Program-made: the position numbers and the translations under genes
Assembly (NCBI GenBank): GCA_964030785.1
Contig: OZ034969.1
Location: 32,041,601 to 32,105,600 of the forward strand
DNA: 64,000 nucleotides
Direction of reading: 5' to 3'
Source: Siderastrea siderea
Lineage: Eukaryota > Cnidaria > Anthozoa > Scleractinia > Rhizangiidae
The notes under the pieces: generated by a model
What the model was told of the DNA's origin: nothing
What the model saw: only the letters and a program-made list of their open reading frames with translations
Databases searched by the model: none
Shown here: positions 1 through 64,000 of the stretch, piece by piece
Position numbering within the stretch: position 1 is the stretch's first letter
Layout of the letters: the number at the start of each line of letters is the position of its first letter

Positions 1-2208
1 TTAATCCCGGTGGTGGGGCATTTGAAATTTAATCACTGCCCGGGGATCGGGCATTTGCCTACCCCTGGGATTACCCCGGGGCATTTGACACCCTTGTCAG
101 GTTTTGGTCCCGCATGTAATATGTGGGTTATAAAGCTATCCAAGATGATCACTGTCGTAAAAATATTTTACGTTTTTGGCCATTTGTTAAATACGGATGA
201 TGCGTTTTCAGTTCTTCGATAACTTAGCATTTCTTAGCTTATTAAATTAACGGCCTATGAATTGTGCATGTCAAAATCAAATAAACTGGACGAATCATTG
301 AACCAAATAGTAAACCAAAAGCAACTGTCATGTACACTTTTGGCGTGTTATTGATAAGTGGCATTAAAGCAAGTGAACAACAGTAGGACAGACGCAAGGG
401 TAAACAACCGAACAGCATTCAAAATAACGATGCCTGGTTGGTCCGGGGTGGGGGAGCATGGAATTGCTAACTAATTGAATAACTGGAAATGACATTTTTT
501 GCTTTCTCAGGTTGTTTTCAGGGCTCTTTTTGTGTGCTAATACAGCTTTATCTGTTTGAATTTTTAGCTAAAGATATTCTGCCGAAACGAACCGTTGGAC
601 GCTCGTAACGAGTAAGTTTACAAGTTGCTGAGTTATCGACCAAAACACAGATATAGAGCATACAAAAAAGATAAGTTTATTGCGGAAAACATTAAAGGAA
701 ACTTGAGAGGTTATTCCTATCGAGGATGTTCCCTAAAAAATTTAAAATACTTTAAAACTAGAAAAATGTCACTATATGCAGTTTAAAAAATAAATGAAAT
801 TTGAAAATGCTAGAAATTTATCTTATTTTCAAGGACTTTCCCAATTTCCGCTTAAAAGTGTTTAAAAGTGTTCTCTTCCGCTATGTCTTATTAGGGAGAG
901 TGCGTTCCGTTAGTTAACTACCCTAACTGGACACATACTACATGTATGTAATCTTTTTTCCAACAAATGAGCCTCGATATGGACTGATCTACCTGACGAG
1001 GCAACAAACTCAAAATCTTATTCTATACTGATTTAAAAGAAATACGAAACAGATTTTTACTCAATTGTAAATAGTAGCCTACTTTGCTGTCTGAATCTAA
1101 CTCACAGTAGTTTGCATTATAATAATTAAACTTGCCATGTCATGAGCAGTTTTTAGAATTGTAAAATAGAAAATAAAATTGTAAAGGGGATCCCCCTAAG
1201 AAAAATTTGAGGAAACTTGTTGGGATCTCCTGCCGAAAATATTACAATAGAATTGTAATCAGCGAATTGTAATAAGACATGAGGCTGATAAATCAAATGA
1301 AAAATAAAAATAAAAAATAACAAAGAAAGGAAGAAAAGAATAGTGCAATGTACTTACTACATGTTACTTCAGTCAAAGCTCGACTATCTGGACTTGCTGG
1401 TAATACCGAAAATAGCCCGGATAATGAAAAAATAATAATATTTTATGGGGCAAGGATAGAAATTAAACAGATCATCGAACAGATCTAGGCGAAGAATTGA
1501 AAGTGATCATGCTTAGAGAAACCATTCTCACACACGACGTAATGACTACGTCTTTTCTGATCCTATTTAAGTTTTCAATCAATTTCACTGTGAAACGTGG
1601 AGTAGAAAAGACTTCGTTACAGGGATTACTTGCATTTCTGGGGCACCCAACCAGAAGATTTAAGTGAAATACTTTAAAATGTCTTACTATGCTTCTCAGA
1701 TTGTTTCAGGACTTTTAAAGCAAGGATAGTCCAAGTGGCTGAATATTTTAAGGTGAAAATTTAAGTTGCAGAAAATGTTAGGGAACGGAATTCTATTCCC
1801 CGAATTTCCAAGCTGCTGTTGTCTTTCCGGAGTGCTAGCTTACCTTGATCCGCACTCTAAACAACATATTTGTTCCTCCGATAACAGTAAAAAAAAAAGA
1901 GTCAAGTTTCCTATGAGTTTTAGGTGACAGTTCGCCAAAAAAACTATTCGAAACTCTAGTTTTTCATCAAAATTAAATGCAAATTTATGAGGTGTTCAGG
2001 GCCTTCTGAACAGATGTTCATCGAAATTATCCGTTGGGTGCTCCTGGCATTTCGTTCGCTTGAAGTGTTTACAACCGAGATTCAGTTTGAAATGTTCATA
2101 AAAAGTTCATACCACGGCGAAAAAGTCGGGATAATCGAGGTTTGAACTTACAACCTGGGCTCGAGCTTCAATTTGCCCTCGCTCTTGTCTTCGAGAAAAT
2201 TTTAACAC

Positions 2209-3134
2209 TCACGAGATCGTGCATGAAGCTCCTACAATCTCATTCTTCCAGAATTCTATGTCTTCTGCGAGTTCTTCAAACACCCTGTGAACCTCAGCAG
2301 GCTGAGCGCTCGGCCGATCATTTTGGTCGTACTCCAGGGCATCGAGAGTTATCCTTTTCATTACGTTGGACCCTTGTGCCCGGCTTGAGAAATCAATGAG
2401 GATGTTTGGATCATACTTTGCCATTGCATATCCAAGGCCAACTTTGCCTACAGGTAAAAGGTTCTTGAACGCACCGTAATACTTTTTGCCATTAAAAGTG
2501 ATGAAATCGCGCTGCAAGATCGCGTAAAATCAACGCCAAGGGAAAACACGTCGGCTTTCTCTGTGTAATACTGGCGATAGAATTCCGGGGCCATCCAGTG
2601 TATCGGGCCTGTGCCCGAAGTCATAAAGTACTGTGCATAGCTTGTCATCCATGAGCCATCTCGTCCAGCGTCGGTACGTTTGAGTGCGATGTACTCTCGA
2701 GCCAAACCGAAGTCGGCCAACTTTACATCCTCCGTTGCGGTCAGCAGCACGTTATCTGGCTTTAGGTCGCGGTGAACTACTCCGCATGAATGGAGGTAGG
2801 CAAGGGCTGCGGAAGTTTGATTCATCCATTTGGAATTCAAGAGGTCGTTACTTGGTCTAGCGAGGCGATCGTTCAAGTTTCCGCCAGCGCAGTACTCAGT
2901 CAAAATCCTCATGTGAAGGCCTTGAGCATCTTGGAATTGATCCGCTTCTATCACAGCGATCACGTTTTCGTGAGAGATTTGGTTCATCGTTTCAACCTCA
3001 CGAATAGCATCATGAATTTCAGAAGCATTCAAACAAAGAACATCTTTTAACGCGTAGACGGTGGATGTTTCTGCGTCTATGACTTTGTAGACGACTCCGA
3101 AAGCTCCATAACCAAGCCTCTGCTGCAATATCAT
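2209..3134 (-). pseudogene. PDIK1L/STK35-like kinase, frameshifted copy
   Basis: This is a broken copy of the intact kinase at 8519-9523. The upstream part (2448-3134) carries the glycine loop, the Lys of YALK, HRDLKPDN, DFG and APE. The downstream part (2209-2517) carries the C-lobe and ends in CTIS, a CaaX-type box. Near 2520-2545 one base is missing relative to the sister copy (aaaatc for aaaatag), which shifts the frame. The N-terminal codons upstream of the glycine loop are gone, because about 246 bp between the loop and the 5' flank are deleted, leaving no start like that of the sister. A sequencing error could explain the 1-bp shift but not the deletion. Confidence 0.85.
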
Positions 3135-3978
3135 TGTGTTGCTTGAATTTGCAAATTTTCCGGTAAACTTGAAACGAATTCTTCTTAGCTTATATTGCAG
3201 AGGGGATTGCAGCTATTCTTGTCCAAACGTGCATCCCATGTAGTTTTTCCAATGTCGTTAGCTTCGAAGAATTGTTAAATTTTCCAGCCCCGTCTTTCAC
3301 TAAAGTTTTGTTTTCTTAGAACCAGCAATGTCAATTAACAATGTCTTATTGCAGTCAGCTAGTTAAAAGAAATATATATAAGCGATATACCACCATCAAT
3401 TTCATACTAAAAACTTTGATTGAGAAGTATTCAACTGATGACAAAAGGGTACAGAATATATAAATGTAGCCTCGTGTACAGTGCAAGGAAAATTTTTGAC
3501 ATGCAGTCGAATTGAAATCGAAAGGTGGTCCTCCCACGAGCACACTTCTTCTTTCGACACTTGTCTCAACACGAATGTTCTTTTCAGTTTTAGTCAAAAT
3601 TAACATAAAAAGGCCAAACAACCATCTGTTGTTATGAAAATTAGTGATATAAAAATTAAACTTGGCAAACATACGAAAACACTTAACTCATGCTCTTTGC
3701 CCAGGGTTGGGGGGGGGGGGGGTGGCAACCATTCTATAAGCTGTATCTGTACGTGGGGTCCTGATGGATATTTCTCTTAATTTTTCTTATCCAGTTTGTC
3801 AAAATAGGCTATATATTTTGACCCCTTTGTTTTTACCATGTGTGCTAGGTATCCAAAGAGTATTCTCCCTTTTTCCGCGGGTTCTGTGGAGCGCTTACTG
3901 GAAGGGCATCTCATCACATGGTGGGGAAATTGAACAGATCTGAAGCGTCAAATAGACAGGGGTTTTGCACGAGTTTAA

Positions 3979-4325
3979 GGGGCATAGTCACGCTATTATA
4001 ATTCACTTTAAAAATCAAAAATATGTCCTCACATCAATGAACGCCCACAAATAATGGTCTAGTTTTGTTACCAAAGACTATATTACTTCACTGAAACTAT
4101 TTTCTGTCGTCTGTTGCTACGGATGGCATGGATGAAAATTCTTTCAGCGTGTTGACATTAAATCGATATTAAATGGTCATGATTTGTTTTCTCGTGATGA
4201 AATTAAGTTAATATGTTTCTTTAAATATGAAATGTTCAAATGTCGGGCACGGATAAAGTTAGCTACCGATAATTTTAGCACAGTTTTGACCAGAAATCTG
4301 CGAAATCCTATGGTGACTATGCCCC
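3979..4325. mobile_element. 347-bp MITE with an empty site in the sister duplication
   Basis: The ends are inverted repeats (GGGGCATAGTCAC and its complement). The element is flanked by TTTAA at 3974-3978 and 4326-4330. Copy B of the segmental duplication reads straight across as an uninterrupted gagtttaaatgatc near 10505-10520, so it preserves the unoccupied site. No coding capacity is seen. The superfamily is uncertain; a TTAA-type target with an extra T is possible. Confidence 0.8.
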
Positions 4326-4488
4326 TTTAAATGATCGCTTTTGGATTTGCGTCAACATGAATGCACTAACTGTAATAAACAACTGAATGCGGAATCGAAC
4401 TAAACGTACCACTAGAATTGTGGGGCTAAGAACTTAACACCAAATTAAATCTTATTTGTCCGTCGCCATTCGAAAAAAATTCTGAGAG

Positions 4489-5469
4489 CTAAATAATTGT
4501 GCAGTAATGTGTGAAAGCCTCTGTTATCCAGAATTGCAGGTCTTCTGCGACCTCTTCAAACACTCTCTGAACCTCGGCAGCGGATGGTCGGTCCTCTTTG
4601 TCGTACTCTAAGGCGTCGAGAGTTATCCTTTGCTGAGTGTTGGACCCTTGTGCTCGGCTTGAGAAGTCAATGCTGATGTCTGGGTTATGTATCGCCATTG
4701 CATATCCAAGGCCAACTTTGCCTTTACCACGAATTCGCTTGAATGCGCCGTAAAACTTTTTTCCGTTGACGTCAGTGATAAAATCCCGCTCGAGGATGGC
4801 GTAAAATAGAACACCAAGGGAAAACACGTCGGCTTTTTCAGTGTAATGGCCATCGAAAACTTCAGGAGCCATCCAGAATGGCGTGCCAACCTCTGAGTCC
4901 ATGTAGTACTGTGCATAGCTTGTCAGCCAAGAATCATCGTCTAGTCGAGCATCGGTCTTCAGTGCGATAAACTCTCGAGCCAAGCCAAAGTCGGCCAACT
5001 TTACATCCTCCTCCTCGGTCAAAAGAACATTTTCTGGCTTCAAATCACGGTGAACCACGTTGCATGAATGAAGGTAGGCAAGAGCGTCGGAAATTTGACG
5101 CATCCATTCAAAATTCAGTTCTTCACTACTCGGTCGATTAAGGCGCTCGTTTAAGTTTCCGCCCGCGCAGTACTCGGTCAAAATCAACATGTGTAAACCT
5201 AGGGCATTACGGAACTGATATGCGCCTTCGACGGCGATCACATTCTCGTGAGAGATTTGGTTCAGTGTCATAGCCTCGCCAATAGCGTTGAGAATTTCTG
5301 AGGTGTCCGTGCATAAGACATCTTTTAACGCATATTCCCTAGAAGATGCCAAATCTTTGACTTTGTACACGACACCAAAAGCCCCATTACCAAGTCTCTT
5401 CTGGATCCTTAGTTGTCTACCTCCAACTCGAACTCTTGAATTTCTCGGAAAACTCGCAAAAGCTTGCAT
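4489..5469 (-). CDS. PDIK1L/STK35-like protein kinase with C-terminal CaaX box
   Basis: A single-exon, 326-residue Ser/Thr-type kinase. The glycine loop LGNGAFGVV is at residues 27-34, the ATP-binding Lys at 49, a helix-C Glu at about 65, HRD at 140-142, DFG at 160-162 and APE at 201-203, so it should be catalytically active. The block GTPFWMAPEVF.GHYTEKAD followed by LERDFI resembles PDIK1L/STK35 kinases more than other families I know; this is pattern recognition from memory. The protein ends in CTII, a CaaX box whose last residue favours geranylgeranylation, which would place it on membranes. The Met at 5469 is chosen because an in-frame stop lies about ten codons upstream and the Met-Gln start is shared with sister copies. 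The substrate is unknown. Its near-identical neighbour at 20351-21340 has a different tail. Confidence 0.9.
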   Translation of the reverse strand: MQAFASFPRNSRVRVGGRQLRIQKRLGNGAFGVVYKVKDLASSREYALKDVLCTDTSEILNAIGEAMTLNQISHENVIAVEGAYQFRNALGLHMLILTEYCAGGNLNERLNRPSSEELNFEWMRQISDALAYLHSCNVVHRDLKPENVLLTEEEDVKLADFGLAREFIALKTDARLDDDSWLTSYAQYYMDSEVGTPFWMAPEVFDGHYTEKADVFSLGVLFYAILERDFITDVNGKKFYGAFKRIRGKGKVGLGYAMAIHNPDISIDFSSRAQGSNTQQRITLDALEYDKEDRPSAAEVQRVFEEVAEDLQFWITEAFTHYCTII

Positions 5470-6258
5470 AGTGTCAGCGTTTTGAACTTTTTTTCGTTAA
5501 CTGATGTACAAGGCAACAACAAAACAGTTCGTTAGTTGCTCGCTTATTCCAAAGCGGGAGAGTGATTTCTTAGAAAACGACCTTTGTGCCTCGTTAACAT
5601 GTTAACGATGATTCCAAAAATATCCACTTGCCCAGTCCCTTGGCACTCAGCCAAGAGTCACACAAACTTGCCACAATTTTGGAATGAAAAATACAGACAA
5701 ATGTGGAAATAATATTTTTCAACACTGTTCAGTCTTCCCAGTCAAAAAAAATAACTTCATGTATGTAGCGCATTGTCCAGATAGAAAAGTAAAGGAAGGT
5801 AGACATTTTGAAATAAAAGTGTTTTCCTATTGTTTGTCAGTCATACTGGTGCGACTTTCACTCCTGTACGACATAAATTTCCTTAATACATTCCGTATAA
5901 AGCGACCACCCTTTTTTCGACCTTGTTGAATGATGCTAAGTGATTCTGAAGGATGTTGAATGGCGTTAACTTGTGTTGAAAAAACTGTGATTGGCATCAA
6001 ACATTTCAATGTCCAACTACCCTGCGAGTAGGCTTGCTAAGTGTGTTCTTCGCGCGCGTATCTTGGCGGCGGAGCTGCGATTTGCGAGCCGGCGAGCGAA
6101 GCGAACGGGCGAAAAGAAGTTAAAACTAACTAAGATACCGACGGTCAGCAGTCTTGCCAGGTACAGTTCAATGACTTGTGCATTAGTCAATTTCAGCGGT
6201 GCCCATCCTTCTCCCCCCCCCCCCCCCCTTGGGAATTAGTCGGACATTTGCTCACGGT
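5470..6258. other. Intergenic stretch with low-complexity repeat
   Basis: This is the space upstream of the kinase at 4489-5469. I see no gene in it. Near 6060-6130 is a GC-rich block with GCGAGCGAAGCGAACGGGCG, a motif of a type common in coral intergenic repeats. A poly-C run of about 16 bases at 6212-6227 leads into the GGGCATTTG-type repeat that opens duplication copy B. Confidence 0.5.
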
Positions 6259-9200
6259 TTAATCCCGAGGGTTCGGGCATTTGCCTACCCCCGGGACGAC
6301 CCCGGGGCATTTGACACCCTTGGTCCCGCTCGTAATAAGTGGGTTTTCAAGCTATGCAAGATGATCACTCTCGTAAAAATCTTTTACGTTTTTGGCCATT
6401 TGTTAAATACGAATGACGCGCTTTCAGTTCTTCGATAACTTAATGTGTTTAAGCATTTCTTAGCTTATTAAATAATCGGCTTATGAACTGTCCATGTCAA
6501 AATCAAATAAATGAAAGAATAATTGAACCAAATAGTAAACCAAAAGCAACTGTCATGTACACATTTGGCGTGTTATTGATAAGTGGCATTAAAGCAAATG
6601 AACGACGGCAGCATAGACGCACGGGTAAACAGCCGAACAGCATTGAAAATAATGATAAGTGACACTTTTTTCGTTATGATTTATTAAATCTTGAGCAGTG
6701 TTGCTTTTTAGAGGATCCCGAGGATGGGGTATTTGCATTTAACAGATTAATTTGTCCCCCCCCCCCCCCCCCCCACACTCGGGAATGTTGGCCCGGGGAA
6801 GGCAGGGGCACTGCTGGAATAGACTAATGCAAATACTGGAAATGACATTTTCTACTTTCTCAGCTTGTTTTCAGGGCTATTTGTGTGGGCTAATACAGGT
6901 TTCTCTGTTTGGATTTTTAGCTCAAGATATGCTGCCGAAACGAACCGTTGGACGCTCGTAACGAATGAGTTGACAAGTTGCTGAGTTACCGACCAAAACA
7001 CAGCTATAGAGCATTCAAAAAAAAAGTTTATTAAGGAAACTTGAGAGGTTATTCCTATCGAAGACGTTCCCCTAAAAATTTAAAATACTTTGAAACTAGA
7101 AAAATATCACTATATACAGTTTAAAAAAATAGCAAGTGAAATTTAAAAATGCTAGAAATTTATCTTATTTTCAAGAGCTTTCCCGATGTACTTTTAAAAA
7201 TGTTAAAAGTGTTCTCTTCCGCTATGTCTTATTAGGAAGTGGGTTCCGTTAGTTAACTACCTTATTAAACTGGACACATACTACATGCATGTAAACTTTC
7301 GTCCAACAAATGAGCCTTATCTACCTGACGAGGAAACAAACTTAAAATCTTATTCTATACTGATTTAGAAGAAAGATGAAACAGATTTTCCTCAATTGTA
7401 AATAGTAACCTACTTTCCTGTCTGAATCTAAATCACAGTAGTTTGCATTATAGTAATTAAACTTGCCATGTCATGAGCAGTTTTAAGAATTGTAAAATAG
7501 AAAATAAAAGTGCAAAGGGGATCCCTTTCAGAGAAGTTTGAGGAAACTTGCTGGGATCTCCTGCCGAAAATATTACAATAGAATTGTAATCAGCGATTTG
7601 TAATAAGACATGAGGCTGATAAATCAATTGAAAAAAAAATTAACAAAGAAGGAAAGACTACCTGTTACTTCAGTGAAACCTCGACTATCAGGACTTGCTG
7701 GTAATACCGAAAATAGCCCGGATAATGAAAAAATTTATATTTTATGGGGCAAGAATAGAAATTAAACAGATCATTGAACAGATCTAGGTGGAGAATCGAA
7801 AGTGATCATGTTTAGAGAAACCGTACTCGCACACGACGTAAAATAACAGCATGCATGACTCCGTCTTTTCCGATCTTACTTTTTAATCAATCTTCCGACT
7901 GTGAAATGTGGAGTAGACAAGACTTCTTTAAAGGGATTACTTGCATTTTCAGGGGCACCCAACCAGAAGATTTAAGCAAAATACTTTAAAATGTCGTACT
8001 CTGCTTCTCAGATTGTTTCAGGACTTTTAAAGCGAAGATAGTCTGATCATGAGCTGTTTGGATATTTTAAGGTGAAAATTTAAGTTGCAGAAAATGTTAA
8101 GGAATGGAATCCTATTCTCCAAAATTCCGAGCTGCTGTTGGCTTTCGGCAGTGCTAACTCACAGAGCAAGGAGCATGGTAAATCAAGATACTTGTTCCTT
8201 CGAAAACAAAACAAGTTAATTTTCTTCAGAGTTTGAGGTGACACTTCGCCAAAGAAAACTATAGTTTTTATCAAAATTAAACGCGATTTTTTGAGGTGTC
8301 CAAGTCTTTCTGAACAGATATTCACCGAAATGATCGGTTGGGTGCTCCTGATATTTCGTTCGCTTCAAGTATTTACAACCGAGATTCCGTTTAAAATATT
8401 TATAAGCTATAGGAAATTTAGACACGGCGAAAAGTCCGGATAAATGGAGGTCTGAAGTTACGACCTCGGCTCGAGCTTCAATCTGCCCTCGCTCTTGTCT
8501 TGGAGAAAATTGTAATACTCACGAGATCGTGCATGAAGCCCCCACAATCTCATTCTTCCAGAATTCTATGTCTTCCGCGAGTTCTTCAAACACTTTGTGA
8601 ACCTCTGCGGCGCTCGGCCGATTTTTTTGGTCGTACTCCAGGGCATCGAGAGTTATCCTTTTCATTACGTTGGACCCTTGCGCCCGGCATGAGAAATCAA
8701 TGAGGATGTTTGGATCATACTTTGCCATTGCATATCCAAGGCCAACTTTGCCTACACGTAAAAGGTTCTTGAACGCACCGTAATACTTTTTGCCATTAAC
8801 AGTGATGAAATCGCGCTGCAAGATCGCGTAAAATAGAACGCCAAGGGAAAACACGTCGGCTTTCTCTGTGTAATGCTGGCGAAAGAATTCCGGAGCCATC
8901 CAGTGTATCGGGCCTTTGGCCGAAGTCATAAAGTACTGCGTATAGCTTGTCATCCATGAGCCATCTCGTCCAGCGTCGGTACGTTTGAGTGCAGTGTACT
9001 CCCGAGCCAAACCGAAGTCGGCCAACTTAACATCCTCCGTTGCGGTAAGCAGCACGTTATCTGGCTTTAGGTCGCGGTGAACCACTCCGCGTGAATGGAG
9101 GCAGGCAAGGGCTGCGGAAGTTTGAGTCATCCATTTGGAATGCAATAGGCCGTTACTGGGTCTAGCAAGGCGCTCGTTCAAGTTTCCGCCAGCGCAGTAC

Positions 9201-10535
9201 TCAGTCAAAATCAGCATATGAAGGCCTTGAGCGTCGCGGTACTGGTCCGCTTCTATCACAGTGATCACGTTTTCGTGAGAAATTTGGTTCATCATTTCAA
9301 CCTCACGAATAGCATCATGAATTTCTGAAACGTTCAAACAAAGAACATCTTTTAACGCGTAGACGGTGGATGCATCTTCGGCGTCCATGACTTTGTAGAC
9401 GACTCCGAAAGCTCCATAGCCGAGCCTCTGCTGCAATATCAGTGTGTTATCTCCGACATACCTAAGGGAGACCCTTGTTGGTTGAGGTACAAAGCTTTGC
9501 AACATTGTGACACTGATCTGCACTCAGTATAAGACAATATTGATATATCAGGATAGAATAATTTGGCCAAAAGGTCATTCGCTCGAAAGTGGAAGAAAGG
9601 TTTCCCAGAAACGCCCCGTTTTTCTGAGAAAGCAATACCGGGGGGGTGCGTGCAGGGGTGGTGGGTTGAGGGAGGGGAGGGGAGGGGAAGCATGAATTTG
9701 CAAATTATCCGGTAAACTTGAAACGAATTCTTCTTAGCTTATATTGCAGCTAGTCGGGGTTGAATAGCTTGTCCAAAAGTGCATCCCATGTAGTTTTTTT
9801 TTACATCCCATGTAAATTTTCCAGCGCCGTCTTTCACTAATGTTTTCTTAGAAAACGATGAAATCAGCAATGTCAATTAATGTATCGTATTGCACTCAGC
9901 TGGTTAAAAGAAATACATATAAGTGATATACGACCATCAATTTTATACTTAAAACTTTGATTGAGAAATATTCAACTGATAATAAAAGGGTACAGAATAT
10001 ATAAATGCAGTATCGTGTACAGTGCAAGGAAAATGTTTGACATGCAGTCTCATTGAAATCGAAAGGTGGTCCACCCACGAGCATACTACTTCTACTTTCG
10101 ACACTTGTCTCAGCACGAAAGTTCTTTTCATTTTTAGTCCAAACAGCCATCTATTGTCATAAAACTAAGTGATATAAAAATAAAACTTGGCAAACATACG
10201 AAAACATCAAACTCATTGCTCTTTGCCCGGGCTCGGCGGGGGGGGGGGGGGGGGTGGCAACCATTCTATAAGCTGTATCTGTACGTGGGGTCCTGATGGA
10301 TATTTCTCTTAATTTTTCTTATCCAGTTTGTCAAAATAGGCTATATATTTTGACCCCTTTGTTTTTACCATGTGTGCTAGGTATCCAAAGAGTATTCTCC
10401 CTTTTTCCGCGGGTTCTGTGGAGCCCTTACTGGAAGGGCATCTCATCACATGGTGGGGAAATTGAACAGATCTGAAGCGTTAAAAAGGCAGGGCTCTTGC
10501 ACGAGTTTAAATGATCCTTTTTGGATTTGCCTCGA
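6259..10535. repeat. Segmental duplication, copy B
   Basis: This is the second copy of the segment at 1-4355. It carries the intact kinase 8519-9523 and keeps the N-terminal coding region and the extra ~246 bp that copy A has lost. It lacks the MITE of copy A. At about 10535 the similarity jumps into sequence matching 5258 onward, so about 900 bp covering most of the second kinase was deleted here. Poly-C (6758-6773) and poly-G (10230-10252) runs are present. About 7000-8500 holds no recognisable gene. Confidence 0.85.
8519..9523 (-). CDS. PDIK1L/STK35-like protein kinase with CaaX box (CTIS)
   Basis: An intact single-exon kinase of 334 residues. It has the glycine loop LGYGAFGVV, YALK, HRDLKPDN, DFGLA, and APE within WMAPEFF. 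It ends in CTIS; a CaaX box ending in Ser is the class usually farnesylated. An alternative start six codons in (9505, MLQSFVPQ) lines up better with the Met-Gln starts of the sister genes. It is the intact partner of the pseudogene at 2209-3134. The usual GTPFWMAPE is GPIHWMAPE here, so the P+1 loop, and perhaps substrate choice, differs from the 4489 and 20351 copies. Intactness suggests function but does not prove it. Confidence 0.9.
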   Translation of the reverse strand: MQISVTMLQSFVPQPTRVSLRYVGDNTLILQQRLGYGAFGVVYKVMDAEDASTVYALKDVLCLNVSEIHDAIREVEMMNQISHENVITVIEADQYRDAQGLHMLILTEYCAGGNLNERLARPSNGLLHSKWMTQTSAALACLHSRGVVHRDLKPDNVLLTATEDVKLADFGLAREYTALKRTDAGRDGSWMTSYTQYFMTSAKGPIHWMAPEFFRQHYTEKADVFSLGVLFYAILQRDFITVNGKKYYGAFKNLLRVGKVGLGYAMAKYDPNILIDFSCRAQGSNVMKRITLDALEYDQKNRPSAAEVHKVFEELAEDIEFWKNEIVGASCTIS

Positions 10536-10540
10536 CATGA

Positions 10541-10715
10541 GATTGGTTCAGTGTCATAGCCTCGCCAATAGCCTTGAGAATTTCTGAGGTGTTCGTGCAT
10601 AAGATATCTTTTAACGCATATTCCCTCGAAGATGCCACATCTTTGACTTTGTACACCACACCAAAAGCCCCATTACCAAGTCTCTTCTGGATCCTTAGTT
10701 GTCTACCTCCAACGA
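10541..10715 (-). pseudogene. Kinase N-lobe fragment
   Basis: About 175 bp match the N-lobe coding region of the 4489-5469 gene (roughly its 5258-5432), including the complement of the glycine-loop codons. On the downstream side the match begins abruptly at 10541, inside the helix-C region; on the upstream side it ends at 10715 in the pre-loop codons. The rest of the kinase is absent. It is the remnant left by the large deletion in duplication copy B. Confidence 0.8.
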
Positions 10716-11743
10716 CCGCAACTCACATTTTGCTCAAATCACTACCATGCGCTTTCCGACAAAATGTCGGTAAATATTGAGAGATTTTGGTACGAGTCAT
10801 GATTATCGAAAGTCTATAAATTTATTTCACAGAAGCAAACGCCACTAGGTCTACTTACATAACTACCCCTAAGCATGCATGTGTTTTGTTGTTCGGTATT
10901 GGTTTAGATCTCCGATTTACATATCATCATAATCATTGTTTCAAATTGTTGGGCTGTGATGAAGGGGACTGCAGTTGTCTCTCCCTGTTGTTGTGCATGG
11001 GTGCGTAGCTCTAAGCTAAGCATACCCGCTCGACTTATCCATATCTATTTATCTATGAGAAATTACAAAAAAAATTAAAACTTATAAAACAGTAATGAAG
11101 TTTTATCTCAGCTTACCGAATAATGAAAATTGCCCTGGACAGGGAGTGTTTGTCATCGATGTCCAGTTCAATACAGTGTCAATAAAACGTGACTAGAGAA
11201 AATTTCGTTCCTAGTTTAAGCCTTTATTATCTCACGTTAATAAAGTTGTTCAGTTCAGTTCAGCCTGGTTGTACTAATGATGCAAACATGAACGCAAGCA
11301 TATAAACAACGCTTACGTCAACGTGAGATTAAGCAAGGACCAAAACGTTTCCTTTACCTTGTGTTTTAGCTTAATATGTTATGTTTATATTAAAAGATGT
11401 CGCGATGGTTTTTACAGAAAACTCGTCAAGAAGAATAAGTGTTTTCCTATTGTATTCAAGGTTAGGTAATGTTTTTACTCGTGTTGTTGTCGTTTGTTTT
11501 AACAGAAGACCCCATATGTTTTTCTTATTCTTGTGTCGCTAGTTAAATGAAATTTAACTATGAGGACTCAGATGTACACGCCGATAACTCATTAAATCGG
11601 TCTGCAGTACTGTCGGAAAGAGAGAAATATTCTAACGAGAAAACTGCATATCAAATTGGATTCTACTAGCATCACAATCTGCCCTGTTCATGAACTCAGT
11701 TAACAAGCAGATTTGCGAGGATAACAGTAAAAACTTCTATACA
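10716..11743. repeat. Kinase 3' flank, similar to 29225-30440
   Basis: No gene is seen. The stretch is recognisably similar to 29225-30440 (shared blocks such as ctcaaatcactaccatg and gggtagctctaagc), in the same order and orientation. Both lie downstream of a degraded kinase copy (11744-12751 and 30453-32022). They therefore look like two copies of one older duplication unit of kinase plus 3' flank. Confidence 0.65.
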
Positions 11744-12751
11744 TTACAGTAATTCACCTACGAGTGCCAATATGATTGTAAAGTATGCTCTCAAATACTC
11801 GTTTATCCAGACAACTGCCTCTTCAAATACACTGTGAATCTCACCAGCGCCCAGTCGATCATGGTCGTTGTACCTCAAAGCATTGAGAGCTAAAATCTTA
11901 AACAAGGGTTCCCCTTGCGCACGGATTGAGAAGGCAACCCTGGTGTTTGGATCGTACATCGCCATTGCATGCCCGAGGCCAAGTTTGCCCACTGATGGCA
12001 TATGTTTGAACGCACCGTAAAACGCTTTCCCATTAATCACGATAAAATCCCGCTCCAGGATGGCGAAAAAGATTGCATCAAGGGAAAACACGTCGGCTTT
12101 CTCTGTGTAATGGCCTCTGAAAACTTCTGGAGCCATCCAATATGGCGTTCCACCAACTGAGTTCATTTAGTACTGTGGATACGTAGTCATCCACGAGCCA
12201 TCGTCTCGTCGAGCATCGGTCTTCAGTGTGATGTACTCTCGAGCCAGGCCAAAGTCGGCTAATTTAACATCCTCTTCCGCCGTCAAAAGCACGTTTTCTG
12301 GCTTCAAATCCCGGTGAACCCCGCCGCGCGAATGGAGGAAGGCAAGAGCTGCGGTAGTTTGACGCATCCATTTGAAATTCATCAAGTCGTCACTTGGTCG
12401 AGTAAGGCAATCGTTCAAGTTTCCTCCAGCGCAGTATTCAGTCCAAATCAACATGTGTAAGTCTTGGGGAATTCGGACAAGACCTACTCCCATCACTGCC
12501 ATCACATTCCCGTGACATATTTGTTTCATCCTGTCAACTTCGCGAAGAGCGTTAATAATCTCCGAAGCATTGGAGCAAGGGATATCTTTTAACGCGTAGT
12601 CCGTAGATGTCCCCTCATCTGTGACTTTGTACACCGCACCAAAAGCCCCATTGCCAAGTCTTTGTCCAATCGATAGCACTTTGTCTCCAACTTTAACCCT
12701 CCCCGGGTGTTGTTGTTGCATTGCGTCGATCAGTCCGTTGCGCTTTGGCAA
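11744..12751 (-). pseudogene. Kinase copy with premature stop and lost CaaX cysteine
   Basis: The copy aligns along its full length with the family. An in-frame TAA at 12167-12169 sits in the activation segment, where sisters have Tyr or Phe (QYYM or QYFM). The frame then continues through MAPEVFRGHYTEKAD to the C-lobe. At the tail the family cysteine is Phe (AYFTII in place of a .YCTII or .YCPIS type end), and the normal stop has become a sense codon, adding about eight residues. HRDLKPEN and DFG remain. Two independent losses point to a pseudogene rather than a sequencing error. Confidence 0.85.
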
Positions 12752-13133
12752 TTTGACAGGGATATAACAGGTTAGAATCTAATATCGCCTGTCCTGCTTT
12801 AATGCTTAGAAAACGTCGTGCTTTCCAAGAAAACATCACCCGGCGGGGGAAGGGAGGGGAGAGGGATGGGATCCGGCGTACTTCCGAGAATTTCGAAAAC
12901 CTCCGTCTCCCTGCTAAACATATCGGTTTTCTTCAGAGAGTTACAGTCACGCAAAGGACATGTTGCATTGTAACATGACCACATTTCTGGTACCGAACAC
13001 TTGAGACCTTGAGATTTACAGTTGGATGTTTTCCACTTTCATTTTCTGCAATAAACACATTGTCAATCCCAGAGGGCTTCTCTTTTGTGCATGACTGAGG
13101 TGTAGTTAAGCCCGAAGGCTCTGGGGTCGAGAA
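12752..13133. other. Intergenic, no gene seen
   Basis: This is the upstream side of the kinase remnant at 11744-12751. It has a G-rich patch at 12840-12870 and no coding or structural signal that I can support. Confidence 0.4.
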
Positions 13134-13135
13134 TA

Positions 13136-13313
13136 CACCTTATTCCAAAATGGCGGAAAATACATATTCTTTTTTCTCCATGTTAATTGGCCCTTGTTGC
13201 CTCGTTTTAAGCCAAATATTCCTTTGAATTCTGCAGATGGGATCGAGGCAACAAGGGCCAATTAACAATGAGACAAAAGAGTAATGTATTTTCAGCCATT
13301 TTGGAATAAGGTG
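13136..13313. mobile_element. 178-bp palindromic MITE with TA target
   Basis: Two inverted arms of about 70 bp begin CACCTTATTCCAAAATGGC and are separated by about 40 bp that include ggaattctgcag-like sequence. TA flanks both ends (13134-13135 and 13314-13315), as in Tc1/mariner-type elements. There is no coding capacity. Confidence 0.8.
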
Positions 13314-13409
13314 TATGGCATTAAACAAACAGCGTTCTCTGTTGTCGAACTCTGCATGTAATGAGGATGATGGCCGAGAATATGGCATTATTTCCGTATT
13401 CATTCCCTC

Positions 13410-13935
13410 CGTCGTGTGTAATTGCGAGTGTCGGACGTTTATGCGCCGATCAAGTCGAAAGTTCAACATCCCCCCCCCCGGGCAACCCCCGGGCATTTGA
13501 ACTTTTGAAGATTGGCTTGTTCAAATTCCCTCCCCTCGGGGCAAGAAAGCCGTTCAAATGCCCCACCAATAAGTACTGAACTGCCTCTCCTCAAAGACAA
13601 ATTTGGTCTTCAATCAAGCACTTTACATGCCTCTCAGATATTCGGTAATGACACCTTCAATCTTCTTTTAAAGATCTTTCTCAAAGAGTTATTCACTAAC
13701 AAAAGCGAAATTCTATCTTGTAAATCCGTCAGACCCCCCAAAACCGAAAAAATTCACTGGCCTATTACGTCAGAACAAGGGATAAATCCGGTTCAAATTG
13801 CCCACCCTTCCAACGCAACGTTCAAATTCCACCCTCCCCGGGCACGATGCACAGTCAAATGCCCAGGGTATGCCCGGGGGGGGGATGTTGAGGTTTCGAA
13901 TTGATCGGCGCATTATGCAGTTACACGCAGCGGTA
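13410..13935. mobile_element. Inverted-repeat element with poly-C/poly-G ends
   Basis: The left arm (about 13410-13500) contains ATGCGCCGATCAA, a poly-C tract and CCCGGGCATTTGA. The right arm (about 13845-13935) carries the same blocks in reverse orientation. The interior, about 340 bp, is rich in further CATTTG/CAAATG motifs and has no gene. This is probably a non-autonomous DNA element; exact ends and target duplication are not resolved. Confidence 0.6.
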
Positions 13936-14534
13936 GGCTTGTGCATTTCGCTCCTGAAGCTGTATTTATTAACCCTTCTTTGTTAAGATATATCCTGACT
14001 TTTTGGAATGCAGAAGCCTAATGCTAAGAAACGACACTGGAGATTTATCTTGACCGAAAGAGCTTCATAATTCGGGCTTTGGCCTGTTTGCGTCATCTCC
14101 CCTAAGGACGGGAGTCTGATTTCCAATTTATTGGTTCCCACAGGCAATTGAATTTATTACGTAATGCCAGAGTTTGTAAAGGGATCCACTTGACTAGTTC
14201 CTAGGCCTCCTTATTTTGTCGCGGTAGAACCCGGCGTTTCGGGTCACCGAAACGGATTGACCGTGAAGGCCTGGGAAAAGCCGCACAGGAACTATTAATA
14301 GCTAATTCTTAGAAAAATGTATAACAATACAAGAAAATACACGTGACCTTTAATACACCAGTTCTCGTACTTTTGTTTTGTAAGGCATCGGCAAACACAC
14401 TGCCACAAATATAAAGTTGTATCTAATTTGGATCTAGTTGGTTCATCGGTTAACAATGATACTTTTAACCTCTTTTAAACTTCTGAGGAAATGTTAATAA
14501 TAACGTACATCGCAAACTAAGAAATAAAGTTATT
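13936..14534. other. Intergenic 3' flank shared with the 20351 kinase
   Basis: No gene is seen. The part from about 14300 resembles 19995-20350 (shared tagctaattc, acttttgttttg and ctagttggttc blocks). The kinase copies at 14535 and 20351 therefore share 3' flanking DNA and are likely duplicates of one unit. A GC-rich block at 14190-14285 looks like part of a dispersed repeat. Confidence 0.5.
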
Positions 14535-15618
14535 CTAAGTGATACAGTTTGATTTTTTTTTGTAAGCACCAATCAGGAGACAATAAAGAAACATACTCCT
14601 AGAAACGCAAAGTATATATATTACGCGCAACATCCACCAGAACGTTCGAGTGAGATAACCCGTCGCTGCTGGCTCCTCTTTATTCCCAGGTTCATGGAGC
14701 CTCACACTTTTTTCGACGTTTGTGACTCGATCATGAATCTCGGCAGCACTTGGTCGATCATTTTTGTCATACTGCATGGCATCGAGAGCTATCCTTTGCA
14801 GCACGTTTGATCCTTGTGCTCGCAAAGAGAACTTAATCTTGCTGTTTGAGTCATGCATGGCCATTGCATACCCAATGCCAACCTTGCCTACGGCAGGAAT
14901 GCTCTTGAACGCTCCGTAGTACGCTTGTTCACTTATCTCGATAAAATCCTTCTCAAGGATGCGTAAATAGAACACCAAGCGAGAACACGTCGGCTTTTTT
15001 AGTGTAATGGCCATTGAAAACTTCTGGAGCCATCCAGAATGGCGTGCCAACCTCTGAGTCCATGTAGCACTGTGTATAGCTTCTCAGCCAAGAATCATCG
15101 TCTAATCGAGCGTTGGTCTTCAGTGCGACAAACTCTCGAGCTAAGCCAAAGTCGGCCAATTTTATATTATCGGCTGCGGTCAAGAGGACGTTATCTGGCT
15201 TTAGATCGCGGTGAACTACTCCGCTTGAGTGGAGGTAGTGCAGGGCCGCGGCACTTTGGCGAATCCACTTCAAATTCATCTCTTCCCTGCTTCGTCGAGA
15301 AAGGCGCTCGTTCAAGTTTCCGCCAGCGTAGTACTCTGTCAAAATCAACATGTGGAAGCCTTGAGTGTCGCTGAACTGGTCCGCTCCTATCACAGCGATG
15401 ACGTTCTTGTGAGATATTTGCTTCATTGTTTCAACCTCGCGAACAACATTACGAATGGCCGAATCTTTCAAACAGAGTACATCTTTCAAAGCGTAGATTC
15501 TGGAGGTTGCCTCATCTTTCACTTTGTACACGACACCAAAAGCACCATTACCGAGTCTCTGCTGGATCCTCAGCTTTTTTCCTCCAACTCGAACGCTTGA
15601 ATTTATTGGAAGACTCAT
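14535..15618 (-). pseudogene. Kinase copy with frameshift and hydrophobic tail
   Basis: The 5' part (14953-15618) encodes Met-Ser-Leu-Pro through the glycine loop, HRDLKPDN, DFG, GTPFWMAPEVF and FSLGVLF. A net loss of two bases at about 14958-14968 (gcgtaaat for ggcgtaaaat) shifts the frame. The C-lobe then continues in 14535-15050. Beyond the family end (PAATG) the frame stays open for about 36 residues with two strongly hydrophobic stretches and a final KKKSNCIT, because a ~22-bp segment that ends the 20351 copy is missing. If the shift were an assembly error this would be a tail-anchored kinase; as read it is a pseudogene. The start lies only 32 bp from the TTAA element at 15650. Confidence 0.75.
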
Positions 15619-15649
15619 TGTGACGTTTGAGACTCTTTCTACAGCTTAA

Positions 15650-17991
15650 AGTGCTACTACGATGACAATTTCTTGTTTTGTTTTCAACTTTTTTAAACTT
15701 CAAACTGTTCAATAGATGCCATATTATATGAATCGCGATAAATTAGATCGATATATGCTTACACGGCCCAGGAATATATGTCCGAAAACCGCGTTAAACC
15801 AGTCCGCCATTACTCAGTTCGCAAAAGAGAAGCCCGCGAATTTCATGGAAGCGGTCTTATCTCTAACCACGTGAATTTTTACTCGTGACGTAGAAGTCTC
15901 AACCATCGCCACGAAGAGTATAATGAAGAGTCGAAAATAGAGAGCCAAACATTGTATTATATGGATGTGTTTTCCGTCGAATTTGTCGTCCAGTTCTTTT
16001 GAGAGCGATTTCGAACAAAGTTTTCTTGGGGCGAAGTCGGCGAACTCGCAGAGGTCGCGCCATACGATGACAGTTTCGAGCCTCTCGCTACCGAAGAGGA
16101 AGCCGTCTCAAACAACGTAAGAATGGAACAAGAAGCCGAACAAAATAATATCCCAATTATCCCAAATCACAAACGCTGAAATCCTTCCCATATAAATACA
16201 ACAAATTTAACTGTTTCTCATGTCTGTCGTGTTGGGGACCGTCAGCTGTTTCTTACTCTTGCTTATTTTCTTGCCGATACGGTTGAGTTTGTTGTTGTTG
16301 TGTTCACAGATTTGTTGCAGTATCCTAAATTGTAGTTAATAAATAAATAATAAATCCTATAATAATAAGCTCTCCCTTCTAAAAGAAAAGCCCACATAAC
16401 GCTACATGAAAGTTTTTTGAATAAATATAGAGAGCCCCGAGCCAAACATACATTCAGAATTTTATAGATGAGACAAAAGGTCGAGGAAAATAAATTCGCG
16501 TAAACGAAGTGATGTCGCGAATCGCCCGCCGGTGTAATTGTGCGAACACGGTCATCTTACTACCTAGTAAACAAGCAAATGCGAATTAATAGAGATAAAC
16601 TTTGATTTACCATCAGAAGTCTAGGTATAAACTGTGGAATACGCCGTCACATCGAAAGCGTTACTGAGAGAAGTGGCTACCCCGAACGCGGTGAAAGGCT
16701 CAAGAAATTATAGTTAATTATGTAAGACTTTGGGAGCTGGCGACGCCGTACGCCAAGAGAAATTAATTGAAGTATAAAAGAGTTGTATTATTAGGAGCTG
16801 GCTACGCGGTACGCGGAAAGAGATAAATTGAAATGTAAGAGGGATGTTAGGAGCTGGATACACAGTAAAAAGAACAAGCAATACACACTATAAAGGTTTG
16901 TTATGGTCGATTATTATAAAGCTCGGTTGTTTATATTTTCACGCAATATGTAGCCGAGTAATTCAAAGAAATTTCGAGTAATATCCTCGTTTATAGAACG
17001 AGGAATACACGGTGATGTTCTGTTATCCACTAGTTTTAATACAGGAACTTCAAATAATATTCTTTTAGCGGAAGTTTAGGTGGGCAACGTTTATAGTACG
17101 CGGAATACACGGTAATGTTTTCCTATTTTCTGCTTACCGCGTACAACGTACCAAGTTGAATAAAAATAATTTCTGCTTATCGCGGAGCCGGCTTGGCGGT
17201 GACACAGAAAATAGTTCATGTGAAGGGGCACATATTATACAGTTAAGCCGAAATCTGTTAAGACTTATACATGTATCTGCACAAGACAACCGCGCGAAGT
17301 ATCTCTTAGGTGTGTGAGGAAATGTGTATCTTACCGTACATGTGATGTTAGCACAAACGGCAAATAAATATTCGCTCACCATTCGACGATCCCCCTCAGA
17401 TATGATTGCTGATGTTTTTCTTCCTGATGACTAGAACTGATCTTGGTTTTAAATATTTCCTTGTACCTTTCTTATAAAATGCTTGAGTAAAACATTCAGC
17501 CGTCAAAATGCACAGAGCAAACAGTGTCCAACAGGATTGAAGTCCTTCCGGTGCACGCAAACGAAGCTTTTCCCCTTAAAATAGACGTACCCACTCGTCG
17601 TTGAACTGTGAATGGAAATTTCCGATTCATCGATGCTTTCTTTGCCGTAATCTTCAACAACAGAGCGCCGACCACGCATACTGCAGCTCAAAATCGAAGA
17701 AATGAATCTTGCGAACCCTCACACCTCTTCGAATGCATAAGAAACTAGCCACATTTGTTTTGTTGCGTTGAGACTTCTACGTCATTTCCTCTCTGGGCCA
17801 ACTCGGCCCAACTCGTCCCGGTCATTTTTGAATTGAGTAATGGCGGCAAGCCGAATTCGAAAATTACAGTTAAAATAATTGGACTTCCCATACGAATTTC
17901 GACTTAAAACTTTGCACGGTGAGTAATATGTACTTATATTTTCGAAATATGGAGAGAACAAAAAATTCATATTTTTGATCATAGTAGCACT
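15650..17991. mobile_element. 2.3-kb non-autonomous DNA element with TTAA target
   Basis: The ends are short inverted repeats, AGTGCTACTA at the left and its complement at the right, flanked by TTAA at 15646-15649 and 17992-17995. Further inside, CCGCCATTACTCA (about 15805) and its complement (about 17840), and actcgtgacgtagaagtctc against gagacttctacgtc, extend the inverted symmetry. The interior has degenerate direct repeats (gagctgg..acgc.gtacgc near 16735-16870, ggaatacacggt.atgtt near 17000-17125) and no gene. TTAA targets are typical of piggyBac and Kolobok elements; which superfamily mobilised it is unknown. Confidence 0.75.
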
Positions 17992-18271
17992 TTAATATAG
18001 CAGAAGTAAAGAAAATCGTCAGGTCGCTCTCGCTCAACACAGCTTACTAAGCTTCTGGAAAGCGGGAGAACGATTTCTTGGAAAGCGCTATTCAAGTTTG
18101 GTCAAACACAAAGGCGCACCATATAAGGTAATTGCGTCCTCCCACTTTTGATACTGCTTACTTGTGGAAATTTGTTCCTCTACATGACAAAACATTTCCT
18201 CTGTTGTTTAAAAAATATTCTAGGGCTGTTAAACCAAAACGTTGACAACAAGACGAGAAGAAAAATAATTA

Positions 18272-18447
18272 CAGTGGAACCTCGATTTAACGAACCTCTA
18301 TATAACGAGGTCCTCGGTATAACGAACGATATTTTTCAGCCCAGTAATAGTGTAATGTATGAAAAAGAACCTCGATATAACGAACCCTCGATTTAACGAA
18401 CCAATTTCCCCAGTCCCTCGGCCCTCCGTTAAATCGACGTTCCACTG
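18272..18447. mobile_element. 176-bp MITE, pogo/Tigger-like ends, TA target
   Basis: The termini CAGTGGAAC and GTTCCACTG are inverted and flanked by TA (18270-18271 and 18448-18449). Inside, the motif CCTCGAT.TAACGAACC repeats several times. The CAGTGG start with a TA duplication fits pogo/Tigger-type mariner elements. No ORF is present. Confidence 0.85.
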
Positions 18448-18449
18448 TA

Positions 18450-20350
18450 TGACAAACTTTATTGGGAGACCCACCAAGGCCTGTTGCATTGTGATGTTTT
18501 GGACTCTTCAATACGGAAGTAATATCAGCAACAGAAGTGAAGGAAATCGTCAGTTGATTTTAATCATTTTTCTGATTTCGTCTTTTCCCGATTCACTTCT
18601 GCGTGGACTTGAACACCTGAGCGATACTGGACACGTTGTCCAATAAAGTACCTTTCTGTCGTTAAATTAGTGTAAATGGTTAAAAATTCACTTGCCTATG
18701 GAAAGTTAATTAGTGGAAGATTTTTTCCGAAGAAAAAGATTATTTTCCCACCAAATTTCAGGTAGATCTCCGCTTGAATCTTCTTTGGCTGATTAACGAC
18801 CATTTGTCGCTCAGTTTATGTATAGGCCTGAAAATTTTTTACACAGCTTATAAGACAACGTCATAATACCTGCCCTGATAATATCACCAAGAGCTCTCTC
18901 GCTTCAAAGCAGAAAATGATTTCTAAGAAAACGACTTCAATTTCCTTTCTAAGAAAACAACAATGGGGGTGGGGGGGGAGGGGGGCTGGAGGGGCAGGTG
19001 GGGTAGGGGTCCTTTTTAAGCTTATTGCATGAAAGATATCCAGCAAATATGAAAAAACTTCTTTAGATTCTGGTTTGGATAACAGCGCTAACTGAGGCCA
19101 TTCATAAGGGACTAGAAGTCCTCTAATGACACTGGGCATTTCCCGTGTAGTTCAAACGTCAAATGGACGGAGGCTGGTGCGGTTTTAAAGAGGGAAGCCA
19201 GGGGGACAGTGAACAGTTGATTTTTGAATTTTGCCACGATATGACTTGCAGTGACAAATAACACGCGAATAATCCCAACGTCACAGTGAGCACTTACTTG
19301 AATAAACACCCCCCTCCAAGGAACTGATTTTGTAATTAACGCCTCTGGTGTCTAATCGAGTATATGGTTACGGGAACTTGGGTTGACCATGTTTGAAAAG
19401 ATCTGTTATTGCACCAAAGTCAGTATTAAAATGCGACTATCATCTCTATGCATATTTATACAAAAAGGCTGAATTTTAAGTAGCATTGCTATTTATTCCT
19501 AGCTTTCGTTTACAACCTTAACATACATCAGATTGCATGCGCTTTGCGTGTATGACAAAATTTTGATAGCGCTGAGGATAGTCATATAAACGACTACAGC
19601 TTGCACAGTGGTCGAAAACTTTCCGTGAGGATATTTGTACCAAACACAATTCACATTTTCCTCAAATCACTTCCGCTCAAGTTGTCGAAACGTCAATGTC
19701 ACCACAAACACTGAGTCCTTCCCAGGACTACACTCACCCGGACGATCATAATTTACCGACTTAGGACTCCTGGGTTCAAGCCATTTACAAGATTAAGTTT
19801 GTTTGTTCCCCGTATAGTTATGTTTGTACTTGCTTTGCCGGCGTAGAGAAGTGCCTCTTACCCCTCAAAAAAGCCGGTCTTCCCCGAGTACACTTATTTC
19901 TGACCACTTCCTTAATCGCACTGAGTGTTCACCGAACAACACATTAACAATTTATTGAAGCAATTCCACGTGCACCCGTTTACATGTTTTTACTAACAGT
20001 GGCTAATTCCTAGAATATGAGAATACAGGAAAACACGCTTAACCTTACAACCGTTCTTCTACTTTTGTTTTGCCAAGCGAAACTGGCACAAACATAAAGG
20101 CATTTCTTATTCTGGAGCTAGTTGGTTCGTCGGGTATTATTTGTTAACTTCTGACTATACGTTAACGATAAGGTCGTTAACTTAGAACTTTACAAATTAT
20201 CTCAATTAGTACAGTTTGTTTTTTTGCGTGCATTGTGTAAGCAAAAATAATAGGAAGACAATGAAAACTGACAAGCATGTGCCTCTGAACTTGAACTATA
20301 TTTCGCTCACCGTCCTTCAGAACATTCGACTGAGATCTAACCGTTACAAG
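18450..20350. other. Intergenic DNA downstream of the 20351 kinase
   Basis: I see no gene in this stretch. A G-rich tract lies at 18964-19010. Around 19660-19760 the text resembles ends of dispersed retroelements (tcgaaacgtc, then acactcacccggacgatcat). From about 19995 the sequence matches the 3' flank of the kinase copy at 14535. Confidence 0.45.
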
Positions 20351-21340
20351 CTAACAACACGAACCTGTCGCTGCTGGCTGGTGTTGATTCCCGGATTCAT
20401 GAAGCCTTACACTTTGTCGCACTTTCGTGACTTGGTCGTGAATCTCGGCAGCCCTGCATCGATCATTTCTGTCATACTGCATGGCATCAAGAACTATCCT
20501 TTGCAGCGCGTTGGATCCTTGTGCTCCGGGTGAGAACTGAATCTTGGTGTTTGGATCGTACTTTGCCATTGCATGTCCAAGACCAACTTTCAGGCCCACA
20601 CCAGGAATACGCTTGAACGCACCGTAATACTTTTTCCCTTTTCTTTCGATAAAATCCCGCTCGAGGATGGCATAAAATAGAACACCAAGGGAAAACACGT
20701 CGGCTTTTTCGGTGTAATGGCCATCGAAAACTTCAGGAGCCATCCAGAATGGCGTGCCAACCTCTGAGTCCATGTAGTACTGTGTATAGCTTGTGATCCA
20801 AGAATCATCGTCTCGTCGAGCGTTGGTCTTCAGTGCGATGTACTCTCGAGCCAAACCAAAGTCGGCCAACTTTACATCCTGGGTTTTAGTCAAAAGCACG
20901 TTATCTGGCTTTAAGTCGCGATGCACCACTCCGCGTGAATGAAGGTAGGCAAGGGCTGATGACGTTTGACTCATCCATTTTAAATTCATCGAGCCACTGC
21001 TTGGCCGATTAAGGCGATCGTTCAGGTTTCCGCCAGCGCAGTACTCAGTCAAAATCAACATGTGTAATCCTTGATCGTCTGAGAACTGGTCTGCGCCTTT
21101 GACAGCGATCACATTATCGTGAGAGACTTCGTTGAGTGTCATAGCCTCTTGAATAGCATTGAGAGCTTCTGAAACATTTTCGCATAACACATCCTTAAGT
21201 GCGTATTTTCTGGAAGACGCCACATCTTTGACTTTGTACACAACACCAAAAGCTCCGTTACCGAGTCTCTCCTGGATCCTTAGCTGTCTGCTTCCAACTC
21301 GAACTCTGGAGTTTGTTGGAAGACTCGCAAAAGCTTGCAT
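20351..21340 (-). CDS. PDIK1L/STK35-like protein kinase with -CC tail
   Basis: An intact single-exon kinase. The chosen Met (21340, MQAFASLP) matches the start of the 4489-5469 copy and gives 329 residues. The frame is open a further 31 codons upstream to 21433, but the sister gene has a stop there. It has LGNGAFGVV, YALK, HRDLKPDN, DFGLA, GTPFWMAPEVFDGHYTEKAD and LERDFI. The C-lobe diverges from the CaaX copies after about residue 290 and the protein ends GSCC. Two terminal cysteines recall Rab-type geranylgeranylation or palmitoylation motifs, so a membrane tether may be kept by another route. The tail matches the frameshifted 14535 copy up to PAATG. Confidence 0.9.
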   Translation of the reverse strand: MQAFASLPTNSRVRVGSRQLRIQERLGNGAFGVVYKVKDVASSRKYALKDVLCENVSEALNAIQEAMTLNEVSHDNVIAVKGADQFSDDQGLHMLILTEYCAGGNLNDRLNRPSSGSMNLKWMSQTSSALAYLHSRGVVHRDLKPDNVLLTKTQDVKLADFGLAREYIALKTNARRDDDSWITSYTQYYMDSEVGTPFWMAPEVFDGHYTEKADVFSLGVLFYAILERDFIERKGKKYYGAFKRIPGVGLKVGLGHAMAKYDPNTKIQFSPGAQGSNALQRIVLDAMQYDRNDRCRAAEIHDQVTKVRQSVRLHESGNQHQPAATGSCC

Positions 21341-22395
21341 ATTGTCAGCGTTTTGAACTTTTCTTACGTTTATCGACAAGGCAACAATAAAACAGTTTGA
21401 TAGTTCCTCGGTTGTTCCAAAGCGGGCGAGCAATTTCTTAGAAAACGTTCGTTTTGCCTCATTTACATATTAACGATGAGCTTCCAAGAACTTTCCAGTT
21501 GCCCAGTCCCTTGGCACCCATCCAAAAGTCACACTGACAAACCTCAAACGCAGTCAAACGTAAAACGCGTCCCCATTCCGCCATAGGTTTGCAAAGAAAA
21601 ATACAAAGAAATGTGAAGCGTTTCATTTTCACGTCAAAACTTGTGTGTTCCCAATGAAGTAACTGCCATCCACAAGTTTATCGGCGCGAAATTCGGTTTC
21701 TTGCGACATTTATGGATCGTTTTCGTACGAACTTCATGCTCGTAAACGTTTGAACCGGTTCAAAGTCGATGCGATCGACCGCTTTGAAATTATACCTGCA
21801 GAAGAACCTGAAGACCCCGGGGGGCGTTACTCCCTTATATTAGCTATGTGAATTTATGTGCCGCTTTGAAGGGTAATTAGTCTAAGATAGAGTATATAAA
21901 TCAGAGCGTTTTGATCTAGAGTAGGGCAACATTTATAGGAAATTTGATGAGTGGTATGAAGAAGTTAGTCTAGAATAGGAATTGGCTCTCGGCGATTCTG
22001 GAATAAGATACACATTCACAACGATTATCTAGGATATTAAAAACGGATATCAGCGCCCATTTTGACTATGCAAATAGTACTGTAATAGTTTAAACACCAT
22101 CCACGTCTTAACATGGTATTGTCGTCGAAATCTGGTTTCTTCAGTCTGCAAGTACTCCCTAAAAACTCGACAAAAGCCTCCAAATGTGCTACATACGTGC
22201 AGCGTCTCGTTCAAGGTGAGCTGCTTTTATTTAGGTTGTGTTTTGCGGCGACTACTTTTTACCCCTTCATTCGTGAATGTGAGCCCGAGCCTCTCCTCGG
22301 AGAACTGCGGTATACACCATTTGAGAGTAATCTCAATGTAAGCCACACCAGAGTTCGTTGCTGTAATGCCCCTTATTCATAGATTTTCAAGTTTA
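21341..22395. other. Kinase upstream region and dispersed repeat remnant
   Basis: The first ~100 bp are shared with the upstream region of other kinase copies (gcgttttgaactttt, then ctcg-ttccaaagcgg). At about 21815-22000 is a degraded copy of a common repeat that begins GACCCCGGGGGGCGTTACTC. A related, better preserved element lies at 57059-57460. No gene is seen. Confidence 0.45.
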
Positions 22396-23379
22396 AGGCC
22401 GGGCCAAACGAAACCGAGAGTTGCCAAGAGTTTAAAACATGAGAGTTGAACGAGAGTTTTCTCCGACTCTCTGTGACTATGGTCCGCCCGGCCAAACGAG
22501 AGCGAGAGTTGACGAGAGTTCATCGCGTGACAAGACAAACGCGGGCCAAACGAGAGAAAATCTCAACAGACATAGGCCCGCAATGCGTGCAGAACCGACG
22601 AAGTGTTGGCTTCTCTCGAAAAGAAAGCAAGCGAGGCGTGCGTGATTGCACGTTCGAAAACATTCAAGCGTCTGTAACAGCAAGTTGCAGCAAAAGTGCG
22701 GTAACTCTATACGTCCCATGAAAAGAACAAGTAGTCCTGAGGGCTGCATAACCGTGCCATCTGGCTCCCGTGCTGGTGTGGCAGTTGTAAACAAAGTCTT
22801 CTCTTAGACTTATAGAATTACAGCAACCAACGCTGAAATTTGACCAACTGAAAAGGTAACCAATACCCTGGAAAGGAGGTCAACTGAATTATTCACCCTC
22901 TCCTCACCAAACATAGCTCCGCAGACTACCCTCATAACCTCATTCTTCACTCAAGATCATTTTTCGCTGTCTTTTGGTCGGTCTTCCTCAAACCATAAAC
23001 AAAAAAGCCATCACAACTCTCACAACAAACGCATTTCAATAAATTGGTGATAAACTTCCCAATAAAGTAACCACATCCTTACGATTGATCAGTATGGGTA
23101 CCGTAACAGCCGAAAAGAATTTAACTCCTCCCTATACCTGGGAACTACGCTTTATGCACAGTTCCCTTTAATCATGTCAAGGGCTCCTTAAGCCAACTCG
23201 TGAATGCAAATACGAAATAAATCATTGCTATGCTGTATCGTACAGGTTACAAGAAAGCGCATTATAGGCATTTACGAGTCGTTTTGACCCACTCCACCCT
23301 CGATAAGTATTTTTACTTGGCTCAACGTGCTAACCGGTATGATGAAAATTTTGACAGTATTTTGCCCTTTGCGTTACCG

Positions 23380-24480
23380 AATGACGTAATGTTTAAAATC
23401 TGATGACTCAGCTCATCTGTCTAATCGCCTTGAATATTGAATTTTGTTAAGTTAAACTAAAAATTTAAATGTCGATATAAATTTGTCCACAACTGAGCAT
23501 GCTTTTATTGAGAGTTTTGAGCAATGTATTTATATACTGTTGTGAATATGGTACTATAAAAACGTGATTATCGACAAAGACAAACACATTGCGTTATACA
23601 TCGGTCAATTCCAGCTGCGCCCATGCCCCCTCCACCCCCCCTCCGGGCTAACCCCCGACATTAGCTTTTTTTTTTCTTGGATCAAAAAAATAAGCTGCCA
23701 AATGCCCCGCGGTGGGGACGAAGGAAGAGGGCAAATGCCCCGTCCCCGGGATCGTACGTCCCGATCAACACTGCAGTAGTTTTCTTCCATTGCACCGATA
23801 GTGCCACTTTCAGCATTTTAATGTGTGATTTTTCGTTTCTGTAGGCCTGCCTCTCCGTCCTCTGTTCTTTGTTATGGCCCTATCCGATGTTTAATACCGA
23901 ATGATATCCGATGTTTAATACCGTGTTTAATACCGTGATATACCCGGGAAAGATGAAGATGAAACAACTGAGCATGCTTTTATTGAGAGTTTTGAGCAAT
24001 GTATTTATATACTGTTGTGAATATGGTACTATAAAAACGTGATTATCGACAAAGACAAACACATTGCGTTATACATCGGTCAATTCCAGCTGCGCCCATG
24101 CCCCCTCCATCCCCCGCTCCGGGCTAACCCCCGACATTAGCTTTTTTTTTTTCTTGGATCAAAAAAATAAGCTGCCAAATGCCCCGCGGTGGGGACGAAG
24201 GAAGAGGGCAAATGCCCCGTCCCCGGGATCGTACGTCCCGATCAACACTGCAGTAGTTTTCTTCCATTGCACCGATAGTGCCACTTTCAGCATTTTAATG
24301 TGTGATTTTTCGTTTCTGTAGGCCTGCCTCTCCGTCCTCTGTTCTTTGTTATGGCCCTATCCGATGTTTAATACCGAATGACGTAATGTTTAAAATCTGA
24401 TGACTCAGCTCATTTGTCTTATCGCTTTGAATATTTTGTTGAATTAAACAAATTGAATTAATGTCGATATAAATTTGTCC
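23380..24480. repeat. Tandem duplication, offset about 474 bp
   Basis: The block starting acaactgagcatgc at 23490 recurs at 23964 and runs in parallel for about 400 bp, including the poly-T stretch and the aaatgccccg..gtggggacg motifs. Flanking sequence (gaatgacgtaatgtttaaaatctgatgactcagctca) appears at both 23380 and 24377. The junction at 23900-23963 contains short duplicated pieces (ccgatgtttaataccg) and a fragment (gatatacccgggaaagatgaagatgaaa) that also occurs in the adjoining foldback, which suggests replication template switching. A further partial copy lies at 25085-25160. Confidence 0.75.
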
Positions 24481-24652
24481 ACAACTGAACATGCTTTTAC
24501 CGAGAGATGTGAACGATGTATTTATATACTGAAATTATGAATATATGAAATTCATATATTTGAACTGCGGAATGAAGAAATAAATGTAAAGAAGATCCTC
24601 GCAGTTATTAACGCAACTTATGCAGTTGCGAAAAGAAAGCCTGAAAAAATCA

Positions 24653-24723
24653 GGCTTGTCGGGATTCGAACCCTGACCTCTGCGATACCGGTGCAGCGCT
24701 CTAACCAATTGAGCTATTAAGCC
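24653..24723 (-). tRNA. tRNA-like sequence (degenerate), left arm of foldback
   Basis: The sequence has A-box-like TAGCTCAATTGGTTAGAGC and B-box GGTTCGAATCC, a D-arm, an anticodon arm with loop CCGGTAT (GGT would be Thr) and an acceptor pairing of six bases. Position 33 is C, the T-stem is poorly paired and the variable loop is short, so it is more likely tRNA-derived than a working tRNA. Confidence 0.35.
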
Positions 24724-24946
24724 AACTGGGAGCTGGTCATTAAATTGGTTCGTGATATACCCGGGAAAGATGAAGATGAAATTATGAATATATGAAATTC
24801 ATATATTTGAACTGCGGAATGAAGAAATAAATGTAAAGAAGATCCTCGCAGTTATTAACGCAACTTATGCAGTTGCGTATATTCATAATTTCATCTTCAT
24901 CTTTCCCGGGTATATCACGAACCAATTTAATGACCAGCTCCCAGTT

Positions 24947-25018
24947 GGCTTGATAGCTCAATTGGTTAGAGCGCTGCACCGGTATCGCAGAGGTCAGGGT
25001 TCGAATCCTGGCAAGCCT
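24947..25018 (+). tRNA. tRNA-like sequence (degenerate), right arm of foldback
   Basis: This is the inverted partner of 24653-24723, with a slightly better acceptor (GGCTTGA against CAAGCC). It has the same boxes, the same unusual CCGGTAT anticodon loop and the same weak T-stem. A tRNA-scan score would decide whether it could be functional. Confidence 0.4.
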
Positions 25019-26044
25019 GATTTTTTTCAGGCTTTCTTTTCGCAACTGCATAAGTTGCGTTAATAACTGCGAGGATTCTCTTTACATTTATTTATTTATA
25101 TACTGTTGTGAATATGGCACAAAAAAAAACATGATTATCGATAAAGACAAACACATCGTCAGAATTTGGAGAAATTAGTAAAAAGCGACTCGGAAGTCGC
25201 CGCTTTATCTCAAACACGTAAAAGCAAATCGGTTCAAAATCAAAAGTGAAGCAAAAAAATTAAAAAGACTAACTGGTGTATCCTTCTGTGCCACTTATAC
25301 TATCCAACAAGATCCAGCCTCGTGTAGTAATTCATTTCCCACCTGCGAATAACCTTTCTTGACGTTGGCAGCTAGATACTTTCCAAGTATTAAACATAAC
25401 CACGGCAACATACACCAGAATTTTCCTTTCAGAACATTTACTGAGAACGATTCTTTCCTTAGAATGTCTCAGCAACAATTTGGTCCCACCAGCAACAACC
25501 TCCTGTTATTATCAGTCCTCCTTCTTTTCTTTCACTAGTATTTGACAGATATTCAGTATTTCCTTTCGTGACAGGCAAGCGTCCGGCTAAAACTTAACAC
25601 CGCGTCTATACCTACGATACTTTCTTGTGGACCCTCGTCCTATCGTGCGTGCATGTGTGTACTTATCGATGTCTGTGCACAACTTCTTCTCTATATGTTT
25701 AGAGGTTAGCAAAAAAGTATATCTTCCACCAAACCTCTTGACCCGCCAAATCAAAATGGCGACTCGGTCCGCTCTTGTTCTCACGTTATCCCATCCCATC
25801 GGCCATAGCGAAACAAACACCTTATGAGGCTTACACAACGTAATTTGACCACCGCCTACACCAATCCACCGTCTTCACGACCACACTATCCGACTTCGTT
25901 GGTTAAAAATTTGAGCAGTTTCAAATTCGACGAGAGCGTGCGAGAGTCGCCGAGAGCGCATGAGAGTTTAAGGCCAAACGAAATCGAGAGTTTGAACTCT
26001 TATCAACTCTCGGCAACTCTCACTCTCGTTTGGCCCCGGCTTTA

Positions 26045-27550
26045 CAGCATTAATGAACATTCGACCGGTACTGCAGGTCAGCTCAGCTCATTTTACAAAA
26101 TGTTGGTAGTTTCTGTACTATCGCAATGGACAAGCACAAAAAATAATCGGATTTCAGATGATATTTCCCTCAACCAAGCATGATACTAGAAAATGTCAGA
26201 AACACCGAACAGTCCAACTATTTAAACACTTTATTGAAGAAAACAATACAAAAATATGTATAACTGACTAACATTTAGCGAGACCGTTTATTTTAATATG
26301 ATTATCAGTGTTTCGAATACAGAAAAATAAATCTAATTTCATGTACGCCGGTGCGGTGTCCTGAGAGATAAAACATTTAACTACTGACTTATAAAGGCTG
26401 GTATTGAATGCAAGGTAAGATACTGATTTTGCTACCTGTTTCAAAAGGGGAGGGAGTTTGGCGGTTGTTTGTAAGAGAGTTCACCAGCACCGCTGTCACT
26501 CTCGCTGTACGACTTCAATTTCAGTTCTAGATGAAAACTTTATGTAACAGACTTGTAGAACTTTGCAGAAGCTATTTAAAAACGTTACGAGTCTCATTCT
26601 AGAACGATAAGGTCATACAGGTACGAGTTTCCGAATGACAATCTTCAGTCGATGGAGCCACAAGATGAACTCGCACCGTATGAAATACCATACCGGGAAT
26701 GTTTTACGCCGCCATAGTTAATTAACATCATGAGACCAAAAATTATGCAAGCCTTGCATGCATAATTCTGAAATTTACTACAAGGAAACAAAAAGGTTTC
26801 AAAACATGTCTGGGAATGATAACTTTATATCTTGTGAAGTATGCCTAGTAAGCGGTGGAGAATTTGACGATGTAATCCACCTACACAGTAGAGAAATCGT
26901 CCAAAAATGTTCCAAAGGTTTGCTCGGAGACATTTTTAGCAATCATCTTGAGTTAGTTCTGGCGGAACTAACTCATGATGATTGTCCTTGATCTTACTTA
27001 CGACATAGAAAAACCTCGATTATCAGGACTCACTTCGAACTATCGAAAAAAGGCGGGCTAGTGGAAACAAGAATCGAAACTAAACCGTCATCGTACAGAT
27101 CTAGTTGACCCCAGTTGAACAACCACGAGTGGTTATGTTCTTAGAAAACCACGATGGCTAAAATAACTGCACGCTTGATTTCATCTTATTTGATCCTTAG
27201 TTGATCGTTTGATTTATATGTATTTTCCGAAAGTCCATTGAATCAAAAACAGGATCAAATAACATGATCACTTGTATTTTGCTTACAACCGAGATTCAAT
27301 TTACAATGAAGTCAATCCCGTATTAAGGAGACATCCTTTATCAAGTAGACGACAGGGAAAGTCTCAAAATTGAAGCGAATTGCCTTAGAAAATAATAAAG
27401 AATTGTGGCGCCGTGGACATCAAGACTTTCACTCAAAACACAAGTTAATATGCTCAGCACCCCATCGAGACTGGTAAGATTCTCTTTTGAGGTTGGTCAA
27501 CATTACAAATCTGATTAGCTTTTATTACCTTTCAAGGCAAAATGTTTTAG
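26045..27550. other. Intergenic DNA with a short hairpin
   Basis: No convincing gene is seen. An open frame at 26758-26991 (77 codons) has no family that I recognise. From 27005 to about 27310 the text resembles the 3' flank of the kinase copies at 1376 and 7676 (cctcgattatcaggact, then cagatcta), an old part of the kinase duplication unit. Confidence 0.45.
26940..26984. repeat. 20-bp-arm hairpin
   Basis: The arms at 26940-26959 and 26965-26984 are complementary with one mismatch; the loop is TGGCG. It is too short for a typical animal microRNA precursor. It could act as a transcription or RNA-processing hairpin, or be the relic of a small inverted insertion. Confidence 0.7.
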
Positions 27551-28525
27551 TTATGAAATCGGACAGTACGCTCTTGAGCCCTCTTTCATCCAGAAATTTA
27601 TTTCTGCCGCGAGATTTTCAATCTTCTCATGAACCTCGGCAGCGCTTGGTCGATCCTTTTCATCGTACTGCAAGGCGTCGATGGTAATCGATTGCATGAA
27701 TTTGGACCCTTGCGCCTGCCTTGAAAATGAAACTCGGATGCTTTTGTTAGAATCGGTTGCCATTACATATCCAATTCCAATTTTCCTGCCAAATAATGGA
27801 CGTGTGAACGCTCCATAAAGCTTTTCTCCATCAATCGTGATAAAATCGCGTTCCAGGATCGCATAAAAGATTGCACCAAGCGAAAAAACGTCAGCTTTTT
27901 CAGTGTAGTTACCTCTGAAAACTTCAGGAGCCATCCAATGTACCGTGCCAACCTTTGAGTTCATGAAGTACTGTGGATAGCTTGTCAACCATGAGCCATC
28001 GTCTCGTCGAGCGTCGGTCTTCAATGCGATGTACTCTCGAGCCAAGCCAAAGTCGGCTAACTTTACATCCTCCGCCGCGGTCAAGAGCACGTTATCCGCC
28101 TTCAAGTCACGGTGAACCACGCCGCGTGAATGTAGGAAGGCAAGCGCTGCGGCACACTGTCTCATCCATTTGAAATTCTCTAGGTCACTACTCGGTCGAG
28201 CTAAACGTTTGTTTAAATTGCCCCCAGCACAATACTCCGTCAAAATCAATATGTGAAAGCCTCCAGAGTCTTGAAACTGATCTGCTGCTTTGACAGAGAT
28301 CACGTTCTCGTGAGCGATTTGATTCAATGTCTGAACTTCGCGGATAGCATCACGATATTCCGAGTTATCAAAACACAAGATGTCTTTTAACGCGTAGTCG
28401 GTTAAAGTTCTCTCGTCCTTGACTTTGTACACGACACCGAAAGCTCCATTGCCAAGATTGCGCTCAATTTTGAGCACTTTATCACCAACTTGAACTTGTG
28501 GCTGATGTGCAAAGCCTGACTGCAT
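27551..28525 (-). CDS. PDIK1L/STK35-like protein kinase with CaaX box (CPIS)
   Basis: An intact single-exon kinase of 324 residues from the Met at 28525 (MQSGFAHQ), the position matching sister starts. The frame is open to 28603. It has LGNGAFGVV, YALK, HRDLKADN (Ala where sisters have Pro in HRDLKP), DFGLA, and GTVHWMAPEVFRGNYTEKAD. It ends in CPIS, a CaaX box with the Ser ending usually read by farnesyltransferase. The codons upstream of the start (KVQN.D then Met-Gln) are conserved with the 20351 copy, so the 5' leader is under common descent. It is among the more divergent of the intact copies. Confidence 0.9.
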   Translation of the reverse strand: MQSGFAHQPQVQVGDKVLKIERNLGNGAFGVVYKVKDERTLTDYALKDILCFDNSEYRDAIREVQTLNQIAHENVISVKAADQFQDSGGFHILILTEYCAGGNLNKRLARPSSDLENFKWMRQCAAALAFLHSRGVVHRDLKADNVLLTAAEDVKLADFGLAREYIALKTDARRDDGSWLTSYPQYFMNSKVGTVHWMAPEVFRGNYTEKADVFSLGAIFYAILERDFITIDGEKLYGAFTRPLFGRKIGIGYVMATDSNKSIRVSFSRQAQGSKFMQSITIDALQYDEKDRPSAAEVHEKIENLAAEINFWMKEGSRAYCPIS

Positions 28526-30440
28526 TATATCACTGTTTTGCACTTTTTCCAAGACAGGATATACCACAGACAGTCGCTCGTTCGCTTTAAAGCGGAAGAA
28601 CAATTTCTGAGAAAGCGCCCTGTTTTCTGAGAAGGCTGAACCGGGGATTATGGGTAGGTCTCTAGAATGTGCGAGTTATCCGGCAAATTTGCTAACTGTT
28701 TTTGTGGCAGCAGAAAGCCCTTAAGCCATGTGATGTTCTTTGAAGTCTCTAATAGTAGGATACTGACCTGCAATCTAATCATTTAATGGAGAATTACGTC
28801 AGGTGTAGACTGGACGAGAGCTGACTCAGTTTGGAAGAGGGGGGAGAGGGTGAACGATTGATTTTGAACTTGTCTTGATATGTCCAGTTGCCTCCCTTGT
28901 ATAAACACCCTACCACTTCCCTCAAAGAATACAGTAAATACTATTTAAAATTTCGTCATATATGATTGATCAAGACAAAATCAAAACTAAGTAGTTTGCA
29001 TCTCGCTTGGCAGAAAATTATTGCAATACAAGAATCTTACGTTGTACAAATGTATACAAACAGCAGCATTGCGGTGTATTGCTAGCTTTCGTTTACAACA
29101 TCAACATTCATGTGTTTCGCACGTTGTAAAGTTGTGCTCATGCATGTGTGACAGAGTTTCTTGTGCTATTCATAAGAAATGTCTTGCACATTCATTGCAA
29201 TTTTTAACTGAGGAAATTATACCAACCGCAATTCACATTTCCCTCAAATCACTACCATGCCCTTTCAAGATAAAGAGATTTTGGTACAAGTCATGATCAG
29301 ATCGAAAGTCTGTGAATTTAATTTACGGAAGCAAACGCCACTTCTTCTACTTGAACCATAACACAAAGCATGCATGTGGTTATTTTGTTTTGGTTTAACT
29401 CTTAGATCATCTTTCATCATCATTGCTAGGCTGTGATGACGGGAAATGCAATTGCCTCGTCCTGTTGCGGTGTTTGGATGGGTAGCTCTAAGCAAACCTG
29501 CTTGACTTATTCATTTCCAACTACGACAAATTACAGAAATACGCAACTAATATAACATACGAAGTTTTACATCAGCTTATATCGACTAGCACAAGGAACT
29601 AACCTTGAGTAGCATCGTGAGTGTTTGACGACAATGTCCAGCTTAAAATAAATCGTGACGCGAAAATTTCGTTTCGTAGCTTAAGCCCGGTTGTCACTAG
29701 CGACGGGAGCTCAAGTGTAAAGCTTAGCGTAAGTATAAGAGCACCTATGTCAACGTAAGAAGGGTTCGACGCAAGCATAAGTGAAATTTTATTTTATCTG
29801 GCCTTGTTCCTGCGCTTACGCTTATAATCTGGAGATTCCAAGTGAAAACTACGTAAGACTGAAGAAGAATTTTTTTGTACTGTGTTTTTGCTTGCGGTAC
29901 TGGACATCGTTTTCACAGAAGAAATAGAAAGAGAAATTATCCGTCGCGTGTTTAAGTTATCCACGAAAGCTTGAATTTTTTCGTCACTTCTCGTTGTTGT
30001 TTTGCAGAAGACGGTAACGAAACATGACAAAATACACAACGTACTTGCAGAGCAATTGTTTTTTGAATTAATTCTTTTGTTTAACCGACGGTCAGTGACC
30101 ATCGCCGTCAAGGTCTCGTAAACTCATAAATAAACATTACCAGGAGAAAACTATCATATCCTGTGTATTGGTTTTCGTAAGCTAGAATTAGTAAAGGTAT
30201 ATTGTACGAAACCATTTTCGGAGCCAAGCTCCTTCATCAGCGCAAGATGTAAAACTAATCAGGAGAAAACTGCATATCAAATTAGTTGACAAATGCGTTA
30301 TGTGTGGGCTGGATAGAATTATGTCTGAACTGCGTGTAGGTAGCAAGCAAACAAAGAAGGATTTAGAAGGATATGAAACTTGCAAACTACAGGCATGAAT
30401 TCACTTTTCACTGCTAGTAATTCTATTGTAAAGTAAGCTA
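28526..30440. other. Intergenic, kinase flanks
   Basis: From 29225 on, the stretch is similar to 10716-11743. Around 30190-30260 the motif ggagccaagctcc within cgaaaccattttcgg resembles the 3' end of Penelope-like or related retroelements, in reverse orientation. I see no gene. Confidence 0.45.
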
Positions 30441-30452
30441 TCGAACACTCTG

Positions 30453-32022
30453 TTATCCAGAAAATGCTGGAGGTTGGAAAGAAAATGATGGGGGATGGGA
30501 AGGAAATACAGGAGGTTGGAAAGAAAATGATAGGGGATGGGAAGGAAATACAGGAGGATGGGAAGAAAATGACGGGGGTTGGGAAGAAAATGCTGGAGGT
30601 TGAAAGAAAACGATGGGGGTTGGAAAGAAAATGATGGGAAGGAAATACAGGAGGATGGGAAGAAAATGACGGGGGTTGGGAAGAAAATGCTGGAGGTTGG
30701 AAAGAAAATGATGGGGGATGGGAAGGAAATACAGGAGGATGGGAAGAAAATGATGGGGGTTGGGAAGAAAATGCTGGAGGTTGGAAAGAAAATGATGGGG
30801 GTTGGGAAGGAAATACAGGAGGTTGGAAAGAAAATGATGGGGGATGGGAAGGAAATACAGGAGGATGGGAAGAAAATGACGGGGGTTGGGAAGAAAATGC
30901 TGGAGGTTGGAAAGAAAATGACGGGGGATGGGAAGGAAATGCTGGAGGTTGGAAAAAAATGATGGGGGATGGGAAGAAAATGACGGGGGTTGGGAAGAAA
31001 AATACAGGATGATGGGAAGAAAATGCAGGAGGATGGGAAAAAATGCTAGAGGATGGGGAGAAAATGCTAGAGGATGGGGAGAAAATGCAGGAGGATAGAG
31101 AGAAAGGATTCTGACGTAAGTCTCGCTAGCGCTTGGTCGGTCATTTTTGTGGTACTCCAAGGCATCAAGAGCTATCTTTTGCATAGCTTTAGAACCTTGT
31201 GCTTGACTTGAAAATGCAGCGCGGATGCCTTTATCAAATGTTGCCATTGCAACATTTGAAAATGTTGCATATCAAATGTTGCATAATACCTTTCCCCCTT
31301 ATCCAAGACAAACTCTCGCTCCAAGATCGCAAAAAAGAGAACCCCAAGAGAAAAGACGTCGGCTTTTTCTGTGTACTGGTCACTGAAAACTTCTGGAGCC
31401 ATCCAATCGGGTGTGTCACAATATGACTGCATGTAATATTTTATATAAGTGGTCATCCATGAGCCATCGCAGCGCTGTGTTTTGGTTTGTTTGAGTGCAA
31501 TGTACTCTCGAGCCAAACCAAAGTCAGCCAACTTTATACTTTCGTTCTCAGTCAAGAGCACGTTTTCAGGCTTCAAATCACGGTGAACCACCCTGCATGA
31601 GTGGAGATAGGCAATCCCTGCAGCGATTTGGCGCAGCCATTGGATATTCATTTCTTCACTACTCGGTCGAGTAAGGCGCTCGTTCAAGTTTCCGCCAGCG
31701 CAGTACTCGGTCAAAATCCACATGTGTTTTTCAATTATAAAGCCTTGGAAAGCTGATTGGATGTCCTGGAACTCGTCTGCTTCTATCACAGCGATCACAT
31801 GCTCGTAAGAGATTTGTTTCATTATCTCAACCTCGTGCAAAGCGTCTTGAATGTCCGAATCATCGGAACATAATATATCTTTCAACGCATAGCTGGTAAG
31901 AGTTCCCTCGTCTCTGACTTTGTATACGATACCGAAAGCTCCTTGACCAAGTTTTGCCTCAATTATAAGTTTTTGTCTCCAACTTGGACCATTTGTGGCT
32001 GATTTACATAAGCTTGAGCCAT
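30453..32022 (-). pseudogene. Kinase copy destroyed by frameshifts and a minisatellite
   Basis: The copy starts at 32022 (Met-Ala-Gln-Ala) but loses one base near 31970 (gacaaaaactt), so the frame fails before the glycine loop. The core is readable in 31172-31885: YALKD, HRDLKPEN, DFGLA, WMAPEVFSDQYTEKAD. A short duplication around 31235-31285 (aaatgttgca repeated) breaks the frame again. The C-lobe helix region is then interrupted by a 645-bp minisatellite at 30461-31105. A remnant of the C-terminus (ctgttatccag) lies on its far side, and the CaaX cysteine is Phe there, as in the 11744 copy. One feature of its own is an insertion of about eight residues before the ILTEYCAGGN hinge. Confidence 0.85.
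30461..31105. repeat. 21-bp minisatellite inside kinase C-lobe
   Basis: About 30 tandem units of 21 bp alternate between two or three related forms (aaaatgctggaggttggaaag, gaaatacaggaggatggga and similar). Because 21 is divisible by three, frames stay open across it on both strands: the minus strand reads a Pro/Phe/His-rich heptad and the plus strand a Lys/Met/Gly-rich heptad. Neither is likely to be a real protein. Confidence 0.9.
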
Positions 32023-33209
32023 TTTTCAGAACTTATAATTATATAAAGCAATGTTATGAAAACTGGTCTGAGATAATATCACCAAGCGCTCTCTTTCTTA
32101 GGGACCGGTCATTATTTATCGCCTAGGGGGGGGGGGGGAGGGGGGACGGAGGATTTTGGTGGGGATCACTTGACATTTAGGAGAACAGAAGGGGGGATCA
32201 GTCGTAACTGACAGCCCGAAAAGGGGGGATCACCGAAAATTTTGGAAGATTTCAGAGCGGGGACCAATAAAATCTGCTTGGACAATGCCAGTTTGAGAGG
32301 ACACAAAATAATTGTGCCCATTCACATTGTGCCCGCGCTGACTTTAACGAATTACAACTTTTAAACGGCTGGACGAATAATCACCAAACCTTGTGACTTT
32401 TCCTGAAATTTATCAGAGAAAATTTTCCTGTGTCAATGGCGTGTCTATGATGGTTGACGTTTCCATAGCAGCCGTCTACTCAGGAGGTGTTTTGACTATT
32501 TTTGTCTTTTTTCAGTCTTTTTTTCAGTTTTTTCCCCTTCGTTTGAAAAAAGAAGCTAATCGTTTACTTTTTGTGCTTGTTTTGATTAAGTATGTTTCTT
32601 AGAACAAATTCATATATTTTTCGATGACATCATTGTCAACTGTATGACTGCATACTAGGGATTCAAGATGGCGGCTCAAAATTCAAAATAGTTGCTTTGT
32701 GACGTCATTGTGACGTCATGAAACGTCATAATCGACACGTCATAAACCCAATCTGTTAAGCTAATGACGTACTATAAACGTGCCAAGTTTTTCATCACAA
32801 GAGCGTGAATACTTTTCGAGATCTATAGGGGGGGCACAAAGTGCCCCCCCCCGGCTCAGAAACTCCAAAATAGGGTTAACAGCCTTTTAGAGTTTTCCTT
32901 TTATAACGTGCTTATGCCTTAGCTAATATTCATCTTTGAACATGACAGGTGAATTCTGAATGGTGCATGAGCCATAACTCCTGATAACTGGAACATTATG
33001 AAATAGCGTGTTTGTTTAAACATAAAGCATTTATCGCCTCTCCAGGAATGGGCTCCCTGTTTCAGCTGTATACTGAATCCGATTCAACTGCTTCATTTGC
33101 CTCTTGAGCCTCATCATCCGATTTGACGACTTCATTTGCCTCTTGAGCCTCATCATCCGATTCAACAACGATAAAAAAAAAAGTTGAGAGGCCTGCACGA
33201 CTCTCGCGC
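32023..33209. other. Repeat-rich intergenic DNA
   Basis: From about 32100 to 32290 is a degraded repeat starting GGGACCGGTCATTATTTATC with several GGGGGGATCA blocks, a dispersed element type. At about 32660-32760 GACGTCAT/ATGACGTC motifs recur. At 32827-32852 poly-G and poly-C flank cacaaagtg, making a strong hairpin. At 33075-33170 a ~45-bp unit (cttcatttgcctcttgagcc) is present twice. No gene is seen. Confidence 0.5.
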
Positions 33210-34500
33210 ACGTGTATTAGCCATTCTCATAGTTTTGATCTCACGAGTATATCTTTAAGAGACCTATCCCTTTGTATGCTATTAGGGGAGGTTCTTTGAA
33301 TTATATTTCTTTGAGCAGTGGTTGTTTTTCTATTAAATACCAGTGTTTCATGAGTATTTTTTTTAAAAAGTATAGTACTGCTGAGTTGTATTGCGTTACA
33401 GAAGGCAAGATTTTTTTGTTTGTTTTAGGTCTTGGCTGAAGGGTGTGCTTTCTATTTTCAAAAATCACTTCCGAGAGAGTTCTTTGGACAAGACCTTCTT
33501 GGTAACCTCTCTCAGCAAGACATGATTGGAAGTGTTTGAGTTTTTCCTCAAACGCTGTTTTAGAGGAATTTGTTATTAGCAGTCTTTGATGAGACCTTCC
33601 TTAACTCCTGGTGCATGGGTGACACGAGGAGAAATGTGTGTACTCAGGACATGTTGCAGTGGGCTTGTAGTGGGTGCGTATGTCAAGCACTGATTCATAG
33701 ATGAATCTTTGGCCTTTGTAAACGCTGGTGTCCAGAAAAGTAGTTTCTGTTTCAGAAATTTCAGCCGTGAACTTGATACTAGGATGATCGTTACTTGCTT
33801 GATCAATGAACTGCGTTAAAACCTCTCTGTTGGTGTCCCCTGATGTCGTCGATATGTCGTTTCCAAACGAGAGGTTTGAATGCGCTTTGGCTAAGGATTT
33901 CTGTTTCGACTTTGCCCATAAATATCTGATTTGCAAATGCGACCACCATTTTAGTGCCCATAGCGGTTCCATGTGGAGTTTGTGGGTAATTTTTACCACA
34001 AAACTGGGACGAATTTTCCTGTAAAATTAGCCTGAGCGCTTGGCAAGTAAACGTGTGTCTTTATAGAAAGCGTCGTATGCCTCGCATACTGTTTGAATTC
34101 CCTCCTCTTGTGGAATATTAGTATAAAAGCTCGTTACCTCCATTGACACTAGGATTGCGTTCTCTGCAACTTTTGATAATCCTCTCCGTGATATTAATGA
34201 AGTCAGTTGACTGTATCTTTGAGAAATGACTCCGGTTCCTGTGTTATCGGCTGGAGTAGTTTGTTAACAAATGCCGGCTCTGTTGGCCCTGGAACGCCCG
34301 ACCTGAGTCGGTTTATGGATTTTCCTAAGGGCATAAAATATTGGAATTCGAGGTGGGTTTGATGTTTGACAAAGCCATTTTTTAGTCATTTCGTCAATGT
34401 GGTGTTCATTGTAAAGTACTGTATTTATTTTTTCTTTGCTCATGTGCAGTCGTTGCACTTTTCTAACATCTTCCACCTGCTTCGCTTTGAAGCTCAAGTC
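33210..34500 (-). pseudogene. Penelope-like retroelement remnant
   Basis: Broken minus-strand frames read in order as a Penelope-type reverse transcriptase. They include PRIPIFYALRKIHKPTQ (34264-34497) and NIPQEEGIQTVCEAYDAFYK (about 34050-34160). A C-terminal block follows with FTAEISETETTFLDTSVYKG and HYKPTATCPEYTHFSSCHP (33601-33900). Downstream are RGYQEGLVQRTLSEV (about 33430-33550) and SLKDILVRSKL (about 33240). Several frameshifts and stops interrupt it, and the catalytic core around the Asp pair is degraded. No GIY-YIG endonuclease is readable. It is a dead copy next to the BEL/Pao element. Confidence 0.8.
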
Positions 34501-34564
34501 TAGTATCGAAACATTGTATTTTACACTCTCTTAGAGTTACTATCAAGCAAGAATAAACGAAGTT

Positions 34565-35092
34565 TGAAGCCTACACATTATTTCTGGTCCCTCCAGCCGG
34601 ATTTCTACTCAAGAAAAGTCTCAAGAAAGGTATACAGTCCTCGATAGATCATGAACCGCCTCCTGTAAAATTATGGCTGAATCGCGGGAATCGCTCGTTC
34701 AGAAGCGAGCAATCACCAAGTGTCGCATGACGAATCTTGTTAAGAAGATCGACCCACTCTATGAAAAACAAGAAAAAGACAATTTGACATCGTCTGCGCT
34801 GGACAATACTTGGGTGAAATTCGTGAATTAAACAACATCTTCCAAAGTCAACACATCGAGGCTAGCGCGTCGCTGGAACCAACCAACGAAGATTCAATCG
34901 AAAAGGACTTTGAAGAATTGGAAAACCACGATGAACGGGTGCGAGAAAACATCCGTAAACTGTTGTATATCCTCAACCTTGCTTCTACTAAGCCACAAGA
35001 TGCTAAATCGACCGAAAGTAAAGGCAAGCGATCGCTCGAAACCAAGTGGAATCGTATTACAAAAGAGATAAACAGCTTAGCCGCGAAAACTA
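34565..35092 (+). pseudogene. BEL/Pao retrotransposon, 5' part of gag
   Basis: A likely primer-binding region (tggtccctccagccgga) at about 34590 is followed by a Met at 34673 and a charged, coiled-coil-like gag N-terminus. A one-base shift near 34800 moves the frame to 34810 onward. At 35092 the gene is cut by the 26-kb transposon. The frame resumes in phase after 61055, counting the target duplication once. Such N-terminal coiled-coil gags are typical of BEL/Pao elements. A complete 5' LTR is not visible; it is probably truncated by the Penelope remnant. Confidence 0.75.
35084..35092. repeat. 9-bp target duplication, left copy
   Basis: CGAAAACTA here is repeated exactly at 61047-61055 on the other side of the large transposon. 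Removing one copy and the element restores the phase of the interrupted gag frame. Confidence 0.9.
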
Positions 35093-35169
35093 TAGTCCAG
35101 TTCTGGCCCCTCTCTCTTTGTCACGCAACGCCGGGAGAGAGGGTGCAGTGACAATTGTTTGCGCATGCC
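35093..35169. repeat. Left terminal inverted repeat (77 bp)
   Basis: It matches the complement of 60970-61046 with one difference (GGGTGCAG against GGGTCCAG). Within it CCCTCTCTC and GAGAGAGGG flank TTGTCACGCAACGCC, so the repeat itself can fold into a hairpin, possibly a transposase-binding structure. Confidence 0.9.
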
Positions 35170-35267
35170 CCAAATAAACCAATCACAGTAGACATGTTAC
35201 GCGCCAAATGCTAAACAAAACTGGCGCGAAAGAAAGCGGTGAAAATAGTTACGACAACTGAGCAAAA

Positions 35268-38200
35268 ATGGCGACATTGGCGAGCACAGACTCAACTCCA
35301 AAGAAAGTTAGCAAAGCAAACACAGAGGGATGTAAAATTTGTGGAACTGTTACTCTCGCAAATGCAAGAGTAATTATTTCAAATTCAAACGGGAAATCGA
35401 AAATTGGACAGGATTTTCAAGCGTACTGTCGTATCGATGTGGGCGCGGAGAAAGGAGTGACTGCGTATTGTTGCCGTGGCTGTAAATTGAAACCGGTCAG
35501 TACAAAATGCAGACTGCAGACTGCAGACTGCAGACTGCAGACCGGGTACAAAATGCAGACTAGGTACAAAATGCAGACTGCAGACTGCAGACTGGGTACA
35601 AAATGCAGACTGACATTTGAAACTGTTTTTTTCGTTTTTTTTTTTAATATTATTTCATTTTATAACTTACCGGTTGTCACGCAATCCCTTTTCCGATGTC
35701 ATATTTCACGAAAACTCGCATTACCGGGGAATGATCTTGCTCCATTACTCGAAACGAAAACGCTGAGTCATGATTTCATTTTGTGTAGCAATTGTGTGGT
35801 CATTCATGATCCGATGCGATAAAACCACAACAAATGTAAACAAACGGTCAGTCACGGAATCTTGTCCTCGAGAAATTCCCCCGATTTGACTTTTGTTATC
35901 TTCCTGGTTTGTTAATTAATAAGTACAGATAAAACACATTGCAAATGTAGGAAACTTAAACTTTCTTAATTTTCTCCAAAATATATTTTTGCTAACCAAC
36001 CATAACAATTAACACTGCTCCATTTGTGTAAAGTTCATTCTACCAGCCTGGCATAAGTTCACAACTCACCTGCGAGCAAGGGGGCGAAGGCACTTCTTCT
36101 TCACCACTGTCACGCGACACAGTGAAGTCAACCCGCGAACAAGACTAAGAGAAAATACAATCCGATCTAAAAGCTACAAAGAAATGGTAAAATACAACTC
36201 GACATCTATGCTCCTACTTCACATGCAAGATCTAAATTCTCTCACGAGGTATAAGTATTTTTATATTAACACACATCGGTTAAAGGAAGGTGATTCTACT
36301 TCGTCATTGGTCAATGTCGCTAAGGAGTCACGTGAGATATGCGCGCGAAACCAGAGCGGTCACTTGCAAGCGAACTTTGGAGTAGTTGCACGTAGAAATT
36401 TTCATCATGGCGAAAACGAACAATCCAGAAGATCCCGACGCAATAACGAACGAAAATCCCACTGAGGAAGCCGAAGACGAACTTCTAGAGGATCCTGAGC
36501 TCGACAATAGCGACTCGCTATTGAGTGTACTCAGTAAGTTGAACCAAAACATGGATCACATGGCGGGTTCATTGTCCGCCATGGGCGAAGCTTTCGCTTC
36601 TTTGTCGAAGCAGCGCCCAGCGAAGCGAGACGCTCGCTCTGGGAACTTAGACCCTTTAAATGGGGAAACAAAGAAACCTAGAATTGATGCCGGTGATGCT
36701 GTTGAAACTGGCGGTGACAGCGATGATTCGGACGTAATAGAGCTTCTTGCAACCAATGCTGAGAACGACTCCGAAGGCGCCAAAACGTCGGCCGCCAAAA
36801 CGCAGGACTCCTGCAACAATGAAGGCGAAGACGATCTTTTAAAGAAATTGGCCCTCGACTTCTCGAAAGATGATAAAGTGAGCAGCCCAATATCTAAGCA
36901 ACTTGCAGATATCATCAATAAGAGATGGGCTTCGAAACTGAGTGAGAACAAGGTCAAAGAGACGGTCGAGAAATACGATCGCCCTGAAAACTGCGAGAAG
37001 CTTGTTGCCCCCAAAGTGAACCCAGAGATTTGGGGAAAATTAACTCATCATGGGAAAAAGCAGGACCTCAGATTGTCCGCTATTCAGAACATGATAGTGA
37101 GGGTTGGAGCCATTATTGCACAATCAACCCAGAAGCTCATGGATTTTCGAGGCCAGAGCACGCAAGGTGGCAAGCTCGACACGGGCGCATTAGTCACAGC
37201 ACAAATTGATGCCATTGCCCTGTTGGGTCACACCAATTACGAGCTCTCGCTTCGTAGACGGGAAGCTATTAAACCCAACCTTAACAAGGAATACGGCTCG
37301 CTGTGCTCTTCGCAAACGCCGGTAACCAACTTGCTATTTGGCGACGAGCTTCAGTCGCAGCTTACGGCAATTCGAGCCTCAAACCGCATACAGTAGTGCA
37401 CAATAGCACCAACAAATCTTTCACCAAACCTCCTTATCGCCAAAAACAGGACCAGCCTTTTTTAGGCAAGGGCCATTTCCAGTCCAGATGGAAACCCCAG
37501 AAAACCTGGAAGAAAAAGGAGGACACCAGCAAGAAATAAATACTGCCGATGACATCATGACAAAGCTCCACACGTTACAGGTAACCCAATTTGAAGGCTT
37601 TATTCCTACACTTATAGCTTACCTTGTTACACAAACATGTTGCTTCAAAAGCAGTAGGCTGGCACAATTTGTTCATTGTTGGCAAAGAATCACCTCAGAC
37701 ACTGAGATTCTTCAAATGGTGTCAGGACAATACATTGAATTTGACACTAAGCCTTGCCAAACACGCCCCCCTGCAGTGAAATGTTTTAGTGCAGAAGAAA
37801 ATGCTATTATTTCCAGAGAGGTTGCAAACCTGCTTAAGAAGGCAGTTGTTGTTGAAACCAGTCATGAACCAGGGGAGTTTATCTCTTCTGTTTTTGTGCG
37901 ACCCAAAAAAGATGGATCACACAGAATGATCCTGAATCTTAAAAACCTAAATAAACATGTGCAATACAACCACTTTAAAATGGATACACTTCAAAGTGTA
38001 ATAAGTCTTATTACCCCTAACTGCTATATGGCCTCTGTTGACCTCAAGGATGCCTATTACAGTGTTCCTATTGCGGTTTCAAACCAGAAGTACCTTAAGT
38101 TTAAAGGGGGTGGTAAATTGTATCAGTTTACCTGTTTTCCTAATGGTTTAGCTTTCTGTCCAAGGAAGTTTACCAAACTAATGAAGCCAGCCTACTCAGT

Positions 38201-41200
38201 TTTGAGACAACTTAGGCATATAAACTCACCGTACATTGATGACTCATACCTACAAGGTGGAAGTTATGAGGAATGCCTAGCTAATGTTCTAGACACTGTG
38301 AAAATGTTCCTCTCATTGGGTTTCATTCTTCACCCTCAAAAGTCAGTTTTTATCCCTACACAAAAATTAGTATTTTTGGGGTTTGTCTTGGACTCAGTCC
38401 AGATGAAAATTTATTTGACCAATGAAAAAGTTGACAAGCTCAAATCAATTTGTACCAAGCTTATCAAGGCCAAAGAAACCACTATACGGGAGGTTTCAAG
38501 GGCCCTTGGGTATATGGTATCTAGTTTCCCAGGTGTCATGTATGGCCCGCTTTATTTCCGTCAGTTAGAGAGGGAGAAAACTCTTGCCTTAAGATATAGC
38601 AAGGGTGATTATGATGCTTGTATGGTAGTATCAGACAAAGCTGGTTCAGAATTATTGTGGTGGAACACACACCTTGAAGCCAGTTACAATATCATTAGTC
38701 ATGGGGAGCCTACTGTTGTCATGTCAACCGATGCCTCATCCACTGGCTGGGGCTGTGCCCTACATGATACCAGTACAGGTGGACACTGGACCGCAGAGGA
38801 AGCCAGAAACCACATAAACTATTTAGAGCTCCTAGCCATATCCTTGGCTCTTAAATCTTTTTCATCTATCATTAATGGGCAGCATGTGAAGGTCATGGTG
38901 GATAATATGACTGCCCTGTCTGATGTTAACCATATGGGTACTAGTAGCTCTGAAAAAAGAAATGACCTAGTCAAAGAAATTTGGTTGTGGTGTGCCCAAA
39001 GAAATATTTGGCTGACAGCTGTCCATATCCCTGGAGTAGAGAATGTGGAAGCTGATAAACAATCAAGACGGTCTCACTCACAACTTGAGTGGACACTAGA
39101 CAGAACTATTTTTAGGGACTGCATCATTGCAGCAAAGGTTGAGCCCAACATTGACTTATTTGCTTCCAGAATAAACCACCAGCTTCAGCCTTATGTATCC
39201 TGGCATCCTGACCCAGGGGCTGTGGCAATTGACGCATTTCATTTATCATGGAAGCAATATGTGCCTTACATGTTCCCTCCATTTTCTCTTATCTCCAGAG
39301 TATTGCAGAAGATCCAACAGGAGAAGGTTCAGGGAATTATCATTGTGCCGAAATGGCCAACACAAACGTGGTGGCCTGTCTTGATGAGAATGCTGGTCGA
39401 CAATCCAGTACTACTACCCAAAAGAAAGAAACTGCTGTTTCTTCCGAGCAGTCCAGAAAAGATTCACCCTCTATATCCAAAACTGGAGCTGCTGATGTGC
39501 CACTTGTCTGGAGATCACTTGAAAGCCAAGGAATTTCGACAGAAGCTTCCAGAATCATTGTGCAGTCCTGGAGATCGGGCACCACAACCAAGTACCAAAC
39601 TTACTACAAGAAGTGGGAATCATTCTGCTGTCGACGGAAAATTAATCCCCTTCAGGCCACTTTACAGGATGGCATAAATTTCCTTGGAGACCTCTTTGCT
39701 ACTGGTGTAGGATACAGCTGTATTAACACTGCACGTAGTGCCCTGTCATCTATTATTGTGCTTCCAGGGAGTGTTCACTTTGGTAGCCATCCACTCGTTA
39801 CCAGGTTTGTGAAAGGCGTTTTCGAAAGTAGGCCTTCCCTCCCACGATACAAAGAAATATGGGATGTAAACTCTGTCCTTAAGGTACTTGCCACCTGGAC
39901 TCTTGGAGTGGATTTAAGTCTGAGAGATATGTCCTGGAAGCTTACCATGTTGCTTGCCCTCTTGTCTGGCCAGAGAGTACAGACGCTGAAGGCACTAACT
40001 CTGACCTCAATGACTTTAACTGCAAACAAATGTGTATTTACCATTGAAACACCACTGAAGACCACTCGACCGGGCAAGCACCTAGGTCGAATTGAGTTTT
40101 TGGCATACGAGCCTGACCGGAACTTGTGTGTTGTACAACATCTACAAGCCTATATCGATAGAACATCTCACTTAAGAGGAGAAACTGACCAGTTGCTGAT
40201 TGGCTATCAGAAGCCTCACAAGCCTGTGTCAACTGACACTATTGCTCGCTGGATCAAGAATGCCATGGGCAAAGCAGGAATTGACACTAGTGTAGATAAA
40301 GCACATAGCACAAGAGCAGCTGCCACATCAGCTGCAAAGGGGAAACAAGTCCCTATTGACACTATCTTGTCTGCAGCAGGTTGGAGTAGTGAGAGCACCT
40401 TTGCTCGGTTTTATGATAAGCCTATCCAAGACACTGCCGCAAATTTTGGACATGAACTACTGCATAGTAGCCGTTAAATGCTTTTTACACAGTTGTATCA
40501 ACCAGAATTGTTTACCATACTGTTACTGTTACTGTTATGTTACTTGAAGAGATATGACATTTTGATGTGGTGTGTACCTTGTTACAGCACCCTGTTGATG
40601 TCTAAATTGCATTAAATAGATTGATGTTCATGGTTTTTGCTCATGATCATGACGCTTTAAAGTCTCACGTGACTCCTTAGCGACACTGACCAATGACGAA
40701 GTAGAATTGTAAAATTAAACGAAACTTACCTAAGTTGAAGTTTGATTGAGATTCTACGAAGTCATTGGTCTGGAGCTAAGGAGTCAGGTGCCCTCCCATC
40801 TGGGCTACCCACCCTACTGATTTACAACAGTCCTGATCATTCGCCTTTAAAGTGTGACCGCTCTGGTTTCGCGCGCATATCTCACCTGACTCCTTAGCTC
40901 CAGACCAATGACTTCGTAGAATCTCAATCAAACTTCAACTTAGGTAAGTTTCGTTTAATTTTACAATTTAACTGCTACTTACCGCATTAACCGACCTCCG
41001 AAGGCCGCCATGACGAACCGGCGAAGAGGCAAAGAAAGCGACCACGTGCACGGAAGGTCATGTGTCTGCTGGTTTCTCGGTATCATGTTGCAACGAGTGT
41101 TGTTATTTTATGTTATGCGATCTCGCGCTTGAAGTAAGAAGACTGAGAAGGCTTAAGAGTGAATGTCAGTAAAAATCAAAGAAAAACCGTAAAATTGCGG

Positions 41201-44200
41201 CCACGGTCAAAAAATCGATTTCGCTCATTTTTTGTCCACAGCAAGTTTAAGGTACTAAACAAAGTGAAATGGGGTTAGTTTTTTGAAATATCCATTTTGA
41301 ACAATATTAACGGTTAAAAACCATCTGATCGAATTTGGCGGTGCGCGAGCCCAAAATTTTGCACCTTTTGCAAGATTCCCGTTCCAAATAAAATACCACA
41401 GCCAGCCTTCTACAGCTACAAATGTACACACTGGGTCTTATTTAATTGGGATATGGTGTTCTTTTTCGTCTCAGGGTCTTCCTGAAGAAAAAAAGCACAA
41501 AGTTTGAAGTTATATTTTCAGCCGTTCGATTACACGCCAAAGCATGCCCGAAACAGCTTCGCAGAAATGTATGTGGTAGTGCATCAAAATGTCTAATATT
41601 GTAGACTTAGAGTCTTGAAACATAGTTCTAAAAAGTTATGGTTTTGTATTTCTGGAACCTTCTCATTTATGAATACGAACGCCAACTGAATTTTGGCAAA
41701 ACACAAGTGACGCCATAACGCAATTCAATAACATTAAAAGTGCGGCATGCGATAAACACGGAAATCTTCCGTTCAGTAACATCTAATATCTGATTAAAAT
41801 CACTCAAATTAGGTGAATCAGGTAAATAATATTGTTTTGCATCCCTCCTGTTAAATAAAGCTTAAATGTGTACAACTAAAACAGCTAAAATCGACCGATT
41901 ACACGCAACGACCGAATTAACATAGTCATGATTGAATCTTGTTTTATACACGCAAGCTCGGTTACATGTAACTGAATTATGCCGCACAGCACGAAACCAA
42001 ACTACTTTCACCGGGCCTCACAGCGATAAAATGACCTTTAGATCAAACCGTTTTGCCGATGTCTTGAAATTCACCTCAAAACTGGTGTATTTTATAATAG
42101 ATCACTGACTCAGTTTATGAGACTTACCAGCCTGACGGCTGTCAGTTGCCGATAACACGTAAAGCCAAGTCTTGTAAGCATCCCTCGTTGATTTTCTCCA
42201 CAAGCACTTTTTACTTTAAAAGTTCTCATTATGGACTTTTTACGGTCCGCTATCATTCTGGTTTGGACTCAAATAAGTCAAGAAACAATACCAACTGTTC
42301 CAATTCTTTCCCCCGTGACTACTCAAAATAGACGTGTCACGTAACATGCAGTTAGACGTAAATTGAACTTACTAAAAGAGACGTACCATAACTGAGAAAA
42401 GTGAGGCGGGGGTAGGGAATTTCGAGCTGCACAATTTTTTTTCGTTGGCATTTCCCTTGCAGGGATATTTTTTCCGTATTCAAGAACTTCTTTTCTGGGC
42501 TACTCGCCGAGTATGATTTTTTTTCTCATAACGTTCCCTTGCATGATTTTTTTTTGTTCTCCCCCGCCCCCCTCATAACTTTTCTAATGGTCCGTCCCTA
42601 ATGCGACAGCAAAGCAAACGGTAAACAAGAAAAACGCGCGCAAAATTATTATTTGTGAGTCTCGACTATTGAAGAAGCAAATGAAACACGCACAGTTGTT
42701 TACTCATGGGAAACGCTCATTGTTACCCAAGTAAGAAAGCTAAGAACCTCTTCGTTTTGTTTAAAATACTAGTGGCAAAAACTATTAATCAAAAAAGGGT
42801 CCCAACTTCGATAGAGAATGTTTTGCTCATTCTTCGTCTTTGCAGGTGGTGTTTGCGGCGTAGATAAGGCCATCCCCGTGAAATGTTTTGTTTCCCATCG
42901 CCCTCTCTCTTGCAAATGTGGGAGGGTCAGTCGGTAAAGGGCTAATTTACATGAAGTCACTTTGAGATGTGTACAAAACATAAATTCGGAAATAAAAGAG
43001 GAAGTGGAGAGGGAAACTAAATAACTCAGAAGCTTTCTATTTGTTTTTGTTAATGTTTTTTCTTTGGACTTGTTGAAAAAAAAATTGCGTAAGTGGGGAT
43101 GGCCTAACTGGCGACAGAAATTGTTCATCTGCGGACATACCAATATCATCCTGCGAAAAAGACATCAGTAGTCACAAGACGTTTTTGAAGTTCTCCAGGG
43201 TTGAAAAGGAAGCTGGTTTGATTTAAGCGAGATGTGGAATTTTTCAGAGTCCAAAGCATTTTTCGGAAATTGCCATTTGTCCGTCTTATTGATCAAGTCT
43301 TGGGATAGGATGGGGGTGAGCGAGAAATTATGTTGTGTTCCTCCAAAAATTCCGGGCCATAGAAAGTAGGTACCACAAGCGGAAAGAAAGATTAACTTGC
43401 TAACTTCCAGGAAGCTGTATGAACTAACAAAACAACATATCCCGGTTGTTTCTTGTAATTGATTATAGTTTTATTGTCCTAGCTTTTCGAATTTTCAGGA
43501 TAAATCCTTCCCATTCTGCTATTTTTTTAATCGACCCCACTCCTTCTCGTCTTCTATCCCTTGCTTCCAACTTCCCCCCACCCCGCCCCCCCCAAAAAAG
43601 AAAATTACTTATTAAAAACTGTAAGAAAATAGAGACTAGCTCAGCTGTCGCCCGTAAGTACTGAGTTTTTGCATTTGGCATTTCTGAATATAATCTGGGA
43701 TCTATTTTTACAACTTGATCATGATACTGAAACAAAAAATGGCCGAAAAAAACATAGCCTGCATAGCAAGCATTTCCGAGTGAAAATTGCACCCGCTCCA
43801 ATTTTTACGCGGTATAAAAAGCAAAAAATGCTTCCAACCTGCGGAAGACCCTACAGAAACGCTTGTTACGAAGGCTAAAAAACCTAAAAAACACGATGTT
43901 GAGAGGACAACAGGATGGTACGTGTGAGGTGTATAAGAGGATCTGTTTCAGGACGGAAAAGTTAGAGGATAACCTGCGCACTCACGACTCAAATTTCTTT
44001 CCTGCGTTGCGGCAAAGATGCGGGTAGGCTAGTTAGTGGATATTATACTGTTCCCTGTCTGTGAACTAAACGTACAAATCCACTTTGTGCAACGTAAATA
44101 AATATATTTGTGTGGTTTCAGATTTGCGAGGAACTTGTTTTTTTTTGCAGTATAACAGTATAACCAGGCCACATTTAGTCAAAGCCGACGGTTTGTTTGG

Positions 44201-47200
44201 ACGGAGCCCTTACTCATCCTCCTGCATATGCCTGCTGTCTAAAACAACGTCAGTAGCAGAAGCGAAACAGAAGTGAAATTTCTCGAGGCATGTGCGCAAA
44301 GCTACTTGAACGCGCAACACTGGAACACTCAACGGCAAATACTGTTTTTTATAGCAGACAAATTGTCTCTCAATGAGTTACGACAATTCTTCCCAACGAT
44401 CACCAGGTATCGCTACAATATCGCGCGACTCCATAGCTTGTTTCATGGGAGGGCTGCTCCCGTACCTCGTAATGAGACCAGAAGAATGCGAACTAAGCCC
44501 ACAAAGACTTGACTTCATTTATTACGAGTCCCCACGTATTTTTAGGATGTCCTTTTTAGCGAACAGTTCCTGAAAATGCCAACATGTGAGACAATAAGAA
44601 TTCCAAACGTTATCAGCTAGAACGAGAACGTCAGAGCGTATTGGTCAACAATATCAGCAATATTGTTGTTAGACCAACTTCGAGTCTAAGAGCAAGAGAA
44701 CACTAAACAGAAGTCTGGCTGCATGTTGGGCTTCTGTTTGAGAGTCTATCTCCTTTTTAGGACAGGAGTTCCTTGCTAGCTTAGGACAAACGTGCTAGCT
44801 CGAGAGTGAGCACTGGGATCTGATAGTCTTATTTCATGGGCCAAGTTCGAAGGAGCTGTACAATCACCAATTTAAGTTCTAGTTCCTCCATTCCAGCGTA
44901 TAACAAGTGGGCGAGCTTTTAGAGCTGTCAGGCACAGACACTTTAAGAAAGCCTCTCTGCACTCTTCTTCAGAATACCTGCCTGGAGGCAATTTTAATGA
45001 CAGGGAGGAGGGCTTGGTCTTCCCTGCTCTGAAGAAAGAAGCGTGACAGCGTACGGCCATTTTACCTACCTGTAGGCATACCGCGATAAAATAAGAAATA
45101 AAATAGCACTGTAAGAGGAAACTCTGTATGATAAAGCAACGAGATTGTACGCTTGTAAGTTGACGGAGGTTTACGAATGAATTCGTACTCTTCAGAGTAA
45201 CCTGCAGACTGGTGATGGATAACCGCCGCCTACAAAGGGTTGGGCCTTGAAGACTATCAGAAAGGAGACGTAATTCACTGGCAAGCAGAAAAAAATCTAA
45301 CGGAGCAGTTTCAAAAATGAGGGGAAACTGGACATAAATGTAATCCTTACGACGTCAGTGAGGGACCAATCGGGGCGTGTCGATTTCAACCCGACAAGGT
45401 CTCAGTGCACAACAGATCACAGGCTTCTTTGGTCGTCTGCCAGCTAAGAAACGCTGAGTGGAAAAAGCAGGAAAAGAGTGTGATAATGATGATACCGACC
45501 CTGCAGCTTAAGCCGAGGCTTACCATTGTGCATAGCCTGCTACTTATTGTAATAAGGCCGTGGAAATTCAACTACGGAAACCTGTTCCAACAATGCCTCA
45601 ATGTTTGGCGTTCCCCGTTGTTTTGTCATAAACCGGTCTGTGGATTCAATAAATCCTGTGCCTACACGTTCAGCAAGTCAGCAAGCTTAAAAACATTGCA
45701 GCTAGTGTGAAAGACATTGACAGCCTCACCTCTCCCCCACCCACCCCCTTCTCTAACGAGCGAACCACCTCATACTCATAGTCTGTTCGCGTCTCATGAA
45801 ATAACTTTCTTTTGTTCTAGCCTTATGTACAAGGAAGTTATGTTTACTTTACTTCATTTTTGCAGAAAAAGCGAATGCGAATTATCTGGTCACCAGAAAC
45901 CGGATAGGCAAAATCCGTCACGAATGTACGATCAGGCGTTGCGTGACATACCAATGTGTTGATCTTCAATCTATCCGGCTCGCACCTGTTGTGGAGTTTC
46001 GGTTTATCGTCGCTCGTTTCAACCAAAAACCAAAGTTTAAAATTTTTCCCAAAAGCATTCCTTAATACATTTAAGATGTATTTTTATGGACGTTTCGAAG
46101 GAAGCAGTTAAAGTGCCGACATGTCCTAAACTGATTGGAAATAATACTGTCTGTGAAGACTCGCGAAGGAAGTTACGGTACGTTATTTGTAGATACCTTA
46201 AATTAACTTGAAAGAGTATAAGCAAAACAATGTAACAAGGAACGTTTGAAAAGTTTACGTTGATTTTTACGAGGCAAGTTGCCGTATTCGTACCAAACAT
46301 TTTTCTTGTTGAACACATACTGAGCGCTTTGTTGTATTTGAACATGACGCCATTTGTAATTTATCAGAAATTCACTTTGTGTTTGCATTCCAATATTAGA
46401 AGGTCCCAGAAAATTAAAACAACAATAATGAAGAACCATCTTTAAAGTATCCCTGGATAAAGACTGGAAGATTTTAATGCACTACCACATGCATTTTCGT
46501 GGAGCTACTTTGGTCCATGTTTTTGGTGTTTTTTACATTTCTCAAATGTCGCCTCGCAATCCATGCCTTGCTCTTACGAAAACAACGTGAGACAAAAAAT
46601 ATCGCTATATCTAGAATGAAGAAGGCCCAATATGTTTATTTATAGTAAGGGAAGTCTGGCTGTTACATTTTAATGAACGTAGGAACTACCTGAAAAGTGC
46701 AACATTTCGAGGTCACGTAAACTGAAATTTGAATTTTATAGGTCGGTTCAGTTTTTAACCGTTTATTCCCGGTAAACAGAATATTTCAAGAAGTTAACCC
46801 CATTTCACTTTCTTACATACATTAAGGTTCCTGTAGACAAAGAATGAGACAAATTGATTTTTTGACGGTGGCCGCGATTTTCTAAATTTTCTTTGATTTT
46901 TACTGACATTCACTCTTAAATCATGTTTAAGAACAAATTGATCTTCGAGACTTCGTTTAAAAAGTATATTTCGAGTAATGGAGCAAGATCATTCCCCGGT
47001 AATGTGAGTTTTCGTGGAATATGACATCGGAAAAGGGATTGCGTGACAACCGGTAAGTTATAAAATGAAATAATTAAAAAATAGAGAAAAACGAAAAAAA
47101 ATACAGTTTCAAATGTCAGTCTGCATTTTGTACCCAGTCTGCAGTCTGCATTTTGTATCTAGCCTGCATTTTGTACCCGGTCTGCAGTCTGCAGTCTGCA

Positions 47201-50200
47201 GTCTGCAGTCTGCATTTTGTACTGACCGAAATTGAAACTAGAAACCATAGTTAAGAAAATTATCGACATGAGGGAAAGTTTCATTAACACCAACAAGGAA
47301 AAGACTAAACGTCTTCGTTTGCCAACGGGCGAGTCTCCTCAGCCGAAAAAGACTTGTGTTCAAGGCCAAAGGGAGACAGTGGTCAAACGCGGCTTGACGT
47401 TTTCAAATTCAGAGAAAGAGAATTCATCGCACAACGACGTTGCTCCTGTCGAGAAAGAAAAAAAAAAGGCTGGCATTCCATCCAATCCAAGAACAAACAA
47501 CCAGTTACATGGAATGGGAGAGGATAATACTGACAATATCATAAGAAGCTACCCCGTTTATCGTTCAATAAATGAACGATTCGGTCAGCTGTCGCAGCCA
47601 CTTCCTCATCGACAATTGTTTCCTTTTTATCGAGTCTTTCAGCCACCTCTTCTACCCTTACCTACTCAATTTATGAATCTTCGCCCCCAGCCAGTCGTGA
47701 AACGTTTGTCTGTACTAACTGAGTACACGACAGGATTCACAGAAACAAAAGAAATAGCTGCGTCTCGACAAAGTATTGCTTTAACACTTGCGAAGGGATC
47801 AGATGAAGATGTTGCCAAAGTAGTCATGGGAAACGATGCTGTCAAAAGATCTTGCATCGCAAATATTTTGAATGAACTGAGTGATCAATGCTCTGAATTG
47901 TGCCGCCTAAACAATTCTTCGATGCTGAGATCAAAAACTGTTCGTGACATTGTGAGTTTCAAATTTGGCGATTTTGTAAACAAAGAGTTAAAAGAACGCG
48001 CAAGCCTTCTGTATCAGTTTTTGTTCACCGTGGCTTGTTCTAAGGCCAGTTCAAGGAATACAGTCAAGACACCAGAGAAAAAGATCCTGGCAATGGCAAT
48101 GGCTGCTGGAATTCTCCTTAAAGCCCGAAACAAAGATATGTGTATGGTTCAAGTGGTAACATCTTTACTACTTCACAGTGGTGGCTTGTCTGAAATGGTG
48201 GGTAACAAGCTTAACATATACTTATTGTGGTTCAATTTTTATTTTCCTTTGTTTGTGTGTATGGTAATTTATGATAGTGAGTTAAAAACAAAGGAAAATA
48301 AAATCTGAACCAAGGATAAAATTGAACCGCAACATACACACATACATCTTTATTGCCCCGCAGGGATTTTGCCAATAAATACGTTCAGAAAAATTCTTAA
48401 CAGCGGGGGCAGCTGTAGTGTCAACTATTACTAGTTTGGTAATACAATTGCTATTGTGGACCTGCAATATCAAATAACGATACAAATGTTAAAAGTATGT
48501 TAAAAATTATAGAATCAGCATACAAGAATGATTTCTGACTAATTTGTCATAAATTTGGGGACAGAAGTAGGTGGCCTTATAGGGAGGTAGCTGAAGGTTT
48601 ACACAAGAGTGTATCCTGCAGGACAAACGTAAGTAGCCGTCGTGGAAAGGTGGCCGTTAGTAGAGGTTTAACTGTACTTTGTTAAACCATATTACATTTG
48701 CCCTTGCAGGGATTTGCCAGATTGAACAAGTTAGAAGCTTGCTTGTCTCATACTTCAACCATAAGATATCATAGCCTCATGGCAGAAGACTTTGATGCGG
48801 ATGTTAAGAAGTGGATTGAGAGTCCTCAAGACAAACATCTTGTTAAAATAGTTGGTGACAATATCGACACTAGTATAAAGAGGAGGGACCAAAGGAAAGA
48901 CAACCCCAACACAGATTTTCATTGGTGAGTCCTTTGTTTCTTAACACTTCATATTAAAAAAATGCAAATAACAACAACATATGAGAATCATTACTGTACA
49001 AACTGATAGGTAATTTGCTATCAATATAAATTACTATTAAAAAAATAATTTTCCAAAATATTAATATTACTTTATATCAATGTGTATAATTTTTTGTGAG
49101 TTAGAGAAAGGCTTGTACACAGATGAGTAAAATAGTGTGAGAGACAATGATGTTTTAAAATGTTGTTCTTTGGCAATCTTGCAGGTTTCTTAGCATGGCA
49201 TTCAAAGGAAGAATTTCCTTTGCCAACTTACCAAATGAAAGACCTACCCATGACATACAAAGATTCCCACTGACAGAGTTGTTGCTCTCACCTGCAGAGG
49301 TTCTCGTGCTTAAACAGCATTATAGCATACTATTACTCAGAGTGTTGTGCAGCAACATTTCATTTCTCAAGCCTTTTAGGAAATTTGTCCCTAATCACAT
49401 TCTCCATGAATATTCTGTTGAAATGAACCAGAAGTCAGAGGAGCGCTCTCTTGGATTAATCTTTGAAAATGAAAACACTACAGATGGCATGGCTAAAATT
49501 CTTGAAAGTCTCCATGGGTATGTACCAGATGGTGTTGCCAAGGTTACCGTAGTATTTGGTGGAGATCAGCTAACTTGTGAGAGAGCAACAGGAGTCCAAA
49601 GGTTGAGACAAACAGGAAGAACAAAGTCTGAGAGGTTAGATGGATTCCTACCAACAGCAGAGAGTTGGCATGCTAAAATGTGCTTGATGACGGTGAGCAG
49701 AATGTTTATTATTCAATGCATATAAGAGAAACCCTTTCAAGGAACTAGTTTGATGAAGTTCAGTCCCCTCCTATACCTTAACCCTCTAACCCCAAACATA
49801 CTCTCTGACTCTTATTCTTTGACATTATTCCTTTGACTCCAGTTAATATGTGTACTATATGCTCACAGTGTAAGGGGATTTCTTCCAAGTATTAATATGT
49901 TATTCTACAGGTGATTTTTAAAGTTCTTTGGAATGAAAAGAGTGCAAAGGATATTGGTACATTGTATCAGTTACGTTGTGCTACATCCCGAACAAATGTC
50001 AGTGGAGATGTGAAACATGAAATGAACTGGGTAATGATTTTTTTTATTCATACTCTGTTTTCCCTGTTTGTGCAACTGTTATAAAAAGGTAATGTGTTGG
50101 AACTAAGTTCTAAATGAAAATGAACAGAATTGTTACAGGAGAAAATTAATGTACATGTAAGTATAATTTGGAAGTAGAGCCTTTCATGGTATCATGTGCA

Positions 50201-53200
50201 TATGTAACAATATTTAATTAGTGAAAACTTTTCTTGTATAATGTTATTTTATAAAGTTGTAGAAGAGTTGATATCATGTAAAACAAAAATGCAATCAGAA
50301 AATTTCAAATTCCAGTGCACCTGTGAACATCTAAATGCAGTAAATGCCTAAAATGTGTGCAATTCCAAAATTTAATTTGCATGTTTTTCATACTATTTCA
50401 GGCTAGGGATTTGATGGTTGATGCCACTGATGCACACTGTATATCTGCAGCCATTAAGTACTTTGGTCTACAAAGCCAAGATGATGACCCAAACAAAAAC
50501 TTACCACCTTCCCAGCAAGCAAATGCTAAAGTGAAAAAGGAATGGCTGTACCAAAGTGCTAATGCCATATTAGACAGCTATGTGATGGCAGACATTCGCG
50601 AAATTCACTATAATGTTGAAGGTAAAAAGAAAGGGATTCCCATGACATTAATAATTTATGATTTAATTAACGAATATAAGCATTTAAGTTTTTCAAGTAT
50701 TACAGGGATTTTAAAATGAGACATCATGACATTTAAGCATATCATCTCTAGCAGCTTATCAGAAGTCACTTGGGATTTTATTCCAGGCACCCCTTCATTA
50801 TAGCAAATGCTTTCTTCATATCTTTATCATCATCATCATCATCCTCATAATAATTAAAAACAATATTATAATTATAATAAGAACCTTCCCAGAATGCTTT
50901 GCACCAGAAAAATTTCAATGCAAAATAACTTAGTTAATTTGTGGTCGAAGAGAATGCTGTACCATGTGTTATTTACAACTTCGTGAAAGTTATCCCTCCT
51001 ATTAACGTTAGGGTGATGACGTCATTATTCACGTGACTATGGCAAAAATATGTTTTAGCTCACTGCAAGAACAGGCCTCCATCAATTCAAAAGCAGATAA
51101 CGTGCCCTGATAGACATTGGAATGGGCAATATGGAAATTGCCACTTGACATCTGGCATTTGAAAGTTAAGGTGGCTCTGTACAGGAGCATTTCCCAGGGG
51201 ACTGGTAAGGAGTCAGTAACTATGGTAGTTTAAGGCGGAGAGAAACAAAGCTTGGCTGGTTAATAGTACTTCGCATGAAAGTAACGACCATGATATGCTC
51301 ACTGTTGTGACGTCATTGGTCACGTGACCAGAGCGCACAGAAAATTCAAACCACTTTAAAACTGCTTTAAGCTCAATGAATTCGTAATTTCTCACAGTAA
51401 TATCGCAGAAAAAATTGGAAGTTATTCAAAAACGTCCATTATTATTTTTCCTTTTGAAAAAAGCACAATGAAAAATGAACCTTAAACTTTTGATAATCCC
51501 CTGTTTTGTGAGGTTTTAATATAAATGTAAAAACGAATCAGCATATTTGGTTTCAAACTATGCTCTTTCTAACTATGTTAACAGTTTTTTTAAAAAAATT
51601 CGTTTTCATAGAGCTTAGGGATGTGAATTTGCGGGCACGCGGAGTACTGGGCACCAATGTCACGGATTGCTCAGGAAGACTGGTGCACTTTTTAGGCGCG
51701 GCGGCATAGCTAGCGACAAAAGCTGAAAAATGGGGTGAAAAGGTGTTTTGCTAGCTTTCTGTCGGTCCATTTCTGCTAAAGAATTGTTATGGTTTCTCCG
51801 AAAGAGGACAGCGCTTCATTTCTCGCTGCATTGCTCATGTCAGGTACGTGTAATTATAGCTTTTTATTGTCTTCGGTAAACAGCTTAATATATTAGCAGG
51901 GCTTTACCGATCGATCATTTTTGTTTAATGTTTCATATTTATCGTTAGTCCAGTGCTTAAATAATTTGCCATTTTCGTTCCGGTAGCAAAAAGCCGAAAG
52001 ATAGACACGTAGGTTGGTAGCTAAAGTTTATTAAGTTTCGTAAGTCTTTAAATAAACGTCATATGAAGTGATGTAGTTTTTGTACACTCGTCTGTGAATC
52101 GTACATGTATGTTATTTGTTGGCCCAGTAAAAGTGTAGCATCGCATCCCGGCTTTATGTTTTCAGTAACTTTAATTACAGCGTTGCTGTTAAAATTAATG
52201 TTTCAAACAGCTATTGCTTAAAGCAAGAAGGTCAGGCTATTCTCCTAATGTTGATACTGGCAGATAAGCTTAAATTCTTTTGTGTAGCATCATTCAAGCT
52301 TACGTGTTGTAAACATCTCATACTAACAACATAACATAACATAACACATAACATACTTTATTTTATCTCCATCTCCATTTGTTTATTAGCTGGGCTTTTC
52401 TTCACTGCTTGCAAATTATTTATACACATCTAATGACTCACGAATGTTTCTTAGATCAAGTAAGGTTCAAAGCTATAGTTGGCATGATTTGATGACAAAC
52501 AACAAATTTAAATTTCGAATTAGGTACATGTAAGACTTTTATTAAAAGTTATGTGTTGATCACTTTTGGGAAAATATGCTTAAGATAATCGAGTTCAAAG
52601 CAGGTGAATGTAATTGTTTTGTACATCTCGTTCTCTACTTTTACTGATTAAGTTTTTCCATAATTTGCAGGGTAAAAAATTAACTTCAGTGCTTGAATCA
52701 TTGAATTGCAACTCGGGCCAGTATCCTTGAATTCCAACCTCGTCCCCAGGGTCTTTTCATTCGCTCGCTTAGTATAGTGGACCAGGCCATTTAGATAAAG
52801 TGGCTTTCAAAATCCTCTAGTCTAAATCAAAAAATTTAAAACCATATTTACTTGAATAGACCCCTCCCAACCTGGGTGAGAAGTAAGTCTTTTATCCAGG
52901 GATTTCGCCAATAATCATGTGGAAAAAGTACCACATACTGTAGAACTCTAAGTAAAAACAAACCTCAACTTTTAGTGGCCCTGGTCAGTTTTAAATTGCT
53001 ACTGGCAACCAGGAGACTGTCAATTTTTAGCCCTGAAGTTGTTGTTTTCACTGATCCTTTTTTTTATCTATACTAGGCATGGTATATGTCAGCAGTGATC
53101 AGTGATGCAGCTTTTCTTACAGTGAAGGTATGCACATGGAAGATATCAATCACATAATTATCCCAGCTTACGTACTATCTTACTGTTCAGTAAAATGAAC

Positions 53201-55540
53201 TAGGTCAAATGTAATGATCGGTTTAATTTGGGTTCGGTAGTTGAACACAATTAAACCAATAATATGCATACAGCAGTGTTTGATTCCAATTTCTGAACCC
53301 AGTCAAACATAATTGAGCACAGTTAAACAGTTTAAAATCATTCAAATATACCAGAGATTTAAACCATCTGCCTTTAAGTGTGTGAGAACAAGCACAAATT
53401 TCTTTAGTGTGGAATTTGAACATCATCTGTTTTATATTGTCGTGTAAACACATAGAAGACTGGGTGGCTAAAACAGCCTTTTCGGAAAAAGAAAATTTGG
53501 CAATCCTAATACTCACAAAGGCAAATAAAAGTTGAACCAAGGAAAAAATTAAATCACAACATTTACATGAGTGTTCCATCAAGACTTCCATTGGGGTAGG
53601 TGATGAAAACCTTATACCCACTTAAGTTACAAAATCCATTTTTCATGGTCAGTGATGTAAGATTTATTCTTGATGGTTAAAGGGTTAAAACTTAATGCAG
53701 AATGAATCAAACAGTTATACCATGTATGGGTTTCTGTACCACAGTGATTATTGTGACCCAGTACCACTACTGGGGCAAGCTCACACAGGTATGACTTGTA
53801 CAGTTATGAAATGTTGTGCTGTAATCATTAAATAAATACAGAGAAACAAGAGGAAATCGGGAGGAACTTGTACCAGAATGAAAATCATGCTTGTATTATG
53901 AAAACACCCCCTTAGCCTAAAGTCGAGCAGCTCTCAAGAATGTTTAACAACATCCTCAGAGACCCAGGGGCAGTAACGCCCTGATTTCATGAGACCGGTA
54001 CAAACTCAGACTGGTACAATTTTGTTTACATGAGACCGGTCTAAAAGTCAGACTGGCATTAAGTGTTTACCTGAGACCAATCTAAACTATGTTTGTGTTA
54101 ATATGGTCTGCAACCATCCCATCCTTAAAAATCCACTTTATCTATTATCCAACAGCTTGGAATGTTCCAACGCCACTTATTAAACGTGCATACCCAAAAC
54201 AAACATCTCAGACCAATTGGAACCATGTTCATGCTTAAGTGGCTCCCCGGTCTGATTTCAAACCGTTCTGAGTCATTCATATTGGTTCAGCAGCAGTGAT
54301 GAGCTAAACCAGCCTAAGGCCCTGTTTACATGAGTGACTTTATCCCGGGATGACTTTTATCTCCTCCGAGGGTGACTTTCATTGCGGTGTCTGGTCATTT
54401 ACCTGTAAATGTTTACATGATTTGGAGCTGAAATGTGTTCACCCTGGGACGATTTCATCCCGGTCTTCAGCACGGGGATGAAATCGTCCTGGGGTAAACA
54501 CCATTTCAGCTCCAAACCATGTAAAAACTTACAGGTAAATGACCAGACACCGATATGAAAGTCATCTCGGGATGAAATCACTCATGTAAACACAGCCTAA
54601 AATGATAATTATTTTATACTAGCTTCATGTCTCGTACGTTTTGTGTAAACAGAGGTAAGCATTTGGAGTCGATCTGAAGTCGTACCGGCCCAAGTTGGTA
54701 CCATTCTCATAGACTACGAGCAGTCTCTCATTTTTCTCTGGCGCGTGCACACTGACTGTTTTACTATTGGTAATTGTGATAATTAAAATCTGCTTTGCTT
54801 TTCTTACAGGTTTTTATTCCATCAACCTGATGTCAGGAAAATATGGCAGTTTATTGTAAGGGTTTGGTTAAGAAATTTGTACTTTTAGCTATATTCCCAG
54901 ACACACTTTATCAATTCAAATAAAAAATTTGAAGAGCAGTTTTGAAATAAGGTTATATATTTTTTTGTCTTTTTCTGCTTAACATTTTGATGTCATTGAT
55001 TAGTTTGACTGACCCCTCAGTACTACTAAGTGGATGATGTATGAAAATGGAATGAATCCTGGAGTACCTTTTAGGGCTCTACTTCAAAATATCTGATGAG
55101 CACACCCTGCCCCATATCTTTTTTGGGGGGAGTATCCCCCCCAACTACTATCCCAGGAATGAAGAGTCAGACCTATTTGATTGAATTCTCTTTATGGGGA
55201 AGACTATATCGATTGACTGATTCACCAGTCTGATCCATTTTTGTCAGTTCATTGCCTATTAGGTTTCAGACTATTCTGAAATGATTTAGGAAGAGGCTAT
55301 TCCTTTTGTTTTTCTTTGTTACCAGATTATGGCAATCAGTAACAATGCTTATTGGTGACAAATTATCAAACCAAAAACAACTAAAGTCTCAAGATCTACT
55401 GCCATCACGGTCAGGGTAGTAAGAGAGTGAGTCATAATCTGTGCATCAAATAAAGTCACTAGTCATTACTGGACCATTTGTTATTCGCATTGGCAACACT
55501 GAAGTCACAGATTGATTGATTTATTGATTTATGGATTGAC

Positions 55541-55577
<37 letters not shown>

Positions 55578-56338
55578 TTTTAATTGGCTGATTGACTGAT
55601 TTATCAGCCAGTTGGTTGAGTGGTTGATTGATTGACTGATTGGTACTTAAAATAGATGAATGAATTGATTCACCTGAATTACATGTAAGTAATTACATGC
55701 ATAATGCTGCACTTCTTCGCATCTTCCTCTGGCAGTAAAATAATACCTGGCATCAGTCGAAACATAAAATAATTTTCAAGCCCCAATGTCATGACATAAT
55801 TGTAAGCAAATAATTTATTTGTAATTAGCAAGTAGTAGGTAAGAAGGCGTATTAGAGAGCAGGACTATTAGACCTTTTACAGTAATTTAAATTATATTTC
55901 ATATTAACTCCAGTAAGCTACTCCTTCTGAGTAACTACACTATTGGACAGTCAAGAAAGAAAGCAATGCTCTGGGTTGTTTTAGGGTTCACTACTTCCTA
56001 CTATTAATTAAACTTCCCGGGGAATTAATACAAGTAAATAAGGTACATCATCATCATCATCATCATCATCATCATTCAACTACAGCGTCATTTTACCATA
56101 TAAGGAGACAAATATGAGTATGAGAGCATCTTACACTGTAGAAAACGTATTGCACTATAGTATCCCGGTTTCAAATCACTTATTGAATAAAGCATTTACA
56201 ATTTTGCTTAGATATTTAAGTTTATATTACCTACAACAGAGGCTTATTTAAAATTTATGAAACACTGGTTCTAATTTGATGAGAGGTGTATTACTTATGA
56301 TTAACTAATAATTATAATATTGTTTTCCGGTCTCACTT

Positions 56339-56383
<45 letters not shown>

Positions 56384-58285
56384 GTAAGAATAATAAGAAT
56401 GGCAGTTTTAGCTAAGTAATAACACTAAGATAATTCTGTAAATTAATGTTAGAAGAAGCAAATAAGCAAATATAAAATAATAAATAAAATAAAAAAAAGA
56501 AAGTAATCACTGATTATTAAAACGAAAATTGTCTTCCTTTTTTTTCAGTCTCTTGCAATAAACAGACCAGAAGAAGTCAGTCAAGACAAAACAGAAGAAA
56601 TGATGCCTATGCTGGTAATCATTCATTAAATTTAATAGCATCCTATGAAGAAGACAAAATTATATTTGGTTAAAATCCAAGTAATGACCTAAATGGCTTC
56701 CTTGTGTCCAAATGTGAATGAAAGCTGCAACAAATGAAGTGTTGTTATAACAAGTAATATAACAAACTATAATATTTCCTTGAAAGAGTGCCGCCATTGC
56801 CGCATTTAAAAGCAATAAATAAGCACATCACCCTCCAGCAACAGCACTATGCTTATTGATTTTTTTGACATTGCTAATGCTGATTATTATTGCTGTTGTA
56901 TTTTTTTGGATCTGGAAGGAGACATAGATCTTCAAAAACTAATTTTATTGAGTCTTTCTATGCTATTTGAACAAAACAAAGGAAAAGAAAGAAATATGAG
57001 TCGAAAAATATTATTAAATAAGTGCCAGGGTGCTCTTTCGAGTAAATACGGTGTTGAGGCCCGGGGGGGGTACTCCCTTCTTATAGTGGGCTATACGGGG
57101 AGGCTCCGCCCAAAAGGGGAGTCTTTTTTAAGCTAACAGTATGTAAAAGGGTAGGGAAAATTGCCATTTTAGTATACGAAAGGGTCACAAAATCAGTTGC
57201 AAAGTGGAAGAAATGGTGGCTAAAGCGAAGTATATCAAAGGGTACCACATTTTGGCAGAAGTGACTATGCAACTGAATCAGAACAACTGAAATACTATTG
57301 TTTTGGCTTATCCTTGAGGTACAAAAAAGGGGTGCAAGTTTACTCTAGGTAGATGAAAGGGGTACCATTTTGGTAAAAAATAGTATATTAAAGGGTAAGG
57401 GTTTGAACCTCTGGGCGGAGCCTCCCCCAAAGAAACTTTATTGAGTAGCCCCCTGGGTATTAAGGCCAGTTTTGATTATCCTTAGGGGTGCAATCGAGCA
57501 CTTCCTTTCTACCCTGGCTGTCTTCAGCAGACCCGACAAGTGAGGCAAGCTCTGTATCAACCTCAGATGTTGAAGAGACCTCTGAAGGAACAGAGGACTT
57601 TGTCCACAATTATGCCTGTTCATTATTGTTCCTTGGCATGCTTGTTAAGTATTATGAGGACGCCATAAAAGAAGGTGATGCGAATAGGGAGGAGAAGTTT
57701 TGGAAGATAGCCATGCTTATTTTCAAAGCAAGAATCAACAACCAATCCAACAGAGTCAAGTATGCCTTTGAGTCATTCAAGTATCTGGCCCTAACTAAGG
57801 CAGTCTTGCCTCCACAACTTGCCATGAAGCTGAAATGGGGACGGTTTGTCAATTTAAAGGGAGGAGCAAATAACATGGAATGTGACCGACGGTTGGAAAG
57901 TGAAGTGCGCAGTGTCAAAGACAAACTGGATGGAATGGGAAAAAATCTCAATCCAACAAGTGCTCAACGCAGTGCAAGATCATCAAACAACACAAACTTG
58001 CTAGTTAAGAACTTTGACAACCAATGTCAAGTTCACCCTCAAGTTTTAAGCCATAGTAAAGTGAGTAGAGAATTGGATTTACAGATAATGGTAAATGATA
58101 TTCTCCGACAAGATGTCTTTGAGTACATTCCTGGAAGGAAACATTCTGCCTTTCCAACACACACCAGGTCGCCAGTGCAAAACCTCTCTGCTAGTGCTCT
58201 GCTTAAGTGGATGAAAACACTAAGGAGAAAATTTGCCCATGGCAACCTGTCATTTCTTGCTGATGAAAATGAAGTTGGGGACTAA
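35268..58285 (+). CDS. DUF6589-like transposon protein (probable transposase), six exons, interrupted
   Basis: Proposed exons are 35268-35493 plus 47239-48197 (one exon split by the nested element), 48710-48924, 49185-49692, 49911-50030, 50402-50621 and 57486-58285. All junctions are GT-AG and the phases agree, giving about 1,015 residues. The N-terminus has paired cysteines (CKIC, then YC and CCRGC) like a zinc-binding module. The centre has GGDQLTCERA and ESWHAKM, then TLYQLRC and DATDAHCISAAIKYFGL. The last exon has GRFVNLKGGANN and a C-terminal PGRKHSAF. I recognise this as DUF6589-like, a family common in cnidarian transposon-type proteins; the catalytic role is inferred. Exon 1 is disrupted by 11.7 kb at 35494, so this copy is probably inactive. 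The final 6.9-kb intron is unusually long and may hide other exons. Confidence 0.75.
36407..37396 (+). CDS. DIRS gag-like protein
   Basis: The frame is open from 36386; the Met at 36407 ([11 protein letters not shown]) or the earlier one may be used. It encodes about 329 residues, with an acidic N-terminus ([15 protein letters not shown]) and an NLS-like KKPRIDA. A helical region follows with [38 protein letters not shown], a pattern typical of DIRS first frames in cnidarians as I recall them. It presumably packages the RNA intermediate. It lies just upstream of the RT frame. Confidence 0.8.
   Translation: [329 protein letters not shown]
37488..39677 (+). CDS. DIRS reverse transcriptase / RNase H
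   Basis: A 729-residue open frame. The RT palm is seen as FVRPKKDGSHRMILNLKNLN, then MASVDLKDAYYSVPI and the YIDD catalytic box at about residue 250, then LGFVLDS. RNase H follows (MSTDASSTGWG, with NYLELLAISLAL and MVDNMTAL). The C-terminal part (IDLFASRINHQ, WHPDPGAVAIDAF) is the DIRS-type extension. A methyltransferase-like role has been proposed for part of this region in some DIRS elements, but I cannot confirm it here. The 3' end overlaps the recombinase frame by about 430 bp in another frame. Confidence 0.9.
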   Translation: METPENLEEKGGHQQEINTADDIMTKLHTLQVTQFEGFIPTLIAYLVTQTCCFKSSRLAQFVHCWQRITSDTEILQMVSGQYIEFDTKPCQTRPPAVKCFSAEENAIISREVANLLKKAVVVETSHEPGEFISSVFVRPKKDGSHRMILNLKNLNKHVQYNHFKMDTLQSVISLITPNCYMASVDLKDAYYSVPIAVSNQKYLKFKGGGKLYQFTCFPNGLAFCPRKFTKLMKPAYSVLRQLRHINSPYIDDSYLQGGSYEECLANVLDTVKMFLSLGFILHPQKSVFIPTQKLVFLGFVLDSVQMKIYLTNEKVDKLKSICTKLIKAKETTIREVSRALGYMVSSFPGVMYGPLYFRQLEREKTLALRYSKGDYDACMVVSDKAGSELLWWNTHLEASYNIISHGEPTVVMSTDASSTGWGCALHDTSTGGHWTAEEARNHINYLELLAISLALKSFSSIINGQHVKVMVDNMTALSDVNHMGTSSSEKRNDLVKEIWLWCAQRNIWLTAVHIPGVENVEADKQSRRSHSQLEWTLDRTIFRDCIIAAKVEPNIDLFASRINHQLQPYVSWHPDPGAVAIDAFHLSWKQYVPYMFPPFSLISRVLQKIQQEKVQGIIIVPKWPTQTWWPVLMRMLVDNPVLLPKRKKLLFLPSSPEKIHPLYPKLELLMCHLSGDHLKAKEFRQKLPESLCSPGDRAPQPSTKLTTRSGNHSAVDGKLIPFRPLYRMA
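39248..40477 (+). CDS. DIRS tyrosine recombinase
   Basis: A phage-integrase-family recombinase that takes the place of an integrase in DIRS elements. The catalytic set is present: Arg in SGQRVQTL (about residue 241), HSTR (about 351), Trp in AAGWSS and Tyr in ARFYDK (about 388). The N-terminal SAM-like core-binding part is seen as TKYQTYYKKWESFC. The true start is probably downstream of the first Met, because the first ~100 codons overlap the RT frame. It would integrate a circular intermediate without a target duplication. Confidence 0.9.
   Translation: MEAICALHVPSIFSYLQSIAEDPTGEGSGNYHCAEMANTNVVACLDENAGRQSSTTTQKKETAVSSEQSRKDSPSISKTGAADVPLVWRSLESQGISTEASRIIVQSWRSGTTTKYQTYYKKWESFCCRRKINPLQATLQDGINFLGDLFATGVGYSCINTARSALSSIIVLPGSVHFGSHPLVTRFVKGVFESRPSLPRYKEIWDVNSVLKVLATWTLGVDLSLRDMSWKLTMLLALLSGQRVQTLKALTLTSMTLTANKCVFTIETPLKTTRPGKHLGRIEFLAYEPDRNLCVVQHLQAYIDRTSHLRGETDQLLIGYQKPHKPVSTDTIARWIKNAMGKAGIDTSVDKAHSTRAAATSAAKGKQVPIDTILSAAGWSSESTFARFYDKPIQDTAANFGHELLHSSR
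40660..40966. repeat. DIRS internal complementary region and right inverted terminal repeat
   Basis: Block one (about 40665-40715) is the complement of the left end (tcacgtgactccttagcgac). Block two (about 40716-40795) is the complement of the right end (ctggagctaaggagtcagg). The right terminal repeat itself follows at about 40850-40966. The three copies differ slightly, so they have aged a little since insertion. Confidence 0.85.
40967..46741. other. Interior of the 11.7-kb element, no gene recognised
   Basis: Beyond the DIRS element the sequence holds one arm of the inner inverted pair (41153-41330). A probable MITE lies at about 42375-42603, with imperfect inverted ends around gggcgggggagaac and gaggcgggggta, and there are scattered short open frames. 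None of these frames (for example 42769-43149 or 44872-45060, minus strand) shows a family that I know. The region could be captured host DNA. Confidence 0.45.
47239..48197 (+). CDS. Exon 1, continuation of the DUF6589-like gene
   Basis: Right of the nested element the reading frame resumes in phase after the 10-bp duplication. The Met at 47232 is not the real start; it overlaps the duplication. The segment is Lys/Ser-rich (ESPQPKKTC, EKENSSHND), then Pro-rich (LPLPTQF), then a helical region with SEDQ-type polar residues and AMAAGILLKARNKDMCMVQ. The donor is chosen as ATG|GTGGGT so that phase 0 matches the next exon (GFARLNKLE). Confidence 0.75.
48710..50621 (+). CDS. Exons 2-5 of the DUF6589-like gene
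   Basis: Exon 2 (48710-48924) encodes DFDADVKKWIESPQDKH and ends in phase 2 before GTGAGT. Exon 3 (49185-49692) opens FLSMAFKGRISFANLP and carries the GGDQLTCERATG block expected for the catalytic core. Exon 4 (49911-50030) encodes VLWNEKSAKDIGTLYQLRC. Exon 5 (50402-50621) encodes DATDAHCISAAIKYFGL and VKKEWLYQSANAILDSYV. The introns are short (about 220-370 bp) and AT-rich. Confidence 0.75.
54318..54597. mobile_element. 280-bp foldback MITE, Harbinger/Tourist-like
   Basis: The arms of about 135 bp are inverted nearly end to end, starting GGCCCTGTTTACATGAGTGA at the left. A 3-bp TAA flanks each end (54315-54317 and 54598-54600). Three-base TWA targets with GGCCCTGTTTA-type ends fit PIF/Harbinger MITEs. 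It lies in the long intron. Confidence 0.75.
57059..57460. mobile_element. ~400-bp inverted-repeat MITE just upstream of the last exon
   Basis: The ends (CCCGGGGGGGTACTC at the left; gagtagccccctggg at the right) are inverted, followed by the inner pair GGAGGCTCCGCCC and GGGCGGAGCCTCC. The motif aaagggtac/aaagggta recurs inside. It belongs to a widespread repeat also seen in part at about 21815. It sits 25 bp from the acceptor of the last exon. Confidence 0.7.
57486..58285 (+). CDS. Last exon of the DUF6589-like gene
   Basis: The acceptor ccttag precedes GGGTGC. Joining to exon 5 in phase 1 keeps the frame. The exon encodes an acidic Ser/Thr-rich linker, then a helical segment (FLGMLVKYYEDAIKEG, KFWKIAMLIFKARINNQSN), GRFVNLKGGANN and a basic C-terminus ending NEVGD. 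It ends 606 bp before the convergent RecQ gene. Confidence 0.75.
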
Positions 58286-58890
58286 ATTAAGTCTTAAGTT
58301 TCATATGATAATAATAGCATAGATTATTGAGTCCTACATTAAGTGTCAGCTGTAAAAAAAAAACCATGCAGGCAGAATACACATGCTACACTTTGATTAC
58401 GTGGCAACAGCGTACAAAAGAGCCTTTTTGAAACTCCTGTTATCTGACCCAGACACATCTTCTGATTATATTAACATGCATTAAATACCACTAGTAAACA
58501 CTTCACATAGTTTGGCTTCAGTACAATTAATATCAAGTTGCAATTTTGGATCGATAACTGAATTATCAGTAAGGTAAAGGGCATAGCTGGGTGGAGGGGG
58601 TCCTAAGGTGCCTGAGACCCTCCCTTTATTAAGAAAAAACTAAAACAACCGGGACATTAAGACCCCCCCCCCCCGAAAAAAAAAAGAAATTCATGCTTAT
58701 ACGTAAGTGTTAGATAATTCAGTGGAGAATGCTGGACATTGCATTTCCAAGAGCTGAGGGGAGAGGTAGGGAGATGCACTACCACATCCCAATAACAAGA
58801 CCAAGTACCCCCTCTTAAAAACCCTGTCTATGCCCCTGAACATTAATAAATAACGGCACTACAGAAAAATACATGTATCTAGAAAACTAT
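58286..58890. other. Convergent intergenic space
   Basis: The 605 bp between the stop of the DUF6589-like gene and the stop of the RecQ gene hold a poly-C run at 58665-58675 and no gene. It must contain the poly-A signals of both genes; aataaa-like strings are present but are not assigned. Confidence 0.5.
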
Positions 58891-60889
58891 TCATTCCAGC
58901 CTTGCATTTCTTAATTGCTGGATTAAAGACATCACATGATTAGCTTGTACATTATCCAACACATCTACTTTTGCATGGATGTCTTCAACACAGTTAACCT
59001 CATCACAAACTGCCACAATCTGTTCTATAAGCTCTTCGGAAAAACCAGTTGACAGATCACTTCCAACCAGTAGGACATCTTGACTCAGTGAGTCTTTGTA
59101 ATTTTGCAGTGCTTTCTTTAGTGTTTCTTTGCAAACAGAGGAATTACCGGTAGGAATATTAATAGCACTTTTGGACTGTGCCTGCTGAGTGTGATTCTCC
59201 GGGTGTTGTAACTTCTTGACACATTCGTCACATTTACACAGTGGCAAACAAATGTCACAACATTCATGTTTTGTTAAAATAGAGCACTCTTCTTTTGCCT
59301 TTTCAAGATCATCAAAATGTTTTAAAAGACAAAATCGCCTGCAAAGCTCAGAATTTTCACAATACCCTTTCGTTGCCTCAAGTTCTTTCAATTCATTCTC
59401 ATTGGCAGCTTTAGTAATTTTTGCTTTTCTAACACCAAACTCTTTAGCAGAGAAAAAGAGAATGGCCTGGGACGCCTGGATGTCTCTACCTGCCCTGCCA
59501 CTCTCTTGAATGTAACTTGTCAGTGACGCAGGTGCCCTGAAATGTACTACTTTACGAATATCTGGGCAGTTCACCCCCATTCCAAAAGCAACTGAGGCAA
59601 TAACTATTCGAACACAGCCACCTTTCTCTCTGAATGAATTGAGAATTTTTTTCTTGAGGGAGTCACTTGTAATTTTGACATAAATTTCAACAAGTCGTTC
59701 CTTTTTACCTAGGTCAAACATATGCTGACCTAGCTCCCTTTCAAAGTATTCATAAACCTCACAGCAGTCTCTGTGGCTGAAGCAAAATATAATCCCTCGC
59801 TCTGCAGAAATACCATTTTCTTTGAGATCTTCAATTATTGGTTGAAAACACTTTGTAAAAGCCATTTCCATCCGTTCATAGTCATTGTCTTGGAATGTAT
59901 CAAGTCTCGAAACAGAATAGAAAATATTTCTTCTATTGTTTGAACCTTTGATGAGTGAAAAATTTTCCATGTTAAGTTTTTGGACTATATATGCCAAACT
60001 TGCTTCAGTTACAGTAGCTGTTAGGGCCATAAGTGGTAACTTGGGTAGCAAGAGAGCTCTCACTTCCCCTAGCGTGCCATAAGCGCTTCTGAAGTCTTTG
60101 CCCCTTGAAGAAAGAGGTCAACAACAGTTATCAGATTTATACAGTTTAATAAATCTTCATCTATAATAATTTACCAGGTACTTGTAAAATGTATCTTTAA
60201 AATAATTTCACATAGGGGTCACAGTGACTATGCTGTGCTTTCATTTAAGGATAGTTAATTCAAATTTCTGGCCTCTTGTATAGAGATTAAAGAAAATAAA
60301 CTAAACAATACGTGTTGGGAAAAAACATCATGAAATATTAATTAAATAATACTGACCACTGCTCGATACAATGCGCTTCATCTATGGCTACGAAGTGAAT
60401 CCGCTCCTTCACTGACTGAAGTGCAGTCCTCACGACAACACACTCAAATGACTCCGGCGAAAGGATGGCGACCTGAAAATCACCTCCTCGAAGTCTGCCG
60501 ATGGTTTCTTCAGATATGTCAGGTGTGAGTTTTAAGCATGACAAACCAAGTTGACTTAGAGAAAATATTTGATCGTCCATGAGTGCCTTCAGCGGAGATA
60601 TTAAAACTAAAATGCTTCGCTGTTCCTTTGAAGTGACACCGCGTAAATTATCGCAAACAAGTGGACACAACGCGTAGCATAAACTCTTACCATAACCGGT
60701 GGGCAAGTTTACAACAACGTCTCTTCCCTTTAGATAATAGTTCAAAGCCTGAATTTGTTCCTTTCTGAGAAGAAACTGCAGTCCACAAGAAGAAACGGCC
60801 GAACTCAATGCATTAATAAAAACCTGATCGTATTCGGGAAACATTTCTCGGTACTTTTCACTGACCGAAGAGTGAGAATCGACCGCCAT
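58891..60889 (-). CDS. RecQ-family DNA helicase encoded by the transposon
   Basis: There are two exons, 60889-60357 and 60103-58891. The intron is GT-AG and splits the Trp codon after DEAHCIEQ. The product has 581 residues. Motif I (LPTGYGKS) is at about residues 62-69 and DEAH at 170-173. Exon 2 opens GKDFRSAYGTLGEVR, then MALTATVTEAS (III), GIIFCFSHRDC (IV), IASVAFGMGVNCPDIRKVVHF (V) and QESGRAGRD (VI). A Cys-rich RecQ zinc region follows (GYCENSELCRRFCLLKHFD, CCDICLPLCKCDEC). No HRDC domain is seen. The helicase core is complete and should be an active 3'-5' helicase. Placement 157 bp inside the terminal repeat marks it as a transposon gene, not a host gene. Its role in transposition is inferred. 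Confidence 0.9.
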
Positions 60890-60969
60890 ATTGAAACACT
60901 GTCGTCCGTAGGAAAATACATGCGCAGTGGGGATTAGCTAGAAAAGTAGCTAAAACTACTGCGCATGCT

Positions 60970-61046
60970 GGCATGCGCAAACAATTGTCACTGGACCCTC
61001 TCTCCCGGCGTTGCGTGACAAAGAGAGAGGGGCCAGAACTGGACTA
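60970..61046. repeat. Right terminal inverted repeat (77 bp)
   Basis: It is the inverted partner of 35093-35169 and ends GGCCAGAACTGGACTA. The 9-bp target duplication follows at 61047-61055. Confidence 0.9.
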
Positions 61047-61683
61047 CGAAAACTACAGAAGCGAAAAACGACCTCACTGAAACGGAAATTGACGATCTAA
61101 CGGATATCAGAAGCTAGCTCTTCGACCTTGAGAGAACTCTCGACCGTTTCATCTCTGAAGTTGAATCATCTTCCCCGGATTTGAAAGACGGAGATGGCGA
61201 TAAATGGAACGATGCGATATCAGATTACTTCGACAAAATCAAAGCAACTCAAGATGAAGTAACACAATTGATCACGCAACGCCGCCATGACGAAACGCGT
61301 AAAAACAGAGAGCTCGAAAATGAAAGGGAGCAAAATTATTCCAAGAGCTAGAGCGTCAGAACAATCAGCATCGCGAAGAACTGACTAAGTTATTACAAGA
61401 ATTCAAGCCCCCTTCAGATCAAAATGAGGCAAAAATAGTGAAATTACCTTCACTAAACATTCCAACCTTTGATGGAGAGCCAACAAAATGGAAATCCTAC
61501 TGGCAACAATTCGAATCAACTATCCATAACTCAAAGAAACTTGACGATCAATTGCAGATGCAGTATTTGTTGAAATCGCTTACAACCCAGAAAGCCAAGG
61601 ATGCCATTGAAGGTATAGATGCAGTAGCGGTAGCCTACCCAGAAGCCATTGCAGCCCTTAAAGCACGTTTTGACAGGCTTTAA
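61047..61683 (+). pseudogene. BEL/Pao gag, resumed after the transposon
   Basis: The gag frame continues past the target duplication for about 15 codons, then meets a stop (about 61114) and frameshifts (about 61340). The clearest part is 61438-61683, with [20 protein letters not shown] and a following helical capsid-like domain. That FDG..T.W..FW signature is typical of BEL/Pao and related gag proteins. It ends at a stop after ALKARFDRL. Confidence 0.8.
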
Positions 61684-62064
61684 GTCATCCATCGAGCATA
61701 TGTTAGAGCACTGCTATATAAAATGTTAGCCCTGTTAAGAATGGCTCAAGCACTGAACTCAGGCAATTACATGACACCTTTCAACATCATCTCCGGTCCC
61801 TTAAAGCAACGGAAAAGCTTGACTTTGGACGCTTCATAACTGCTCTTGGTGAATCAAAGCTTGACCCTCTTACCATGGTGGAGTGGCAAAAATTCACGCA
61901 GCATGACAAAGACGTCCCTGACTATCTAAAGTTTCTGGAGTTCCTTGATTAGAGATCAATGGCAACCGAGCTAACATCATTTGATGCCAGCCATAAGAAA
62001 GTGCAAGCCCCCACTAAGAAACCGCCTAAGTTGCAGTGTACTCTACAAACACATAGGAGAAATG

Positions 62065-62590
62065 TCCCGCTTGCCATTGCTCGAAGCACAACATAGCTTA
62101 CTGTCCGAGCTTCAAAGAGAAATCAGTTGCTGACAAACGCAACTTAGTACAGGAACATGGTCTTTGTTTCAACTGCTTGAAAGAAAAGCACATGGGGAAA
62201 CACTGCCCTTCACCCAATTGTTGCCTTAAATGTGGAAAACGGCATCACACCTTCCTACATATGAGCATTAATGCTGTACAACCCCCTAGTGCAGAACCAA
62301 GACAAGGTGTTGCTGTGGTGCCAACACCCCGTGCGACCGCCAACACTCAAGCAACCAACACTTCTGCTGTTAACACCATCACCTCTGCAACTTATGTAAC
62401 CATGCCTGAAGCCACCACTTCAAATTCTGTTCTCATGATGACAGCAGAGGTGGTCCTAAGTGGATCAAATGGTCATCAAAATAATGATTGCGCGGGCTCT
62501 ACTAGATCCCGCATCTACAGCCTCCTTTATCACGGAAAGAGCCGCCCAACACCTCATGCTGCGTGGGCAGAAACAAGAAATCAACATTAA
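62065..62590 (+). pseudogene. BEL/Pao gag zinc-finger region
   Basis: Frames at 62065-62260 read Cys/His-rich sequence with [17 protein letters not shown] followed by [14 protein letters not shown], the paired zinc fingers of BEL/Pao gag. A Thr/Ala/Val-rich linker follows. A shift near 62460-62500 moves the frame to the protease region. The stretch 61684-62064 is decayed gag with many stops. Confidence 0.75.
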
Positions 62591-63227
62591 TGGCATTGGA
62601 GGAACTCGGTGCCCTACACAAAGTAGCACTGTTGTTGAGATCAGCTTGTCATGCACTAAGCATGAATCCTATGTGAACAATCTACAAGTCATCGTCTTAC
62701 CTTCATTAACAAAACATCTACCCCTCAAGTCCCTTCTCGTGGGTTACTGGCCTCACATATCCTCACTTGAATTAGCAGACCCGAAATTCAATGTGTCAAA
62801 ACCTATTGATGTTCTCCTTGGTGTCGTAGTTTATCAGGATATCCTAAAACCAGGTCTTATCCATGTTCCTAAGGGGACCCCAGCCGCTCAAGAAACCATA
62901 TTTGGTTGGGTTCTATTCGGTGGCGCTAGTGGTCAACAACCGACTAATAAAGTCGCAACGTTACATGCATCAACTTCGATTCCCAGCTGCGAAGGCACCC
63001 TTCAGAAATTCTGGACTCTAGAGGAACCGCCCAAAGCCAGGTTGCCTCTAGCACCACTCGACAAGCTAGTTCTGCAAGACTTTAACCAACGCCACAAGCG
63101 TGATGAAACTGGCCGCTTCGTGGTCAGACTCCCATTTAAGCCACACAGTTCTCCCCTGGGAGAATCCCGACCTCAGGCCTTGCGACGTTTCCTGTCCCTC
63201 GAACGTCGTCTTCAACAAACCAATTAA
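62460..63227 (+). pseudogene. BEL/Pao aspartic protease region
   Basis: The open frame begins inside the linker. [12 protein letters not shown] is the protease active site with Pro-Ala in place of the usual Ser/Thr-Gly (DSGS type), so the enzyme is likely dead. Downstream LLGVVVYQDI and ETIFGWVLFGG follow the BEL/Pao protease pattern, then KFWTLEE precedes the RT domain. A stop (TAA) at 63225 ends it. Confidence 0.8.
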
Positions 63228-63248
63228 TTTGATGATTATGCCAAAGTC

Positions 63249-63605
63249 GTGACAAAATACTTTATGTCTGGTCACGCAGAAAGGGTCCCAGATGCTGACC
63301 CCAACAAGCCAGTCTCAAATGCCTTCTACTTGACCCATCACGCTGTCTACAAAGACTCAGCTACAACACCCTTGCGTGTCGTGTTTGATGGCTCCATGAA
63401 AACTGCATCGGGTGTCTCACTTAACGATCAACTCCTTGTGGGACCAACCGTCCACCCACTGCTTAATGATGTCCTCATTCGCTTCCAAAAACATCCTTAT
63501 GTACTAACAACCGATATCTCGAAGATGTACCGCGCTATCAGCTTGGCACCGGAAGACCGGGATTACCATCGTTTTTTCTGGAGAGACAAACCTACTACCT
63601 GGTAA
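63249..63605 (+). pseudogene. BEL/Pao reverse transcriptase, first block
   Basis: The frame encodes FYLTHHAVYKDSATTPLRVV, FDGSMKTASGVSLNDQL and TDISKMYRAISLAPEDRDY, matching the fingers and first palm motif of BEL/Pao RT (TDI..M..I). A stop after PTTW ends the block; the next block is in another frame. Confidence 0.8.
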
Positions 63606-63616
63606 CTGACTACTGA

Positions 63617-64000
63617 ATGGCAAGAGTCACATTTGGAATCGCAAGTGCTGCATTTCTAGCAACTAACTCACTGCGCCATCTCGCAGAAGAAAATGAATCA
63701 GAACTGCCACCTGCCGCCAAAGTTGTAAAAGAATCATTCTATGTCGATGATGGTCTCCCTTCGGTTGAAACAAAGCAAGAAGCAATTAAACAGCATCATG
63801 AACTAAACAACCTCTTTAACAGAGGAGGATTCAAACTCCACAAATGGGACTCAAACTCACAAGAAGTCTTGAACTCAATCTCACCAGAGATTCGAAGCAC
63901 GAAGGCCACATCTAACCTCGGGAACTCTGACAACTTTGTCAAAACTCTTGGAATGGAATACAGCTCCACTTCTGACCACTTCCTCTTCTCGTGCGCCAAT
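63617..64000 (+). pseudogene. BEL/Pao reverse transcriptase, YVDD block, runs off the window
   Basis: From the Met at 63617 the frame is open to the window end. It contains VTFGIASAAFLATNSLRHLA, then the catalytic ESFYVDDGL and the downstream FKLHKWDSNS. The active-site Asp pair is intact, but the frame breaks upstream make this a dead copy. RNase H and integrase would lie beyond 64000. Confidence 0.8.

What the first reader, a model, noticed from the sequence alone, without database searches (positions are those of the whole stretch)
35093..61046. A 26-kb DNA transposon with a DUF6589-like protein and a RecQ helicase
Seen: 77-bp inverted ends with one mismatch, an exact 9-bp target duplication (CGAAAACTA) and an interrupted retrotransposon frame that returns to phase if the element is removed. 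Also seen: two convergent multi-exon genes that start 175 and 157 bp from the two ends. Known: the helicase motifs are those of RecQ; DUF6589 is, as I recall it, common in cnidarian and fungal mobile genes. Inference: the two genes form one transposition machine, with the helicase unwinding ends or replicating the element. I do not know a described superfamily that combines these proteins with a 9-bp duplication.
Basis: partly seen in the sequence, partly recalled or inferred. Interest (0 to 1): 0.92.

Follow-up and report, generated by a model that had tools for sequence, protein, structure and literature searches.

The report
Coral AcademH-type transposon with RecQ helicase
This is a real mobile DNA element that carries its own probable cutting enzyme and a DNA-unwinding enzyme; it most likely belongs to an already described group (AcademH), and it links a protein family of unknown function (DUF6589) to transposition.

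Summary
In detail: 35093-61046 has 77-bp inverted ends with one mismatch, an exact 9-bp duplication, and two convergent genes starting 175 and 157 bp from the ends. The "26 kb" misleads: two later insertions (35494-47228; about 50.88-56.34 kb) sit inside an element whose uninserted copies are 8.83 kb. The first splits an exon of the DUF6589 gene, so this copy is probably dead. Five further coding copies examined carry both genes. Eleven insertion sites give duplications of 9 bp (nine), 10 bp (one) and 8 bp (one). Genome-wide, 33 of 66 listed RecQ-like sites lie within 5 kb of a DUF6589 match, 33 of 33 convergent; 0.08 expected. A predicted fold of a sponge DUF6589 protein ranks 28 DDE recombinase entries first. 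In print, AcademH has a helicase and 9- or 10-bp duplications, and RecQ helicase is reported in Academ. So this is most likely a new AcademH family. The gap: no Academ transposase reference was available.

The parts
35084..35092 (.). left copy of the 9-bp target-site duplication CGAAAACTA
35093..35169 (+). left terminal inverted repeat, 77 bp
35268..35493 (+). DUF6589 gene, first part of exon 1 (ATG at 35268; Cys-rich N-terminus), cut by the nested element
35494..47228 (.). nested element, not part of the transposon proper: inverted ends of about 260 bp, 10-bp duplication AAATTGAAAC at 35484-35493 and 47229-47238; holds a DIRS-like element with RT and tyrosine recombinase at about 36.3-41.0 kb
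   Evidence: no match in the other copies fetched
47239..48197 (+). DUF6589 gene, rest of exon 1
48710..48924 (+). DUF6589 gene, exon 2 (proposed first catalytic Asp, motif DNID)
49185..49692 (+). DUF6589 gene, exon 3 (proposed second catalytic Asp, motif GGDQLT)
49911..50030 (+). DUF6589 gene, exon 4
50402..50621 (+). DUF6589 gene, exon 5 (donor 50614 or 50621)
50884..56340 (.). second insertion, about 5.46 kb, in an intron at an AT-rich microsatellite; edges approximate; absent from the 5 other coding copies examined
57486..58285 (+). DUF6589 gene, last exon (proposed catalytic Glu); start uncertain (57486-57545), and a small extra exon at 56549-56614 is possible
58891..60103 (-). RecQ-like helicase gene, exon 2 (Helicase_C, RecQ zinc-binding)
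60357..60889 (-). RecQ-like helicase gene, exon 1 (DEAD box; ATG at 60889)
60970..61046 (-). right terminal inverted repeat, 77 bp
61047..61055 (.). right copy of the 9-bp target-site duplication

Best explanation
It is an AcademH-type DNA transposon (Academ superfamily, helicase-bearing lineage), about 8.8 kb when uninserted, here probably inactivated by a nested element inside an exon of the transposase gene. Working model: the DUF6589 protein is a DDE transposase with an RNase H-like core interrupted by a helical domain. It binds the 77-bp inverted ends, frees the element, and joins it to target strands cut 9 (rarely 8 or 10) bp apart, so gap repair makes the duplication. The element-encoded RecQ helicase helps by unwinding ends or by processing the strand-transfer or gap-repair intermediate. 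Shown by sequence: ends, duplications, two-gene linkage, related copies without genes. Supported by prediction: the DDE fold and triad. Inferred: the helicase step and the excision route.
Confidence: 0.82

Rival explanations
1. A transposon superfamily of its own, defined by DUF6589 transposase plus convergent RecQ, merely similar to AcademH in helicase and target size.
For: No reference Academ sequence was available to show kinship; no XPG-DUF6589 pairing within 15 kb in the lists from this genome; no held paper contains the term DUF6589.
Against: Helicase plus 9/10-bp duplication is the published signature of AcademH, and RecQ is the helicase reported in Academ.
Confidence: 0.1
2. The RecQ gene is a captured host gene carried as a passenger, not part of the transposition machine.
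For: RecQ genes are normal host genes; half of the listed helicase sites have no DUF6589 partner in the list.
Against: 33 of 33 linked pairs share the convergent layout although their helicases are only 32-38% identical to the window's. The helicase groups apart from the rows named Bloom and Werner and the bacterial RecQ rows with support 100/100 and shows dN below dS.
Confidence: 0.06
3. A KolobokH-like element (Kolobok lineage with RecQ).
For: KolobokH encodes a RecQ helicase, and Kolobok-1_CCri has RecQ on the opposite strand (PMC9587614 passages).
Against: Kolobok makes TTAA 4-bp duplications; here nine of 11 sites have 9 bp and none TTAA. KolobokH is reported from fungi only.
Confidence: 0.02

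Closest known systems
AcademH (Kojima 2020, Mobile DNA 11:15; paper not held, known here from its title and from passages of PMC10045372, PMC10799480 and PMC3627910, and from recall)
   Same: Helicase gene in the element, 9- or 10-bp duplications, reported in animals and fungi (title); RecQ helicase reported in Academ.
   Different: Ends and transposase could not be compared.
AcademX (nuclease lineage of Academ; XPG type recalled)
   Same: Same superfamily as AcademH according to PMC10045372 (passage).
   Different: 3- or 4-bp duplications and a nuclease in place of the helicase; no XPG match within 15 kb of a listed DUF6589 match here.
KolobokH
   Same: DDD/E transposase with an accessory RecQ helicase.
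   Different: TTAA 4-bp duplications; reported only from fungi.
hAT (Hermes), P element, RAG1/Transib transposases
   Same: Predicted fold of a DUF6589 relative resembles theirs; conserved His between the second Asp and the Glu.
   Different: No sequence match in the PDB profile search at E <= 1; no helicase partner and other target sizes (both recalled).

Membership tests
AcademH | element encodes a helicase (RecQ reported in Academ) | tested here: met
   DEAD, Helicase_C and RecQ_Zn_bind; present in 6 of 6 coding copies examined, the window included; literature passages
AcademH | 9- or 10-bp target-site duplication | tested here: met
   11 sites: nine of 9 bp, one of 10, one of 8; second family 9 bp
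AcademH | DDD/E transposase | tested here: inconclusive
   Fold second look: 28 top rows all DDE recombinases; conserved D, D, E; Foldseek alone not significant
AcademH | transposase falls inside the Academ transposase clade | not testable with these tools
   No Academ reference sequence held
AcademH | no XPG nuclease gene in the element (that marks AcademX; recalled) | tested here: met
   Pfam scans of the element's main exons and the genome-wide XPG_I list show none at this element or its 5 other copies
KolobokH | TTAA 4-bp duplication | tested here: not met
Zisupton / KDZ | 8-bp duplication (Zisupton, PMC12730594 passage) | tested here: not met
   1 of 11 sites has 8 bp, nine have 9
Mutator/MULE | MULE-type transposase domain | tested here: not met
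   Pfam scan of the 930-residue protein gives only DUF6589 at E <= 0.01; 9-bp size alone would fit (recalled)
Helitron | no target duplication, no terminal inverted repeats (recalled) | tested here: not met

The most novel reading that the evidence does not exclude
DUF6589 plus convergent RecQ defines a separate DDE transposon superfamily, hidden in plain sight as a Pfam family of unknown function, in which an element-encoded RecQ helicase is an obligate part of a 9-bp-stagger transposition machine, possibly replicating or unwinding the element during transposition.
Probability: 0.1. Interest if true: 0.65.

Novelty: new member of a known kind. Interest (0 to 1): 0.35.

Why it matters
It assigns a likely job (DDE transposase of helicase-bearing transposons) to Pfam DUF6589, a term found in no held paper. 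It also shows a genome-wide DUF6589-RecQ pairing, convergent in 33 of 33 linked sites, that makes the helicase's role in transposition testable. A second family with at least 40 exact copies of its end suggests recent activity. As a transposon class it is most likely already described.

Tried and rejected
One 26-kb element: rejected, since two later insertions make up about 17 kb of it. XPG pairing as a route to Academ: 23 XPG_I matches, none within 15 kb of a listed DUF6589 match; the one XPG locus I read looks like a host EXO1-type gene (name recalled). A second structure model (pLDDT 57) was too poor and was not searched. PDB sequence search with the DUF6589 profile: no match at E <= 1; the viral fold library gave none at E <= 0.001. 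A dN/dS comparison of the long first exon failed because the ungapped copies were out of register and was dropped. Literature: seven paper searches; the AcademH paper itself is not held. DUF6589 homologue searches were thin, 3 and 11 proteins; only about 8000 candidates sharing most words were scored in each.

Full report
What is there. The outer element runs 35093-61046 with 77-bp inverted ends (one mismatch) and an exact 9-bp duplication CGAAAACTA. Joining the flanks gives a frame that reads in phase across the junction, with a stop about 20 codons on after which the same frame continues. A DUF1759 match lies further into the right flank, in another frame; I read the interrupted sequence as a decayed BEL/Pao-type retrotransposon (recalled). 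The DUF6589 gene begins 175 bp from the left end and the helicase gene 157 bp from the right end, facing each other. DUF6589 is matched along almost its whole profile (12-406 of 410, E 2.5e-38), and the 581-residue helicase has DEAD, Helicase_C and RecQ zinc-binding domains.

The 25,954-bp span contains later insertions. 35494-47228 is a nested element with inverted ends of about 260 bp at 92% identity and an exact 10-bp duplication AAATTGAAAC; it sits inside exon 1 of the DUF6589 gene and holds a DIRS-like element with reverse transcriptase and tyrosine recombinase domains. A second insert, about 50.88-56.34 kb, lies in an intron at a microsatellite and is absent from the 5 other coding copies examined. 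Two uninserted copies elsewhere in the genome are 8,828 and 8,836 bp. With its first exon split, this copy is probably dead.

Copies in the same genome. The window lies in an 831-Mb assembly. The 77-bp end has 41 listed matches (a lower bound; 187 candidates, 40 scored), 30 of which came as short loci. I fetched 20 longer stretches around some of them, six extensions and one XPG locus. Five other copies with coding content (C1 at 32.94 and 32.81 Mb, C6 at 35.77 Mb, C1 at 80.11 Mb, C8 at 13.70 Mb) carry both genes convergently. The first two share identical flanks and duplication, so they are one insertion duplicated later, or two haplotypes; their helicase gene has a frame break. The C8 copy and the C1 copy at 80.11 Mb are decayed, and the latter lacks 24 bp of one end. 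A further close helicase relative at C6 42.41 Mb (86-92% identical) was not examined. Distinct sites with both ends in hold, the window included, are eleven: nine duplications of 9 bp, one of 10 and one of 8; three loci with the same duplication on C5 were counted as one site without checking their outer flanks. Sites with only one end in hold were not counted. Copies without these genes (102 bp; about 1.1-1.27 kb, with ends about 82-87% alike) have the same duplication size. In the comparisons kept, both genes show fewer replacement than silent changes: helicase residues 179-581 dN 0.009 / dS 0.020 and 1-178 dN 0.005 / dS 0.034 against the C6 copy; last DUF6589 exon dN 0.002-0.015 / dS 0.018-0.060 against four copies, the fifth having a stop. 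The counts of changes are small (4-19), and the comparison of the long first exon failed and was dropped.

A general pairing. DUF6589 has 103 listed matches in this genome (418 candidates) and the helicase 81 (1333 candidates, 75 scored). Merged into 102 and 66 sites, 33 helicase sites lie within 5 kb of a DUF6589 site, at gaps of 1.0-2.7 kb, and 33 of 33 are convergent; about 0.08 are expected, and 1000 random placements with a 10-kb limit, on the 11 contigs whose lengths I had, gave at most 2, mean 0.18. Of the other 33 helicase sites, six are the copies of this family shown directly to hold DUF6589 exons, which the family scan did not list. The remaining 27 are unresolved and may include host RecQ genes. 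69 of 102 DUF6589 sites had no listed helicase partner; both lists are truncated. A second family on C8 has unrelated 72-bp ends at 100% identity, duplication CCAGAGTCA, a RecQ-like gene on the minus strand and a DUF6589-like fragment. Its end has 40 scored matches, all exact (346 candidates), several in pairs about 4.3-4.9 kb apart.

The helicase. Its closest listed relative is a Montipora foliosa protein, 73% identical over 54% of the query, so the genome is probably a stony coral (inference). In a 29-row tree it falls in an 18-row group whose named members are invertebrate helicases, apart from the rows named Bloom and Werner, a carp row, the bacterial RecQ rows, three named fungal rows and one unnamed row, with support 100/100. 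The tree is unrooted and 28 of its rows were my choice from 120 listed hits.

What it is. Passages of PMC10045372 say AcademH makes 9- or 10-bp duplications, AcademX 3- or 4-bp, and tie the difference to helicase versus nuclease. A passage of PMC3627910 lists RecQ helicase in Academ. PMC10799480 passages place AcademH in fungi. The defining AcademH paper is not held, so its sequences and termini could not be compared. KolobokH also carries RecQ, but Kolobok makes TTAA duplications (PMC9587614 passages). The best filing is therefore a new AcademH family, with the transposase-clade test open. No held paper contains the word DUF6589.

How it works (inference beyond the above). A DUF6589 DDE transposase acts on the inverted ends and joins them across a 9-bp stagger; the RecQ helicase assists by opening ends or processing intermediates. 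The copies without genes suggest that the ends suffice in cis. Whether the donor is excised or copied is not shown.

Noticed in passing
window 35494-47228: Nested element with inverted ends of about 260 bp carrying TGCAGAC tandem repeats and a 10-bp duplication; apart from the DIRS-like element inside it, the two ORFs tested gave no Pfam match, so its class is open.
   Followed up: partly
window 2451-32032, minus strand: Array of related genes; six of the seven ORFs tested match protein kinases (PF00069), probably a local host gene expansion.
   Followed up: partly
L041 2078-6956 (G000 C8): Second helicase/DUF6589-type family with 72-bp ends 100% identical and a 9-bp duplication; 40 of 40 scored matches to its end are exact, a sign of recent activity.
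   Followed up: partly
G000 C1 32.81 and 32.94 Mb: Two full copies with identical flanks and the same duplication 127 kb apart: segmental duplication or haplotype duplication in the assembly.
   Followed up: no
window 50884-56340: About 5.46-kb insertion at a microsatellite, unclassified; parts of it recur in L046.
   Followed up: no
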